64,000 bases of DNA, taken from the NCBI GenBank assembly GCA_963575745.1, contig CAUYUJ010020535.1, positions 27,051 to 91,050 of the forward strand, written 5' to 3'. Position 1 is the stretch's first letter; each line of letters starts with the position of its first letter. The notes under the pieces were generated by a model. That model had not been told where the DNA came from. It saw nothing but the letters and a program-made list of their open reading frames with translations, and searched no databases. Positions 1 to 64,000 of this stretch are shown one piece after another. Origin of the DNA: Prorocentrum cordatum. Its lineage: Eukaryota > Sar > Dinophyceae > Prorocentrales > Prorocentraceae. The translations under genes and the position numbers were made by a program.

Positions 1-2745
1 GATCCCAATGCCGGGGGAGAACCTGCGCGCGCACACGCGCCGCCCCCCGCACCTCCGCGCGAAGAGCCCACGCAAGCCACAATAAAACCACTTGGCGACT
101 CGAACATTCGCGGCAGACGGCACACCGTCCGGCAAAGCTTCCGCGTCGCGACAGAAGGTCTCTCTCTCCTTCCACAGGCGCGCCACAGCGGCCCGCCGCG
201 CCGTGACCACCTTATCGTCCACCTGCGGCGGGCACGCCCCGAGGGCGACGAGGACACACGCGGCGCGCAGGGCCGTGTCGCCCACGGTCCACGCAGCATC
301 GTCCGGCACCACGGCAGCGCGCGAAGCGGCGCGCGCACGCGGCTCCGCGTCGACTGCACGCGCCGCGCGGGCGTTCAGAAACTGCTCCAATCGCTCGTCC
401 TTGTGCGCTCCCCCATGCGCCCGGCGGCCATGCAGGACGCGCTCCGGGGACGCATCACGCTCCAACGAACGCGGCACGACGGGAGCCAGCACACTCCCCG
501 CGATCTGCTCGTTCCGCTCGGCCGCCAGCTCCGTCCACCGCGCCCACTCCGCCTCCCGCCGCGCACACCGAGACCACCGGCGCGACGCGCGGCACGCTTT
601 CCGGAGCGATTTCTGCTCGCGCTCCGCCGCATCCAACGCGGAATCATCGACGACCTCCTCGTGGATCACGGCGTGCTCTGCGAGCAAAGACTCCCGCAGC
701 CGATCGCCCGATGCGCGTGACTCCGACCCGTAGACTCGGGCCGGGAGCGGGCCCACGGCCGCGACAGGAGCCGAGGCCAACGCCAGAGCCAAGGCGGAAG
801 CCGGGACCGTTGCTGGACAGACGTTGTCGTCAGCTCGAAACCAATCGTCGTCCGCGTCGTTCTCGTCGTCGTCGTCGCAGTCGCTGGCGGCGAAAGCACC
901 AATTTCCCCCGCGTCAAAACGTTCAATAAATTCGGGGTGGTCACGATCTTCCATCGGCGAATTCTCTGAGTGACGCACTGGGACTGGCACGGCGACCGTG
1001 ACCGGGTCTTCTCCCTCTTCCATTTCAACCTCCAAATACCCCCGGAGCCCCGAAACGGACCCCCAGAAGCCCAACACGCCTCCGGAACCGACCGGCGCCT
1101 CCAGCGCATACCCCTCCCCATGTTTTGCCACTCCTCCCGCCCCCGGAAGCTCCGGAGGCACCGGAAACTCCAAAACCTCCGTTTTTTCCTCCTCCTCCTC
1201 CTCCTCCTCCTCCTCCTCCTCCGCCATTTCGACCTCCGGATGCCCCCAGACGCCCGAAACGCCTCCGGAACCGTCCCGCGCCTCCAGCGCGCACTCCTCC
1301 CTATAATCTGCCACTCCTCCCGCTCCCGAGAACTCCGGAGGCTCCGGACGCTCCGGAGCCACCGTTTTCTCCTCCTCCTCCTCCTCCTCCTCCTCCTCCT
1401 CCTCCTCCTCCTCCTCCGCCTCAATTTCGACCTCCGAATGCCCCCAGGAGCCCGAAACGCGTCCGAGACCGTCCGACGCCTCCGGCGCGCACCCCTCCCT
1501 ATGATTTGCCAATCCCCCCGCTCCCGAGAGCTCCGGAAGCTCCGAATGCTCCGGAAGCTCCGGACGCTCCGGAAGCTCCGGAAACGCCGGACAAGAAAAT
1601 GCCCGCGAGAATTTCGCGAGCGTTTCCCCCTCCGAGCATCCGTTTCCAAGGAGCTCCGTCTCGCCTAGGAAGCCGCGCGCCGGGCAGAGAGACGCCCGCG
1701 AAAAAATCGCGAGCGTTTCCCCCTCCGAGCGCGCGCCCCCAGAGGAATCAACGCGGCCCCGGGGACCGCGCGCCGGGCAGGAAAACGCACGCGAAAAATT
1801 CGCGAGCGTTTCCCCCTCCCAGCGCGCGTTCCCAGAGGAATCAACGCTGCTCCGGGGACCGCGCGCCGGGCGGGAAAACGCCCGCGAAAAATTCGCGAGC
1901 GTTTCCCCTTCCCAGCGCGCGTTCCCAGAGGACTCAACGCCGCCCCGGAGACCGCGCGCCGGGCAGGAAAACGCCCGCGAAAAATTCGCGAGCGTTTCCC
2001 CCTCCCAGCGCGCGTTCCCAGAGGAATCAACGCTGCTCCGGGGACCGCGCGCCGGGCAGGAAAACGCCCGCGAAAAATTCGCAAGCGTTTCCCCCTCCCA
2101 GCGCGCGTTCCCAGAGGAATCAACGCTGCTCCGGGGACCGCGCGCCGGGCAGGAAAACGCCCGCGAAAAATTCGCGAGCGTTTCCCCCTCCCAGCGCGCG
2201 TTCCCAGAGGAATCAACGCCGCCCCGGGAACCGCGCGCCGGGCAGGAAAACGCCCGCGAAAAATTCGCGAGCGTTTCCCCCTCCCAGCGCGCGGTCCCAG
2301 AGGAATCCACGCCGCCCCGGGAACCGCGCGCCGGACAGGGAAACGCCCGCGAAAAATTCGCGAGCGTTTCCCCCTCCCAGCGCGCGGTCCCGTGCGTCGT
2401 GCCCCCCGCCCCCGCGCCCACTCCCTGGGTCCCCGGCCCCGACCCCGGCCCCGGCCCCTGGGTCTCCGCCCCCGGCCCCCGCCCCGGCCCCGGCCCCGGC
2501 CCCGCCCTCGACCTCGGCCCCGCCCCCGCCCCAAACGCACAAGCAGCCTTTCCCAACAAATCAGTCGTGGCACTTAGCCCTGAATATCCGACGCATTGGG
2601 GGGTTACCCCGGGAGGTTCGGGCCGCGGAAGCGCGCCCGGGACGAGAGACACCGGCCAGCCCACATAGGCGCGTGACCAATGCCCCTCGCCCCCGCCCGA
2701 GAGATAGTGACCACCCACATAGGCGAAGTCACTATCTCCCTCCAT
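1..2745 (-). CDS. Large acidic repeat protein, 3' end beyond window
   Basis: Reading triplets 2745 down to 1 gives 915 codons without a stop, running off the left edge. The frame is open upstream to 3744, and the ATG at 2745 is the first in-frame ATG after the TAG at 3747-3745; its context (G at -3, GG after ATG) is good. Residues 1-110 are Gly/Pro/Ala-rich and include FAYVGGHYLSGG. Residues about 117-387 are nine copies of a 31-residue repeat (core ARWEGETLANFSRAFSCPA). Three longer repeats follow (core GHPEVEM), two of them next to poly-Glu tracts (about residues 442-460 and 507-520). Then comes an Asp-rich run near residue 625 and an Arg/Ala/Glu-rich tail. I recognise no known domain. Evidence for this frame over the overlapping open frames is codon-like composition through both the repeats and the non-repeated ends. 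No intron is visible, so a retroposed gene is possible. Function unknown. Confidence 0.6.
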   Translation of the reverse strand, partial: MEGDSDFAYVGGHYLSGGGEGHWSRAYVGWPVSLVPGALPRPEPPGVTPQCVGYSGLSATTDLLGKAACAFGAGAGPRSRAGPGPGPGRGPGAETQGPGPGSGPGTQGVGAGAGGTTHGTARWEGETLANFSRAFPCPARGSRGGVDSSGTARWEGETLANFSRAFSCPARGSRGGVDSSGNARWEGETLANFSRAFSCPARGPRSSVDSSGNARWEGETLANFSRAFSCPARGPRSSVDSSGNARWEGETLANFSRAFSCPARGLRGGVESSGNARWEGETLANFSRAFSRPARGPRSSVDSSGNARWEGETLANFSRAFSCPARGPRGRVDSSGGARSEGETLAIFSRASLCPARGFLGETELLGNGCSEGETLAKFSRAFSCPAFPELPERPELPEHSELPELSGAGGLANHREGCAPEASDGLGRVSGSWGHSEVEIEAEEEEEEEEEEEEEEEEKTVAPERPEPPEFSGAGGVADYREECALEARDGSGGVSGVWGHPEVEMAEEEEEEEEEEEEKTEVLEFPVPPELPGAGGVAKHGEGYALEAPVGSGGVLGFWGSVSGLRGYLEVEMEEGEDPVTVAVPVPVRHSENSPMEDRDHPEFIERFDAGEIGAFAASDCDDDDENDADDDWFRADDNVCPATVPASALALALASAPVAAVGPLPARVYGSESRASGDRLRESLLAEHAVIHEEVVDDSALDAAEREQKSLRKACRASRRWSRCARREAEWARWTELAAERNEQIAGSVLAPVVPRSLERDASPERVLHGRRAHGGAHKDERLEQFLNARAARAVDAEPRARAASRAAVVPDDAAWTVGDTALRAACVLVALGACPPQVDDKVVTARRAAVARLWKERETFCRDAEALPDGVPSAANVRVAKWFYCGLRGLFARRCGGRRVCARRFSPGIGI
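1022..1480. repeat. Degenerate ~200-bp repeat with (CTC)n / poly-Glu expansions
   Basis: Three related segments begin near 1022, 1227 and 1421 with a shared stretch (ATTTCGACCTCC, then CCCCCAG and CCCGAAAC). The second and third are adjacent to perfect CTC triplet runs at about 1186-1222 and 1366-1417. On the minus strand these runs read GAG and encode Glu tracts within the repeat protein. Run lengths are likely variable between individuals. Confidence 0.85.
1585..2395. repeat. 93-bp coding minisatellite, about 8.7 copies
   Basis: Unit starts fall at 1585, 1678, 1771, 1864, 1957, 2050, 2143, 2236 and 2329, spaced exactly 93 bp. Because 93 is divisible by three the repeat stays in frame, adding 31 residues per copy to the minus-strand protein. 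Copies in the middle (1864-2235) are nearly identical; the first is the most diverged. The unit lacks stops in several frames, which creates long shadow ORFs on both strands. Confidence 0.95.
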
Positions 2746-2806
2746 CCCCAGCCCACTTAGGCGCCAGGGGATGGAGTTCCCCTTCCCAGCCCACTTAGGC
2801 GCCAGG
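2656..2806 (-). repeat. Four copies of a CCTAWGTGGG(Y)TGG motif around the start codon
   Basis: Copies at about 2656-2673, 2711-2726, 2747-2766 and 2783-2806 (minus-strand sense). Two lie inside the predicted N-terminal coding region and encode AYVGG/AYVGW; two lie just upstream of the ATG at 2745 and have AAG in place of ATG. This may be a duplicated coding segment or a regulatory repeat. It also leaves room for the true start to be slightly different. Confidence 0.5.
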
Positions 2807-3304
2807 GAAGGGGGCGGCGAAGGTTGGAGGAAAGAGAGAGGAGGTTTTTTTTTGTTTGTTTTGTTTGTTGCCCCGCCCCCCCGCCCCGCGCCCCCGCGCG
2901 CGCGCCCCTCGCGCGCGCCCGGGGAGGGAGAGGGGGCCGGGGAGAGCCTGTTTGAGCCAAAACGGCCGCGGCGGGGCGGTCGTCGACGTCGCTGTCGCCG
3001 TCGTCGCCCGCGGCGGCGGCGGCGGCAGCGGCGGCGACGGCAGCTCCGGCGGCGGTCCTGCTGCTCCTCCTGCTCCCTCTGCTCTTCCTTCTGCTCTTGC
3101 CGTCTCTCTTCCTGCTCCCTCTTGCTCTTCTGTTCCTTCGTCCCCTCCCCTCGCCTCTCCGCCCTTCTCTCGCTCTCCCGCTCCCTGCCTCCCCCGCGTC
3201 CCTCCTGCCGCTCCGTGCCCCTCCTGCTGCCCCCCCCTGCTCCCTCCTGTTCCCGCCCGCCGCCTCCCCACCGTGTTCGCTTCCTCCCTCCTCCTTCTTG
3301 CGTC

Positions 3305-3345
<41 letters not shown>

Positions 3346-4385
3346 GCCGCCGTTTCCTGCTGCTCGCCCCCCCACCTCCTCCTCTTCTCTGCTGCTCGTT
3401 CTCTGCTCCTCTTTCCCTCTTCCTTCTGTTTTCTCTCCCCTCGTCTCCTCCTTTTGTCGTCCTCTTGCTCTCTCCTTGCCTCCCTCCCTCCCTCCCCCCT
3501 CCCTCCCTCCCTCCCTCCTCCCGCCCTTCCTTCACCTCTGTCCCCCCTTTCCACCATCCCCCCCTCCCCCTCCCTCGCTCGCTCGCTCGCTTCCTCCCTG
3601 CTCCCTCCCTCCCTCCCTGCTCCCTCCCTCCTTCTGCCTCCCTGCTGCCCCTCCCCGTGCTGCCCCCTGCTCCCTCCTCTGTCTCCCTCCTTGCGGGTGC
3701 CTCCCAGGCTTCCCTCCCACATCTATCCTTCCCAGGCCCTCCTCCTAGGCCTCCCTCCAAGGCCTCCCTCCCGCATCCCTCCCTCCCAGGCCTCGCCCCC
3801 AGGCCTCCTTCCCAGGCCTCCCTCCCGCATCGCTCCCTCCCAGGCCTCCCTCCCAGGCTCTTCCTCCAGGCCGCCCTCCCACATCCCTCCTTCCCAGGCC
3901 TCCCTCCCAGGCCTCCCTCCCAGGCCTCCCTCCCGCATCCCTCCCTCCGAGGCCTGCCTCCCAGGCCTCCCTCCCAGGCCTCCCTTTCCACATGCATCCT
4001 CCAGGCCTCTCTCCCAGGACTCCCCCCGCATCCCTCCCAGGCCTCCCTCATGCCTCTCCTCGCACCCCTCCCTCTGAGGCCTCCCTCCCAGGCCTCCCTC
4101 CCATCCCACATCCCCCTCCCAGGCCTCGCTCCCAGGCCGCCCTCCAAAATTCCTCCTTCTCAGGCCTCTCTCCCAGGCCTCCCTCCCGCACCCCTCCTTC
4201 CCAAGCCTCCCTCCCAGGCCTCCCTCGCAGGCCTCCCTCCCGCATCCATCCCTCCTCCAAGGGCAGCAAGCGGACGGCAGAGCAGTGAGGGAGGGGGGGA
4301 GGGAGAAAGGGAGGGCGGGAGGGAGCAGGGACGGAGAAAGCAGGGAGGGAGGAAGCAGGAGGAGAGAAGCAGGGAGGGAGGGAGG

Positions 4386-4425
<40 letters not shown>

Positions 4426-4508
4426 AAGAAGGAAGCAGGGGAGCAGGGAAGGAGGGAGCAGGGAGGAAGGGAGGGAGAGAGGGAGGGAGGGCAGGTTGGG
4501 GGCAGGGA
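2807..4508. repeat. GC-rich then C/T-biased simple-sequence tract
   Basis: 2850-3060 is G+C-rich with CG runs. 3306-3352 is a (GTC)n(GCC)n run. 3478-3660 is (CCCT)n-like. About 3730-4260 is a minisatellite of CCTCCCTCCCAGG-type units, with a GCATCCCT variant every few units. 4275-4508 switches to G/A-rich on the plus strand, including (GA)n at 4390-4420. The long open frames here exist only because one strand has almost no T. I see no gene in it. Confidence 0.85.
2951..2971 (-). other. Possible dinoflagellate spliced-leader relic
   Basis: The minus strand reads CCGCGGCCGTTTTGGCTCAAA. The dinoflagellate 22-nt spliced leader, as I know it, is D followed by CCGTAGCCATTTTGGCTCAAG. The match is 17 of 21, including GCC-x-TTTTGGCTCAA. 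It lies about 206 nt upstream of, and on the same strand as, the ATG of the repeat-protein gene. That is where a relic would sit if the gene is a retroposed trans-spliced mRNA. The GC-rich surroundings raise the chance of a fortuitous match. Confidence 0.4.
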
Positions 4509-5417
4509 GCAAGGAGGGAGGGAAAGAGCAGGGAGAGGACGAAAGAAAGCAGTGAGGGAGGGAGAAGGGAGGGAGGGAGGGAGCGGAGGGAGGAGGAACG
4601 GAGGGAGAGAAGTGGCTGGGAGGGAGGGAGTAAGCTCCATCCCGGCTTTTCCTCCCTGTTTCCCTTCCCTGCTACCTTCCCTCTCTGTCTCCCTCAGACA
4701 TGTCTATACAGACGCAGTTTTTCAGTTCTCACTCCCAGCGAAGCTATTCATATGAAGTCTCGCGCTCTCAGTGAGAGCGCGAGACCATTCTGCGTCGACA
4801 AAAATGCACCAGAACTCTCTAGGTCACCCATAGATCGATATAAATTAGAAAAAATCATCCGACACAAAAAATGTAAAATTGTACAAATCGATATTTTTCA
4901 TTAATTTTGAAAATTCTAATCAATTTGGGCACTCTCGAGGCTCATTCGATGTCACGCATGTCGCTGCTTCGATTGGAATGCACCTGGCATGCATAGCATG
5001 CACTCAGCTCGAATTATCATCGAAACACCGTTCGCAACACGCATACATAGAGACGGTATTTCGATCATAACTCCTGACTCAGCCATTTCGAGGAACTCTC
5101 GAGCTTCCAGTGTGACGCGTCAGATCATTCTGCATCGACTGGTGTGCGTGAGAGGTCTGTAGATTGCTGACAGCTCGAGTTAAGTAAAGCCAACCACCGT
5201 CACCTGCCAAACTGTACTGCGGGCAAAGTCGGTTCCCGCAAGTCTTTTGATAGTAATATTGCTTCTAGAGCCCTGAAAATTTTACCAGCAGATGCGCCAT
5301 AGCTTATTGTAGGTAGGAAAAATCCAACTTATGAAAACGAATTGTCAAATCTTGCACAATGTTCCAAAAACCGACCCCAGGTTACCACATTGTCTCTTTT
5401 GGTCGGGTCGGCCAACT
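4509..5417 (-). repeat. Left arm of ~0.9-kb inverted repeat
   Basis: Reverse complement of about 9126-10038, with few differences; both arms include a GA-rich end, the hairpin CTCGCGCTCTCAGTGAGAGCG and the palindrome-rich GCATGCATAGCATGC region. The inner part also matches the reverse complement of 6040-6800. Confidence 0.9.
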
Positions 5418-5480
5418 AGCTCCACCCTGCGCCCGAATTCCTCTTAGCTCATCTCGTCGAAGAGCTCTACGAGGTACTCG

Positions 5481-6033
5481 AGCTGTAGGGCAGCTACAGT
5501 GCTGGTTAGCACAGCTATCGCACTCAGAATCATCAGGCGCGTTCGCCTGACGAATACATAGGTTTGAACTCGGTCTGGTAGCCGAGCTACGTGCGCAAAC
5601 CTATTCGTATTATCCGATTCAACTTGATACGCGTGGTGGGTATTTTGTACTTATTCCGAGCTGCAGGGCAGCTACAGTGCTGGTAAGCACGCCTATCGCA
5701 CTCAGAATCATCAGGGGTGTTCGTCCGCCTGTTGGATCCAGAGCTCGGAACTCGGTCTGCTGTCCAAATTAGATCGGCACAACTTCTATATTGTTCGAGT
5801 CATTCTCAAAAGTGCTGTCGGTTTTCTGCACCTAACTCGGGCCTGTAGGGGGGCGGCAGGGCTGGTGACAGAAGTCGATTCGAAGACATCAGACGCGTCC
5901 ACCTGTCGCATTCAGAGGTCAACAAATATTTACTATAAGTCGGAATGTTGGATGCGCGGTTTTCTCAACTAACATCAAGGTAGGAAGCTCTACGAGTCCC
6001 CGGCGGTAACAAAGGTTGACGGTTTACCGCCGG
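5481..6033 (+). repeat. Satellite cassette with terminal palindrome
   Basis: About three degenerate ~175-bp satellite units (landmark AACTCGGTCTGCT), then the right-end module GGAAGCTCTACGAGT and the palindrome at about 6000-6033. It is followed directly by ACCTCGTAGAGCTCTTCG, the left end of the next element. No coding potential seen. Confidence 0.8.
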
Positions 6034-9000
6034 CGCCCAGTAACCTCGTAGAGCTCTTCGACGAGATGAGCTAAGAGGAATTCGGGCGCAGGGTGGAGCT
6101 AGTTGGCCGACCCGACCAAAAGAGACAATGTGGTAACCTGGGGTCGGTTTTTGGAACATTGTGCAAGATTTGACAATTCGTTTTCATAAGTTGGATTTTT
6201 CCTACCTACAATAAGCTATGGCGCATCTGCTGGTAAAATTTTCAGGGCTCTAGAAGCAATATTACTATCAAAAGACTTGCGGGAACCGACTTTGCCCGCA
6301 GTACAGTTTGGCAGGTGACGGTGGTTGGCTTTACTTAACTCGAGCTGTCAGCAAGCTACAGACCTCTCACGCACACACCAGTCGATGCAGAATGATCTGG
6401 CGCGTCACACTGGAAGCTCGAGAGTTCCTAGAAATGGCTGAGTCAGGAGTTATGCTCGAAATACTGTCTCTATGTATGCGTGTTGCGAACGGTGTTTCGA
6501 TGATAACTCGAGCTGAGTGCATGCTATGCATGCCAGGTACATTCCAATCGAAGTAGCGACATGCGAGACATCGAATGGGAGCCTCGAGAGTGCCCAAATT
6601 GATTAGAATTTTCAAAATTAATGAAAAATATCGATTTGTACAATTTTATATTTTTTGTGTCGGATGATTTTTTTCTAATTTATATCGATCTATGGGTGAC
6701 CTAGAGAGTTCTGGTGCATTTTTGTCGACGCAGAATGGTCTCGCGCTCTCACTGAGAGCGCGAGACTTCATATGAATAGCTTCGCTGGGAGTGAGAACTT
6801 TGGTCCAGCCGGCCGAGGCGGACAATGTGACAACTTTTGGGTGGTTTTGCAATTTTTTGAAAGATATTTGACAATTCATTTTGAAAAAGCAGATTTTTAC
6901 TCCGAGCATTGAGATATAAACTTCGTTCCCTGATCAGCTCGGCCATCTAGAGTCATTTTCAGTACCAGTTCACTTGAAGGAACCGACTCATGTTGACTCC
7001 GAAAAAATCTCAACTTGAAGTTTTTGTAGAAAAAGCTCCCAGAAGCTCCCGCTTTGATGCTGAGCTTTCTCACGGATTCAAGGAGCTCTACGAGGTTCCC
7101 GGCGGTGACCAGGTTGACGGTTCACCGCCGGCGCCAGTTTTTGGAACATTGTGCAAGATTTGACAATTCGTTTTCATAAGTTGGATTTTTCCTACCTACA
7201 ATAAGCTATGGCGCATCTGCTGGTAAAATTTTCAGGGCTCTAGAAGCAATATTACTATCAAAAGACTTGCGGGAACCGACTTTGCCTGCAGTGCAGTTTG
7301 GCAGGTGACGGTGGTTGGCTTTACTTAACTCGAGCTGTCAGCAAGCTACAGACCTCTCACGCACACCAGTCGATGCAGAATGACCTGGCGCGTCACACTG
7401 GAAGCTCGAGAGTTCCTAGAAATGGCTGAGTCAGGAGTTATGCTCGAAATACTGTCTCTATGTATGCGTGTTGCGAACGGTGTTTCGATGATAACTCGAG
7501 CTGAGTGCATGCTATGCATGCCAGGTACATTCCAATCGAAGTAGCGACATGCGAGACATCGAATGGGAGCCTCGAGAGTGCCCAAATTGATTAGAATTTT
7601 CAAAATCAATGAAAAATATCGATTTGTACAATTTTATATTTTTTGTGTCGGATGATTTTTTTTCTAATTTATATCGATCTATGGGTGACCTAGAGAGTTC
7701 TGGTGCATTTTTGTCGACGCAGAATGGTCTCGCGCTCTCACTGAGAGCGCGAGACTTCATATGAATAGCTTCGCTGGGAGTGAGAACTTTGGTCCAGCCG
7801 GCCGAGGCGGACAATGTGACAACTTTTGGGTGGTTTTGCAATTTTTTGAAAGATATTTGACAATTCATTTTGAAAAAGCAGATTTTTACTCCGAGCATTG
7901 AGATATAAACTTCGTTCCCTGATCAGCTCGGCCATCTAGAGTCATTTTCAGTACCAGTTCACTTGAAGGAACCGACTTCATGTTGACTCCGAAAAAATCT
8001 CAACTTGAAGTTTTTGTAGAAAAGCTCCCAGAAGCTCCCGCTTTGATGCTGAGCTTTCTCACGGATTCAAGGAGCTCTACGAGGTTCCCGGCGGTGACCA
8101 GGTTGACGGTTCACCGCCGGCGCCAGTTGGCCGACCCGACCAAAAGAGACAATGTGGTAACAACATTCGATTTTCATAAGTTGGATTTTTCCTACCTACA
8201 ATAAGCTATGGCGCATCTGCTGGTAAAATTTTCAGGGCTCTAGAAGCAATATTACTATCAAAAGACTTGCAGGAACCGACTTTGCCTGCAGTGCAGTTTG
8301 GCAGGTGACGGTGGTTGGCTTTACTTAACTCGAGCTGTCAGCAAGCTACAGACCTCTCACGCACACCAGTCGATGCAGAATGATCTGGCGCGTCACACTG
8401 GAAGCTCGAGAGTTCCTAGAAATGGCTGAGTCAGGAGTTATGCTCGAAATACTGTCTCTATGTATGCGTGTTGCGAACGGTGTTTCGATGATAACTCGAG
8501 CTGAGTGCATGCTATGCATGCCAGGTACATTCCAATCGAAGTAGCGACATGCGAGACATCGAATGGGAGCCTCGAGAGTGCCCAAATTGATTAGAATTTT
8601 CAAAATCAATGAAAAATATCGATTTGTACAATTTTGTATTTTTTGTGTCGGATGATTTTTTTTTCTAATTTATATCGATCTATGGGTGACCTAGAGAGTT
8701 CTGGTGCATTTTTGTCGACGCAGAATGGTCTCGCGCTCTCACTGAGAGCGCGAGACTTCATATGAATAGCTTCGCTGGGAGTGAGAACTTTGGTCCAGCC
8801 GGCCGAGGCGGACAATGTGACAACTTTTGGGTGGTTTTGCAATTTTTTGAAAGATATTTGACAATTCATTTTGAAAAAGCAGATTTTTACTCCGAGCATT
8901 GAGATATAAACTTCGTTCCCTGATCAGCTCGGCCATCTAGAGTCATTTTCAGTACCAGTTCACTTGAAGGAACCGACTTCATGTTGACTCCGAAAAAATC

Positions 9001-9121
9001 TCAACTTGAAGTTTTTGTAGAAAAGCTCCCAGAAGCTCCCGCTTTGATGCTGAGCTTTCTCACGGATTCAAGGAGCTCTACGAGGTTCCCGGCGGTGACC
9101 AGGTTGACGGTTCACCGCCGG
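6034..9121 (+). repeat. Three direct copies of a ~1-kb palindrome-bounded unit
   Basis: Palindromes of the GGTGACC/GGTTCACC type end the copies at 7099-7132, 8088-8120 and 9089-9121, so spacing is about 990-1000 bp. Copies are nearly identical, including the hairpin GTCTCGCGCTCTCACTGAGAGCGCGAGAC, indicating recent amplification. The first copy starts with ACCTCGTAGAGCTCTTCGAC and ends GAGCTCTACGAGGTT: terminal inverted repeats. Short ORFs here recur only because the DNA repeats. Confidence 0.9.
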
Positions 9122-9125
9122 CGCC

Positions 9126-10038
9126 AGTTGGCCGACCCGACCAAAAGAGACAATGTGTTAACCTGGGGTCGGTTTTTGAAACTTTGTGCAAGATTTGACA
9201 ATTCGTTTTCAGAAAACGGATTTTTCTTACATACAGTAAGCTATGGCGCACCTGCTGGTAAAATTTTCAGGGCTCTAGGGGCAATATTACTATCAAAAGA
9301 CTTGCAGGAACCGACTTTGCCCGCAGTACAGTTTGGCAGGTGACGGTGGTTGGCTTTACTTAACTCGAGCTGTCAGCAATCTACAGACCTCTCACGCACA
9401 TCAGTCGATGCAGAATGATCTGGCGCGTCACACTGGAAGCTCGAGAGTTCCTAGAAATGGCTGAGTCAGGAGTTATGATCGAAATACCGTCTCTATGTAT
9501 GCGTGTTGCGAACGGTGTTTCGATGATAATTCGAGCTGAGTGCATGCTATGCATGCCAGGTGCATTCCAATCGGAGCAGCGACATGCGAGACATCGAATG
9601 AGCCTCGAGAGTGCCCAAATTGATTAGAATTTTCAAAATCAATGAAACATATCGATTTGTACAATTTTGTATTTTTTGTGTCAGATGATTTTTTACTAAT
9701 TCATATCGATCTATGGGTGACCGAGAGAGTTCTGGTGCATTTTTGTCGACGCAGAATGGTCTCGCGCTCTCACTGAGAGCGCGAGACTTCATATGAATAG
9801 CTTCGCTGGGAGTGAGAACTGAAAAACTGCGTCTGTATAGACATGTCTGAGGGAGACAGAGAGGGAAGGTAGCAGGGAAGGGAAACAGGGAGGAAAAGCC
9901 GGGATGGAGCTTGCTCCCTCCCTCCCAGCCACTTCTCTCCCTCCGTTCCTCCTCCCTCCGCTCCCTCCCTCCCTCCCTTCTCCCTCCCTCACTGCTTCCT
10001 TTCGTCCTGCCTCCCTGCTCTTTCCCTCCCTCCTTGCG
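9126..10038 (+). repeat. Right arm of ~0.9-kb inverted repeat
   Basis: Fourth direct copy of the unit, continuing beyond GCTTCGCTGGGAGTGAGAAC into the C/T-rich tract that is the reverse complement of 4509-4730. It ends abruptly at about 10038, where a different cassette sequence (GGGTGGTTTTGCAAT) begins. Confidence 0.9.
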
Positions 10039-10335
10039 GGTGGTTTTGCAATTTTTTGAAAGATATTTGACAATTCATTTTGAGAAAGCAGATTTTTCGC
10101 ACCTTTAAACGACCACGAGGGCCTCTCTCTCTTAGTATGAGCTCTGTAGGCGCACTTTTACGATCAAAACACTTGGCGGAACCATCTTCATATCGACACG
10201 ATTTTTTTTGTTTTTTTTTTTTTTTTTGGCAAGAAATGCTTCCAAAAGCTCTCTCTTCCGACTTCGAGCACTCTTACGCGTGAAATGAGCTCTACGAGGT
10301 TCCCGGCGGTGACCAGGTTGACGGTTCACCGCCGG
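10039..10335 (+). repeat. Short non-satellite cassette with terminal palindrome
   Basis: A cassette of about 300 bp: T-rich start, then CAGATTTTTCGCACC, then AAACACTTGG, then GAGCTCTACGAGGTTC and the palindrome at 10303-10335. Related cassettes are at 11311-11590, 14929-15210, 23167-23363 and 31974-32287. Contains a T-rich run at 10201-10229. Confidence 0.8.
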
Positions 10336-13300
10336 CGCCAGTTTTGTTCTCGAAATTTGACAATTCGTTAGAGCTCTAGTATTTTTTCCCATGATATTCG
10401 ATCTTATTCCCGCTCGCCATCTTGATCTCAGCTCGATCGGGTAACTTTGAAGGCCAAAAAGCACACGGGCGGGAACGGCCGTTTCGAGTCATCTTGATAC
10501 GCGCTGTCGGTTTTCTCAAGATAACTCGAACTTCAGGGCAGCTACAGGGCTCGTCAGCACAGGTAATGCATTCAGAATGATCAGGCGCGTTCGCCTGTTC
10601 AATCCAGAGGTCTGAACTCGATCTGCTAGCCGAGCTAGGGTCGAAAACTTAATCGTATTATTCGAGTCATTGTAACAGACGCTCTCGGTTTTTCGTACTT
10701 AACTCGATCTGTAGGGCATCTACAGAGCTGATAATCACAGAGATCGATTGGGAACTATCAAGCGCATTCGTCTGTTAAATTAAGAGCTCTGAACTCATCC
10801 TGTTTCCCGAGCTAGGTTCGCGACCCTATTGGTATTGTTCGAGTCATCTTGAGAAGTGCCCTTGGTTTTCTGTGCAGAAATCGTGCTGGGGAGGCTACAG
10901 TGCTGCTGGTCACAGAAATCGATTTCGAGATATCAGGCGCGTCCGTTCGTCGAACCGAGAGCTCGGAACTCGGTCTGCTGCTCGAACGAGATTCGCGAAA
11001 CTGTTGTATTATTCGAGTCATCCTGAGAGATACTCTCGGTTTTCTGCACTTAACTCAGGCTCTATGGGGGGGCTGCAGAGCTGGTAATCACACGAATCGA
11101 TCCGCAGACATCAGACGCGTTCGCCTGTCGGATTCAGAGGTCTGAACTCGATTTCATACTCGAGCTCGATTGGAAAACTGTTCGTTTGTTTTGTTGGAGT
11201 CATCTCGAGAGGTCAAAACTAGTCGTTCTCGAATTCTTTTCCACAGTATATATTGTCAGGAAGCTCTACGAGTCCCCCGGCGGTAAGAAAGGTTGACGGT
11301 TTACCGCCGGCGCCCAGTATATTTAACAATTTATTTTGAGAAAGCAGATTTTTCGCAGCTGTAGTGGGTTATGGTGCGTTCGCCACTAAAATTCTCAGGC
11401 CCATAGATGCAGTATTACTGTCAAAACACTTGGAGGAACCGAGGTTGTATAAAAATAGAAAAACACGATTTTTCGAGTTTTTCGTTTCTCGCCTCAGAAG
11501 CTTTCTCTATGTGTTCCGACGATCGCTATGCAAGAAAAGAGCTCTATGAGGTTCTCGGCGGTAACCAGGGTTGACGGTTTACGGCCGGTTCCAGTTCCGG
11601 CGCGCTGGAGAGCTAGTTCGCAAGAAAAATCTGGACGGAACTTGAACATTTGGTTTGAACATTCGTTCGAGCTCTAGTATTCTTTCCCGTGATATTCGAT
11701 CTTATTCCCGCTCGCCATCTCGACCTCAGCTCGATCGGGTAACTTTGAAGGTCAAAATGCACTCTGGCGGGATCGGCCGTTTCGAGTCATATTGATATGC
11801 GCTGACGATTTTATGAACATAACTCGAGCTCTAGGCCAGCTACAGAGCTGGTAAGCACAGCTAATGCATGCAGAATGATCAGGCACGTTCGCCTGTTGAA
11901 CCCAGAGGTCTGAACTCGGTCTGTGAGCCGAGCTAGGTCCGCAAATCTGTCCGTATCATTCGAGTCATCTTGACAGGAACTCTCGGTTTTCTGTACTTAA
12001 TTCGGGCTGTAAGACAGCTACAGAGCTGATATTTCAGAAACTGATTCAGAATCGTCAGTTGCGTTTGTCTGTCGAATCCAGAGCTCTGAACTCGGTCTTC
12101 TGCTCGATCTAGAAGCGCGAACTTATTCGTATTGGTCGAGTAATCTTGAGAAGTGCTCTCGGTTTTCTTCATTGAACTTGCGCTGAGAGGGGGCTACAGT
12201 GCTCGTTGTCATATGAATAGATTTTAAAAAATCATGCGCGCCCGCCTGTCGAATCGAGAACTCGGAAATCGGTCTGCTGCCAGAACTAGGTTCGCGAAAC
12301 TATTCAATTGTTTGAGTGATCCTGAGAGATGCTGTCGGTTTTCTGCACTGACCTCGGGCTGTAGGGGGGCTGCGGTGCTGGTAATGACAGGAGTCGATTC
12401 TCAGACATCAGACGCGCCCGCTTGTCGCATTCAGAGGTCAAAAAATATTCACTATGAGTCAGAATGTTGGTAGGTGCTGTCGGTTTTCTCAACTGAAGTC
12501 GAGCTTGGAAGCTCTACGAGTTCCCCGGCGGTAACCAAGGTTGACGGTTTACCGCCGGCGCCCAGTAACTCGTAGAGCTACCTTTAGCAAGTTATTGCTG
12601 GAAGCTAAGCGTAATTGCGGCGCGCTGGAGAGCTAGTTGGCAAGAAAAATCTCGACGGACCTTTTGGTGACTTTTGCTCGGTTGATTTTTTTCTCGGAAT
12701 TCAACAATTCGTTAGAGCTCTAGTATTTTTCCCGTGATATTCGATCTTATTCCCGCTCGGCATCTTGATCTCAGCTCGATCGGGTGAATATTACTATCGA
12801 AAAGCACTCTGGCGGGATCGGCCGTTTGACGGTTTTCTGAAGATAACTCGAGCTTGAGGACAGCTACTGGTAAGCACAGCTTATGGATGTAGAATGATCA
12901 GCCGCGTTCGCCTGTTGAATCGAGAGGTCTGAACTCGGTCTGTTAGCCGAGCTAGGTCCCGAAAACTATTCGTATTATTCGAGTCATCTTGACAGGAACT
13001 CTCGGTTTTCTGTACTTAACTCGAGCTGCAGGACAGCTACGGAGCTGATATTTACAGCAAATGATTCAGAATCATCAGTTGCGTTTGTCTGTCGAATCCA
13101 GAGCTCTGAACTCGGTCTGCTGCCCGATCTAGAATCGCGAAACTATTCGTATTGGTCGAGTCATCTTGAGAAGTGTTCTCGGTTTTCTTCCCTCAATTCG
13201 CGCTGAGGGGGGCTACAGTGCTGGTGGTCACAGGAATCGATTTGCAGACATCAGACGCGTTCGCCCGTAGTCCAGAGCTCAGAATTAGGTCTGCGAAACT

Positions 13301-16300
13301 ACTGTATTGTTCGAGTCATCCTGAGAGGTGCTCTCGGTTTTCTGCACTTAACTCGGTCTGTGGGGGGGCTGCAGGGCTGGTAATGAGAGGAGTCGATTCG
13401 CAGACATCAGACGCGTCTACCTGTCGCATTCAGAGGTCAAAAAATATTCACTATAAGTCGGAATGTTGGTAGGTGCTGTCGGTTTTCCCAACTTAAGTCA
13501 AGATAGGAAGCTCTACGAGTCTCCCGGCGGTAACCAAGGTTGACGGTTTACCGCCGGCGCCCAGTTCCGGCGCGCTAGTTGGCAAGAAAAATGTCGACGG
13601 AACTTACCTCGTAGAGCTCTTCGTCGTCGATGAGCCAGAGGAATTCCGGCGCGGGGTGGAGCTAGTTGGCCCAGCTGGCCGAGGCGGAGAATGTGACAAC
13701 TTTTGGGTAGTTTTGCAAATAACTCGTAGAGCTTCCCTTAGCAAGTTATTGCTGGAAGCTTAAGAGTAATTCCGGGGCGCTGGAGAGCTAGTTGGCAAGA
13801 AAAATCTCGACGGACCTTTTGCTGACTTTTGGTCAGTTGAAAATTATGTTCTCGAAATTTAACAATTTCTTTGAGCTCTAGTATTTTTTCCCGTGATATT
13901 CGATCTTATTCCCGCCTGCCATCTTAATCTCAGCTCGATCGGGTACCTTTTACTGCCAAAAAGCGCTCCGGCGGGATCGGCCGTTTCGAGTCATCTTGAT
14001 ACGCGGTGACGGTTTTCTGAAGATAACTCGAGCTTGAGGGCAGCTACAGAGCTGATCAGCACAGCTTATGGATTCAGAATGATCAGGCGCGTTCGCCTGT
14101 TGAACCGAGAGGTCTGAACTCGGTCTGCTAGCCGAGCTAGGTCCGCAAATCTACTCGTGTTATTCGAGTCAGCTTGACAGACGCTCTCGGTTTTCTGTAC
14201 TTAACTCGAGCTACAGCACAGCTACAGAGCTGCTACGTACAGAATCCGATTCAGAAGCATCGATTGCGTTTGTCTGTTGAATCGAGAGCTCTGAACTCGG
14301 GCTGCTGCCCGATCTAGAATCGCGAACCTATTCGTATTGTTCGAGTCATCTTGAGAGATGCTGACTGTTCTCTGCACTCAACTCGGGCTGTAGGGGGCTG
14401 CATGGCTGGTAATTACTGGAATCGATTGGGAACATCAGGCGCGTCCGCCTTCCGAATCCAGAGCTCCGAACTCTGTCCGCTGCACGAACTAGATCCGCAA
14501 AACTATTCGTATTGTTCAAGTCATGTTGGGAGGTGCTGTCGGTTTCCTGCACTTAACTCGGGCTGTAGGGGGGGGGCTGCAGGGCTGGTAATCACATTAA
14601 TCGATTCAGAGACATCAGACGCGTCCGCTTGCGGCATGCAGAGGTCTGATCTCGGCTTGATACTCGAGCTAGGTTTGCCAAACTGTTCGTATTGTTCGAG
14701 TCATCTTGAGAGGTGCTGTCGATTTACGCACGAAGCTCGGGCTGTAGGAGAGCTACAGAGCTCGTGCAGAAGACAATCCAGAAGCTTCGGAGGCGTTAGG
14801 CTGTTGCAACCGAGAGGTCTGAAATTGCTTGGGCTGAAAAACTATTTTTTCAGTGTATTTACATTATATGTTGTCAGGAAGCTCTACGAGTCCCCCGGCG
14901 GTAATAAAGGTTGACGGTTTACCGCCGGCGCCCAGTATTTGAAAGATATTTGACAATTCATTTTGAGAAAGCAGATTTTTCGCACCTGTAGACAACTCTG
15001 AGGGCCTCTGCGTCTTAATATGAGCGCTGAAGGTGCACTTTCACTATCAAAACACTTGGCGCAACCAACTTTATATCGACATGAAAAAATTGAAGATTCA
15101 ATTTTTCGAGAAATGCCTCGAGAAGCTCTCTCCTTCGACTCTTAGCACTCACGCGTGAAAAGAGCTCTACGAGGTTCCCGGCGGAGACCAGGTTGACGGT
15201 TCACCGCCGGTGCCAGTAATTCCGGAGCGCTGGAGAGCTAGTTGGCTCGAAAAAAAAGAATTGAACTTTTCACAACTTTTGGTCGGTTGAAAATTTTCTT
15301 CTCGAAATGCCTCGTAGAGCTCTGATGGTAGAAGAGCTAGAGGAATTCGGCGACAGCGTGGAGCTAGTGACTCGTAGAGCTTCCCTAAGCTAGTTGCTGG
15401 AAGCTTAAGAGTAATTCCGGCGCGCTGGAAGCTAGTTGGCTCGAAGAAAAAGAACTGAACTTTTCACAACTTTTGGTCGCTTGAAAATTTTGTTCTCGAA
15501 ATTCAACAATTCGTTTGTGCTCTAGTATTTTTTCCCGTGATATTCGATCTTATCCCCGCTCGTCAACTTGATCTCAGCTCGATCGGGCATCTTTTACTGC
15601 CAAAAAGCACACTGGCGGGATCGGCCGTTTCGAGTCATCTTGATACGCGTTGTCGGTATTTTGTACTTAACTCGAGCTGTAGGACAGCTACAGAGCTGGT
15701 AAGCACAGCTAATCGATTTAGAATGATTAGGTGCGTTCGCCTGTTGAATCCAGAGGTCTGAACCCGGTTTGCTAGCCGAGCTAGGTCCGCAAACCTATTC
15801 GTATTATTGAAGTCATCTTGACTCGCACTGTCGGTATTCTGAACTTAACTCGAGATATAGGACAGCTACAGAGCTGGTAAACACGCGTCATCGACTCAGA
15901 ATCATCAGGCGCGTTCGGCTCTTCCAACCAGAGGTCTGAACTCGGTCTGCTAGCCGAGCCAGGTCCGCAAACCTATTCGTATTATTCGAATCATCTTGAT
16001 AGGCGCTCTCGGTTTCCTGTACTTAACTCGAGCTATAGGACAGCTACAGGGCTGATAGTTACAGAAACCGATTCAGAATCATCAGTCGCGTTTGTCTGTC
16101 GAATCCAGAGCTCTGAACTAGGTCTGCTGCGCGATCCAGAATCACGAAACTGTTCGTATTCTTCCAGTCATCTTGAGAGCTACTGTCGGCGTTCTGCACT
16201 TAACTCGGGCTGTAGGGAGGCTGCAGGGCGGAATCGATTCGGAGACATCAGACGCGTCCGTCTGTCGCATTCAGAGGTCTGAACTCGGTCTGATACTCGA

Positions 16301-18369
16301 GTTGGGCTGAACACTATTCGTTCTCTGCAATGTTTTTCGACATTATATGTTGTCAGGAAGCTCTACGAGTCCCCCGGCGGTAAAAAAGGTTGACGGTTTA
16401 CCGCCGGCGCCCAGTTGGCGAAATGTCGAAAGCGGACGCGATCATACCTTTCGCGGCCTGGCTCAGCCGATTTTGCAGTTCTAACAATTCGTTTCGGCTG
16501 CTATTTGCGCAGAACGAAGCTCGGTATTACAGAAGTTACCTCGCAAATTCTTAGTTCATTCCGTCGAAAAATTCCCCCGAGCGAAGCCAGGGATCGACTT
16601 GACGTTGGCAGTCCAAAAATGCAATTTTCCAGTTTTGCAGAAAATGCCATCTGAAGCTATCTGCTTGCACTTCTAGTTCTCTCAGGCGTCTGCTTACACT
16701 TCTAGTGCCTCATAGAGCTCTGATGGTAGGAGAGCTAGAGGAATTCGGCGACAGGGTGAAGCTAGTTGGCGAAATGTCGAAAAGGGACGCGATCATACCT
16801 CGCAGAGCTCTTCGGCATCGATGAGCTAGAGGAATTCCGGCGCGGGGTGGAGCTAGTTGGCCGACCCGACCTTAAGAGACAAAGTGGTGACTTTCGGTCG
16901 GTTTAGATCCGAAAGATGTTTGACAATTTATTTTGAGAAACCAGATTTTTCTCACGTGTAGTGGGTTATGCCGCGTCTCCCAGTTAAATTTTCATGTCTG
17001 TAGCTGCAATATTACTATCGAAAGACTTGCAGGAACCGCTTTTGGATGGAAACCGAAAACTCGTGATTTTTCGATTTTTTCGGCTCTCGCTTTAGAAGCT
17101 TCCTTCATCTGTTCCGAGGAGCGCTGTGCAACAAACGAGCTCTACGAGGTGCCCGGCGGTAACCAGGTTCACGGTTTACCGCCGTTTCCCAGTTCAACAA
17201 TTCGTTAGAGCTCTAGTATTTTTTCCCGTGATATTCGATCTTATTCCCGCTCGCCATCTTGATCTCAGCTCGGTCGGGTACCTTGTACTGCCAAAAAGCA
17301 CACTGACGGGATCGGTCGTTTCGAGTCATCTTAATACGCGTTGTCGGTATTTTGTACTTAACTCGAGCTGTAGGGCAGCTACAGAGCTGGTAAGCACAGC
17401 TATCGCATTCAGAATTATCAGGCGCGTTCGCCTGTTGAATCCAGAGGTCTGAACTCGGTCTGCTAGCCGAGCTAGGGTCGCAAACCTATTCGTATTATTA
17501 GAGTCATCTTGACCTGTGCTGTCGGTTTTCTCTACTTAACTCGAGCTATGAGGCAGCTACAGGGCTCATTGTCACAGATATCGATGGGGAATCATCAGGC
17601 GCGTTCGTCTATTGAATCGAGAGCTCTGAACTCGGCCTGCTGCCCGAGCTAGGTTTGCGAAACTATTCGTATTGTTCTGCGCTGTACTGCTACAGTGCTG
17701 ATCACAGATTCCAGAGCTCGGAACTCGGTCTGCTGCTCGAACTAGGCCCGCAACGCTATTGTATCATTCGAGTCGATACTGTCGGTTTTCTGCACTTACC
17801 TCGGGCTATAGGGGGGCTGCAGGGTTGGGAATCACATGAGTGGGTTCGCAGACATCAGACGCGCCCGCCTGTCGCATTCAGAGGTCTAAACTCGGTTCGA
17901 TACTCGCACTGGGTTGCGAAACTGTTTGTTTTTTGGTTAGAGTCATCTGGAGAGGTCTGAAATCGCTTGGGCTGAAAAACTAATCGTTCTTTGGAGTTTT
18001 TTTCCACACTATATACTGTCAGGAAGCTCTACGAGTCCCCCGGCGGTAACCAAGGTTGACGGTTTACCGCCGGCGCCCAGTCGAAAAAAAGAGGTGCTGT
18101 CGCCTCCCTGCACTTAACTCGGGCTGTAGGGAGGCTGCAGGACCGGCAATCACAGGGATCGATTCGGAGACATCAGATGCGTCCGCCTGTCGCATGCAGA
18201 GGTCTGAACTCGGTCTGATACTCGAGCTAGGTTTGTCAAACTATTCGTATTCTTCGAGACATCTCAACTCGTAGAGCTTCCTTTAGCAAGTTATTGCTGG
18301 AAGCTTAAGAGTAATTCCAGAGCGCTGGAGAGCTAGTTGGTAAGAAAAATCTCGATGGACCTTTTTCCC
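10336..18369 (+). repeat. Array of palindrome-separated satellite cassettes
   Basis: Palindromes at about 11277-11310, 11555-11590, 12525-12558, 13523-13558, 14895-14928, 15178-15210, 16374-16408, 17153-17184 and 18040-18073. A typical long cassette has a leader (CCGTGATATTCGATCTTATT, then CTCAGCTCGATCGGGT), two to five degenerate units of about 175 bp (landmarks GAACTCGGTCTGCT, TTCGAGTCATCTTGA, CTTAACTCGAGCTGTAGG), a tail (TTGGGCTGAAAAACTATTCG and an AT-rich ATTATATGTTGTCA), then GGAAGCTCTACGAGTCCCCC and the palindrome. No gene is supported. Confidence 0.9.
16798..17150 (+). mobile_element. ~353-bp MITE-like element with terminal inverted repeats
   Basis: Begins ACCTCGCAGAGCTCTTCGG and ends GAGCTCTACGAGGT, complementary ends of about 14 bp. 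An inverted full-length relative lies at 22812-23165. It carries no ORF. No clear target-site duplication is visible, and the right end abuts a palindrome. Being short, non-coding, TIR-bounded and present in both orientations resembles a MITE; no transposase partner is in the window. Confidence 0.6.
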
Positions 18370-18662
18370 GGAGAGCTCGCTGAGAGCTGAAGGGTTTAAG
18401 ATTAGAAGCCTGACGGTGGTGGTGCCTGCCAGGAGCTCCTCCACGGCGGTCCACGTTCCTCGCAGCAGCTCCGGTGAACCGGAAACGTGTCCGGGAGAGC
18501 TTCCGGCAAGCTTACGCGCGTGACCGCACGCGTGCAGGCACGCATGGAAGCGTTTCTGCCAGCGCTTCGGCAGCGCTGGAGAGAGCTGCCCGGAGCTCTC
18601 CAGGAAAGATTTCCCGTCTCCACAGGCTCTCTTCGCTCTCCGGTTTTTGATCGTTCGTACCG
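18370..18662 (+). repeat. Palindrome-rich repeat, copy 1
   Basis: Starts TCCCGGAGAGCTCGCTGAGAG and is shared with 21127-21528. Contains near-perfect palindromes, for example GCGTGCAGGCACGC and CCAGCGCTTCGGCAGCGCTGG. It sits within an otherwise normal cassette leader (GGACCTTTT ... GGTGACTTTTGGTCG), and its right end passes directly into a LINE family B 3' fragment, so the two inserted together or one inside the other. Confidence 0.7.
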
Positions 18663-19189
18663 CAGGAGAGTGCACGGTCTACAAAACGATATGAATCAAC
18701 TGGCGGAGGATTACGACATCAGGTGTGCCACTGTAGGGACGGATCCGTGGAAGCATATCTACAGAGAGTTCAATTGTGTTGCGGATGAGTTGACTTGGGA
18801 GGCGAGGAGGGGAAGGACGGGAAGATGGATTGACTTCAGATATTTACGACAACAGAGACATTGTATCAAACGTATCCGTGGAGGATGGGACGGTGGCGTG
18901 AGTGTTGAAGGCTCTGCTCTAGGTTGCTATGTGGAGGTCTCATTTGGGGACAACCACTGGCGACGAGTTTTCCAGGAGGCTTCTTTACTCCCTCTGGGGG
19001 CCACTGTTACAGATAGCGAGCTCACAGCTTGTGAACGCCTGCTCCAAGGTGTTCGGCAGATTATCTCTGAGATCCTCGGGCCTCCAACCCCAAAGAGGTT
19101 GAGAGGGCGTGAGGGACCCTAGGGACTCTGCACGGCTAGGGCGCACGCGCCCTGTGTAGCCGACCCCAACACCCCAACACCAAGTGGTG
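18663..19189 (+). pseudogene. LINE family B 3' fragment, permuted RNase H
   Basis: The open frame to 19122 encodes the C-terminal end of an ORF2: WKHIYREFNCVADELTWEAR (RNase H motif 4), then GGWDGGVSVEGSALGCYVEV (motif 1), then ATVTDSELTACERLL (motif 2). Motif 3 (GDS) is lost by 5' truncation. The 3' UTR has GGGCGCACGCGCCC followed by TGTGTAGCC and ends CAACACCAAG, matching the 3' end of the long family B copy. Typical 5'-truncated LINE insertion. Confidence 0.8.
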
Positions 19190-21126
19190 ACTTTTGGTCG
19201 ATTGAAAATGTTGTTAGCAGATTTCAACAATTCGTTTGAGCTCTAGTATTTTTTCCCGTCATATTCGATCTCATTCCCGCTCGCCATCTTGATCTCAGCT
19301 CGATCGGGTACCTTTTACTGCCAAAAAGCGTCCCGGCGGGAACGGCCGTTTCGAGTCATCTTGTCACGCGTTGTCGGTATTTTGTACTTAACTCGAGCTG
19401 TAGGGCAGCCACAGAGCTGGTAAGCACACCTATCGCATTCAGAAATCGAGAGGTCTGAACTCGGTCTGCTAGCCGAGCTAGGTCCGCAAACCTATTTGTA
19501 TTATTCGAGTCATCTTGACAGACGCTCTCGGTTTTCTGTACTTAACTCGAGCTGTAGGGCAGCTACAGGGCTCATTGTCACAGACATCGATGGGGAATGA
19601 TCAGTCGCGTTTGTCCATTGAGCCGAGAGCTCTGAACTCGGCCTGCTGTTCGAGCTAGGTTCGCGAAGCTATTCGTATTGTGCGTATTATCTTGAGAAGT
19701 GCTCTAAATTTTCTGCACTCAACTCGTGCTGGGGGAGGGCTACAGTGCTGCGGTTCACAGATATCGATTTCTACACCTCAGGCGCGTCTGTCGGTCGATT
19801 CCAGAGCTCCGAACTCGGTCTGCTGCTCGAACTAGGTTCGCGAAAATATTCTAGTATTCGAGTCGATACTGTCGGTTTTCTGCGCAGAAACTCGGGCTGT
19901 AGCGGGGCTGCAAGGCTGGGAATCACATGAGTGTTTGCAGACATCAGACGCGCCCGCCTGTCGCATTCAGAGGTCTGAACTCGGTTTGATACTTGAAATG
20001 GGTTGCGAAACTGTTTTTTTTTGTTAGAGTCATCTTGAGAGGTCTGAAATCGCTTGGGCTGAAAAACTAGTCGTTCTTTGAGTTTTTTTTCCACACTATA
20101 TACTGTCAGGAAGCTCTTCGAGTCTCTCGGCGGAAAGAAAGGTTGACGGTCTACCGCCGGCGCCCAGTGGGAGGTCCTGTCGATTTGCGCACGTAGCTCA
20201 GGCTGTAGGAGAGCTAGAGAGCTCGTGGAGAAGACAATCAGAAGCATGGGAGGCATTTGGCTGTTGTTTCCGAAGATTTTTTTGAAATTGCTTGGGCTGA
20301 AAAAGTTGTTTTTAATGTTCTCAGGATGACTCGAACAATGCGAATAGTTTCGCAGACCTAGTTTGGGCAGCAGGCCGAGTTCCGAGCTCTAGATTCGAAA
20401 GGCGAACGCGCCTGATGTCTTCGAATCGATTGCAATGATCACCAGCCATGCAGCCCCCTAGAGCCCGAGTTAAGCTCAGAGAACCGACAGCATCTCTCAA
20501 GATGAGTCGACCAATACGAATAGTTTCGCGATTCTAGATCGGACAGCAGACCGAGTCCAGAGCTCTGGGTTCAACAGACAGCGACCACTGGTGATTCTGA
20601 CCCAGATTCTGTACGTATGAGCTCTGCTGTCCTACAGCTCGAGTTAAGTACAGAAAACCGAGAGTTCCTGTCAAGATGACTCGAATAATACAAATAAGTT
20701 TGCGGACCTAGCTCGGGCAGCAGACTGAGTTCAGATCTCGAAGTTCAACGGGCGAACGCGCCCGATCATTCTGAATCGATTAGCTGTGCTTACCAGCTCT
20801 GTAGCTGTCCTGAAGCTCGAGTTATCTTGAGAAAACCGACAGCGCGTATCAAAATGACTCAAAACGGCCGATCCCGCCGCGATGCTTTTCGCAGAAATAT
20901 TTACCCGATCGAGCTGAGATCAAGATGGCGAGCGGGAATAAGATCGAATATGGTCAGAACAAATTCTAGAGCTCTAACGAATTGTTCAATTTCGAGAAGA
21001 AAATTTTCAACTGACCAAAAGTCAGCAAAACAGTCCGTCGAGATTTTTCTTGCCAACTAGCTCTCCAGCGCCCCGGAATTACTCTTAGCTTCCAGCCATA
21101 ACTTGCTGAGGGCAGCTCTACGAGTT
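19190..21126. repeat. Satellite cassettes in both orientations
   Basis: A plus-orientation cassette ends with a degenerate palindrome at about 20128-20160. From about 20315 to 21126 the same satellite runs in reverse (CAAGATGACTCGAATAATA, TCGAGTTAAGTACAG), ending with the reverse complement of the cassette leader. An inversion or head-to-head insertion lies near 20315. Confidence 0.8.
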
Positions 21127-21528
21127 ATTCCCGGAGAGCTCGCTGAGAGCTTAAGGGTTTAAGATTAGAAGCCGGACTGTGGTGGTGCCCGCCAGGAGCT
21201 CCTTTCCGTCGCCGCACAGGCCTCGGAGCGACTTCCCTGAGCCAGCAACGGGACCGGGGAAGCTTCCGGCAATCTTCCACGCGTGCCTGCAAGCGTGCAG
21301 GCACGCGTGGAAGCGATTCTGGCAGCGCTTCGGCAGCGCTGCAGGGGAGCTGCCCGCAGCCCTCGGGGACAGATTTCCCGTCTCCAAGGGTCCCTGCGCT
21401 CGCCGGGTTTTGGGCGCTACGAAGTTTCCCGTCCCGGAGGTTGTCTTTGCTCTCCGGTTGTTGGACGCTGCCAAGTCTCCGGGGCGCTGGAGAGCGCCCA
21501 TCCGGCCAGAAAGGACAAAAAGTAACAA
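21127..21528 (+). repeat. Palindrome-rich repeat, copy 2
   Basis: Shares about 290 bp with 18370-18662 (same start, same GCGTGCAGGCACGCG and CGCTTCGGCAGCGCTG palindromes, same ATTTCCCGTCTCC) and then continues about 110 bp further. Together the copies define a repeat of at least 400 bp with no ORF. What it is remains unknown. Confidence 0.7.
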
Positions 21529-24500
21529 CTTTTTGCTGGTTTTGTGTAGAGCTTCACTTGGCAAGTTATTGATGGAAGCTTAAGACTAATTCCGGCGCTC
21601 GAGAGCTAGTTGACAAGAAACATCTCGACGGAATTTTTGCTGACTGTTGGTCGGTTGAAAATTTTGTTATCGAAATTCAACTATTCGCTAGAGCTCTAGT
21701 ATTTTTTTCCCGTGATGTTCGATCTTATTCCGCTCGCCATATTGATCTCAGCTCGATCGGGTACTTTTTACTGCCAGAAAGCAAGCGGACAGGATCGGCC
21801 GTTTCGGGTCATCTTGCCACGCGGTGGCGGTTTTCTGAAGATAACTCGAGCTTTAGGACAGCTTTAGAGCTGTTAAGCACAGCTGATCGATTCAGAATGA
21901 TCAGGCGCGTTCGCTTGTTGAATCCAGAGGTCTCAAATCGGTCTGCTAGTCGAGCTAGGTCCGCAAACCTGTTCGTATTATTCAAGTCATCTTGACAGAC
22001 GCTCTCGATTTTTTGTACTTAACTCGAGCTACAGGACAGCTACAGAGCTGATGCGTACAGAATCTGATTGCGAATCATAGATTACTGTTCTCTGCTGAAT
22101 TGAGAGCTCTGAACTCGGTCTACTGCCCGATCTAGAATCGCGAAACTATTCGTATTGTTCGAGTCATCTTGAGAGATGCTGTCGGTTCTCTGCACTTAAC
22201 TCGGGCTGTAGGGGGCTGCATGGCTGGCGATCACTGGAATCGATTCGGAGACATCAGGCGCGTTTGCCTTTCGAATCCAGAGCTCTGAACCCTGTCTCCA
22301 TTTGTTCTGTTCGAGTCAGCCTGAGAGATGCTGTCGGTTCCTTCCACTCGACTCGGGCGACGCGTCCGCCTGTCGCATGCAGAGGTCTGAACTCGGTCTG
22401 ATACTCGAGCTAGGTTTGCCAAACTATTCGTTGCTCGAGTCATCTTGAGAGGTGCTGTTGATTTACGCACGTAACATGGGCTGTCTGAGAGCTACGAGCT
22501 CGTACAGAAGACAATCCAGAAGCATCGGGGCGTTCGGCTGTTGCATCCGAGAGGTCTGAAATTGCTTGGGCTGAACAACTATTTTTTCTATGTTTTTTCT
22601 TCCGACATACAATGTTGTCAGGAAGCTCTACGAGCTCTTCGGCAGTAACAAAGGTTCACGGTTTACCGCCGGCGCCCAGTTTGGGTGGTTTTGCGAATAT
22701 TTGAAAGATATTCGACCATTTATTTTGAGAAAGCAGATTTTTAGCACCTGTGGACGACTATGAGGGCCTCTGCGTCTCAACGGTAAACCGTCAACCAAGT
22801 TACCGCCGGGCACCTCGTAGAGCTCTCTTCTTACACAGCGCTCCTCCGAACACGTGAAGGAAGCTTCTGAAGCCAGAGCCGAAAAAATCGAAAAATAACG
22901 ATTTTTCGGTTTTCATACAGTGGGTTCCTCCAAGTGTTTTGATGGTAATGCTGGACCTTGAGCCATGCACAATTTACGAGCAGGTGCGCTATAGCTTACA
23001 ACAGGGAATAAAAATCTCACTTCTAAAAACAAACTTCAAAATTTTGCATAAAGTGAAAAACACCGACCCCAGGTTACCACATTCTCTCTTTTCGTCGGGC
23101 CGGCCAACTAGCTCCACCCTGCGCCCGAATTCCTCTTAGCTCTTTGCCGAAGAGCTCTACGAGGTATATGAGCTCTCTAGTTGCACTTTTACTTACTATC
23201 AAAACACTTGGCGCAACCAACTTTATGTCGACATGAAAAAATCATGCTTTCTTTTTTTCGAGAAATGCTTCGAGAAGCCCTCTCTTTTGATGCTGAGCAC
23301 TCTTACGCGTGCGAGGAGCTCTACGAGGTTCCCGGCGGTGACCAGGTTGACGGTTCACCGCCGGCGCCAGTTCCGGGGCGCTGGAGAGCTAGTTGGCAAG
23401 AAAAATCTCGACGGACCTTTTGCTGATTTTTGGTCGGTTGAAAATTTTGTTCTCGAAATTCAACCATTCGTTAGAGCTCTAGTATTTTTCCCGTGATATT
23501 CGATCTTATTCCCACTCGCCATCTTGATCTCAGCTCGATCGGGTACCTTTTACTGCCAAAAAGCGTCCAGGCGGGATCGGCCGTTTCGAGTCATCTTGAT
23601 ACGCAGTGACGGTTGTTTCAAGATAACTCGAGCTTGAGGACAGCTACAGAGCTGGTAAGCACAGCTAATCGATTCAGAATGATCAGGCGCGTTCGCCACT
23701 TGAACCCAGAGGTCTGAACTCGGTCTGCTAGCCGAGCTAGGTCCGCAAACCTATTCGTATTATTCGAGTCATCTTGACAGACCCTCTCGGTTTTCTGTAC
23801 TTAACTCGAGCTACAGGACAGCTACAGAGCTGATACGTATATAATCTGATTCAGAATGATCAGTGGCCGTTCTCTGCTGATTTCAGAGCTCTGAACTCGG
23901 TCTGCTGCCCGATCTAGAATCGCGAAACTATTCGTATTGTTCGAGTCATCTTGAGAGAGTCGGTTCTCTGCACTTAACTCGGGCTGGGGGGGGGGGGGGC
24001 TGCAGGCTGCTAATGACTGGAATCGATTCGGAGATATTAGGCGCGTCCGTCTTTCCAATCCAGAGCTCCGAACGCTGTCTGCTGCCCGAACTAGGTCTGC
24101 AAACTATTCGTATTGTTCGAGTCATCCTGAGAGGTGCTGTCGGTTTCCTGCACTTAAGTCGGGCTGTAGGGGGGGGCTGCAGGACTGGTAATCACAGGGA
24201 TCGATTCGGAGACATCAGACGCGTCCGCCTGTCGCATGCAGAGGTCTGAACTCGGTCTGATACTCGAGCTAGGTTTGCCAAACTATTCGTATTGCTCGAG
24301 TCATCTTGAGAGGTGCTGTCGATTCACGCACGTAACTCGGGCTGTAGGAGAGCCACAGAGCTCGTACAGAAGACAATTCAAAAGGATCGGGGGCGTCCGG
24401 CTGTTGCATCCGAGAGCTCTGAAATTGCTTTGGCTTAAAAATTATTTTGTCTGTGTCTTTTCTTTTCGACATTATATGTTGTCAGGAAGCTCTACGAGTC

Positions 24501-25664
24501 CCCCGGCGGTAACAAAGGTTGACGGTTTACCGCCGGCGCCCAGTTGACAAGAAAAATCTCGACGGACCTTTTGCTGACTTTTGGTCGGTTGTAAATTTTG
24601 TTCTTAAACTCAACCATTCGTTAGATCTGTAGAATTTTTTCTGACCATATTCGATCTTATGCCCGCTCGCCTTCTTAATCTCAGCTCGATCGGGTAAATA
24701 TTTCTGCAAAAAAACATCGCGTTGGCATCGGCTCTTTCGAGTCATCTTGATACGCGTTGTCGGTATTTTGTACTGAACTCGAGCTGTAGGGCAGCTACAG
24801 AGCTCATTCTCATAGGAATCGATTGCGAATCATCAGGCGCGTTCGTCTGTTCCATCTAGAGGTCTGAACTCGGTCTGCTGCCCGAGCTAGGTTCGCGAAA
24901 CTATTCGTGTTGTTGGAGTCATCTTGAGAGGTGCTGACAGTTTTCTGCACTTAACTCGGGATGTAGGGGGGCTACAGGGCTCGTACTCACAGGAATCGAT
25001 TCAGAGACATCAGACGCGTCCGCCTGCCAAATGCAGAGCTCGGAACTCGGTCTGCTGCCCGATCTAGAATCGCGAAACTATTCGTATTTGTCGAGTCATC
25101 TTGAGAGGTGCTGTCCGTTTTCTGCACTTAACTCGGGCTGTAAGGGGGCTGAAGGGCTGGTAATCACTGGAATCGATTCGGAGACATCAGTCGCGTCCAC
25201 CTGTCGCATTCAGAGCCCTGAACTCGGCCTGCTGCCCGAGCTAGGTCCGCGAAACTATTCGTATTATTCGAGTCATCTTCAGTTGTGCTGACGATTTTCC
25301 ACTGAACTCGGGCTGTAAGGGGGCTGCAGGGCTGGTAATCACAGGAATCGATTCGGAGACATCAGACGCGTCCGCCTGTTGCATTCAGATGTCTGAACTC
25401 GGTCTTATACTCGAGCTAGATTCGCGAAACTATTTGTATTGTTCGAGTGATCTTGAGAGGTGCTGTCGATTTTCGCACAACTCGGGCTGTAGGAGAGCTA
25501 CAGAGCTCGTGCACACAGAAAACGATCCAGAAGCATGAGGGGCGTTTGGCCGTTGCATCGAGAGGTCTGAAATCGTTTAGGCTAAAAAGCTATTCGTTCT
25601 CTGCAATTTTTCGACATTATATATGCTCAGGAAGCTCTACGAGTCCCCCGGCGGTAAGGAAGGT
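21529..25664. repeat. Palindrome-separated satellite cassettes up to first LINE
   Basis: Palindromes at about 22640-22672, 22781-22810 (reverse, partial), 23332-23363, 24503-24537 and a split one at 25649-25664 that received a LINE. Between are satellite cassettes as at 10336-18369. No gene is supported. Confidence 0.88.
22812..23165 (-). mobile_element. ~354-bp MITE-like element, reverse copy
   Basis: Ends are ACCTCGTAGAGCTCTCTTC and GAAGAGCTCTACGAGGT, about 17 bp of near-perfect inverted repeat. The interior is the reverse complement of 16798-17150 in outline (TAGAGGAATT/CGGCGC region, then a T-rich block). Non-coding. Confidence 0.65.
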
Positions 25665-28600
25665 GAGGAAATCGGCGAGGTCCCCACCAAAGCAGACCTT
25701 ACCCCGAAAGTTTCTGAGAAGTATGTTGCCGCTCGGGAGGCCGCACTTGAGATGAGGAGGAAGAGAAATAAGGGTGAATGCACGGAGGAGGAGTTCAAGA
25801 AGGCGAGGAGGAGGTACAGATATGAGAGGAGGAAGCATGGGAGGAATATCTTGGAGTATGAGTTCCGTCCAGGTCTACAGCATCGAACATACCTTAAGAC
25901 GCTCAAAGTCGAGGGAGTGCTCACAGGCCCTCAGAGTCCTCAAGTCTAAGTGGGAGAAGGCCCTCAGAGCGCACGGTCTGGCCATGTATACTGATGAACA
26001 TGAGCGTGCACGCACAAGCAGTAAGCTGGAGGAGATGAGGAAGAGGTTGCAGGAGGCGAATATGCAGGAGTACCAGCCTATCGATATCGGCCTGCTCATG
26101 CGTGCTAGGTCTCGTCTTCGTTCAGGAAAGGCCGTAGGTAAGGACAACATCAGCGTCTCCATGCTTAAGCACATCCCTTGGTCAGGTTGTCTTCAAGTCT
26201 TGCGGTGCTTTCAGCAGCTGTTTATGCGCGAGTATTGCACACCCACAGCATGGCGCCATATATGTATACAGCTGATGCCGAAGTCTGTGAAGACTTGCGA
26301 ATTCAATGACACACGAGCTTTATCATTATTATCTTGCCTGTCAAAATGGTATATGTCATGTCTCACCTTGTTGGCCGTGGACCATCTCAAACGGAGTGTT
26401 GCCCCCGAGGTCATGCTCTTCGGGTTTGTTGCTGGAAGACGGACACACGAGATTACTGGTGGTTTGAAGAGAGTTGCTCAGCACGCGACGGAATGGGGGA
26501 AGTCATATTGTATGCACACGGCGAGCTTAGACGTGTATCGTGCTTTTGATAACGTACAGGTGGCAGACGTTGCTGACTGCCTGGAGGAGTTGAGGTTTCC
26601 ACCTGAACTTAGTTTTGCGCTCATGGAGGGCCTAGCTGAGAACAGGGCCGATTTATCTTTCCAGCAGGTGGATGTCTCGGACATAGCTTGGGATAGTTGT
26701 ATCCGCACAGGTAGTGTTGAGGCTCCGCTCTTTTGGTTGTGTGAGAGTGTGCTCATGTTCCGTTCTGTGGTCTTGAGTTGGCAGGAGCGGGGGATGGGAG
26801 TGCAGTTGACGCAGCAGGCAGGTACTCGTCATCTTACACATGCTATTTGGGCCGACAATGTTCTGTTGTGTGCCAGAGATCAGAGTGAGTTGACGACCAT
26901 GATTGCGGAGATCAGTGTCCCACTTTATCACAGGAAGTACAGATGGAAACCGAGTAGCTTGCAGTTTATTCGCTTTGGCTACGATGAGCCTGGGACCGAG
27001 AGTTTGGATGTCTCTTTTGCGTTGCCGAATTCCCAGGATAAGCGTCAGAGAGTGACTATAACGTTGCAGCAGACTGATCGTTTGGAAATACTTGGCACGA
27101 TTCTTGAAAACAGCATGCGACAACATGAGGACTTAAATCATCGGATTTCTCTCGCACAAAAGCCGTTTTGGCAAGATAAGAAGTATTACATGTGCCAGGG
27201 TATTAAGTTGAAGAAAAGATTGCGGCGATACGACTCACGTGTAAGAAGCCGATTATTGTTTGCAGTGGAAGGGATGACAGCTGACAAAAATGCTATTGAA
27301 TCGATTCATGCGTTCGAAGGCCGTTTACTTTCGAAGATGGTATGGAGACGGAAACGTGACACTGAGAGTTGGCCACAGTTTTTCCAGAGCGTGTACTTGA
27401 CGGGGCGGAAGGCACTCCGGACAGCTCAGATGCCGAGTGCGGTTCAGCTTTTTCTTTTCAAACAGTGGAGTTGGGCAAAGGATGTGGCGACGACAACTGC
27501 TCAAAACGGGATCCGCAAAGTTGATGACGCCCAGCCTACAATTGATCCAATGGAAATGGGTGGTGCAGTGTCTCTTGATATGGATGGGATGTCTCAGAAT
27601 GCGGGTGCTACTGTACCGATTACCACGGATTTGATGTCTCAGAATGCGGGTGCGGTCGTACCGATTACCACGGGTTCGATGTCTTTGAATGCGGGTGCTG
27701 CTGTACCGATTACCAGAGATCTGAAACGACGGAGGGTGACTGTTATTGTGGCCCCTGTCATTACTGCCCGAGGGGACCTCACCGTTGCTCTGCCAGAGGG
27801 TCAGGAGAACAGCGCCACGAGTCAGAACCGACGACGGCTTATCTCTCAGGCGTCCCGTGCTGCTGCCAAAAGGAGCAGGAATGCTCCTACATCATCAACG
27901 CCATCATCATCATCAGCCCCTACACCAGCGCCAGCAGCCATGCGAAGAAGGTTTCGAAGTGATATGGTGGGGGCGAGTGCGGATGACCCTTTCTTGCAGG
28001 CCCGTTACACGATGATGCATGCCGCCAGCCCGTGGACTCAGCAGATGGATGCCGTTATTCGCACATATAACTCGCAGGAAGCACGATCCTTTACACGTCG
28101 AAGGGAAGGTGGAAAAACGGTGGGACTTCGTCCGTGGGGCTTGCCATTTGAAACGGTGGGTGGAGATGCTTGGTATGATACTCTTGAGTGGACTCAGGCA
28201 GGGTGGAGATGTTTTATCCGTACGTTGCTTTCGGAATGGGACCTACAACATGTTTTAGAATATGCTCACCTGCCTGAACCAAAACCCTGGAGGCCGAAAA
28301 ACGACGAGGAGGAGGTGGAGGGGACGGAGGAGAGAAATAATGAGATTGCAAAGCGGCTTGCCTATAACTTCGAGAATGCCAGCGTCTGGAACTACGAGGC
28401 TGAAGGGATTCCCGTCGAGCTCTGTGGTGACTCCCAGGTGGTAGTGAACTGGCTGGTGGGACAATATGTATGTACGACGGAAGTGTATTGTGAGACCATT
28501 GCACACATTCAAAGTATATTATACAGACTACACTTGAACTACCGCGTGAATCTGAGGCCGCCGTCTTGGGGTTTAGATCCTTGGAAGTGGTTTTATCGTG

Positions 28601-29004
28601 AGGGAAATGAGCGTGCTGATGCTGAAACTTGGAAGGCCCGCGCGGGCCAGAACCATCGTACTTTCGACCCGTACATTCATACTCTCAGAAGGGAACAAAT
28701 AAAGGGGATTCGCGGCTACTTCGATGGTGGTCGTTCCTCCCACGGTGTTGGCATTGGTTGGGTCATTGACTTATTCGTGCTCCCCCTCCCTGCTCTTCAA
28801 CACTCTCAAGGCTCTTGGCTATTCAACATAGCCTCCGAGGCTGCCGCCATCCCGCCGACCTGCACGGTTAGTCAAGCTGAGCTCTTGGCCAGCAAGCGCC
28901 TCGCTGAAGGTGTCGAGCACCTGCTGCTCCTCTGCTGCGGACCTGAATCCTGAGCGGGGGCTCCCCTGTCCCTGTGGGCTCCGAGCACAGCAAAAAAGGA
29001 AGGT
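25656..29004 (+). mobile_element. LINE family A copy 1, 5'-truncated, in palindrome loop
   Basis: The pre-insertion palindrome is split: left half ending CGGTAAGGAAGGT, right half starting AAGGAAGGTTGACGG. The duplicated AAGGAAGGT is at 25656-25664 and 28996-29004. The insert is 25665-28995 with a short A-rich 3' end. It lacks ORF1 and the endonuclease domain, starting within the linker before the RT. Confidence 0.85.
25665..28953 (+). pseudogene. LINE ORF2 remnant: RT plus permuted RNase H, one frameshift
   Basis: The first part is read in one frame to about 25940 (linker ending LKTLKVEGVLTG). The rest, from about 25915, is in the next frame and is open to TGA at 28951, so one frameshift separates them. 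RT motif A is SLDVYRAFDNV, motif B region RTGSVEAPLFW, motif C HAIWADNVLLCAR. A threefold 15-residue repeat (MSQNAGATVPITT) follows the thumb. The RNase H part has CGDSQVVVNWL, then REGNERADAETW, then YFDGGRSSHGVGIGW, then VSQAELLASKRL. The endonuclease is missing, so it cannot be autonomous. Confidence 0.88.
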
Positions 29005-32000
29005 TGACGGTTTACCGCCGGCGCCCAGTTTGGTGACTTTTGCTCGGTTGAAAATTATGTTCTCAAAATTCAACCATTCGTTAGAGCTCTAGTATTTTTT
29101 CCGTGATATTCGAGCTTATTCCCGCTTGCCATCTCGATCTCAGCTCGATCGGGTGAATATTACTATCGAAAAGCACTGTGGCGGGATCGGCCGTTTTGAG
29201 TCATCTTGATACGCGCTGACGGTTTTCTGAACATAACTTGAGCTTTAGGACAGCTACAGAGCTGGTAAGCACAGCTAATCGATGTAGAATGATTAGGCGC
29301 GTTCGCCTGTTGAATCTAGAGGTCTGAACTCGGTCTGTTAGCGAGCTAGGTCCGCAAACCTATTCGTATTATTCGAGTCATCTTGACAGGATCTCTCGGT
29401 TTTCTGTACTTAACTCGAGCTGTAGGACAGCTACAGAGCTGATATTTACAGAAACCGATTCAGAATCATGAGTTGCGTTTGTCTGTCGAATCCAGAGCTC
29501 TGAACGCGGTCTGCTGCCCGATCTAGAATCGCGAAACTATTTGTATTGGTCGAGTCATCTTGAGAAGTGCTCTCGGTTTTCTTCACTCAACTCGCGCTGA
29601 GGGGGGCTACAGTGCTGGTGGTCACAGGAATCGATTTGAAGACATCAGGCGCGTCCGCCTGTCGAATCCAGAGCTCGGAACTCCGTCTGCTGCCCGAATT
29701 AGGTCTGCGAAACTATTGTATTGTTCGAGTCATCCTGAGAGGTGCTGTCGGTTTTCTGCACTCAACTCGGGCGTAGGGGCTGCAGGGCTGGCAATCGCAG
29801 GAATCGATTCGGAGACATCAGACGCGTCCGCCTGTCGCATTCAGAGGTCAAAAAATATTCACTATGAGTCGGAATGTTGGTAGGTGCTGTCGGTTTTCTC
29901 AACTTAAGTCAAGCTAGGAAGCTCTACGAGTCTCCCGGCGGTAACCAAGGTTGACGGTTTACCGCCGGCGCCCAGTTCGAGCCATCTTGACAGGCGCTCT
30001 CGGTTTTCTGTACTTAACTCGAGCTATATAAGAGCTACAGAGCTGATGCGTACAGAATCTGATTCAGAATCATCAGTGGCCGTCGTCTGTTGAATCCAGA
30101 GCTCTGAACTCGGTCTGCTGCCCGATCTAGAATCGCGAAACAATTCGTATTGTTCGAGTCATCTTGAGAGATGCTGTCGGTTCTCTGCACTTAACTCGGG
30201 CTGTAGGGGGGCTGCATGGCTGGTAATCACTGGAATCGATTCGCAGACATCAGACGCGTCCGAACTCTGTCTGCTGTCCGCGAAACTATTCGTATTGTTC
30301 GAGTCATCCTGAGAGGTGCTGTCGGTTTCCCGCACTTAACTCAGGCTGTAGGGGGGCTGCAGGGCTGGTAATCACAGGAATCGATTCAGAGACATCAGAC
30401 GCGTCCGCCTGTCGCATGCAGAGGTCTGAACTCGGTCTGATACTCGAGCTAGGTTTGCGAAACTATTCGTATTGTTCGAGTCATCTTTGTGCTGTCGATT
30501 TACGCACGTAACTCGGGCTGTAGGAGAGCTACAGAGCTCGTGCAGAAGACAATCCAGAAGCATCGGGGGCGTTCGGCTGTTACATTGGAGAGGTCTGAAA
30601 TTGCTTGGGCTGAAAAACTATCTTTTCAGTGTAATTTTTTCGACATTATATGTTGTCAGGAAGCTCTACGAGTCCCCCGGCGGTAACGAAGGTTGAGGGT
30701 TTACCGCCGGCGCCCAGTTTCGGCATCGATCAGCCAGAGGAAGCAATTCTGGCGCGGGGTAGAGCTAGTGACTCGTAGAGCTTCCCTAAGCTAGCAGCTG
30801 GAAGCTTAAGAGTCATTCGGACGCACTGGCAGGCTAGTTGGCAAGGAAAATCTCGACGGAACTTTTGCTGACTTTTGCTCAGTTGAAAATTATGTTCTCA
30901 AAATTTGAGCATTCGTTTGAGCTCTAGTATTTTTCCCGTGATATTCGATCTTATTCCCGCTCGCCATCTTGTTCTCAGCTCGATCGGGTGAATATTACTA
31001 TCGAAAAGCACTGTGGCGGGATCGGCCGTTTCGAGTCATCTTGATACGCGCTGTCGGTATATTGGACTTAACTCGAGCTGTAGGGCAGCTACAGAGCTGG
31101 TAGGCACACCTATTCCATTCAGAATCATCAGGCGCGTTCGCCTGTTGAATCCAGAGGTCTGAACTCGGTCTACTAGCCGAGCTAGGTACGCAAACCTATT
31201 CGTATTATTCGAGTCATCTTGACAGACGCTCTCGGTTTTCTGTACTTAACTCGAGCTGTATAGCCACATAGCTAATACTCACAGAAACCGATTCAGAATC
31301 ATCAGTCGCGTTCGTCTGTTGAATGCAGAGCTCTCAACTCGGTCTGCTGCCCGATCTAGAATCGCGAAACTATTCGTATTGTTCGAGTCAGCTTGAGAAG
31401 TGCTGTCGGGTTTCTGTACTAACTCGGGCTGCAGGGGAGCTACAGTGCTTGCAGTCACAGGAATCGATTTCAAGACATGAGGCGCGCCCGCCTGTCGAAT
31501 CCACTCGGAACTCGGTCTGCTGCCGAGACTAGGTCTGCAAAATTATTCGTATTGTTCGAGTCATCCTGAGATGTGCTGTCGGTTTTCTGCACTCAACTCG
31601 GGCTGTAGGGGGGCTGCAGGGCTGGTATTTACAGGAATCGATCTGGAGACGTCAGACGCGTCCGCCTGTCGCATTCAGAGGTCAGGAATCGGTCTGATAC
31701 TCGAGCTATGTTTGTCAAACTATTCGTATTGTTCGAGTCGTCTTGAGAGGTGCTGTCGATTTACGCGCGTTACTCGGGCTGAAGGAGGGCTACAGAGCTT
31801 GTACAGAAGACAATCCAGAAGCATCGGGGGCGTTCGGCTGTTGCATCGAGAGGTCTGAAATCGCTTGGGCTGAAAAATTATTCGTTCTCAAGTTGCTTTT
31901 CCACATTATCTGTTGTCAGCAGGAAGCTCTACGAGTCCCCCGGCAGTAACCAAGGTTGACGGTTTACCGCCGGCGCCCAGTTGGTCGACCCGGCCAGAAA

Positions 32001-32287
32001 GGACAAAGTGGTAACTTTTGGGTGGTTCTGCAATTTCTTGAAAGATATTTGAGAATTCATTTTGAGAAAGCAGATTTTTCGCACCTCTAAACGACTATGA
32101 GGGCCTCTCTGTCTTAGTATGAGCTCTGTAGGCGCACTTTCACTATCAAAACACTTGGAGGAACCATCTTCATGTCGACACGAAAAAAATCAATTTTCCC
32201 TTTTTCGAGAAATGCTTCCAGAAGCTCTCTCTTTCGACTCTGAGCACTCTTACGCGTGAAAGGAGCTCTACGAGGTTCTCGGCGGTG
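29005..32287 (+). repeat. Satellite cassettes between LINE copies 1 and 2
   Basis: Palindromes at about 29935-29968, 30677-30710 and 31940-31973. The last cassette (31974-32287) is the short non-satellite type with CAGATTTTTCGCACC and GAGCTCTACGAGGTTC. No gene is supported. Confidence 0.88.
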
Positions 32288-32355
32288 ACCAGGTTGTGGC
32301 AGAGCTTACCTCCTGCCCAGCCTGGCCTCGCCGCTGGGGGTCCCCTCGTTTCGAG

Positions 32356-32368
32356 CTGCATCGTGCAG
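32356..32368 (+). promoter_or_regulatory. Conserved 5'-UTR hairpin of LINE copy 2
   Basis: CTGCA-TCG-TGCAG, a 5-bp stem with a 3-nt loop, preceded by TCGAG and 59 nt from the 5' junction. The equivalent hairpins in the other two elements with intact 5' ends (49846-49858, 56556-56568) change one stem pair while keeping it paired. Likely an RNA structure in the element transcript. Confidence 0.6.
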
Positions 32369-32765
32369 AGAGGCGGCTTTTGTTCCCCATACTGTACACG
32401 GTATCAAGGCGGAAGCGCGGGAATCGAAATCTGGCGGGGCATTCCTTCACAACGTGGTTCCACATACTGTACACGGTGGTTCCACATACTGTACTGTTCC
32501 ACATAATTGATTCACTGTTATCGTGAGAGGACTCAGGACGGGAGACTCCTGGGATTCACAAGTTGTCTTTCGTCGGCAGTGTGGTCTTGAACATTGGGGA
32601 GAGACAACATCACAGTGGTACCGCAGACAGGGTCCTTCCTTGGACATACCTTCTGTTGACCTGGATCAATATTTCGGGACTGCACGCCACAGTTTCAAAC
32701 GTGCAAGTGAAGTGTTACAAGATCGTGCTTTTCTTCAAAGGTGGGGGTTCCCAGACTCTGAAGAT

Positions 32766-33914
32766 ATGGCCAATATTGCTGCCAACATGCCTGGAGGAGG
32801 AGATGCAGTCATGGGAGCAGGAGAGGATTTTCAGAGGCAGGTTCGTCATTGCGGGGCAGAGGGACGTGATGGGGAGGGACGAGCATATCAGGATGCGCTT
32901 GCACAAGCACGACAGTCTCTTGAGGCAGCCAGGGCGGCCAGCTTGTCCACAGCGAGCGAGGCGCCTGGATGGATGCAAAACTTTCACAAAGAAATCATGG
33001 CAGGTCAGGCGGTAGCAGCAGCTGAGCAGGGAATGATGAAAGCTGATATTGCACGCATTTCTACCCATCAGGAGGTGCAGGACAAACGCATGAGTGATCT
33101 AGAGCGTCAGATGAAGGATCTCCGTTCGAATCCACCAAGCACTGCCAGCGCATCCACCTCTGGAGGTTTCGGTACTGGTCCTGGTGCCAATCCTCTGGGA
33201 GGAGGGGGAGGACAGAGGCTCTCTTGGCATCGTAGCTTTGTCGAGCTCACTGGATGGACACAATGGAATGGGTCAACACTTCAGCGTTCACAATCGATGA
33301 TGAGGGATTCGGATGCTGCTCAGCTCATCACTAATATCAGGTCAATACTTCCCAACGAGATCGATAGTCGTTTCGATGCGATGGGAACCCTACGCTTGAA
33401 CGGCAGTCGCATGATGATGAGCTCGGTGAAGATGAAGTTTACGGCGGGCACAGAGGATTCAGTTTTCTGGGAGATCAAGCAACTTCTCGAGGATGCCTTC
33501 ACGCCTGACAACACCCGCACGCCACAGCAGACGGCACGTTGCCCACCCACACGTGCCAGCATGTTTGCGAATATGACAGCCACCCCAGCAGCAGTCAGAG
33601 TACGATTGGAAGCACCTCCATGGAAGAAGGATCACATATCGGCATGCGGGAGATTCTACGGCACATGGCGTGAGAAGATAGGCAACAACCCAGCGATGGA
33701 TATCAAGGCCGAGACGGGGTCGGGCAGTGGTACGAGTACGATCTGGACGAAACCTGCCGATGCGAGCCGCAGACCGGTTGAGGTTGCTGTATTCAAGGTG
33801 ACGACGGGCAACTGGGAAGTACATCGTGACATATGGGATGGCACGATTAAACACAACACAAACATCACATGCACGTATGATGATTTCACGGCCGCTCTCA
33901 ATTCAAGTCGTTGA
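32766..33914 (+). CDS. LINE ORF1 (gag-like RNA-binding protein), copy 2
   Basis: The frame is open from 32523, but the first ATG in it is at 32766; initiation upstream at a non-AUG codon is possible. It encodes a Gly/Ala-rich N-terminal part, a predicted coiled coil (HQEVQDKRMSDLERQMKDL) and a domain starting SFVELTGWTQWN with a downstream beta-rich segment (MMSSVKMKFTAG). This order resembles L1-type ORF1p (coiled coil, RRM-like domain, C-terminal domain). The C-terminal part has a conserved PPWKKDHISACGRFYGTWR, matching PHKQPHVNCAGKFQ in copy 4. It would bind the element RNA. It ends at TGA 33912-33914, in the same frame as ORF2. Confidence 0.82.
   Translation: MANIAANMPGGGDAVMGAGEDFQRQVRHCGAEGRDGEGRAYQDALAQARQSLEAARAASLSTASEAPGWMQNFHKEIMAGQAVAAAEQGMMKADIARISTHQEVQDKRMSDLERQMKDLRSNPPSTASASTSGGFGTGPGANPLGGGGGQRLSWHRSFVELTGWTQWNGSTLQRSQSMMRDSDAAQLITNIRSILPNEIDSRFDAMGTLRLNGSRMMMSSVKMKFTAGTEDSVFWEIKQLLEDAFTPDNTRTPQQTARCPPTRASMFANMTATPAAVRVRLEAPPWKKDHISACGRFYGTWREKIGNNPAMDIKAETGSGSGTSTIWTKPADASRRPVEVAVFKVTTGNWEVHRDIWDGTIKHNTNITCTYDDFTAALNSSR
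33912..33914 (+). promoter_or_regulatory. In-frame TGA between ORF1 and ORF2, possible readthrough site (copy 2)
   Basis: Context is CGT TGA CGG GGC. The frame continues open for 15 codons to the ATG at 33960 and then through ORF2. The same single TGA arrangement occurs at 43385-43387 (AGT TGA CGG) and 51259-51261 (GAA TGA CAT). Here ORF2 has its own ATG, so readthrough is not compelled in this copy. Confidence 0.5.
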
Positions 33915-33959
33915 CGGGGCTCAACGGGTCCTAAGAGTGGGTCGCCTGACTCCCTACTC

Positions 33960-36900
33960 ATGCAGCTTGGGACTTTGAATGTGAATAAGATCGGCAAGAG
34001 TCAGGACAGGGGATTTAGTTGCATGCGCCTACTGTCGACACTGGGGGTAAATATCGTGTGTCTGCAGGAGTGCCAGAACCTCTCACATAATTCGATCAGT
34101 TTTAGAAAGTTGGGATGGGAATCTTATCTCTCTACTTGCAAGCAGGCTGGCGTTGTGATCAGAGGGCAACAACGTCATCATATCAAAGCCAGTTTTTCGA
34201 CAGACCGTATTTCAATACTTGTGTTTAGGCGCCCGTGTGTTTTCTTGGTGTCAGCGTATTTCCCGCATTGCGATCGTGATGATGCACTTGATGTTCAAAA
34301 GAGTATGCTTAGTTATATTAGGCAGACGTTTGCACACTTTTGTTCGCAGAATGGGTCCGACTACAGACTTGTGCTGGCGGGGGACTGCCAAGTGGAGTTG
34401 ACGCCTGGACTGGAGACCAGGTACGGGGTCCACACAGGCCAAGCTCTGTCCATTGCTATGCATAGAGGGTACGGTGTGAAGGGGGATCATGAGCAGAGGA
34501 GGTGGAGGGAAGATCACATGAGGGAGGAGATGGAGGGCTTCATGCAGCGGATGCGGCTCTGCGCGACAAATACACTAGGGACTCAGAGGGTGCCTACTTT
34601 TGAACCTTTAGGCAGGCAGACGGCTCCCCGTGTGCTTGATTACATCATGGTGCCCACCAGTTGGTCTGACATGATTGTAGACGGTAGAGTGGACATGTTG
34701 TATGAGGCTCACGACAGCCGATTCAGCGACCATGCTCTCGTTCGTGTTGAGATGAATGTTGCAGCGAAGCCTACATCACGTTACCGTCCTGCACCTAGGC
34801 ATCATACTGCCCATAAGCAGTTCGAGAGCCATAGGGAGGAGGATATGTTTCGAGCTTTGGTGGATATCCAGGTGCCTGTAGTAGGCCCAGAGGAGATGGC
34901 AAGAACAATTCGGGATCACGCACTGCCCCTGCTGAGTGCTCCTGGACACCAGAGGTCACCCCCTGCGAGGACCCCACAGCATGCCCTACTTGAGAAGCAA
35001 GTTCGTGAACATAAAGGCAACCGGCAAGCACAGCGTGAACTTAGACGGCAACTCCGACCATTGCAAGACGAATACAATCGACAGAAAGCTGAATATTCAA
35101 TAGCACCGACGAGGAGGGGGAAGAGGACGAGAGTTCGTAAGCTGAAGGTGGATGGTATTGTTACGGAGGACAGGGAGGCCTGGGAGGAGGAGGTGCAGGC
35201 ACATGCTGTACGTACCGTGACATGTTCTGCTGAGCGTGAGCGTAATGCACAGCTTGTTACACGTCTCCGTCGCGCAGCACTTGACAGCCAAGCAGTTGGC
35301 CCCACACTCGCGCCTTCCGTCATATATCGAGCTCGCGCCCGCCTTCGTAGCGGGAAAGCTTGTGGACCCGATGGTGTTAGCATTGAGTTACTCAAAGCTC
35401 TGCCATGGCGCTCGATGCGCAGGATCACTGCTGTGTTTCAGGAAATATATTCGGGTCGTCGGCGCACTCCCAGCTCATGGTGTGATGTGTATTTGAATCT
35501 CATGCCGAAGATGTCCAACATGGAGTCCCTGGATGACACCAGGAACTTGATAGTTTCCAACACTCTAGGCAAGTGGTACCTCACGGCAGTCACTATTCTT
35601 ATCGAGGACAGGCTGGCTCTCTGGAAAAGTAAGTTGGGAATCTACGGCTTCGCAGGGGGACGGCGCACATGGGAGATCGCGGCCGCACTTAAAGGTATTG
35701 CACAGCACGCTTCTATATGGGGCAAAGATCAGAGCGCACATATTGCATCGGCAGATATTGCACGAGCATTCGACAATGTCACGCTCAGTATGCTTGCACG
35801 CGCTATGGATAAACTAGAGATCCCAGCACGCTTACAATATGCACTTATCGAGCCGCTCGCTGTTACAAATTGCACCATCGTCTTCGAGGGGATCCAACTG
35901 GATGGGGTTTCTTGGGATAAGAGCTTGAGGACGGGTGGGACTGAGAGCCCGCTTGCTTTCAACATCGTGGTTATCGCCATGTGGGCCTCTGTAGTTGCCT
36001 CTTTGGACGCTCAGAACATAGGGTACGAGATCCCCGACCCCCACAACCCCGCTACCTACCACACGTACAACCATGCGCTCTGGGCTGATAATCTGTACCT
36101 TGTGGGGAGGAATGCTAAGGAAATCCAGAAGATCGTTGATGTTTTCACCATTGCTTTAGCAGACTGGGGAATGAGTTGGAAGTCATCATCCTTGCAGATA
36201 CTCGTATGCGGGACCCAGGACCCTACGCCGATTTTGGCCCAAGTCGGAGACCAACGAGTTGCCTTCACACCGGTGGAGTCGCTTTCTATTCTGGGCTGCG
36301 TTGTCTGTAAAAGCTTTCTCGAGGGACACGAGGACCTAGCACATCGACTTAAATGCGCCAGAGGATCCTTTTTCGCTCAGATATCATATTTTGGATGCAG
36401 ATCGGTACCGCTGAAACACAAATATCGTCGTTATCAAGCTCAGGTCCAATCGCGTCTGCTATATGCGGGAGAGATGTTCACGCTTGATGCTGAGGCGGTG
36501 CGAACCATACATGCTTTTGAGGGCATGTGTCTGCTGCGTATGTGGTGCCGTCGCAAGCCGTCTTCGCTAACATGGGGTGTCTGGCGCCCTGAGATGCTCC
36601 ACAAGGTGCGACAGCATTTCGCTGAGGCCAATTTCCCATCAGCTGTACAGATGATTGCTTGGAAGAGCTGGACGATGATGAGAAGTATCAAGGAGTATAT
36701 CTTGTCAGATTGTCACCGTCGACATGTTCAATGGCGTCAGAGCGCAAGTCCTGAGGAAGCCCCGAGTGCGAGGGAACACCTCAGGCAACGTCGCCAAATT
36801 TTGCAGGAGGCGTCAGGACGCAAGTCCTGGGGAAGCCCCGAATGCGAGGGAACACCCCAGGCACACGTCGCCACGTTTGCTGCTGATCCTGGGCCTTCCC

Positions 36901-38252
36901 AGAAGAGAGTACGATTTGCTGATACACCCTCGCAATCTTTCGCGGGAGTCATCTCACAAGTTGTTGCTGAGAGTATTGCATTGAGTGATAGGCTGGAGGA
37001 TGTTTCACAGGAGCTCGCCAGGCACATTGCGACCCAGGACGCCAGCTTCAACAGGCAGACCTTGAAGAGACGACGACTGCAGGGGCTACGACAAGGGTTT
37101 GGCGGTGATTCTTTGGCTTCTGAGAATATTGATTCAGGGAGTGGGTCGGCGGCTCTACTGCCCACACTCTCCCTCCCAGCTCATGATATTGATCACTGCA
37201 GTCCTGATAACAGAGCTTTCGTGGACAGCAGAAGGGGATTGCTCATGTACAATGTTGAGTGGACAACGCGCAGGGACATTATGGCAGAATGTTGCCGACT
37301 ACACGGCAACCGTACTCAGGCATCCACGATCAAGAGGTTGAGGGCTGGTCCAGAGAGAGTGGGCCAGCGTAGCTGGCAGTATCCATACATTCTTACATAT
37401 GGCAGCTCCTGGTGGTCGAGTGTCGAGACGAGCTATCGTTCTTTCCTGGAGATGTGGCAGAATCTTTTGTGCATGTACGATAAACCAAAGGTATTCCTGT
37501 ATTTTGTTCAGAACTGGAAGGGCACAGCGGCGTACTATACACCTCCCGAGATGGTGGGGGATACTGAGCGTATACCGAGTGAGAAAGATACACAAAAACT
37601 TGCTAAGAGGTTGGCGATTATCTACGAGAGGCAGACGGTGTGGGACATTGTAAGTCCAGGATTCGGGGTAGAAATCAAAGGGGATAGTTTACTTGTGAAT
37701 AACTGGCTGACGGGACGATGGCGATGCGACAATAAACAATACCAGAGACGTGTGGACCGATGCATTAACGTTCTAGATCGTGCTGCGGGGGATCTGGGTA
37801 TTCGAAGTTCTGGATTGGGGAAAGATTTATATAGGCATGAATTCAGGGAAGACAACACACGGGCTGATGAACTTACACATTTGGCCCGCGAGGGCCACTG
37901 CTTCTACAACCAGTATGAGTACATGTTTAGCTTTGAGGACTTTCTACAACCTATCGCCTGTCGTGGTGGATACGATGGGGGAGTTTGCAGCAAAGGGACG
38001 GGGTGCGGCTTTTGGCTTCAAGTGGGTTTCATCAATCATAGATATGATTGTAATAAGAGTGTCTCGTGTTCTCCTCTCCCCTCCTCCTCCCCCTACTCCG
38101 TGTCCTCTAATATGCCTCTCGTTTGGAGGGATGTGTGCGAAGCCGCGTGGTGCCTGGAAGGTGCTACGATAACCGACGCCGAACTTAGTGCTGCTGAGGC
38201 GCTTACTAGCGCTGTTGTGCATTTGGCGCAGCAGATTCTGGCCGCCAGTTGA
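33960..38252 (+). CDS. LINE ORF2: EEP endonuclease, RT (WADN), permuted RNase H
   Basis: 1430 residues. The EEP endonuclease (about residues 1-270) has GTLNVN, LQECQ, AGDCQ, LDYIMVP and SDHALV. Linker about 270-420; RT about 430-740 with motif A Asp599 (ADIARAFDNV), motif B region RTGGTESPLAFN and motif C WADN with Asp710. Then thumb, low-complexity linker, and a domain shared with the other copies (from about 1085). The RNase H motifs come in permuted order: Asp1242 (IKGDSLLVNNWL), Asp1303 (NTRADELTHLARE), Asp1339 (GYDGGVCSKGTGCGFW), Glu1408 (ITDAELSAAEAL). All catalytic acids are present. It acts in target-primed reverse transcription in the nucleus. Looks intact and possibly active. Confidence 0.92.
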   Translation: MQLGTLNVNKIGKSQDRGFSCMRLLSTLGVNIVCLQECQNLSHNSISFRKLGWESYLSTCKQAGVVIRGQQRHHIKASFSTDRISILVFRRPCVFLVSAYFPHCDRDDALDVQKSMLSYIRQTFAHFCSQNGSDYRLVLAGDCQVELTPGLETRYGVHTGQALSIAMHRGYGVKGDHEQRRWREDHMREEMEGFMQRMRLCATNTLGTQRVPTFEPLGRQTAPRVLDYIMVPTSWSDMIVDGRVDMLYEAHDSRFSDHALVRVEMNVAAKPTSRYRPAPRHHTAHKQFESHREEDMFRALVDIQVPVVGPEEMARTIRDHALPLLSAPGHQRSPPARTPQHALLEKQVREHKGNRQAQRELRRQLRPLQDEYNRQKAEYSIAPTRRGKRTRVRKLKVDGIVTEDREAWEEEVQAHAVRTVTCSAERERNAQLVTRLRRAALDSQAVGPTLAPSVIYRARARLRSGKACGPDGVSIELLKALPWRSMRRITAVFQEIYSGRRRTPSSWCDVYLNLMPKMSNMESLDDTRNLIVSNTLGKWYLTAVTILIEDRLALWKSKLGIYGFAGGRRTWEIAAALKGIAQHASIWGKDQSAHIASADIARAFDNVTLSMLARAMDKLEIPARLQYALIEPLAVTNCTIVFEGIQLDGVSWDKSLRTGGTESPLAFNIVVIAMWASVVASLDAQNIGYEIPDPHNPATYHTYNHALWADNLYLVGRNAKEIQKIVDVFTIALADWGMSWKSSSLQILVCGTQDPTPILAQVGDQRVAFTPVESLSILGCVVCKSFLEGHEDLAHRLKCARGSFFAQISYFGCRSVPLKHKYRRYQAQVQSRLLYAGEMFTLDAEAVRTIHAFEGMCLLRMWCRRKPSSLTWGVWRPEMLHKVRQHFAEANFPSAVQMIAWKSWTMMRSIKEYILSDCHRRHVQWRQSASPEEAPSAREHLRQRRQILQEASGRKSWGSPECEGTPQAHVATFAADPGPSQKRVRFADTPSQSFAGVISQVVAESIALSDRLEDVSQELARHIATQDASFNRQTLKRRRLQGLRQGFGGDSLASENIDSGSGSAALLPTLSLPAHDIDHCSPDNRAFVDSRRGLLMYNVEWTTRRDIMAECCRLHGNRTQASTIKRLRAGPERVGQRSWQYPYILTYGSSWWSSVETSYRSFLEMWQNLLCMYDKPKVFLYFVQNWKGTAAYYTPPEMVGDTERIPSEKDTQKLAKRLAIIYERQTVWDIVSPGFGVEIKGDSLLVNNWLTGRWRCDNKQYQRRVDRCINVLDRAAGDLGIRSSGLGKDLYRHEFREDNTRADELTHLAREGHCFYNQYEYMFSFEDFLQPIACRGGYDGGVCSKGTGCGFWLQVGFINHRYDCNKSVSCSPLPSSSPYSVSSNMPLVWRDVCEAAWCLEGATITDAELSAAEALTSAVVHLAQQILAAS
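36744..36875 (+). repeat. 76-bp duplication inside ORF2 linker, out of frame
   Basis: GCAAGTCCTGAGGAAGCCCC at 36744 recurs with one change at 36820, 76 bp apart. Because 76 is not a multiple of three, the two copies are translated in different frames (SPEEAPSAREH versus SWGSPECEGTPQ), yet the long frame stays open. This shows the linker tolerates any sequence. Confidence 0.8.
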
Positions 38253-38296
38253 CCCAGCTGGAACATCGGTCCGAAAACCCAAAAAAAACCAGGTTG

Positions 38297-41200
38297 ACGG
38301 TTCACCGCCGGCGCTAGTTGGCCGACCCGGCCCCGACGGACAATGTGCGAACTTTCGGTCCGTTGGACGAACTTTGTGAGAGATTCGAACATTCGTTTTA
38401 GTGGGTTGTGTCGCGTCTGCTAATAAATTCTCAGGTTCGTAGCTGCAGTTTTCCTATGGAAACACTTGGCGGAACCGTCGTCGCTGAAAGCTCCTGCCGC
38501 ATGTTGAGAAGTCTCTCGGTCTGCATTTAACTCGGGCTGAGGGGCTAAAGTGCTGATGGTCACAGAAATCGATTCGGAGACATCAGAAGCGTCCGCCTGT
38601 CGAATTTAGAGCTCGAAACTTGGTCCGCTGCCCGGTCTAGGTCCGCGAAACTATTATATTGTTCGAGTCATCCTGATAGGTGTTGTCGTTTTTCTGCACC
38701 TAACTCGGGCTGTAGGGAGGCTGCAGGGCTGGTAATCGCAGGAGTCGATTTGCAGACATCAGGCGCGTCCGCCTGTCGCATTCAGAGGCCTGAACTTGGT
38801 TTCATACTCGAGCTGGGTTGCCAAACTATTCGTTTTGTTAGGGTCATCTTGAGAGGTGCTGTCGATTTACGCGTAACTTGGGCTGTAGGAGAGCTACAGA
38901 GTTCGTAAAGAAGACAATCGAGAAGCATCGGGGGCGTTCGGGTGTTACATCAAGAGGTCTGAAATCGCTAAAAACTATTGTCTGTATTTCTTATATTATA
39001 TATTTTCAGGGAGCTCTACGAGTCTCCGGCGGTAAGAAAGGTTGACGGTTTACCACCGGCGCGCAGTTGGACGCTACCAAGTTAGCAAAAACGACATAAA
39101 ATTGTCACATCCCCTAATATGAAGACGCAGAGGCCCTCATAGTCGTTTACAGGTGCGAAAAAAATCTGAAAATAAATGGTAAAATATTTTTCAAATATTT
39201 GCAAAATCATCAAAAAGTTGTCACTTTGTCTTTTCTGGTAGGGTCGACCAACTGGCGCCGGCGGTGAACCGTCAATCTGGTCACCGCCGGGAACCTCGTA
39301 GAGCTCCACGCGCGAGAGAGCTCAGAGTCGAAAGAGAGAGCTTCTTGAGGCATTTCTCGAAAATCTGAACATTGTTTTTTTTGATGTCGACATGAAGTTG
39401 GTTCCCGCAAGTGTTTCGATAGTGAATGTGCGCCTACAGAGAATAGGCTCTCATAGTCGTTCGCAGGTGCGAAAAATATGGTTTCTCAAAATAAATAGTC
39501 AAATGTCTGTCAAATATTGGCCACATGCTAAGACCATTCACTTTCAGAAACCAGATTTGTCCCACCTGTGATTGGTTTGGCTGCGTCTGCGAGTGCAATC
39601 TTCGCTCGTAGATGGAGTATCACAATCGAAAGAGTTGGAGCAACGGACGTTTGGTCACAACTAAAATACGTAATTTTTCAAGCATCTAAGTTCCTGGGAA
39701 GCTTCTCCCTTTCTTCTCAGCAGCACGGTCCGAGTAAAGCCGCTGGCTCCCAGTCGAAGCTAGCACCCCGAGAAGCTCTTCGGCATCGATGAGCTAGAGG
39801 AATTCCTGCGTGGGGTGGAGCTAATTGGTCGACCCGACAGAGTAATGACTTTTGGTCGGTTTTGCTAAGATTCGAAAGATGTCTGACCATTTCTTCCGAG
39901 AAAGGAAATTTTTCGCACCTGTTGTGGATTATGCCGCGTCTGCCAGTGAAATTCTCAGGTCGGTAGGCGCAGTATTACAATAAAAAACACTTGACGGAAC
40001 CGACTGTCTTCCGAGTCATCTTCAGACGCGTTCACGCTTTTCTGTACTTAACTCGAGATTTTGGACAGCTATAGAGCTGATGCTTGCAGAAACCGCTTCA
40101 GAATCATCGGGTGCGTTCGTCTGTTGCATCGAGATGCCTGAGCTCGGTCTGCTACTCGAGATGCCTCAGCTCGGTCCGTGAAACTGTATGTATTCTGTGA
40201 GTCATTATCAGTAGCAAAACTTGATTTTCGTTTTTTTGGTTTATCCTCCAGAAGCTTGTTCCATGTTTCGAGAAGCGCGGTGAGAAAAGAGCTCTACGAG
40301 GATTCGGTGGTTCCCTGGTTGACGGTTTGCCGCCGTTTCTAATACCTCGTAGAGCTCTCCGGCATCGATGAGCTGGAGGAATTCCGGCGCGGGATGAAGC
40401 TAGTTGATCGACCCGGCCCGGGCGGGCAAAGTGATTACTCATGGTCGGTTTTGCCAATATTAATAATATATTTGACCATTAATTTTGAGAAAGCAGATTT
40501 TTAGCCGAGCATTGGGTATAAACTTTTCTCTGACAGCAGCTGAGCTCTCCCGATGTAGGAACCGAGCCAATATGAACATCGAAAAAATCGAAAATCAAGA
40601 TTCTAGGAAAATCTTCATTTTATGACTCTAATTCGGTTCTAAGCACTCTGACCAGTGTAAGGAGCTCTACGAGGTCTCCGGGGGTGACTAGGTGAACGGT
40701 TCACCGCCGGACCCGGCCCGGGCGGAGAATCTGATAACTTTTGGTGGGTTTTGCTGATATTTGAAAGATATTTGACCTGATTTTGAGAAAGCAGTTTTTT
40801 TGCACCTTTAGTGGGTTATGCCGCGTCTGCCAGTAATCTTCTCAGGGCCGTAGCTGCAATTTTACCATCAAAACACCTGGAGCAACCGACTTTTGATAAA
40901 ACCGAAAAGCGTATTTTTTCGAGCTTTTGGGCTTTCGGCTCAGAATCTTTCTTCAACTGTCCAGAGGAGCGCTGTGCAAGAAAAGAGCTCTACGAGGTGC
41001 CTGGCGGTAACTTGGTTGACGGTTTACCGCCGGTTCCCAGTTTTGGACGCTACCAAGTAACTCGTGGAGCTTCCCTTAGCTAGTTGATGGAAGCTTAAGA
41101 GTGATTCCGGGGCGCTGGAGAGCTAGTTGGCAAGTAAAATCTCGACGGCCTTTTTGCTCTTGGTCGGTTGAAAATTATGGTCTCGAAATTGAACAATTCG

Positions 41201-41667
41201 TTTCCCGCTCGCCATCTTATATAATCTCAGGTCGATCGGGTAGATATTACTGCCAAAAAGCGTTGCGGCGGGATCGGCCGTTTCGAGTCATCTTGACACG
41301 CGTTGACGTTTTTTTGTACTTAACTCGAACCGAGAGCAGCTACAGAGCTGATACTTACAGAAACCGATTCAGAATCATCAGGCGCTTTCGTCAGTTGCAT
41401 CTAGAGGTCTGAACTCGGTCTGCTACTCGAGCTAGGTCCGCAAAACTATTTGATTATTCGAGTCATCTTGACAGGTGCTGTCGGTTTACTGTACTTAACT
41501 CGGGCTGTAGGATAGCTACAGAGCTGGTGTTCACAGAAACCGATTCATAATCATCAGGCGCGTCTGTCACTAGCATCTAGCGGTCTGAACTCGGTTTAAT
41601 ACTCGAGCTGCTAGGTCGCGAAACTCTTCGTATTCTACGAATGTTGTTGGCGGATACTGTTGATTTT
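38297..41667. repeat. Mixed cassettes, partly inverted, before LINE family B
   Basis: Palindromes at about 38288-38312 (right half of a split site), 39026-39060, 39257-39290 (reverse), 40304-40335 (degenerate), 40678-40710 and 41001-41033. 39080-39500 is in reverse orientation. Cassettes are shorter and more diverged than those on either side. No gene is supported. Confidence 0.8.
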
Positions 41668-41688
41668 CGGTGTCGATTTTGGCTCGAG
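41668..41688 (+). other. Spliced-leader-like sequence at LINE family B 5' edge
   Basis: CGGTGTCGATTTTGGCTCGAG matches the dinoflagellate spliced leader CCGTAGCCATTTTGGCTCAAG at 16 of 21 positions, with ATTTTGGCTC exact. It lies where satellite sequence ends and element sequence begins, on the sense strand. Trans-splicing of the LINE RNA before reverse transcription could place it there. The satellite itself contains GATTTTC-like sequence, so chance is possible. Confidence 0.35.
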
Positions 41689-41858
41689 TTTCAGGGTTCG
41701 AGACGCCAGGGTTCGAGACGTCAGGGTTCGACGTCGAACAGGGCCCACGTCAGGGCACACGCACAGGCTAGCCTCAAGCCCCTCTCTCGGGCGGCGCGTG
41801 TTTGACGCGTCGCGGGGGCTGTGGTCACATTGATTCCTTGTTCTCGTTCCTGACATCA

Positions 41859-43387
41859 AGATATCGTGGGGGTCGCAGGAATATCAGGATCTGTCTGGAT
41901 TTTACAAAAGACCACTGTGGGCCGTTGGATTGAAAACGGACTCGCAGGGGGCATATATTTTGCCGTCGGACGACGATCAGAGCGACTATATCGCATCAGC
42001 TGACTTTGGTGTTGATTGTGACCCACATGCCTGTGATTGGTTGAAGAACACATCAGGTACTGTGCCGCGATTAACTACGCAGGAGAAGAGAGAAGATCAG
42101 ATAGCGCTGGATTTGGAAATTTCTCCACCAGAGGCATTTGTTCAACAGGAGGCGTACGATTCCAAGAAGATTGGTTAATCAGATAGATATCAAGCTGCAC
42201 TTCGCACATTACGTACAGTCAAAGCGAAAAGCAAACGACGATCATCAGCAATCGTGGCGGATGACAAAATGGAGGATCGCAAAATGGGAGGGAATGCTAG
42301 CAGTGAGTGGTCGAGAGAGGTGAGGGCGAAAGGGGCGGGCAAAGGTTCCAGTGCTTCGAGTGGTCTGGCCGCGGCTCCTGATGCTGCTGTCCAGGCGCCT
42401 CATTTAGCTACAGCCCAAGTCCCTAATGCTGCGAGTGGTTTGGCCGTAGCTCCAAGTGCTGCTGCCCGGGCGCCTCAACTAGCTACAATGACGCCCGAGG
42501 ACATGTTCAGACAAATTTTGAAGGGCCAGAGCGAAGTAACGGCGACGGTCAGTGAGTGCAAGGCGTCGGTCGCATCTGACTTGCATGTCATGGAGAAAAA
42601 GATCGATAAAACAACGACGGATGTCAACGCATTATCGGAGCAAATGAAGCAGGCCCAAGCTGACATTCAGAATCTAAAGAATGGAGACGCCCAATCCTGC
42701 ACAAGCGGTTCGACTAGATATGGATCTTGTGACGCGGGCAGTGATGCAGGGTGTAATTCGAACCGGGTACCATCTTATATTGAATTCAAAGTTTGGATAT
42801 CACGTGAGGGGTGGAAGAATAGAGAGATTAAGCAAAGGGAGGCCATGAAACAACAAGTGCTGACCGACAACATAACAAAATTATTGGGGCTGGCATCGCT
42901 GGACGCAACACATAATGCTGCTTTTGATCATGTGAGAACTGCGGGGGGGAATACTGGAAGGTATTGGCCATGCACACGCGGGCGGATCTGTTTCAAAAAG
43001 GGGGCGGCAGCGGAGATCAAATGGTAGGGTCGGAATTGTTTTGACAGGGAATACAATATGGGAAACACTGATCTACCAGCGAATGTGCAGTTTCATGTCG
43101 AGTGTGCGCCGCGGAAAACACCCCATGTCCAACAGGTAGGCAAGTTCGAGAGTTGTTTCGCGGAGGTGAAGAAAACGACGGGGGCAATATGCAAGGGGGA
43201 GCCAGGGCCGCCAAAATCATACATATGGTTTGCACAAAACCCACAAACAGATCCAGACACGAGAGTGCTGATTGCTGAATGGGGTGTGCACAGTGGGTGG
43301 GCGCTACACACTAACAATTTGAGGAGAGTGGGGCCTGAGGTTGATCAAGAGGCGTTACTCACGAAGCCCAGACAAACAAACAGTTGA
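41859..43387 (+). pseudogene. LINE family B ORF1, interrupted by stops
   Basis: One frame holds an N-terminal part (from about 41859 to TAA 42176-42178) and a second block from 42254 (first ATG 42269) to TAG 43025-43027, which continues without shift to TGA 43385-43387. Content: Ala-rich repeats (ASGLAVAPSAAARAPQLAT), a coiled coil (MEKKIDKTTTDVNALSEQMK), YIEFKVWISREGWKN, matching FIEIKGWVTDWKN of copy 4, and APRKTPHVQQVGKF, matching APHKQPHVNCAGKF. So ORF1 is recognisable and lost to two nonsense codons, not frameshifts. Confidence 0.75.
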
Positions 43388-46300
43388 CGGTGCCAACCTG
43401 CCACTCAGCTCGCGGTGGCAACTTGGAATGTCAACATGAGAAATAGCGAGTTTTTGCCAGCAATGCTGGAGTATTGTCGTTATGATGTGTTATGCTTGCA
43501 GGAGTGCCAGTACATGTCATCTGGAGCTTTTGAAGCATGTGGGTGGCAGGTGCGTTTCAGTGTGTGTCGACGGGCTGCTGTGGCCTTTAGGGGCCCATGG
43601 GCAGCGACTATCTCTGACAGGAAATGTGGGGGGAGGGTTGCAGTTGTACAATTTGCATCTGTGGTCGTGTCCTCAGTGTACCTACCCACAGTGCAGCGGG
43701 GAGATGATAAGCTCGACGAATATTGTGATGTTTTAGCTAAATTGTGTGCATGCATACAACTATGTAGCGAGCAATACCAGGGGTCAAAAGTATTGCAGTT
43801 TGTTGGGGCAGATGCGCAGACGGAGCTGGAACCGAATCTCTTGGGGTTCACGGGAGAGGGATTGGAGGAGGTGTGGATGAGGACGGAGGCGAAGCACCAT
43901 GAGGAGAGGAGGGACATGCTCGTGCGCTTTCTGAATCACTGGGGTCTTTGTGCAGCCAACACCTACGGCGTGCGACAAGTGACGCACAGGCCGTGGAGTA
44001 CCAGCAGTTATTCCAGAGTGTTGGACTATGTATTTGTGCCGACACAATTTGCAGGTGCCGAGGTGGCGCTGACCAACTGCTCATTTGAATGCATGGTGGA
44101 ATTTGTTGATCCTACGCAGGATCGAGCGTCACGTTACAGTGATCATGCGAAGGTAGGGGTGAGGATAAAACATGCATCAGTGCGCAAGCCTTTCGTGCGA
44201 CCCAGACCCCCAAGCCTCATCAATTGGGCCCCGGAGGATTATGAGTCAGCGAATGTGTTCAGTGCACTGGCCGACGTGCAGATGCAGCAACATGTGAGTC
44301 AACAGGGTGATATAAATATACAAACAGTGGGGGAGATGCTTGTGAGTGCTGCGACGATGTGTAGGCATACAAAGGGCAGGGCGGATACTAAACCAATCAA
44401 GAAACCTGACCAACTGGTGGACGTGGAAGCGGAATTAAGGAGGGGTGTCTTCGGTGAGCGTAGGAAACAACTGTTGCGGCGTCAAAAACACTTCGAAGAA
44501 AGTTCAGGCGGGGGCAGCTCCTCAGGGACTCCAATGGCCCCAACCATGGACCCCGTAGGTGTATCAAGGAAATGGTGTGTGACGGGATACTGACGGAAAA
44601 CAAACAAAGATGGGTGGAGGAGCTCAACAACCACGTCCAACGGTCGTATACATGTGATGGGGAGGGGGGAGCTGCAAAGAGAGAGTTGCATCGACTACGG
44701 ACACAGTGGGCGGCAGAGGGCAGGACTACGAACAGGGTCATATCTATGGGTGTGTTGTTGGGGGCTCGAGCTCGATTGAAGGGCGGGGCCGCAGCGGGCT
44801 CTGATGGCCTGGTGGCGGAGATTCTCCAAGCAATACCTAGGAATGCATTGGGATTGATGCGACACTCATTTCAAGAAGTTCATGATCAGAAAAAGCCGTC
44901 ACCAGATTCGTGGAAAAAGTTGTGCGTACAGTTGATTCCAAAGATGAGCGTGACCCAAACATTTGGAGAGACTCGTGCAATATCGCTGTTAAGTGGTATG
45001 AGCAAGTGGTACATGGTGTGCCTTCTTATTTTTGTGGAGGAACACGGACATATCAAAAAGCTGGCGACATATGGATTCCAGGAAAGTCACAAAGTACATC
45101 GCATGACGGCCTCTATACTGCATATGACACGTCATGCCACTCGCTGGGGGAAAGGTGAGTCGGTACATATGGGGGTAATGGGTATAAAGAAAGCGTTTGA
45201 TCATGTGACGGTCTCGATGGTGATCCGCGCGATGGAACATCTCAGATATCCAGCAGATTTGATTATTGAAATTGTGGAGCCCATGATTGGAAACACAGCA
45301 GTTTCTGATTTCCAAGATGTGTGCAGTGAGGAGATCCTGAATAACAAGTCGGTGCGAACTGGCGGGAAAGAAGGCCCAGTACTCTTCAATATTGTGTTGG
45401 AGGCAATATGGGGCTCTATTATTGAAACATTGGAGGCGTGTAATTATGGAGTACGATTGGACGGCGAAGGGACACAAAAGGCACTGGTCAACCATTACAT
45501 ATGGGCAAATAATGCGGTGCTGTTGGCAGCCTCGGCGAGTCAGCTGAGGAATCTGGTGAGTATGCTAACCGTTGCCCTCAGACGGGCTGGTATGGACTGG
45601 AAGGTTGAGAATCTGGAGTCTCTTGTGTTTGGGCTGAAACGAAACCAGGGGGCACAATCATTAGTATGTGAACTGGGAGATGATATTTGTAAGCGGGCTG
45701 GAGACCCCAGCCTACCTTCTCAATTACGTGATGCGGTGGTTCTGCCGAGAAAAAGTGAGTGTGACATACTGGGGGTGAAATTTGTGACGAACCCGAAGGA
45801 TTTCCATGCATAACGGCACCGTATTGATGCAGGCAGGAGGTGTTTCTAGGTTGATATTATTTTTTTTTCGATCACGGGCGGTGAGCACGAGGAAAAAATC
45901 AGACGGTACCAGAGCAGAGTTCAACATATTATATGCCACGGATGTGTGGGGTGGAGCTGTAATGAACATGTAGTTAACATACTGGGAAGCTTTGAAGGAA
46001 GATGCCTGAACACAATGCGAGGACTACATGGAAAAGAGACGGAAACGTGGGAGGAGTTCAGGGATCGTAGTACCAATAGATCCAGGGAGATGTTCAAAGA
46101 AGGGGGGATTCAAATCGTTGGTGGAGGCAGCCGTGAGATATAACTTTGAATTTGCTGTGGAGGTATCCCAATATAAGTGCCACATGCCGTCCACGGTGTA
46201 TAGCAAATCGTGGCAGCAGACGCTGCGCTCCATGTTGCACGTATCGGGGGAGTGGACGGTACAGAGGGATGCAATGCTGGCGGCAGTAAGTCAGACGATG

Positions 46301-47109
46301 TCGAGGGAGGGAACGAGACGGCCCAGAGGCAGACCACGAATCGTGGCGAGCAGCTGGCATGCACCTTTTGAAAAATGGAGGTCTCTTTTATGGCACGATA
46401 CGTGCGTTGTACCGACGGATTGGGGGGGGGGGGGGTTGTGGAACGCATATCACAGATGCCCAAAGTGCAGGATATGTTTGTGAGGAGGGGGGGAGGAATG
46501 GAGGGTTTGCGAAGACACCGACTGATGACGAATTGGCTCGACGTCTTGCAGTTATAAATGAACAAACTACGATATGGGATCCTGGGATGGAGGGGATTGC
46601 TGTTGAAATGTGCGGTGGCAGTAGGACGGTCGTACAATGGTTGAGGGGAGTCCGACAGTGGGTATGCCAAACGGATTGCCAGGATACAAAATATCATGTA
46701 TGACATGGGTGAACAGCACAACGTACGATGCCCGACGCACGGAAGGGATTTCTGGAAACACATCTATAGAGAAGCCAATGCCTCTGTGGATGAGCTTACA
46801 CACCATGCGAGAGAAGGAAACTGTTACAGAATTTACAAGCACGGCTATATCACACAGGACAGGACAAACATCAAATACATCAGAGGATGCTGGGATGGTG
46901 GCGTGAGTAGTGAGGGTGCCACAGGAGGTCACTGGATTGAAGTTGCTCCAGAGAATGGCCCGTGGACACTCGTGTGCTCAGAAGCCTACATGTTTGATGT
47001 AGGAGCCACCGTGACGGAGGCAGAATTGTCTGCTGCCGAGCGCCTGTGCACAGGTGTGGAGCACATTGTTAAAGAATTTTCCTCTGCAAAGCGGAGGAGG
47101 CGGATTTAA
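43388..47109 (+). pseudogene. LINE family B ORF2, frameshifted and catalytically dead
   Basis: The EEP domain runs from VATWNVN (43415) to about 44560, with LQECQ, LDYVFVP and SDHAK; no ATG precedes TWN. A frameshift near 44560-44590 leads to the RT (44572-45813). Motif A reads GVMGIKKAFDH, with Gly in place of the first Asp, and motif C reads IWANN, with Asn in place of the catalytic Asp, so the RT is inactive. After a stop at 45811 the C-terminal part is spread over three frames (46028-47109). The RNase H parts are CGGSRTVVQWL (Asp replaced by Gly), NASVDELTHHARE, CWDGGVSSEGATGGHW and VTEAELSAAERL, again in permuted order. Confidence 0.85.
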
Positions 47110-47163
47110 CTGGCTCTAGCCCGTAGGCTTGGGCGCGCGCGCCCTGTGTAGCCTGACCAAACA

Positions 47164-47875
47164 CCAATTCGAGCTGTAGAGGAGCTTCGGAGCTGATGCC
47201 ATACGCAACCGATTTAGAATTACCAGGCGCGTTCGTCAGTTACATCTAAAGGTCTGAACTCGGTCTGCTACTCGAGATAGGTCCGCGAAACTCTTCGTAC
47301 TCTTCGAGTGATCTTGACAGGTGCTGTCGGTTTTCAGTACTTAACTCGACGCTTCAGAGCTGGTACCCACAGAAATCGATTCAGAACCATCAGACGCGCT
47401 TGTCTGTTGCATCGGAGAGGTCTGAACTAGGTCTGCTACTCGAGCCAGGTCCGCAAAACCATTTGTATTCTTCGAGTTCTCTAAACAGGCGCCGTCGGTG
47501 TTCTGTGCTCCACTCGAGCTTTAGCATAGCTACAGAGCTTGTACGCACACATAATCGATTCAAAATCACAGGCGCGTTCGTCTGAAGCATCCAGAGCTCT
47601 GAACTCAGTCTGCGACTCGAGCTAGGTCGCAAAACTATTTGTGTTGGACCGTTTTTTTCTTCGAAATGACGGTGAATTTCTTCACTCTTTGGCGCATAAA
47701 TGAGATGGAAAACATGAGGCGCCGCTTGGCTGGATCTGTTCAGCACAACAATGGGAAGGGAATTATCAGCGGCGATAGTATCTATACGCCTGAGATCTCT
47801 CTGCTATCAGCGCTCGGACTGAAACATATTCGTCCCCTGCTACTGAAAGGAAGCTCTACGAGGCTCCCGGCGGTA
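47164..47875 (+). repeat. Satellite remnant between LINE family B and LINE copy 3
   Basis: About three ~175-bp units, then a stretch (47640-47860) with TTCTTCGAAATGACGGTGAATTTCTTCAC and ACAATGGGAAGGGAA, the tail type also seen at 58600-58980 and later. It ends in the left half of a palindrome (CCCGGCGGTAAGAAAGG). Confidence 0.8.
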
Positions 47876-49305
47876 AGAAAGGTTGAACGTGCGAGACAGA
47901 AGTTCCATGATGCACATTATGTGGGTATTGTACAGAAGTTTCTCAGAGTGCACTGGATGTCGGCAATCGACGTCCACGATTTTGCCCAGAGGTTGATCAC
48001 AGATCAGGAGGCGCCGGAGGCGAACTCGACAAGAGCTTGGAGAGATTCTCGTTTCTCATGCCTGGCGTTTGGCCGGCTGTGGGATAGAACGAGGACAGAT
48101 TCAAGCGAGGCTCTCAGATGTTGGGGGAAATGGAAGGAGGCTAGCTCACTGAAACGACATCGTGGGGGACAGGAGAGTGTAGGGCGTCGTTCTTGGTATT
48201 ATTCTTTGGAATCGTTTTATGGTTTATCCTGGTGGGAGTTCATTGTTGGAAGTTTTGAACATTTCATGGGTTTCGCTGCGCGCGTTTGTTCTAGTAGTAT
48301 GTTGAAGTATTTCCAGAAGAAATGCAAAGGCTTGGCGTCCTCAGGGGTGCCTGTGTTCTTGAATATGGATGAGGATGGAGGGGTTCATATAGGTCAAGAT
48401 CGGGAGGATACACCAGCATATAGGGATCGACTTAGCAAACGTATCGCGCTGCATAACATGCGTTGCACACAGTGGGACCTCGAAACGGATGGGATACCAC
48501 TGGACATCCAGGGGGACTCATTGCTAGTGATTAACTGGCTCTGTGGGAAATGGAAAGTATTAGCTCAGGTATATCAGAGAAGGGTGGACACTCTGATAAA
48601 CAAGTTGGACGAGATGCAGGATACTTACTCGGTGAGGCCTCCAGAGGCTGGCCGTGACTTCTTCTCTCATTCTTTTCGGGAATGGAACCAGAGGGCTGAC
48701 TTACTGACCCATCAGGCCCGTCAGGGCCATATGTACGCCGATTTCTTTTGCCTCAGTGATTTCGAATCTCAGTGTTCTACTCCTTGCCTTATCAGAGCTG
48801 GCTTTGATGGGGGTGTTTGTAGCCGCGGAAGTGCCTGTGGCGTGTGGATACAGATTGGTCTGCGTAACAAGTATATCTTCTCGCGGACCGACATCACTTT
48901 CAAGGATGTGTATCTTGCGGCTTGGTGTCTGCCACCAAGTGCCGCGGTCACAGATGCGGAGTTATCAGCGGCGGAGCGCATATGTGATGTGCTCCCACAG
49001 GTTGTACAGACCGTCTTTGAACATTCGCAGTGATTAGTCGCACATTGTTTCATCTCATATGTTGTCTTCTTGTATATTCTAACAGCTTCGCTGTTTATTT
49101 GCTCTTCGTTTATCATTTGTGTGCTTTGCGATTGATTGTGTCATTGCTGGCCTATGATTCTCTTTATTCCAACAGCTTCGCTGATGTGAAAAAAGAGTTG
49201 ACTGCTGCCGTGACGAATAAGAGGCCTTGATTCGCCTGAGACTTCGTTGGACCTGGCCTCAGTGGCCAAGACCGTCCCAGCAAAGACGCAAAACAGAAAG
49301 GTTGA
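47876..49305 (+). mobile_element. LINE family A copy 3, 5'-truncated, in palindrome loop
   Basis: The duplication AGAAAGGTTGA is at 47876-47886 and 49295-49305; the insert is 47887-49294. Only the last part of ORF2 and a 3' UTR of about 260 nt are present. The UTR includes two AACAGCTTCGCTG segments and TGGCCTCAGTGGCCA, a possible 3' hairpin. Confidence 0.85.
47887..49033 (+). pseudogene. LINE ORF2 C-terminal fragment with permuted RNase H (copy 3)
   Basis: An open frame of about 380 codons to TGA 49031-49033; the frame extends by chance upstream into satellite. It begins in the domain before RNase H (HRGGQESVGRRSWYYSLESF resembles copy 2). Then DIQGDSLLVINWL (motif 3), REWNQRADLLTHQAR (motif 4), AGFDGGVCSRGSACGVW (motif 1) and AVTDAELSAAERI (motif 2). 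Sequence is closest to copy 2. No RT, so a dead truncated copy, but without stops or frameshifts, suggesting recent insertion. Confidence 0.85.
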
Positions 49306-49780
49306 CGGTTTACCGCTGGCGCCCAGTTTGACAATTCATTTTCAGAAAGCAGATTTTACGCCGAGCATTATAAATTTTGTTCCCAGAGCAGCTCAGGCCT
49401 CTACAGCTAGTACCTCGTAGAGCTCTTCGGCATCGATGAGCTAGAGGAATTCCGGCGCGGGGTCAGCTAGTTGGCCGACCCGGCCCGGGCGGACAATGTG
49501 GTGACTTGGGGTCGGTTTTTCGAAGATTGTGAGATATTTTGAAATTCGTTTTGGAAATCCAGATTTTTATCTACTCTCTGTAGTCGATCATGGCGCGTTC
49601 GATGATGCAATTCTTAGGGCTCTAGCTGCATTATTTCTATGAAAAGACTAGGAGGAACTGACGTTGCGTAAACCCAAGAACAACATTTCTCCAGTTTTTA
49701 AGTTTATATTCACAAACGTTTTCGTCTGTTATCTGGGAACAGACTTGGTCTCTCCTGAGCTCTACGAGGGTACTGGCGGT
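49306..49780 (+). repeat. Short cassette between LINE copies 3 and 4
   Basis: Contains the CTCGTAGAGCTCTTCGGCATC left-end module at about 49412 and the CAGATTTTTATC region, and ends in the left half of a palindrome (ACTGGCGGTAACCTGG). It resembles the 353-bp MITE-like element (left end at about 49412, right end GAGCTCTACGAGGG at 49758). Confidence 0.75.
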
Positions 49781-49845
49781 AACCTGGTTGCCTCCCTCCT
49801 CAGGGGTCTGGCGGCTGGGGGCTCCCGCTGGGCCCTCGTCTCGAG

Positions 49846-49858
49846 CGGCATTGTGCCG
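49846..49858 (+). promoter_or_regulatory. Conserved 5'-UTR hairpin of LINE copy 4
   Basis: CGGCA-TTG-TGCCG preceded by TCGAG, 55 nt from the 5' junction. Relative to copy 2 the second stem pair is changed from T-A to G-C, keeping pairing. Confidence 0.6.
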
Positions 49859-50220
49859 TGCTGCTTTCCTTGGTTTCCCTTACCGTACGCGTTACTGCAG
49901 AGTGTCGTTTGCCTGAGTACCGTACACACTCATTCTTTGTTTGATTCAGATTCCCGTACGTGTGCTGCAGAGTGTCTTTTGCCTGAGTACCGTACACACT
50001 CTTTGGAGGTCGAGACTGCTGGAGGACACTATCATTCCTTGACTGTCGGAGTACACATCATTTCTTGCCATCTGCAAAGACGGCGTGGAATACTCAGAGA
50101 AGTCCCTCGTGGGAAAGCAGGAAGCTACCCCCCAGTGTTCTATCAGAATCAGCTGTAGGTGAGTTCCACAGTATCGACGGAGACAGTGCTCTTTCTTCCC
50201 TTGATTTCCCAGATCTCAGG

Positions 50221-51261
50221 ATGGAGGAGAACACAGCGGCTGGACCCTTTGGCCCCCAGCGGGCGCAACCACCTGTCTCGGGCCTGGTTGACAGCAGGCG
50301 AAGAGGCGGGGACCAGAGGAGCCGCAGCGGTGACAGAACGGATGACAAGCCCCCTGCTTGGTGGGCTGGCGCTCAGAGTGCGATGATCGATGCCCAGAGG
50401 ATACAGCTGAATGAGACCCTCACTGCACGCCTTGCCCCCATGGAGGCGACACTGGCGACGCACACGGCGTCAATTGCCTCAATGAGACGCGAGATGACTG
50501 ACAATGCAGCATCCTTGTCAGCACTGAGAACAGAATTCAACGCACTTCAAACTAGATCGGAGTCAGGGTCCAGCAATGGGGTGTCTTCTCGGATGTCTGG
50601 GGCCTTTACTCGTGCGACCTGGAACCCGTCTTTCATTGAAATCAAGGGCTGGGTGACGGACTGGAAAAATTATGAGCAACGAGGCCGCCAGATGCTGACG
50701 CAATCACAGGTAAATGATATCCTCAATGAGATTGTTCTTTCACCGATCGTAGCCAGCACTTCGGCGGAAGGCAGGATTGACACACCACGTACTCAAGAAG
50801 AAAATGATGGTCGCACATTCGGATACAGTCGCATTAGAATCTTTTTCACCATGGGGACCGACTCCAGAATATTGTGGGATATGCGCCAAAGACTCCTCGC
50901 GGCAGTGCATAGTGGAACCAGTAAAACACTGACTGATGTGGCCAAACAGGCTACAGAGGCACAGGGTAGTATCAAAGTCATCGTTGAGGCGGCCCCACAC
51001 AAACAACCACATGTTAATTGCGCAGGTAAGTTTCAGAACATCTTCAGGCGCCATGTCAATGCGGCCCTGGGAATTATTGTTCGAGCGGAGTTGGGACCAC
51101 CTACGACACACTTCTGGGGAAAGCTCCCCAACGACACCACAAATGGCAAGGTCATCGCCGTCTTTAACCCAGCAACGAACTATGAGATTCTGCCCGCTCT
51201 GGCCGTCTTGGACCCTGCCATCAATACGGCACAGCTCCAGGCTGATCTGAGGGCTGAATGA
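50221..51261 (+). CDS. LINE ORF1 (gag-like RNA-binding protein), copy 4
   Basis: Start chosen at the first ATG (50221) in a frame open from 50065. It has a Pro/Arg-rich N-terminus, then a long coiled coil with heptad-like spacing (residues about 65-120, MEATLATHTASIASMRREM). Then an RRM-like domain beginning NPSFIEIKGWVTDWKN with a second strand region YSRIRIFFTMG, and a C-terminal domain with AAPHKQPHVNCAGKFQNIF. Same architecture as ORF1 of copy 2 despite low identity. No CCHC zinc knuckle is seen. It ends at TGA 51259-51261. Confidence 0.82.
   Translation: MEENTAAGPFGPQRAQPPVSGLVDSRRRGGDQRSRSGDRTDDKPPAWWAGAQSAMIDAQRIQLNETLTARLAPMEATLATHTASIASMRREMTDNAASLSALRTEFNALQTRSESGSSNGVSSRMSGAFTRATWNPSFIEIKGWVTDWKNYEQRGRQMLTQSQVNDILNEIVLSPIVASTSAEGRIDTPRTQEENDGRTFGYSRIRIFFTMGTDSRILWDMRQRLLAAVHSGTSKTLTDVAKQATEAQGSIKVIVEAAPHKQPHVNCAGKFQNIFRRHVNAALGIIVRAELGPPTTHFWGKLPNDTTNGKVIAVFNPATNYEILPALAVLDPAINTAQLQADLRAE
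51259..51261 (+). promoter_or_regulatory. In-frame TGA between ORF1 and ORF2, readthrough candidate (copy 4)
   Basis: GAA TGA CAT GAG. ORF2 continues in the same frame with no further stop and no ATG before the endonuclease motif GTWNIEK. The ATGs at 51258 and 51263 lie in other frames. Expression of a complete ORF2 therefore needs readthrough or non-AUG initiation, for example the GTG at 51280. Confidence 0.55.
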
Positions 51262-54200
51262 CATGAGTGGATTGCCAGAGTGGGCACATGGAATATTGAG
51301 AAAAGAGGCCCACAGTTTTCTAAAGCTATCCTGGATGCTGCCAAAGACAGAGGCATTTTCTTGTTGGGACTCCAGGAGGCGCAGTTTTTCACGGACAGTC
51401 GAAAGATTCTTGCTGGGGATGGGTGGCACATGGAACGCTCTTCGTGTAAGAAAGCAGCTATTTTGTGGAAGGGCCCATGGAAGGCTCTGCTACGTGACAT
51501 TGAGCGCGGACCAAGGTTCGTCATTGCATGGTTCAGGCCAGCCGCTATTGTTTGCTTGTACTTGCCATATGCAGATGATAAGGATGAGGAGGTGAGGGAA
51601 TTCAGTCAAGTGTTGGAGGAGGTGAAGAGGAGGATCAGAGAGTATCGCAGACGTCACCCCGAGCAGCCTGACATGCTTATCTTGTTTACGGATGCCAACG
51701 TTGAGATGGCTCCCAATATTATCGCCAACGGCCGTGCTATCACTGGTATGGGAGTGAAGGAAGAGGTGGAGGTACTATTCAGAGGAGGAAGGGAGGGTGT
51801 GAGGAAGAAACAATTGGAGGAGATGAGGTTCCTATTCGCAGAATTTTGCAGTGTGCATCGTTTACGGCTGGCAAACACGTTTGGCCCTCGCTGTGCGACT
51901 TGGCGAGGTAGGGCAGCACCCCGAGGGGAGGCGGTGCTCGACTATATAGGCATCAGTGCTTCTGATCAATTCGACTCGGGGACTACAGCTGAGTGGATTC
52001 GGGCCCCAGGGAGATCGGCCACAATCCAGGAGATCAGCGACCACAAACTAGTACATCTTGCGGTTGCTGTGGGAAGGCGGCGACGCTGCAAGAATAGAAA
52101 GCGAGCGGCCTTGCATCAATGGGAACCCGTGGACCCTACTGCGGCTGCCGCCAGCTTCGACCGTGCCCTGTCACGGCAGTTTCAAGATGCAGGCTCTCGG
52201 TATCGCCCATTACAGTCTTTGGTTGAAGAGGAGGAGGAGGAGGAGGACATCAAAAGGGACGTGAGACCCGTGAAGGAGGAGGAGGGCGAGCATAGGAGGC
52301 AGGGCAAGGGCACACTCAGCCAGGTCATCGCAGATACGGCGGCAAGTATCCCTAGCCGCCAGGTGGCCGCACTTCGGGCACCTGTGAGGCCGGAACGTCT
52401 TTGGGCGCTCGAACGGCTGTTACGGCGTGCTCTTTGGCCCAGAGAACTTCGATGCCAGAATGAAGTCAGGAGTCTTCGGAGATTGATCAAACCACTGCGA
52501 AAACAATATGATGCCGACATGCTCGAATACAAACACAAAGTTGAACAGCGTAAATTACGTACACAAGCACAGGCACTTAAAGTCAAAAAGATGACGGGGG
52601 AGTGGGAGCTTACTTACGATGTCGAGGCCAAACAGGTGGAAATTGGGAGGTACTTGAAAGACAGGGTGGAGGACTACGGGGCGAGGAGGGAGGTGCAGTC
52701 GATTCTGGAAGGTCTGGCATCGAAGCTCAACCAGTCCCAGTGCGTGAGCATCACCATGCATGACATCTTGCGAGCGAGGGCTCGCCTCAAGAGTGGGGCG
52801 GCTGGACCTGACCAAGTGACACGGGAGATGCTGCAGCTCATCCCCTTTGCCAGCCTCAAGACAATCCGACATCATTTCAGCCTGATCGCTAATCGTCGTC
52901 AACAGGTCCCCTCGGATTGGAAGAGGTTTCTGGTAACTCTCATCCCGAAGGCGCCGTCCATTCAGGAGCTCTCAGAGACTAGGGCGATCTGCCTCCTGAG
53001 CCTGGTCCAGAAGTGGTACAACCATGTCCTAGTCATTAAAGGGGAACAACATCTGGTGAATATTAAACACTCTCTTAACATGTATGGGTTTGTGCAGTTC
53101 AGGAAGGTTTCTGAGGTCACATCGTTTACCAAACATCTTTGTCAACATGCGGCACAATGGGGAAAAGGGGAGAAGCTCTATCTGGCCAGCCTCGATGTAC
53201 TCCAGGCGTTTGACCACGTTACTATCAAGCTAGCGTTACAAAGTATGGAGAAGCTTGGTTTTGACCCCGCTTTGATTTATGCCCTTCTTTGTCCTATGAC
53301 CGAAAACACGTGTAAAGCCACCTTCGAAGGGACCCAGAATTTGGATTGGATTGGTTGGGATCGGAGTATCAGGACGGGCGGGGTGGACGGACCATTCATA
53401 TTCAAAGTGGTGAGTGTGGCCTTGTGGAATGATATCGTCGGGACCTGGCCAGGGCGTGATCTGGGTTATGTTGTCGAGTCCCCCGTTCCCATGCCCACTA
53501 GATCGACGATTTCACATGCCCTCTGGGCGGACAATTTGCTGCTGTACGCTAGAGATGAACGGCAGCTCAGGACCATGGTGACTGAGCTCACTCTCCCCCT
53601 GCTCCAGGCCGGCCTCAATTGGAAACCATCCTCTCTCAAGCTCATCCCCTTTGGCGTCAATGGCTCGAATGATGTAGTTCTTCATATCCAGGCCCACACG
53701 TATAAACTTGAATGCGTTAACACTTTGGACATCCTGGGTTACAGGTTGGACAGATATTGGACACAGCATAGCGATCTGCAGTTCAACTTGGATCGTGCCC
53801 GTGGTGCCTTCTTTGCCGACATTGAATATTATAGAAGTCATCGCATCCCGATTGAGAGACGATTCCAGAGATACCGACTCCGTATCCAGAGTAAGCTACT
53901 TTTCGCAATTGAGGGGATGACGATTGACAACATCACGGCACAAAAAATATTCTCCTGGGAAGGAAAGCTATTAGCTATCATCGGAGGAAGGAGGAAAGGA
54001 GTGAATGAAGATTGGACGGTCTACCAAAAGAGGAGGTTCAAGTATGCTCGCGACCAGTTCGCCAACCTTGGATTTCTGTCGGCGGTGGAACTCTTCATTC
54101 ACAAGAACTGGCTCTGGGCCAAAGATGTCGCTTGCTTTGCCAGAGGCTTTGCGTGTCAAAATATCCCGACAGCTGCGCTGCACACGGACAGAGTACATCT

Positions 54201-56229
54201 TGATCCGACAGCTTCGCTGCACACTTACAGTCAGGCTCACACACATGTCCATTCGTCTTTGCCTGTGCCTCAGTTGTCTGGCCAACGTTCTTTGGAGTCC
54301 GCGCCCAGCTTTATTCAGACAGCCACGCTGCACACTCACAGTGATGATTCAACACATGTCCATTCTTTGTTGCCTGTGCCGCAGGTTGATGACCGTTCTT
54401 TCGACACGTTGCCCAGTTATATTCAGACAGCTACGCTGCACACGAACAGTGGAGAGCATACACACCCTCGTTCGATGTCTTCTGTGCCGCAGGTTGAGAG
54501 AGGAAGTGCTTTCGATCAGTTGCCTTGTTATATTCCGACTGCTACGCTGCACACACACAGTGCACACTTTATTCATTCTCATTGTCCGCCTCGTGCTTTG
54601 TCTCAGAGTGTGTCGCCTGAGCCCCAGAGACCTGCGGCTATGTTTGATAGCCGTGGGGGACTGACGGAGCACAAAAAAGATTGTCAACGTTCTTCTGGTC
54701 GTGTGTCGTCTGCGTCCAGTATAAGAGCTTCTTTGGAGCCGAGCAAAAAGGATGCTCATTGTTCTTCTGGTCGTGTGTCGTCTGCGTCCAGAATAAGAGT
54801 TCCTTTGAGTGACCCGCTGCAGGTGGCGCATCTGTTAGAGTGCGCCAGGCTCCTGGAAGAAAGGAGCAGCCAGCGAGAATCCCAAGGCACTGTCAGTCCT
54901 GCGGCCACAGCCCCCCCAGTCGAAGGCGAGAGCGAACCCACGCCCGCGGCCAAGAACCGTCGCAGGCAGATTGTGGAGACCCGTCTGGCCGCCAGGGGAG
55001 AGAAGCGGTGCCCTGGCCCGAGTCTCACGGCGAGCCAGGAGGAGCTCGCCAAGCGTGTCAGACAGCCCCAGCGCCCATGCGACAAAAGAGATCGGGATGA
55101 AATATGTTCGCCGAGGGGCAGTCAAAAGAGACGGTGTATTGCTCAGGTGAATGATGACCCCATCGCTTCCGCCGATAGTCTGCCTGCTGCCCCACAGGGA
55201 AGTAAGCGACCACGGGACCTCCCCTCTTCTAGCCATGATAGTGAGCCGCGAGAGGCACGACCCTCTGGCGCAAACGTGAATGTCTTCAAACTCAACGCCT
55301 ACTCTCAGGCGCGGTTGGGCATGATGCATGCGTCAGGTGACTGGGCCGCTCATCGTCGCGCGTTCGCTGCACGCTCGAGGGATTCCCAGGCTGCTCTTCT
55401 TGGATGGCGTGGTGGTACTAAATACGTCGGCTGGAGAAAATGGGAAGATGTCTTCATTGCGGATCAAGATGGCAACACTAAATGGTGGGAGACTATGACG
55501 TTTGGGAAAGAAGATTGGTCGATTTTCGTTGAGAAGTTGCTCAAAAGATTGCACCTGCCCGCCATTCTTGATTATCTGGCCAAACCTAGAGTTTCGGTTG
55601 CCCGTACGGAGGAGGAGGAGACGAAAGTTAATAATGATAGGATTGCGCGTCGCATTGCCCATAACTTTGAAAATGAGACTATCTTTGACTATGAGGCGGA
55701 TAAGATTCCATTTGAAATACTGGGTGATAGCTTGTGTGTGGTCCAATGGATAAGAGGGCACTGGAGGTGCACGAACATGGGCTATAATAACACCTTGGAG
55801 GCGGCACAAAACACTCTTGATGCTATAACGGACACCTGTTTGAGAACTGCGTGCGCGGGGGCTGACCCAATCAAACATATTTATAGGGAGGGTAACAGTT
55901 ATGCTGATGAACTCACGTGGGCTTGCAGAGCTTGCCCACACACATCGAAGAGAAACGAGTATCTTGCCCCTTTATATACTTCGAAAGTGTTAGGATTGAG
56001 AGGTTACTTCGACGGAGGCACCTCGGATATTGGGGCTGGGGGAGGCTGGTGGCTGCAGGCTTTTGTAGAACATAAAAATGCTATACAGTGTCACGTGATT
56101 GCCGAGGAGGCGTTTGGCCTCGATAGGGAGTCAACCGTGACGGTCTGTGAGTTAACGGCCGCCTCGAAGCTAATTCACGCAATCTCGCAGATTGCGTCTG
56201 TTATAGATAGCGTCTCACACGCTCGGTAG
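51262..56229 (+). CDS. LINE ORF2: EEP endonuclease, RT (WADN), permuted RNase H
   Basis: About 1655 codons from the TGA to TAG 56227; numbering below is from the GTG at 51280. The EEP domain has GTWNIEK (Asn5), LQEAQ, FTDAN, LDYIGI and ISDHKL. Linker with an acidic EEEEEE tract, then RT: motif A Asp639 and Asp645 (DVLQAFDHV), motif B region RTGGVDGPFIF, motif C WADN with Asp751. After the thumb, four to five His-rich repeats (TATLHTHS ... THVHSLLPVPQ) and a basic low-complexity region. Then the conserved pre-RNase H domain (ARLGMMHASGDW onward). RNase H in permuted order: Asp1483 (LGDSLCVVQWI), Asp1543 (SYADELTW), Asp1578 (YFDGGTSDIGAGGGW), Glu1624 (VCELTAASKL). No inactivating change seen. 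Confidence 0.92.
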   Translation, partial: HEWIARVGTWNIEKRGPQFSKAILDAAKDRGIFLLGLQEAQFFTDSRKILAGDGWHMERSSCKKAAILWKGPWKALLRDIERGPRFVIAWFRPAAIVCLYLPYADDKDEEVREFSQVLEEVKRRIREYRRRHPEQPDMLILFTDANVEMAPNIIANGRAITGMGVKEEVEVLFRGGREGVRKKQLEEMRFLFAEFCSVHRLRLANTFGPRCATWRGRAAPRGEAVLDYIGISASDQFDSGTTAEWIRAPGRSATIQEISDHKLVHLAVAVGRRRRCKNRKRAALHQWEPVDPTAAAASFDRALSRQFQDAGSRYRPLQSLVEEEEEEEDIKRDVRPVKEEEGEHRRQGKGTLSQVIADTAASIPSRQVAALRAPVRPERLWALERLLRRALWPRELRCQNEVRSLRRLIKPLRKQYDADMLEYKHKVEQRKLRTQAQALKVKKMTGEWELTYDVEAKQVEIGRYLKDRVEDYGARREVQSILEGLASKLNQSQCVSITMHDILRARARLKSGAAGPDQVTREMLQLIPFASLKTIRHHFSLIANRRQQVPSDWKRFLVTLIPKAPSIQELSETRAICLLSLVQKWYNHVLVIKGEQHLVNIKHSLNMYGFVQFRKVSEVTSFTKHLCQHAAQWGKGEKLYLASLDVLQAFDHVTIKLALQSMEKLGFDPALIYALLCPMTENTCKATFEGTQNLDWIGWDRSIRTGGVDGPFIFKVVSVALWNDIVGTWPGRDLGYVVESPVPMPTRSTISHALWADNLLLYARDERQLRTMVTELTLPLLQAGLNWKPSSLKLIPFGVNGSNDVVLHIQAHTYKLECVNTLDILGYRLDRYWTQHSDLQFNLDRARGAFFADIEYYRSHRIPIERRFQRYRLRIQSKLLFAIEGMTIDNITAQKIFSWEGKLLAIIGGRRKGVNEDWTVYQKRRFKYARDQFANLGFLSAVELFIHKNWLWAKDVACFARGFACQNIPTAALHTDRVHLDPTASLHTYSQAHTHVHSSLPVPQLSGQRSLESAPSFIQTATLHTHSDDSTHVHSLLPVPQVDDRSFDTLPSYIQTATLHTNSGEHTHPRSMSSVPQVERGSAFDQLPCYIPTATLHTHSAHFIHSHCPPRALSQSVSPEPQRPAAMFDSRGGLTEHKKDCQRSSGRVSSASSIRASLEPSKKDAHCSSGRVSSASRIRVPLSDPLQVAHLLECARLLEERSSQRESQGTVSPAATAPPVEGESEPTPAAKNRRRQIVETRLAARGEKRCPGPSLTASQEELAKRVRQPQRPCDKRDRDEICSPRGSQKRRCIAQVNDDPIASADSLPAAPQGSKRPRDLPSSSHDSEPREARPSGANVNVFKLNAYSQARLGMMHASGDWAAHRRAFAARSRDSQAALLGWRGGTKYVGWRKWEDVFIADQDGNTKWWETMTFGKEDWSIFVEKLLKRLHLPAILDYLAKPRVSVARTEEEETKVNNDRIARRIAHNFENETIFDYEADKIPFEILGDSLCVVQWIRGHWRCTNMGYNNTLEAAQNTLDAITDTCLRTACAGADPIKHIYREGNSYADELTWACRACPHTSKRNEYLAPLYTSKVLGLRGYFDGGTSDIGAGGGWWLQAFVEHKNAIQCHVIAEEAFGLDRESTVTVCELTAASKLIHAISQIASVIDSVSHAR
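54160..54620 (+). repeat. In-frame His-rich repeats in ORF2
   Basis: About five units of roughly 110 bp, each starting ACAGCTNCGCTGCACAC and encoding TA(A/S/T)LHT, usually followed by THVHS and VPQ. They lie between RT thumb and RNase H. GACAGCTNCGCTG resembles AACAGCTTCGCTG segments in the 3' UTR of copy 3 and in the non-autonomous element at 56498-57810. Confidence 0.8.
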
Positions 56230-56315
56230 AGCCACTTGCGCCTGGTGGCCGCGGGGAGCACCGCTGCTTGCATGTGCTGGAGGACCCCGCCGCAAAGCCC
56301 GCAAAAACCTGGTTG

Positions 56316-56487
56316 ACCGTTTACCGCCGGCCCCCAGTTTTACAATTAGTTTACTTCCAAGAACCGACTTCATGTTGACACCAGAAAATGTCAATTTGAC
56401 GTTTTTCTAGAAGTACTCTGAGAAGCTCCCTGCTCCGATCCTGAGCACTGTTACGCGTGCAAGAAGCTCTACGAGGTTCCCGGCGGT
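56316..56487 (+). repeat. Short cassette between LINE copies 4 and 5
   Basis: About 170 bp between the right half of one occupied palindrome and the left half of the next (CCCGGCGGTGACCAGG). It contains ACCGACTTCATGTTGAC and the GAGCACTGTTACGCGTG right-end module. No gene. Confidence 0.75.
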
Positions 56488-57820
56488 GACCAGGTTGCTG
56501 CTGTCCCTCCTCGGGGAGCTCAGCGGCGACCTGGCCCGTCCGTGGCCTCCTCGAACCGCATTGTGCGGACGGGTTTTCTGTGCACACACGTATCGTACTC
56601 CACTGTACATCTCGTGTGCGGGCCGCCCCATATCTTCGGGTACTTCGTCGGCTGCGACGACCTCCTCTCCGTGGGCCTACAGACGATAGGTGCCAGGTTC
56701 TCTGTTGTGTCAAGTGAGACAGCTCCTATAGGAGCAGGTGCATAGGCCGCCTGCTTTGATCGTACTCGTTGCATTTGTTATCTTGTACTTCCAGGCCGCT
56801 TGTTTTGTACTTGTTGCATTGTCTGCTTGTACTTCCAGGCCGCTTGTGTTTGTGCTTGCCGCATTTGTTATCTAGTACGAGTTGCTCTCAGCACGTATCC
56901 AATTTTGACTTTGGTCGCAGTCTGAGTGCTCTTATTCACAACGCAGTGGGAATCTTCGTTGGGTGGTTGGAATAGTTTCTTTCGTGAGTTAGAAGTTGCA
57001 GTTCGAGTTGCAGTTCGAGTTTCTTCAGTACTTTGACAGTTTTGTGACATCGGAGTATCTTGATATTGAGGTCTTTGGGCATCCGATTTCATATTTCGCC
57101 CCGAGTGAAGTTCAGAATTCATTGTACTTGGTATTGAGGTCTTTGATATTGAGGTCATACGTCGCCTCGAGTGGAGTTCAGAATTCATTGCACTTGATTT
57201 CCACATACTTCGTGTTAGAACTATTGTGATTTGTCATTGCGTTGCCTTTATTCATGCCTGTGTGTGTTGTCGTGCATGCACGTGTGTTGAATAAGAGCTT
57301 CGCCTGATCTTCACTTTGTTCGGATAAGAGCCCGCATTCGCTCTAAGTAGTGGTGGGTGTCTTGGCTCACTCTGTATGTTGCGCGTTCAATTCGTTTTCT
57401 AGTCCACATTTCGACGTTGTGTTTCACGTGCATGGTCTTCCAGTGGTGCTGAGACGGTAACCGCTATATGTGGTTACTGCATGGTCTCGCATTGCCTCGA
57501 AGCGCACTCGCTATTTTAGTTCTCTTAGTTTCGTTTTTGTCTCAGTGGTGTGAGACGGTAATCGCTGTATAAACCAGTGGTTACTGTATGGTCTCTCACT
57601 GCTTCTAGCTTTGCTTCCATATCTATGGCCTGCATTGCTTCACTCATTATATTGTTAGTTGTTTTCTCGTGTACTTGCAGTCTTGTGCATTTCTGTACAG
57701 CTTCGCTGTTTGATGCATCTCTGCTTTAATCTTTGCAGTCTCGCTGTTTAGGTTCTCTGTGTCCTGGCCTGCTCCCTTGGGAGCTCGAATCGGCCAACGC
57801 AGACTTCGCAGACCAGGTTG
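56488..57820 (+). mobile_element. Non-autonomous 1.3-kb LINE family A derivative
   Basis: The duplication GACCAGGTTG is at 56488-56497 and 57811-57820; the insert is 56498-57810. The 5' end aligns with copies 2 and 4 (TCGAACCGCATTGTGCGG hairpin at 56556-56568), and the 3' end resembles that of copy 3 (CCTGGCCT ... GGCCAA ... GACTTCGCA). No ORF longer than about 110 codons. Internal repeats include TACTTCCAGGCCGCTTGT (twice) and GAGACGGTAA-CGCT (twice). It probably moves using ORF2 of full-length elements. Confidence 0.8.
56556..56568 (+). promoter_or_regulatory. Conserved 5'-UTR hairpin of LINE copy 5
   Basis: CCGCA-TTG-TGCGG preceded by TCGAA, 58 nt from the 5' junction. The second stem pair is C-G, a third paired variant at that position. 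Confidence 0.6.
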
Positions 57821-60800
57821 ACGGTGCACCGCCGGCGCCAGTTTTCTTCTCGAAATTCAATAATTTGTTAGAGCTCTAGTATTTTTGCCCGTGATATTCG
57901 ATCTCATTACCGCTCGCCGTCTTAATCTCAGGTCGATCAAGTAGATATTACTGCCAAAAAGTGCACGGCGGGATTGGCCGTTTGGGGTCATTTTGACACG
58001 CGTCGTTGGTTTTCTGTACTTAACTCGAGCTGTAGGACAGCTACAGAGCTGATGCTTACAGAGACGCTCTCAGAATTATCAGGCGCGTTCGTCTGCTGCA
58101 TCCAGAGGTCTGAACTCGGTCTGCTGCTTGAGCTAGGTCCGCGAAGCTATTCGTATTGTTCGAGTCATCTTGAGAGGTGCTGTTGGTCTTCTGCTCGTAA
58201 CTCGGGCTGTAGGGTTGCTACAGGGCTGGTAATTACAGAAACTGATTCAGAGACATCAGGCGCGTCCGCCTGCGGCATGCAGAGGTCTGAACTCGGTCTG
58301 CTACTCGAGCAGGTTCGCAAAACTTTTCCTATCGCTCGAGTCATCTTGACAGGACTGTCGGTTTTCTGTACTTAACTCGAGCTCTAGGGGAGCTACAGAG
58401 CTGATTCGCACAGAAACCGATCCAGAATAATCAGGCGCGTTCGTCTGTTGCATCCAGAGGTCTGAACTCGGGCTGTAGGAGAGCTACAGAGCTGATACGC
58501 ACAGAAACCGATACAGAAGCATCAGGTGCGTTCGTCTGTTGTATCGAGAGGTCTGAACTCGGTCTGCTACCCGAGCTAAGTTCGCAAAACTATTTGTATT
58601 CGACCGATTTTTTTTTTCCAAATGATGGTGAATTTCTTCACCGAACTCGAGCTGCAGAGCAGCTCGAGAGCTCTTGGGCCGAAAATTTAGAAGGATATCA
58701 TGATGCGCGAAGCATCTAGACGCTTGGTTTGGGTCTGTTGTGAGGGCAGACCCCAAACACGGATTCGTACTCTGCTACTTTCTCCCTAATGGTACTGTTT
58801 TTCTTGGTTCTACACGCTGCAGATGAGCTATAGAACTGTTCAGCACAGCAATGGGAAGGGAACTATCAGGGCAATAGTGTTATGTATCTAGTCGCCGGAG
58901 ATCAGTCTGCTATCAGCGCACGGGCTGAAAAAACTATTCGTTCTCTTCTAATTCTTTGCACATAATATATGGTCAGGAAGCTCTACGAGTCCCCCGGCGG
59001 TAAGAAAGGTTGACGGTTTACCGCCGGCGCCCAGTTCAGGGGCGCTGGAAAGCTAGTTGGCAAGAAACATCTCGACGGACCTTTTGCTGACTTTTGGTCG
59101 GTTGAAAGTTTTGTTCTCGAAATTCAACAGTTTGTTAGAGCTCTAGTATTTTTTCCCGTGATATTCGATCTTATTCCCGCTCGCCGTCTGAATCACAGGT
59201 CGATTGGGTAGATATTACTGCCAAAAAGCACACGGGCGGGATCGGCCGTTTGGGGTCATCTTGACACGTCTCGTCGGTTTTCTGTACTTAACTCGAGCTG
59301 TAGGACAGCTACAGAGCTGATACTTACAGTAACCCTCTCAGAATCATCAGGCGCGTTCGTCTGTTGCATCCAGAGGTCTGAGCTCGGTCCGCTGCTCGAG
59401 CTAGGTCCGCGAAACTATTCGTATTGTTCGAGTCATCTTGAGAGGTGCTGTCGGTTTTCTGTACTTAGCTCGGGCTGTTGGGTGGCTACAGGGCTGGTAA
59501 TTACAGAAACTGATCCAGAGACATCAGGCGCGTCCGCCTGTTGCATGCAGAGGTCTGAACTCGGTCTGCTACTCGAGCAGGTTCGCGAACATATTCGTAT
59601 CGCTCGAGTCATCTTGACAGGGACTGTCGGTTTTCTGTACTTAACTCGAGCTCGAGGGGAGCTACAGAGCTGATGCTCACAGAAACCGATGCAGAATAAT
59701 CAGGCGCGTTCGTCTGTCGCATCCAGAGGTCTGAAATCGGTCTGCTACTCAAGCTAGGTCTGCGAAGCTATTCGTATCGTTTGAGTCATCTTGAGAGGTG
59801 CTGTCGGTTTTCGCACGTAACCCGGGCTGTAGGAGAGCTACAGAGCTGATGCGCACAGAATCTGATTTGGAATCATCAGGCCAGTTCGTCTCTTGCATCC
59901 CGAGGTCTGAACTAGGTTCGCGAAACTATTCGTATTCTTCGAGTCATCTTGAGAAGTGTTGTCCATTTTCTGTATTGAACTCGGGCTGTAGGAGAGCTAC
60001 AGAGCTGATACGCTCAGAAACCGATCCAGAAGCATCAGGTGCGTTCGTCTGTTGCATCGAGAGGTCTGAACTCGGTCTGCTACCCGAGCAAGGTTCGCAA
60101 AACTATTCGTATTCGACCGATTTTTTGTCGAAATGATGGTGAATTTCTTCACTGAACTCGAGCTGCAGAGCAGCTCGAGAGCTCTTCGGCTGAAGAATTC
60201 GAAGGATATCATGAGGCGCGAAGCATCTAGACGCTTGGTTTGGGTCTGTTGTGAGCGCAGACGCCAAACGCGGATTCGTACTCTGCTACTTTCTCCCTAA
60301 TGGTACTGTTTTTCTTGGTTCTACACGCTGCAGATGAGCTATAGAACTGTTCAGCACAGCAATGGGAAGGGAACTATCAGGGGCCATAGCGAAATGTATC
60401 TAGACGCCTGAGATCAGTGTGCTATCAGCGCTCGGGCGGAAAAACTGTTCGTTCTCTGCTAATTCTTCGCACATAATATATGGTCAGGAAGGTCTACGAG
60501 TCCCCCGGCGGTAAGAAAGGTTGACGGTTTACCGCCGGCGCCCAGCTGGCAAGAAAAATCTCGACGGACCTTTCGGTGAGTTTTGGTCGGTTGAAAATTT
60601 TGTTCTCGAAATTCCTCAAGTCGTTTGAGCTCTAGTTTTTTTTTTCCCCGTGATATTCGATCTGATTCCCGCTCGCCGTCTTAATCTTAGGTCGATCGGG
60701 TAGATATTACTGCCAAAAAGTACACGGCGGGATTGGCCGTTTGGGGTCATCTTGACACGCGTCGTCGGTTTTCTGTACTTAACTCCAGCTGTAGGACAGC

Positions 60801-63800
60801 TACAGAGCTGATGCTTGCAGAAACGCTCTCAGAATTATCAGGCGCGTTCGTCTGTTGCATCCAGAGGTCTGAACTCGGTCTGCTGCTTGAGCTAGGTCCG
60901 CGAAACTATTCGTATTGTTCGAGTCATCTTGAGAGGTGCTGTTGGTCTTCTGCTGTTAACTCGGGCTGTAGGGGTGCTACAGGGCTGGTAGTTACAGAAA
61001 CTGATTCAGAGACATCAGGCGCGTCCGCCTGCGGCATGCAGAGGTCTGAACTCGGTCTGCTACTCGAGCAGGTTCGCAAAACTATTCCCATCGTTCGAGT
61101 CATCTTGACAGGACTGTCGGTTTTTCTGTACTTAACTCGAGCTCTAGGGGAGCTACAGAGCTGATTCGCACAGAAACCGATCCATAATAATCAGGCGCGT
61201 TCGTCTGTTGCATCCAGAGGGTGAACTCGGGCTGTAGGAGAGCTACAGAGCTGATACGCACAGAAACCGATACAGAAGCATCAGGTGCGTTCGTCTGTTG
61301 TATCGAGAGGTCTGAACTCGGTCTGCTACCCGAGCTAGGTTCGCAAAGCTATTCGTATTCGACCGATTTTTTTGTTCCAGATGATGGTAAATTTCTTCAC
61401 CGAACTCGAGCTGCAGAGCAGCTCGAGAGCTCTTCGGCCGAAGAATTCCAAGGAGATCATGTGGCGGGAAGCATCTAGACGCTTGGTTTGGGTCTGTTGT
61501 GAGCGCAGACGCCAAACGCGGATTCGTACTCTGCTACTTTCTCCCTAATGGTATTGTTTTTCTTGGTTCTACGCGCTGCAGATGAGCTATAGAACTGTTC
61601 AGCACAGCAATGGGAAGGGAACTATCAGGGGCAATCGCGAAATGTATCTAGACTCCTGAGATCAGTCGGCTATCAGCGCTCGGGCTGAAAAACTGTTCGT
61701 TCTCTGCTGATTCTTCGCACAGAATATATGGTCAGGAAGCTCTACGAGTCCCCCGGCGGTAAGAAAGGTTGACGGTTTACCGCCGTCGCCCAGTTGGCAA
61801 GAAAAGTCTCGACGGACCTTTTGGTGACTTTTGGTCGGTTGAAAATTTGTTTTCGAAATTCTTCAATTCGTTTGAGCTCTAGTATTTTTTCCCGTGATAT
61901 TCGATCTTATTCCCGCTCGCCGTCTTGATCTTAGCTCGATCGGGTACCTTTTACTGCCAAAGAGCACTGCGGCGGGATCGGCCGTTTCGGGCCATCTTGA
62001 CACGCAGTGGCGGCTTCCTGTACATAATTCGAGTTATAGGAGAGCTACTGAGCTGATACTAACAGAAACCAACTCAGAATGATCAGGCGCGTTTGTCTGT
62101 TGAATCCAGAGGTCTGAACTCGGTCTGCTGCTCGAGCTAGGTCCGCGAAACTATTCGTATTGTTCGAGTGATCTTGAGAGGTGCTGTCGGTTTTCTGTGC
62201 TTAACTCGGGCTGTAGGGGGCTACAGGGCTGGTAATCACAGAAACCGATTCGGAGACATCAGGCACGTCCGCCTGTCGCATGCAGAGGTCTGAACTCGGT
62301 CTGCTACTCAAGCTAGGTCCGCAAAACTATTCGCATCGCTCGCGTCATCCCGACAGGGACTGTCGGTTTTCTGTACTTAACTCGAGCTCCAGGGGAGCTA
62401 CAGAGCTGATTCGCACAGAAACCGATGCAGAATAATCTGGCGCGTTCGTCTGTTGCATCTAGAGTTCTGAACTCGGTCTGCTACTCGAGCTACGCGAAAC
62501 TATTCGTAACGTTCGAGTCATCTTGAGAGGCGCTGTCGGTTTTCGCACGTAACTCGGGCTGTAGGGGAGCTGCAGACCTGATGCGCACAGAAACTGATTC
62601 GGGATCATCATTCGCGTTCGTCCGTTGCATCCAGAGGTCTGAACTGGGTTTGCTACTCGGGCTAGGTCCGCAAAACTACTCGTAGTCTTCGAGTCATCTT
62701 GAAAGATGTTGTCCATTTTCTGTGTTGACTCGGGCTGTAGCAGAGCTACAGAGCTGGTGCGCGCAGAAACCGATCCAGAAGCATCAGGAGCGTTCGTCTG
62801 TTGCATTGAGAGGTCTGAACTCGGTCTGCTACCCGAGCTAGGTTCACACAATTATTCGTAGTCGACCGATATTTTTCGAAATGGTGGGGAATTTCTTCAC
62901 TGAACTCGAGCGGCCGAGATATCAGAAGGAAATCGTGAGGCGTGAAGCATCTAGACGCTTGGTTCGGGTTTGTTGTGAACCCAGACGCCAAACACGGATT
63001 CGTACTCTGCTACTTTCTCCCTAATGGTATTTTCTACACGTTGCAGATGAGCTATAGAAGTGTTCAGCACAGCAATGGGATATCACTAGACAGATCAATC
63101 TGCTATCAGTTCGGGCTGAAAAACTAAATGTTCTCTGCTAATTCTTTGGACATAATATATGGTCAGGAAGCTCTACGAGTCCCCCGGCGGTAAGAAAGGT
63201 TGACGGTTTACCGCCGGCGCCCAGTAATTCCGGGGCGCTGGAGAGCTAGTTGGCAAGAAAAATCTCGACGGACCTTTTGGTGACTTTTGGTCGGTTGAAA
63301 ATTTTGTTCTCGAAATTCCTCAATTCGTTAGAGCTCTAGTATTTTTTCCCGTGATATTAGATCTTATTCCCGCTCGGCGTCTTGATCTCAGCTCGATCGA
63401 GTAGCTCTTACTGCCAAAAAGCACTGCGGCGGGATCGGCCGTTTCGAGTCATCTTGACCGGCGTTGTTGTTTTTTTTGTATCTAAGTCGAGATTTAGGAA
63501 AGCTACAGAGCTGATAGTCACAGAAACCGATTCAGAATCATCAGACGCGTCTGTTGAATCGAGAAGTCACAACTCGGTCTGCTACTCGAGCTAGGTCCGC
63601 GAACCTACTCGTATTATTCGAGTCATCTCGACATGTGCTGTCGGTTTTCTGTGATTAACTCGGGCTGTAGGAGAGCCACAAAGCTGGTGCTCACAGAAAC
63701 CGATTCAGAATTATCAGGCGCGTCTGTATCTTGCACCCAGAGGTCTGAACTCGGTCTACTACTCGAGCTTGGTCCGCGAAACTATTCGTATTCTACAAAC

Positions 63801-64000
63801 TTTCTTGACAGATGCTGTCGGTTTTCTGGACTTAACTCGAGCTGTAGGAGAGCTACAGGGCTGATGCGCATACGTAATCGAGTCAGAATCATCATGCGCG
63901 TTCGTCTGTTGTATCCAGAGGTCTGAACTTGGTCTGCTACTCGAGCTAGGTCTGCGAAACTGTTCGTATCCTTCGAGTCATCTTGACAGGTGCTGTCGTT
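57821..64000 (+). repeat. Higher-order satellite array, four and a half cassettes
   Basis: Palindromes at about 58994-59028, 60505-60538, 61753-61787 and 63184-63218 give periods of 1511, 1248 and 1431 bp. Each cassette has the leader CCGTGATATTCGATCTNATT, four to seven ~175-bp units (for example 58105, 58282, 58457) and a tail with ATGATGGTGAATTTCTTCAC, TCTAGACGCTTGGTT and CAGCACAGCAATGGGAAGG. These cassettes are more alike than those at 10-32 kb, suggesting recent homogenisation. It continues past the window edge. No gene is supported. Confidence 0.9.

Follow-up and report, generated by a model that had tools for sequence, protein, structure and literature searches.

The window, which is the whole 64-kb stretch of DNA analysed here, contains 36 sites of a palindrome, 34 on the + strand and 2 on the - strand. 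One + palindrome is degenerate, with its left half at 40290. Five of the 36 sites are split by LINE insertions (c1 to c5) and 31 are unbroken, which matches the figure of about 31 unoccupied sites in a preliminary description of this DNA. The window also holds units of the mobile element to which the palindromes belong, and two related LINE copies of a family B (Table 1).

Table 1. Coordinates of LINE copies, their flanking duplications, target units, and related elements in the window
Feature	Position	Strand	Flanking duplication (left / right)	Description
LINE copy c1	25665..28995	+	AAGGAAGGT (25656-25664 / 28996-29004)	5'-truncated; ORF2 remnant in mechanical ORF 25774-28953
LINE copy c2	32297..38287	+	ACCAGGTTG (32288-32296 / 38288-38296)	Mechanical ORF1 32523-33914; ORF2 33960-38252 (EEP, RT, C-terminal domain)
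LINE copy c3	47887..49294	+	AGAAAGGTTGA (47876-47886 / 49295-49305)	5'-truncated; only the C-terminal part of ORF2
LINE copy c4	49791..56305	+	AACCTGGTTG (49781-49790 / 56306-56315)	Mechanical ORF1 50065-51261; ORF2 51280-56229
LINE-related copy c5	56498..57810	+	GACCAGGTTG (56488-56497 / 57811-57820)	No coding sequence recognised; homology to c4 at the 5' end
Unoccupied target (example)	31925..31981	+		3' subterminal repeat AGCTCTACGAG, stem-loop, CAGT end
HINE-like unit (type example)	13721..14936	+		LINE-free; empty site 94% over 88 bp, gapless; 3' stem-loop 14880-14936
HINE-like unit	15309..17193	+		Empty site 96% over 90 bp, gapless; interrupted by the unit at 15369-16415
HINE-like unit, nested in 15309..17193	15369-16415			Empty site 94% over 79 bp, gapless
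HINE-like unit with c4 in its 3' stem-loop	49412..56338	+		Outer flanks, once joined, align ungapped to an uninterrupted copy (76% over 87 bp)
LINE B1	41672..47165 (ends approximate)	+		Same-clade relative; broken reading frame; inside a 177-bp repeat
LINE B2	18643..19180 (start, onset of coding similarity; end by eye)	+		3' fragment; 3' end common with B1; not in a palindrome

Insertion of LINEs into the palindrome loop

Each of the five copies lies inside a palindrome loop and is flanked by duplications of 9-11 bp that represent the loop variant of that particular site. When the flanks are joined, a normal palindrome is regained in all five cases. Both features had been reported in the preliminary description, and the junctions bear them out. 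The duplications end in GGTTG in c2, c4, and c5, in GGT in c1, and in GGTTGA in c3; the previously described insertion after GGTTG (GGT in c1) thus holds for c1, c2, c4, and c5 and needs a small correction for c3. Among 120 pairings of left and right junctions, two attain the observed summed match of 49, namely the true one and a swap of c2 and c5, whose loops are alike. The LINE target sequence includes CCAGGUUG.

All five LINEs have the same orientation as the palindrome, for which the two-sided chance is 1/16 by simple arithmetic. Under a simple model in which insertions fall uniformly over the 39,373 bp outside LINEs, with 36 targets, and with few events, the probability of finding at least five of seven LINE copies in targets is 4e-11 for 5-bp targets or 7e-9 for 14-bp targets. 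The sample comprises five insertions from one 64-kb window rich in palindromes, and the position, orientation, and duplications of these insertions are direct observations. B1 is not in a palindrome, the nearest ones being 631 and 687 bp away, and B2 also lies outside; therefore, not every member of the clade targets the palindrome.

Lineages of the LINE copies

The copies qualify as APE/EEP-type non-LTR retrotransposons by their reverse transcriptase (RT), EEP endonuclease, flanking duplications, 5' truncation in c1 and c3, and the absence of terminal direct repeats (LTRs) in a self-comparison. The RT domain PF00078 is found above the Pfam cut-off in c2 (E 2.4e-9) and c4 (E 1.9e-8), and in c1 with E 7.9e-6 and 26.2 bits, under the cut-off of 29.6. 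RT motif C reads WADN rather than ADD. The C-terminal domain of ORF2 may be a permuted RNase H. The EEP region is kept in only c2 and c4 among the five copies. The EEP residues LQE, D-x-[NQ], and SDH are present in c2, c4, and B, with a Pfam PF03372 match in B only. The EEP model of c2 (pTM 0.73) has APE1, L1-EN, and R1Bm-EN among its best 50 Foldseek matches, at E 1e-9 to 1e-8; the endonuclease type proposed earlier is thus upheld by both motifs and predicted fold.

Protein identity among the four coding copies (c1-c4) is 27-36%, and blastn between the five copies gives no match at E 1e-3. The insertions are therefore independent, and the coding copies are separate lineages rather than the single LINE family A of the preliminary description. 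The RT tree, which has P0001-P0003 as its only outside relatives and no named clade references, is a polytomy. The tree of the C-terminal region pairs c1 with c4 and c2 with c3, and leaves B and B2 unplaced between them. The outside relatives come from protein searches in which about 8000 candidates sharing most words were scored: the c4 ORF2 retrieved P0001 (97%), the c2 ORF2 retrieved no relative, and an alignment-based search retrieved P0002 and P0003 as weak matches. No relative was confirmed in the viral contigs scanned, the genome contigs scanned gave none, and neither set gave a further locus with flanks.

The target as the 3' end of HINE-like units

HINE elements have subterminal inverted repeats, at a distance of 2-4 nt from the terminus on the 5' side and of 38-60 bp on the 3' side, a 3' palindrome, tandem central repeats, and insertion at a T site without clear duplication (PMC4067079, PMC7492417). 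The units in the window resemble them in their subterminal inverted repeats, 3' palindrome, central tandem repeats, and insertion at T; unlike a HINE considered as the inserting element, the HINE-like unit here is the landing pad. The subterminal inverted repeat CTCGTAGAGCT lies 2 nt from the 5' end, as that end was set by the analyst. The distance from the subterminal repeat to the 3' end is 44-46 nt in all 26 units measured; the other 10 of the 36 sites comprise the five split ones, two on the - strand, and three with an altered CAGT end. The stem-loop terminates in CAGT, and many units carry central tandem repeats of 176-177 bp. Of the 5' ends, 11 of 13 on the + strand and 3 of 3 on the - strand are preceded by a T, after two more 5'-end pattern matches were discarded as minus-strand 3' ends. 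The base following the 3' end is T in 18 and A in 6 of the 26 units, and a 1-bp T duplication may accompany insertion. No autonomous partner with Rep/helicase was found among 14 ORFs scanned by Pfam.

Thirteen plus-strand 5' ends were each joined with 3' ends within a set distance and compared with empty sites, and for six of them a match runs unbroken through the joint. Those at 13722, 15310, 15370, 18267, and 49413 are gapless (18267 has an additional gapped match), and the one at 30771 matches at 81% with a gap away from the joint and also matches with the 3' end at 38318. The 5' end at 13607 gave a gapped match only, and those at 16708 and 16798 gave none. No information comes from the ends at 6044, 12568, 40345, and 41060, since another palindrome end forms their left flank. 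The palindrome is thus the 3'-terminal stem-loop of non-autonomous Helentron-like (HINE-like) mobile units. Its description as a dispersed palindrome interrupted by LINEs stands, whereas its status as a free-standing repeat is rejected: the units have 5' ends and empty sites, and the sequence after CAGT, judged by eye, varies or enters a unit at differing points. A reading of the post-CAGT sequence as arrays of 5'-truncated retroposons was dropped when the empty sites revealed nested insertions.

Target recognition and proposed mechanism

The copies very probably represent site-specific LINEs that belong to one deep clade, use an APE/EEP endonuclease, and target the stem-loop at the 3' terminus of a HINE/Helentron-like rolling-circle family. 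The occurrence of distantly related LINEs at one point of a hairpin suggests a group that uses the tail of another transposon as a landing pad. The bottom strand would be nicked by the endonuclease at the foot of the left arm (GGCGGT^N). At this nick the LINE RNA would begin to be reverse-transcribed from its A-rich end, and a top-strand cut after GGTTG^ would yield the roughly 10-bp duplication. The recognised feature is most likely linear duplex sequence that takes in the asymmetric loop, because a symmetric stem alone would permit both orientations.

Recognition of structure by the endonuclease rather than of linear sequence, be it an extruded cruciform or hairpin or HINE DNA that is single-stranded during rolling-circle transfer, is an unlikely alternative in view of the shared orientation of the five copies. 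In each of the five cases the putative bottom nick coincides with the foot of the loop, within 0-2 nt owing to A-tail ambiguity, and three unoccupied targets fold into hairpins, which would suit structure recognition; against it, the arms and the loop are both conserved in sequence, and linear recognition therefore accounts for the observations. It is similarly doubtful that an EEP LINE clade reads the folded 3' hairpin (as a cruciform or as single-stranded transfer DNA) with the aid of a loop-pairing 5' RNA element, by which retrotransposition would be coupled to the replication of the other transposon.

Insertion might instead be loose, with copies in HINE 3' ends tolerated and others lost, and a window that is almost wholly repeats, in which B1 and B2 persist elsewhere, would be in keeping with this. 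Such survivorship is very improbable, as it cannot put five junctions within 2 nt on each strand, and the HINE bodies, which are far larger and equally non-genic, contain none of the five insertions. It is scarcely credible that one or two original insertions were copied, along with the palindrome, by segmental duplication: palindrome-bearing tandem duplications are present at 6.2-9.8 kb, but different loop variants are duplicated around the LINEs. The copying of one insertion, which the preliminary description had named as the counter-explanation, is excluded by the low protein identity and the lack of blastn matches.

Comparison with known systems and significance

Target-specific APE-type LINEs include Tx1L (in Tx1D), TRAS/SART, and Waldo. 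R2 is a 28S-specific LINE with a restriction-like endonuclease; the present LINEs resemble it in using a single site in a repeat, with reverse transcription presumably primed at the target, and differ in the EEP-type endonuclease of c2, c4, and B. Site-specific APE-type LINEs of the Tx1 and R1 clades have an APE/EEP endonuclease, an RT, and a fixed site in a multicopy repeat, and transposons are named among the LINE targets already known (PMC4640811). The present LINEs resemble them in these features. They differ from the Tx1/R1 clades in targeting the 3' stem-loop of a rolling-circle-type element, and the site is not used by family B, which belongs to their own clade. Among the matches listed in a literature search, the titles and abstract openings describe no LINE targeting a Helitron or Helentron end and no permuted RNase H in a LINE.

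If true genome-wide, the 3' terminus of a rolling-circle-type transposon would be a new target class for site-specific APE-type LINEs, common to LINE lineages whose residues differ at about two thirds of positions. By landing in a plentiful non-genic repeat, the LINEs would spare the host, and many sites would stay vacant. The lineages offer a natural series for the gain and loss of EEP endonuclease specificity, with family B as a built-in negative, and the same series bears on whether hairpin structure or sequence is read. The 31 empty sites beside five filled ones in one window make a direct comparison between strains feasible.

The 5' and 3' ends of the LINEs

The copies c2, c4, and c5 begin directly after GGTTG. 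Homology of the 5' ends links c2 with c4 and c4 with c5 (0 of 500 shuffles as good in each case), and c5 and c2 do not match (144 of 500). For the 3' ends, no copy pair is clearly above shuffles, the lowest value being 36 of 500. In a search for a ribozyme at the LINE 5' end, no Rfam family reaches its gathering score in the window; in permissive scans of the 5' ends of c4 and c5 (not c2), all hits are far below gathering, the best being a CRISPR-repeat model at E 0.025.

Pairing between the target loop and the LINE 5' end is equalled by 0 of 58 internal windows in c5 and 8 of 292 in c2, and in c4 by 16 of 318 with its own loop and 48 of 318 with the consensus loop. The truncated copies show nothing of the kind (84 of 159 in c1 and 60 of 63 in c3). 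These values are suggestive of a target loop that may pair with the LINE 5' end. The folding z-scores of the 5' ends are -3.56 for c5, -1.18 for c2, and -0.69 for c4.

The Palindrome and Its Split Copies

Scanning the 64-kb window for the two palindrome halves turned up 33 left halves and 34 right halves for the plus strand and two of each for the minus strand; a further, degenerate left half at 40290 has the right half at 40317 as its partner. These make 36 palindrome sites, 31 of them unbroken, in line with the roughly 31 unoccupied sites of the preliminary description. The other five are split by LINE-type insertions (c1 to c5), with 1.3–6.5 kb between the halves. The longest string common to both junctions is 9–11 bp at every split site and lies in the loop, and joining the outer flanks restores a palindrome of normal form in all five, as judged by eye; the loop-derived 9–11 bp duplications and the precise removal described previously are both confirmed. 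Among 120 left/right junction pairings, the observed total is reached by two, the true pairing and a swap of c2 and c5, two copies with loops that read alike. The insertion point had been placed after GGTTG, or after GGT in c1. The probable top-strand break follows GGTTG in c2, c4, and c5, and in the truncated c3 and c1 it is displaced by 1–2 nt. Under a simple model of uniform insertion, the probability that at least five of seven LINE copies fall in the 36 targets is 4e-11 (5 bp targets) or 7e-9 (14 bp). At 6181–9820, ~1 kb tandem duplications carry one palindrome each, and parts of them are 98–100% identical.

The Target Element

By eye, the sequence downstream of CAGT differs between copies or begins at varied points of the unit, and that upstream of the palindrome falls into few classes, each with AGCTCTACGAG ahead of the palindrome. 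The 5' ends are marked by the inverse repeat [AC]CTCGTAGAGCT; of its 15 pattern hits, two were set aside, being 3' ends of units on the minus strand. The distance from the 3' repeat end to the terminal T is 44–46 nt in 26/26 measured units (ten of the 36 sites were left out: five split, two on the minus strand, and three with an altered end). T precedes 11 of 13 plus-strand 5' ends and all three minus-strand ends listed; directly after the 3' end (n = 26), 18 units have T and six have A. In the empty-site test, 6/13 plus-strand 5' ends gave joined flanks that align through the joint with a copy lacking the insertion; the remaining seven were uninformative, gapped, or without a match. In the unit at 49412–56338, c4 sits inside the unit's own stem-loop. 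An empty site matches the outer flanks of this unit at 76% over 87 bp. Many units contain 176–177-bp tandem repeats.

HINEs (non-autonomous Helentrons), in the sections of PMC4067079 and PMC7492417 consulted, insert at T-rich sites and have a 3' palindrome, with subTIRs lying 2–4 nt from the 5' end and ~38–60 bp from the 3' end; some also have tandem central repeats. The palindrome-ending units show these features. In the low-complexity region at 1000–4900, 8.7 copies of a 93-bp unit stand in tandem, and both strands have long open frames; the five frames scanned with Pfam gave no hit above a curated cut-off.

LINE Coding Content

Mechanical ORF calling, with nominal start positions, gives c2 and c4 an ORF1 and a long ORF2 each. 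ORF2 contains an RT domain (PF00078), and its N-terminal motifs LQE, D-x-[NQ], NT, and SDH are common to c2, c4, and B, which belongs to a related LINE family (family B, copies B1 and B2). An AlphaFold2 model of the c2 N-terminal region (290 residues, three sequences, pLDDT 67, pTM 0.73) matches AP endonucleases, L1-EN, and R1Bm-EN (E 1e-9 to 1e-8). Together, the motifs and matches uphold the earlier assignment to the EEP type. The N-terminal region is missing from the 5'-truncated copies c1 and c3. RT motif C is WADN in c1, c2, c4, and the database protein P0001, WANN in B, and ADD in the outgroup proteins P0002 and P0003. P0001, on a 6.6-kb public contig, is a near-identical relative (97%) of the ORF2 at 51280–56226. 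In the C-terminal ORF2 domain, RNase H-like motif residues are arranged in a circular permutation, with GDS and N..AD preceding DGG and EL.

Coordinates of LINE features
Feature	Positions	Remarks
Permuted RNase H-like motif residues, C-terminal ORF2 domain	37203–38249, 48026–49030, 27961–28950, 55294–56226, 18643–19119, 46663–47106	
LINE 5' ends with possible target-loop pairing and second stem	32280–32420, 49773–49913, 56481–56621	three sequences
Family B	41672–47165, 18643–19180	in HINE-body repeats, not palindrome

Independence of the Insertions

INDEPENDENCE. The coding copies c1, c2, c3, and c4 are joined by tblastn at 27–36% protein identity. Among c1–c5, no match appears with blastn at E 1e-3; the single LINE family proposed previously is not sustained. 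Both results rule out segmental copying of one insertion. In a more sensitive comparison of 5' ends, homology was found for c2–c4 and c4–c5 (0/500 shuffles each), was unsupported for c2–c5 (144/500), and was not found for c1 and c3. The low protein identity, the lack of blastn matches, and this limited homology indicate that old lineages made the five insertions separately, rather than one original being duplicated. As c5 is without recognised coding sequence, its membership rests on its 5' end, site, and duplication.

B1 and B2 are relatives within the clade that share a 3' end and lie outside palindromes, which speaks against targeting throughout the clade. The RT tree (c1, c2, c4, B, P0001) is a polytomy, and the C-terminal tree supports the pairs c1–c4 and c2–c3, with B and B2 unplaced between them. 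Scans of viral_contigs and genome_contigs found no further LINE locus with flanks.

Proposed Insertion Mechanism

The duplication has its left edge at GGCGGT^, exact in c5 and within 0–2 nt in c1–c4, where A-rich LINE tails blur the junction. This edge would place the first nick on the bottom strand, at the foot of the loop. All five insertions have the palindrome's orientation (two-sided chance 1/16). Since a symmetric stem alone would not fix orientation, the loop sequence must either be read or play a necessary part in priming. Cruciform extrusion may occur, but no observation here requires it.

The Tx1 and R1 clades both include target-specific APE LINEs, and known LINE targets include transposons, according to the portion of PMC4640811 consulted. 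The present LINEs would be target-specific too, with a Helentron-type 3' hairpin as their target. Among the titles and abstract openings listed, none describes a LINE clade aimed at such a hairpin; most subscription papers lie outside this coverage.

The 5' RNA of the LINEs

Pairing of the LINE 5' ends with the target loop, along with a shared second stem, is a lead only, as it comes from three sequences. In the predicted junction-spanning folds of c2, c4, and c5, target sequence such as CCAGGUUG pairs with the LINE 5' end. Internal control windows pair equally well in 0/58 cases for c5, 8/292 for c2, and, for c4, 48/318 with the consensus loop or 16/318 with its own loop. Against shuffles, c5 alone is clearly more stable (z −3.56; c2 −1.18, c4 −0.69). 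The second, small stem (columns 84–94) keeps one pair despite two-sided changes, with three pair types in three sequences.
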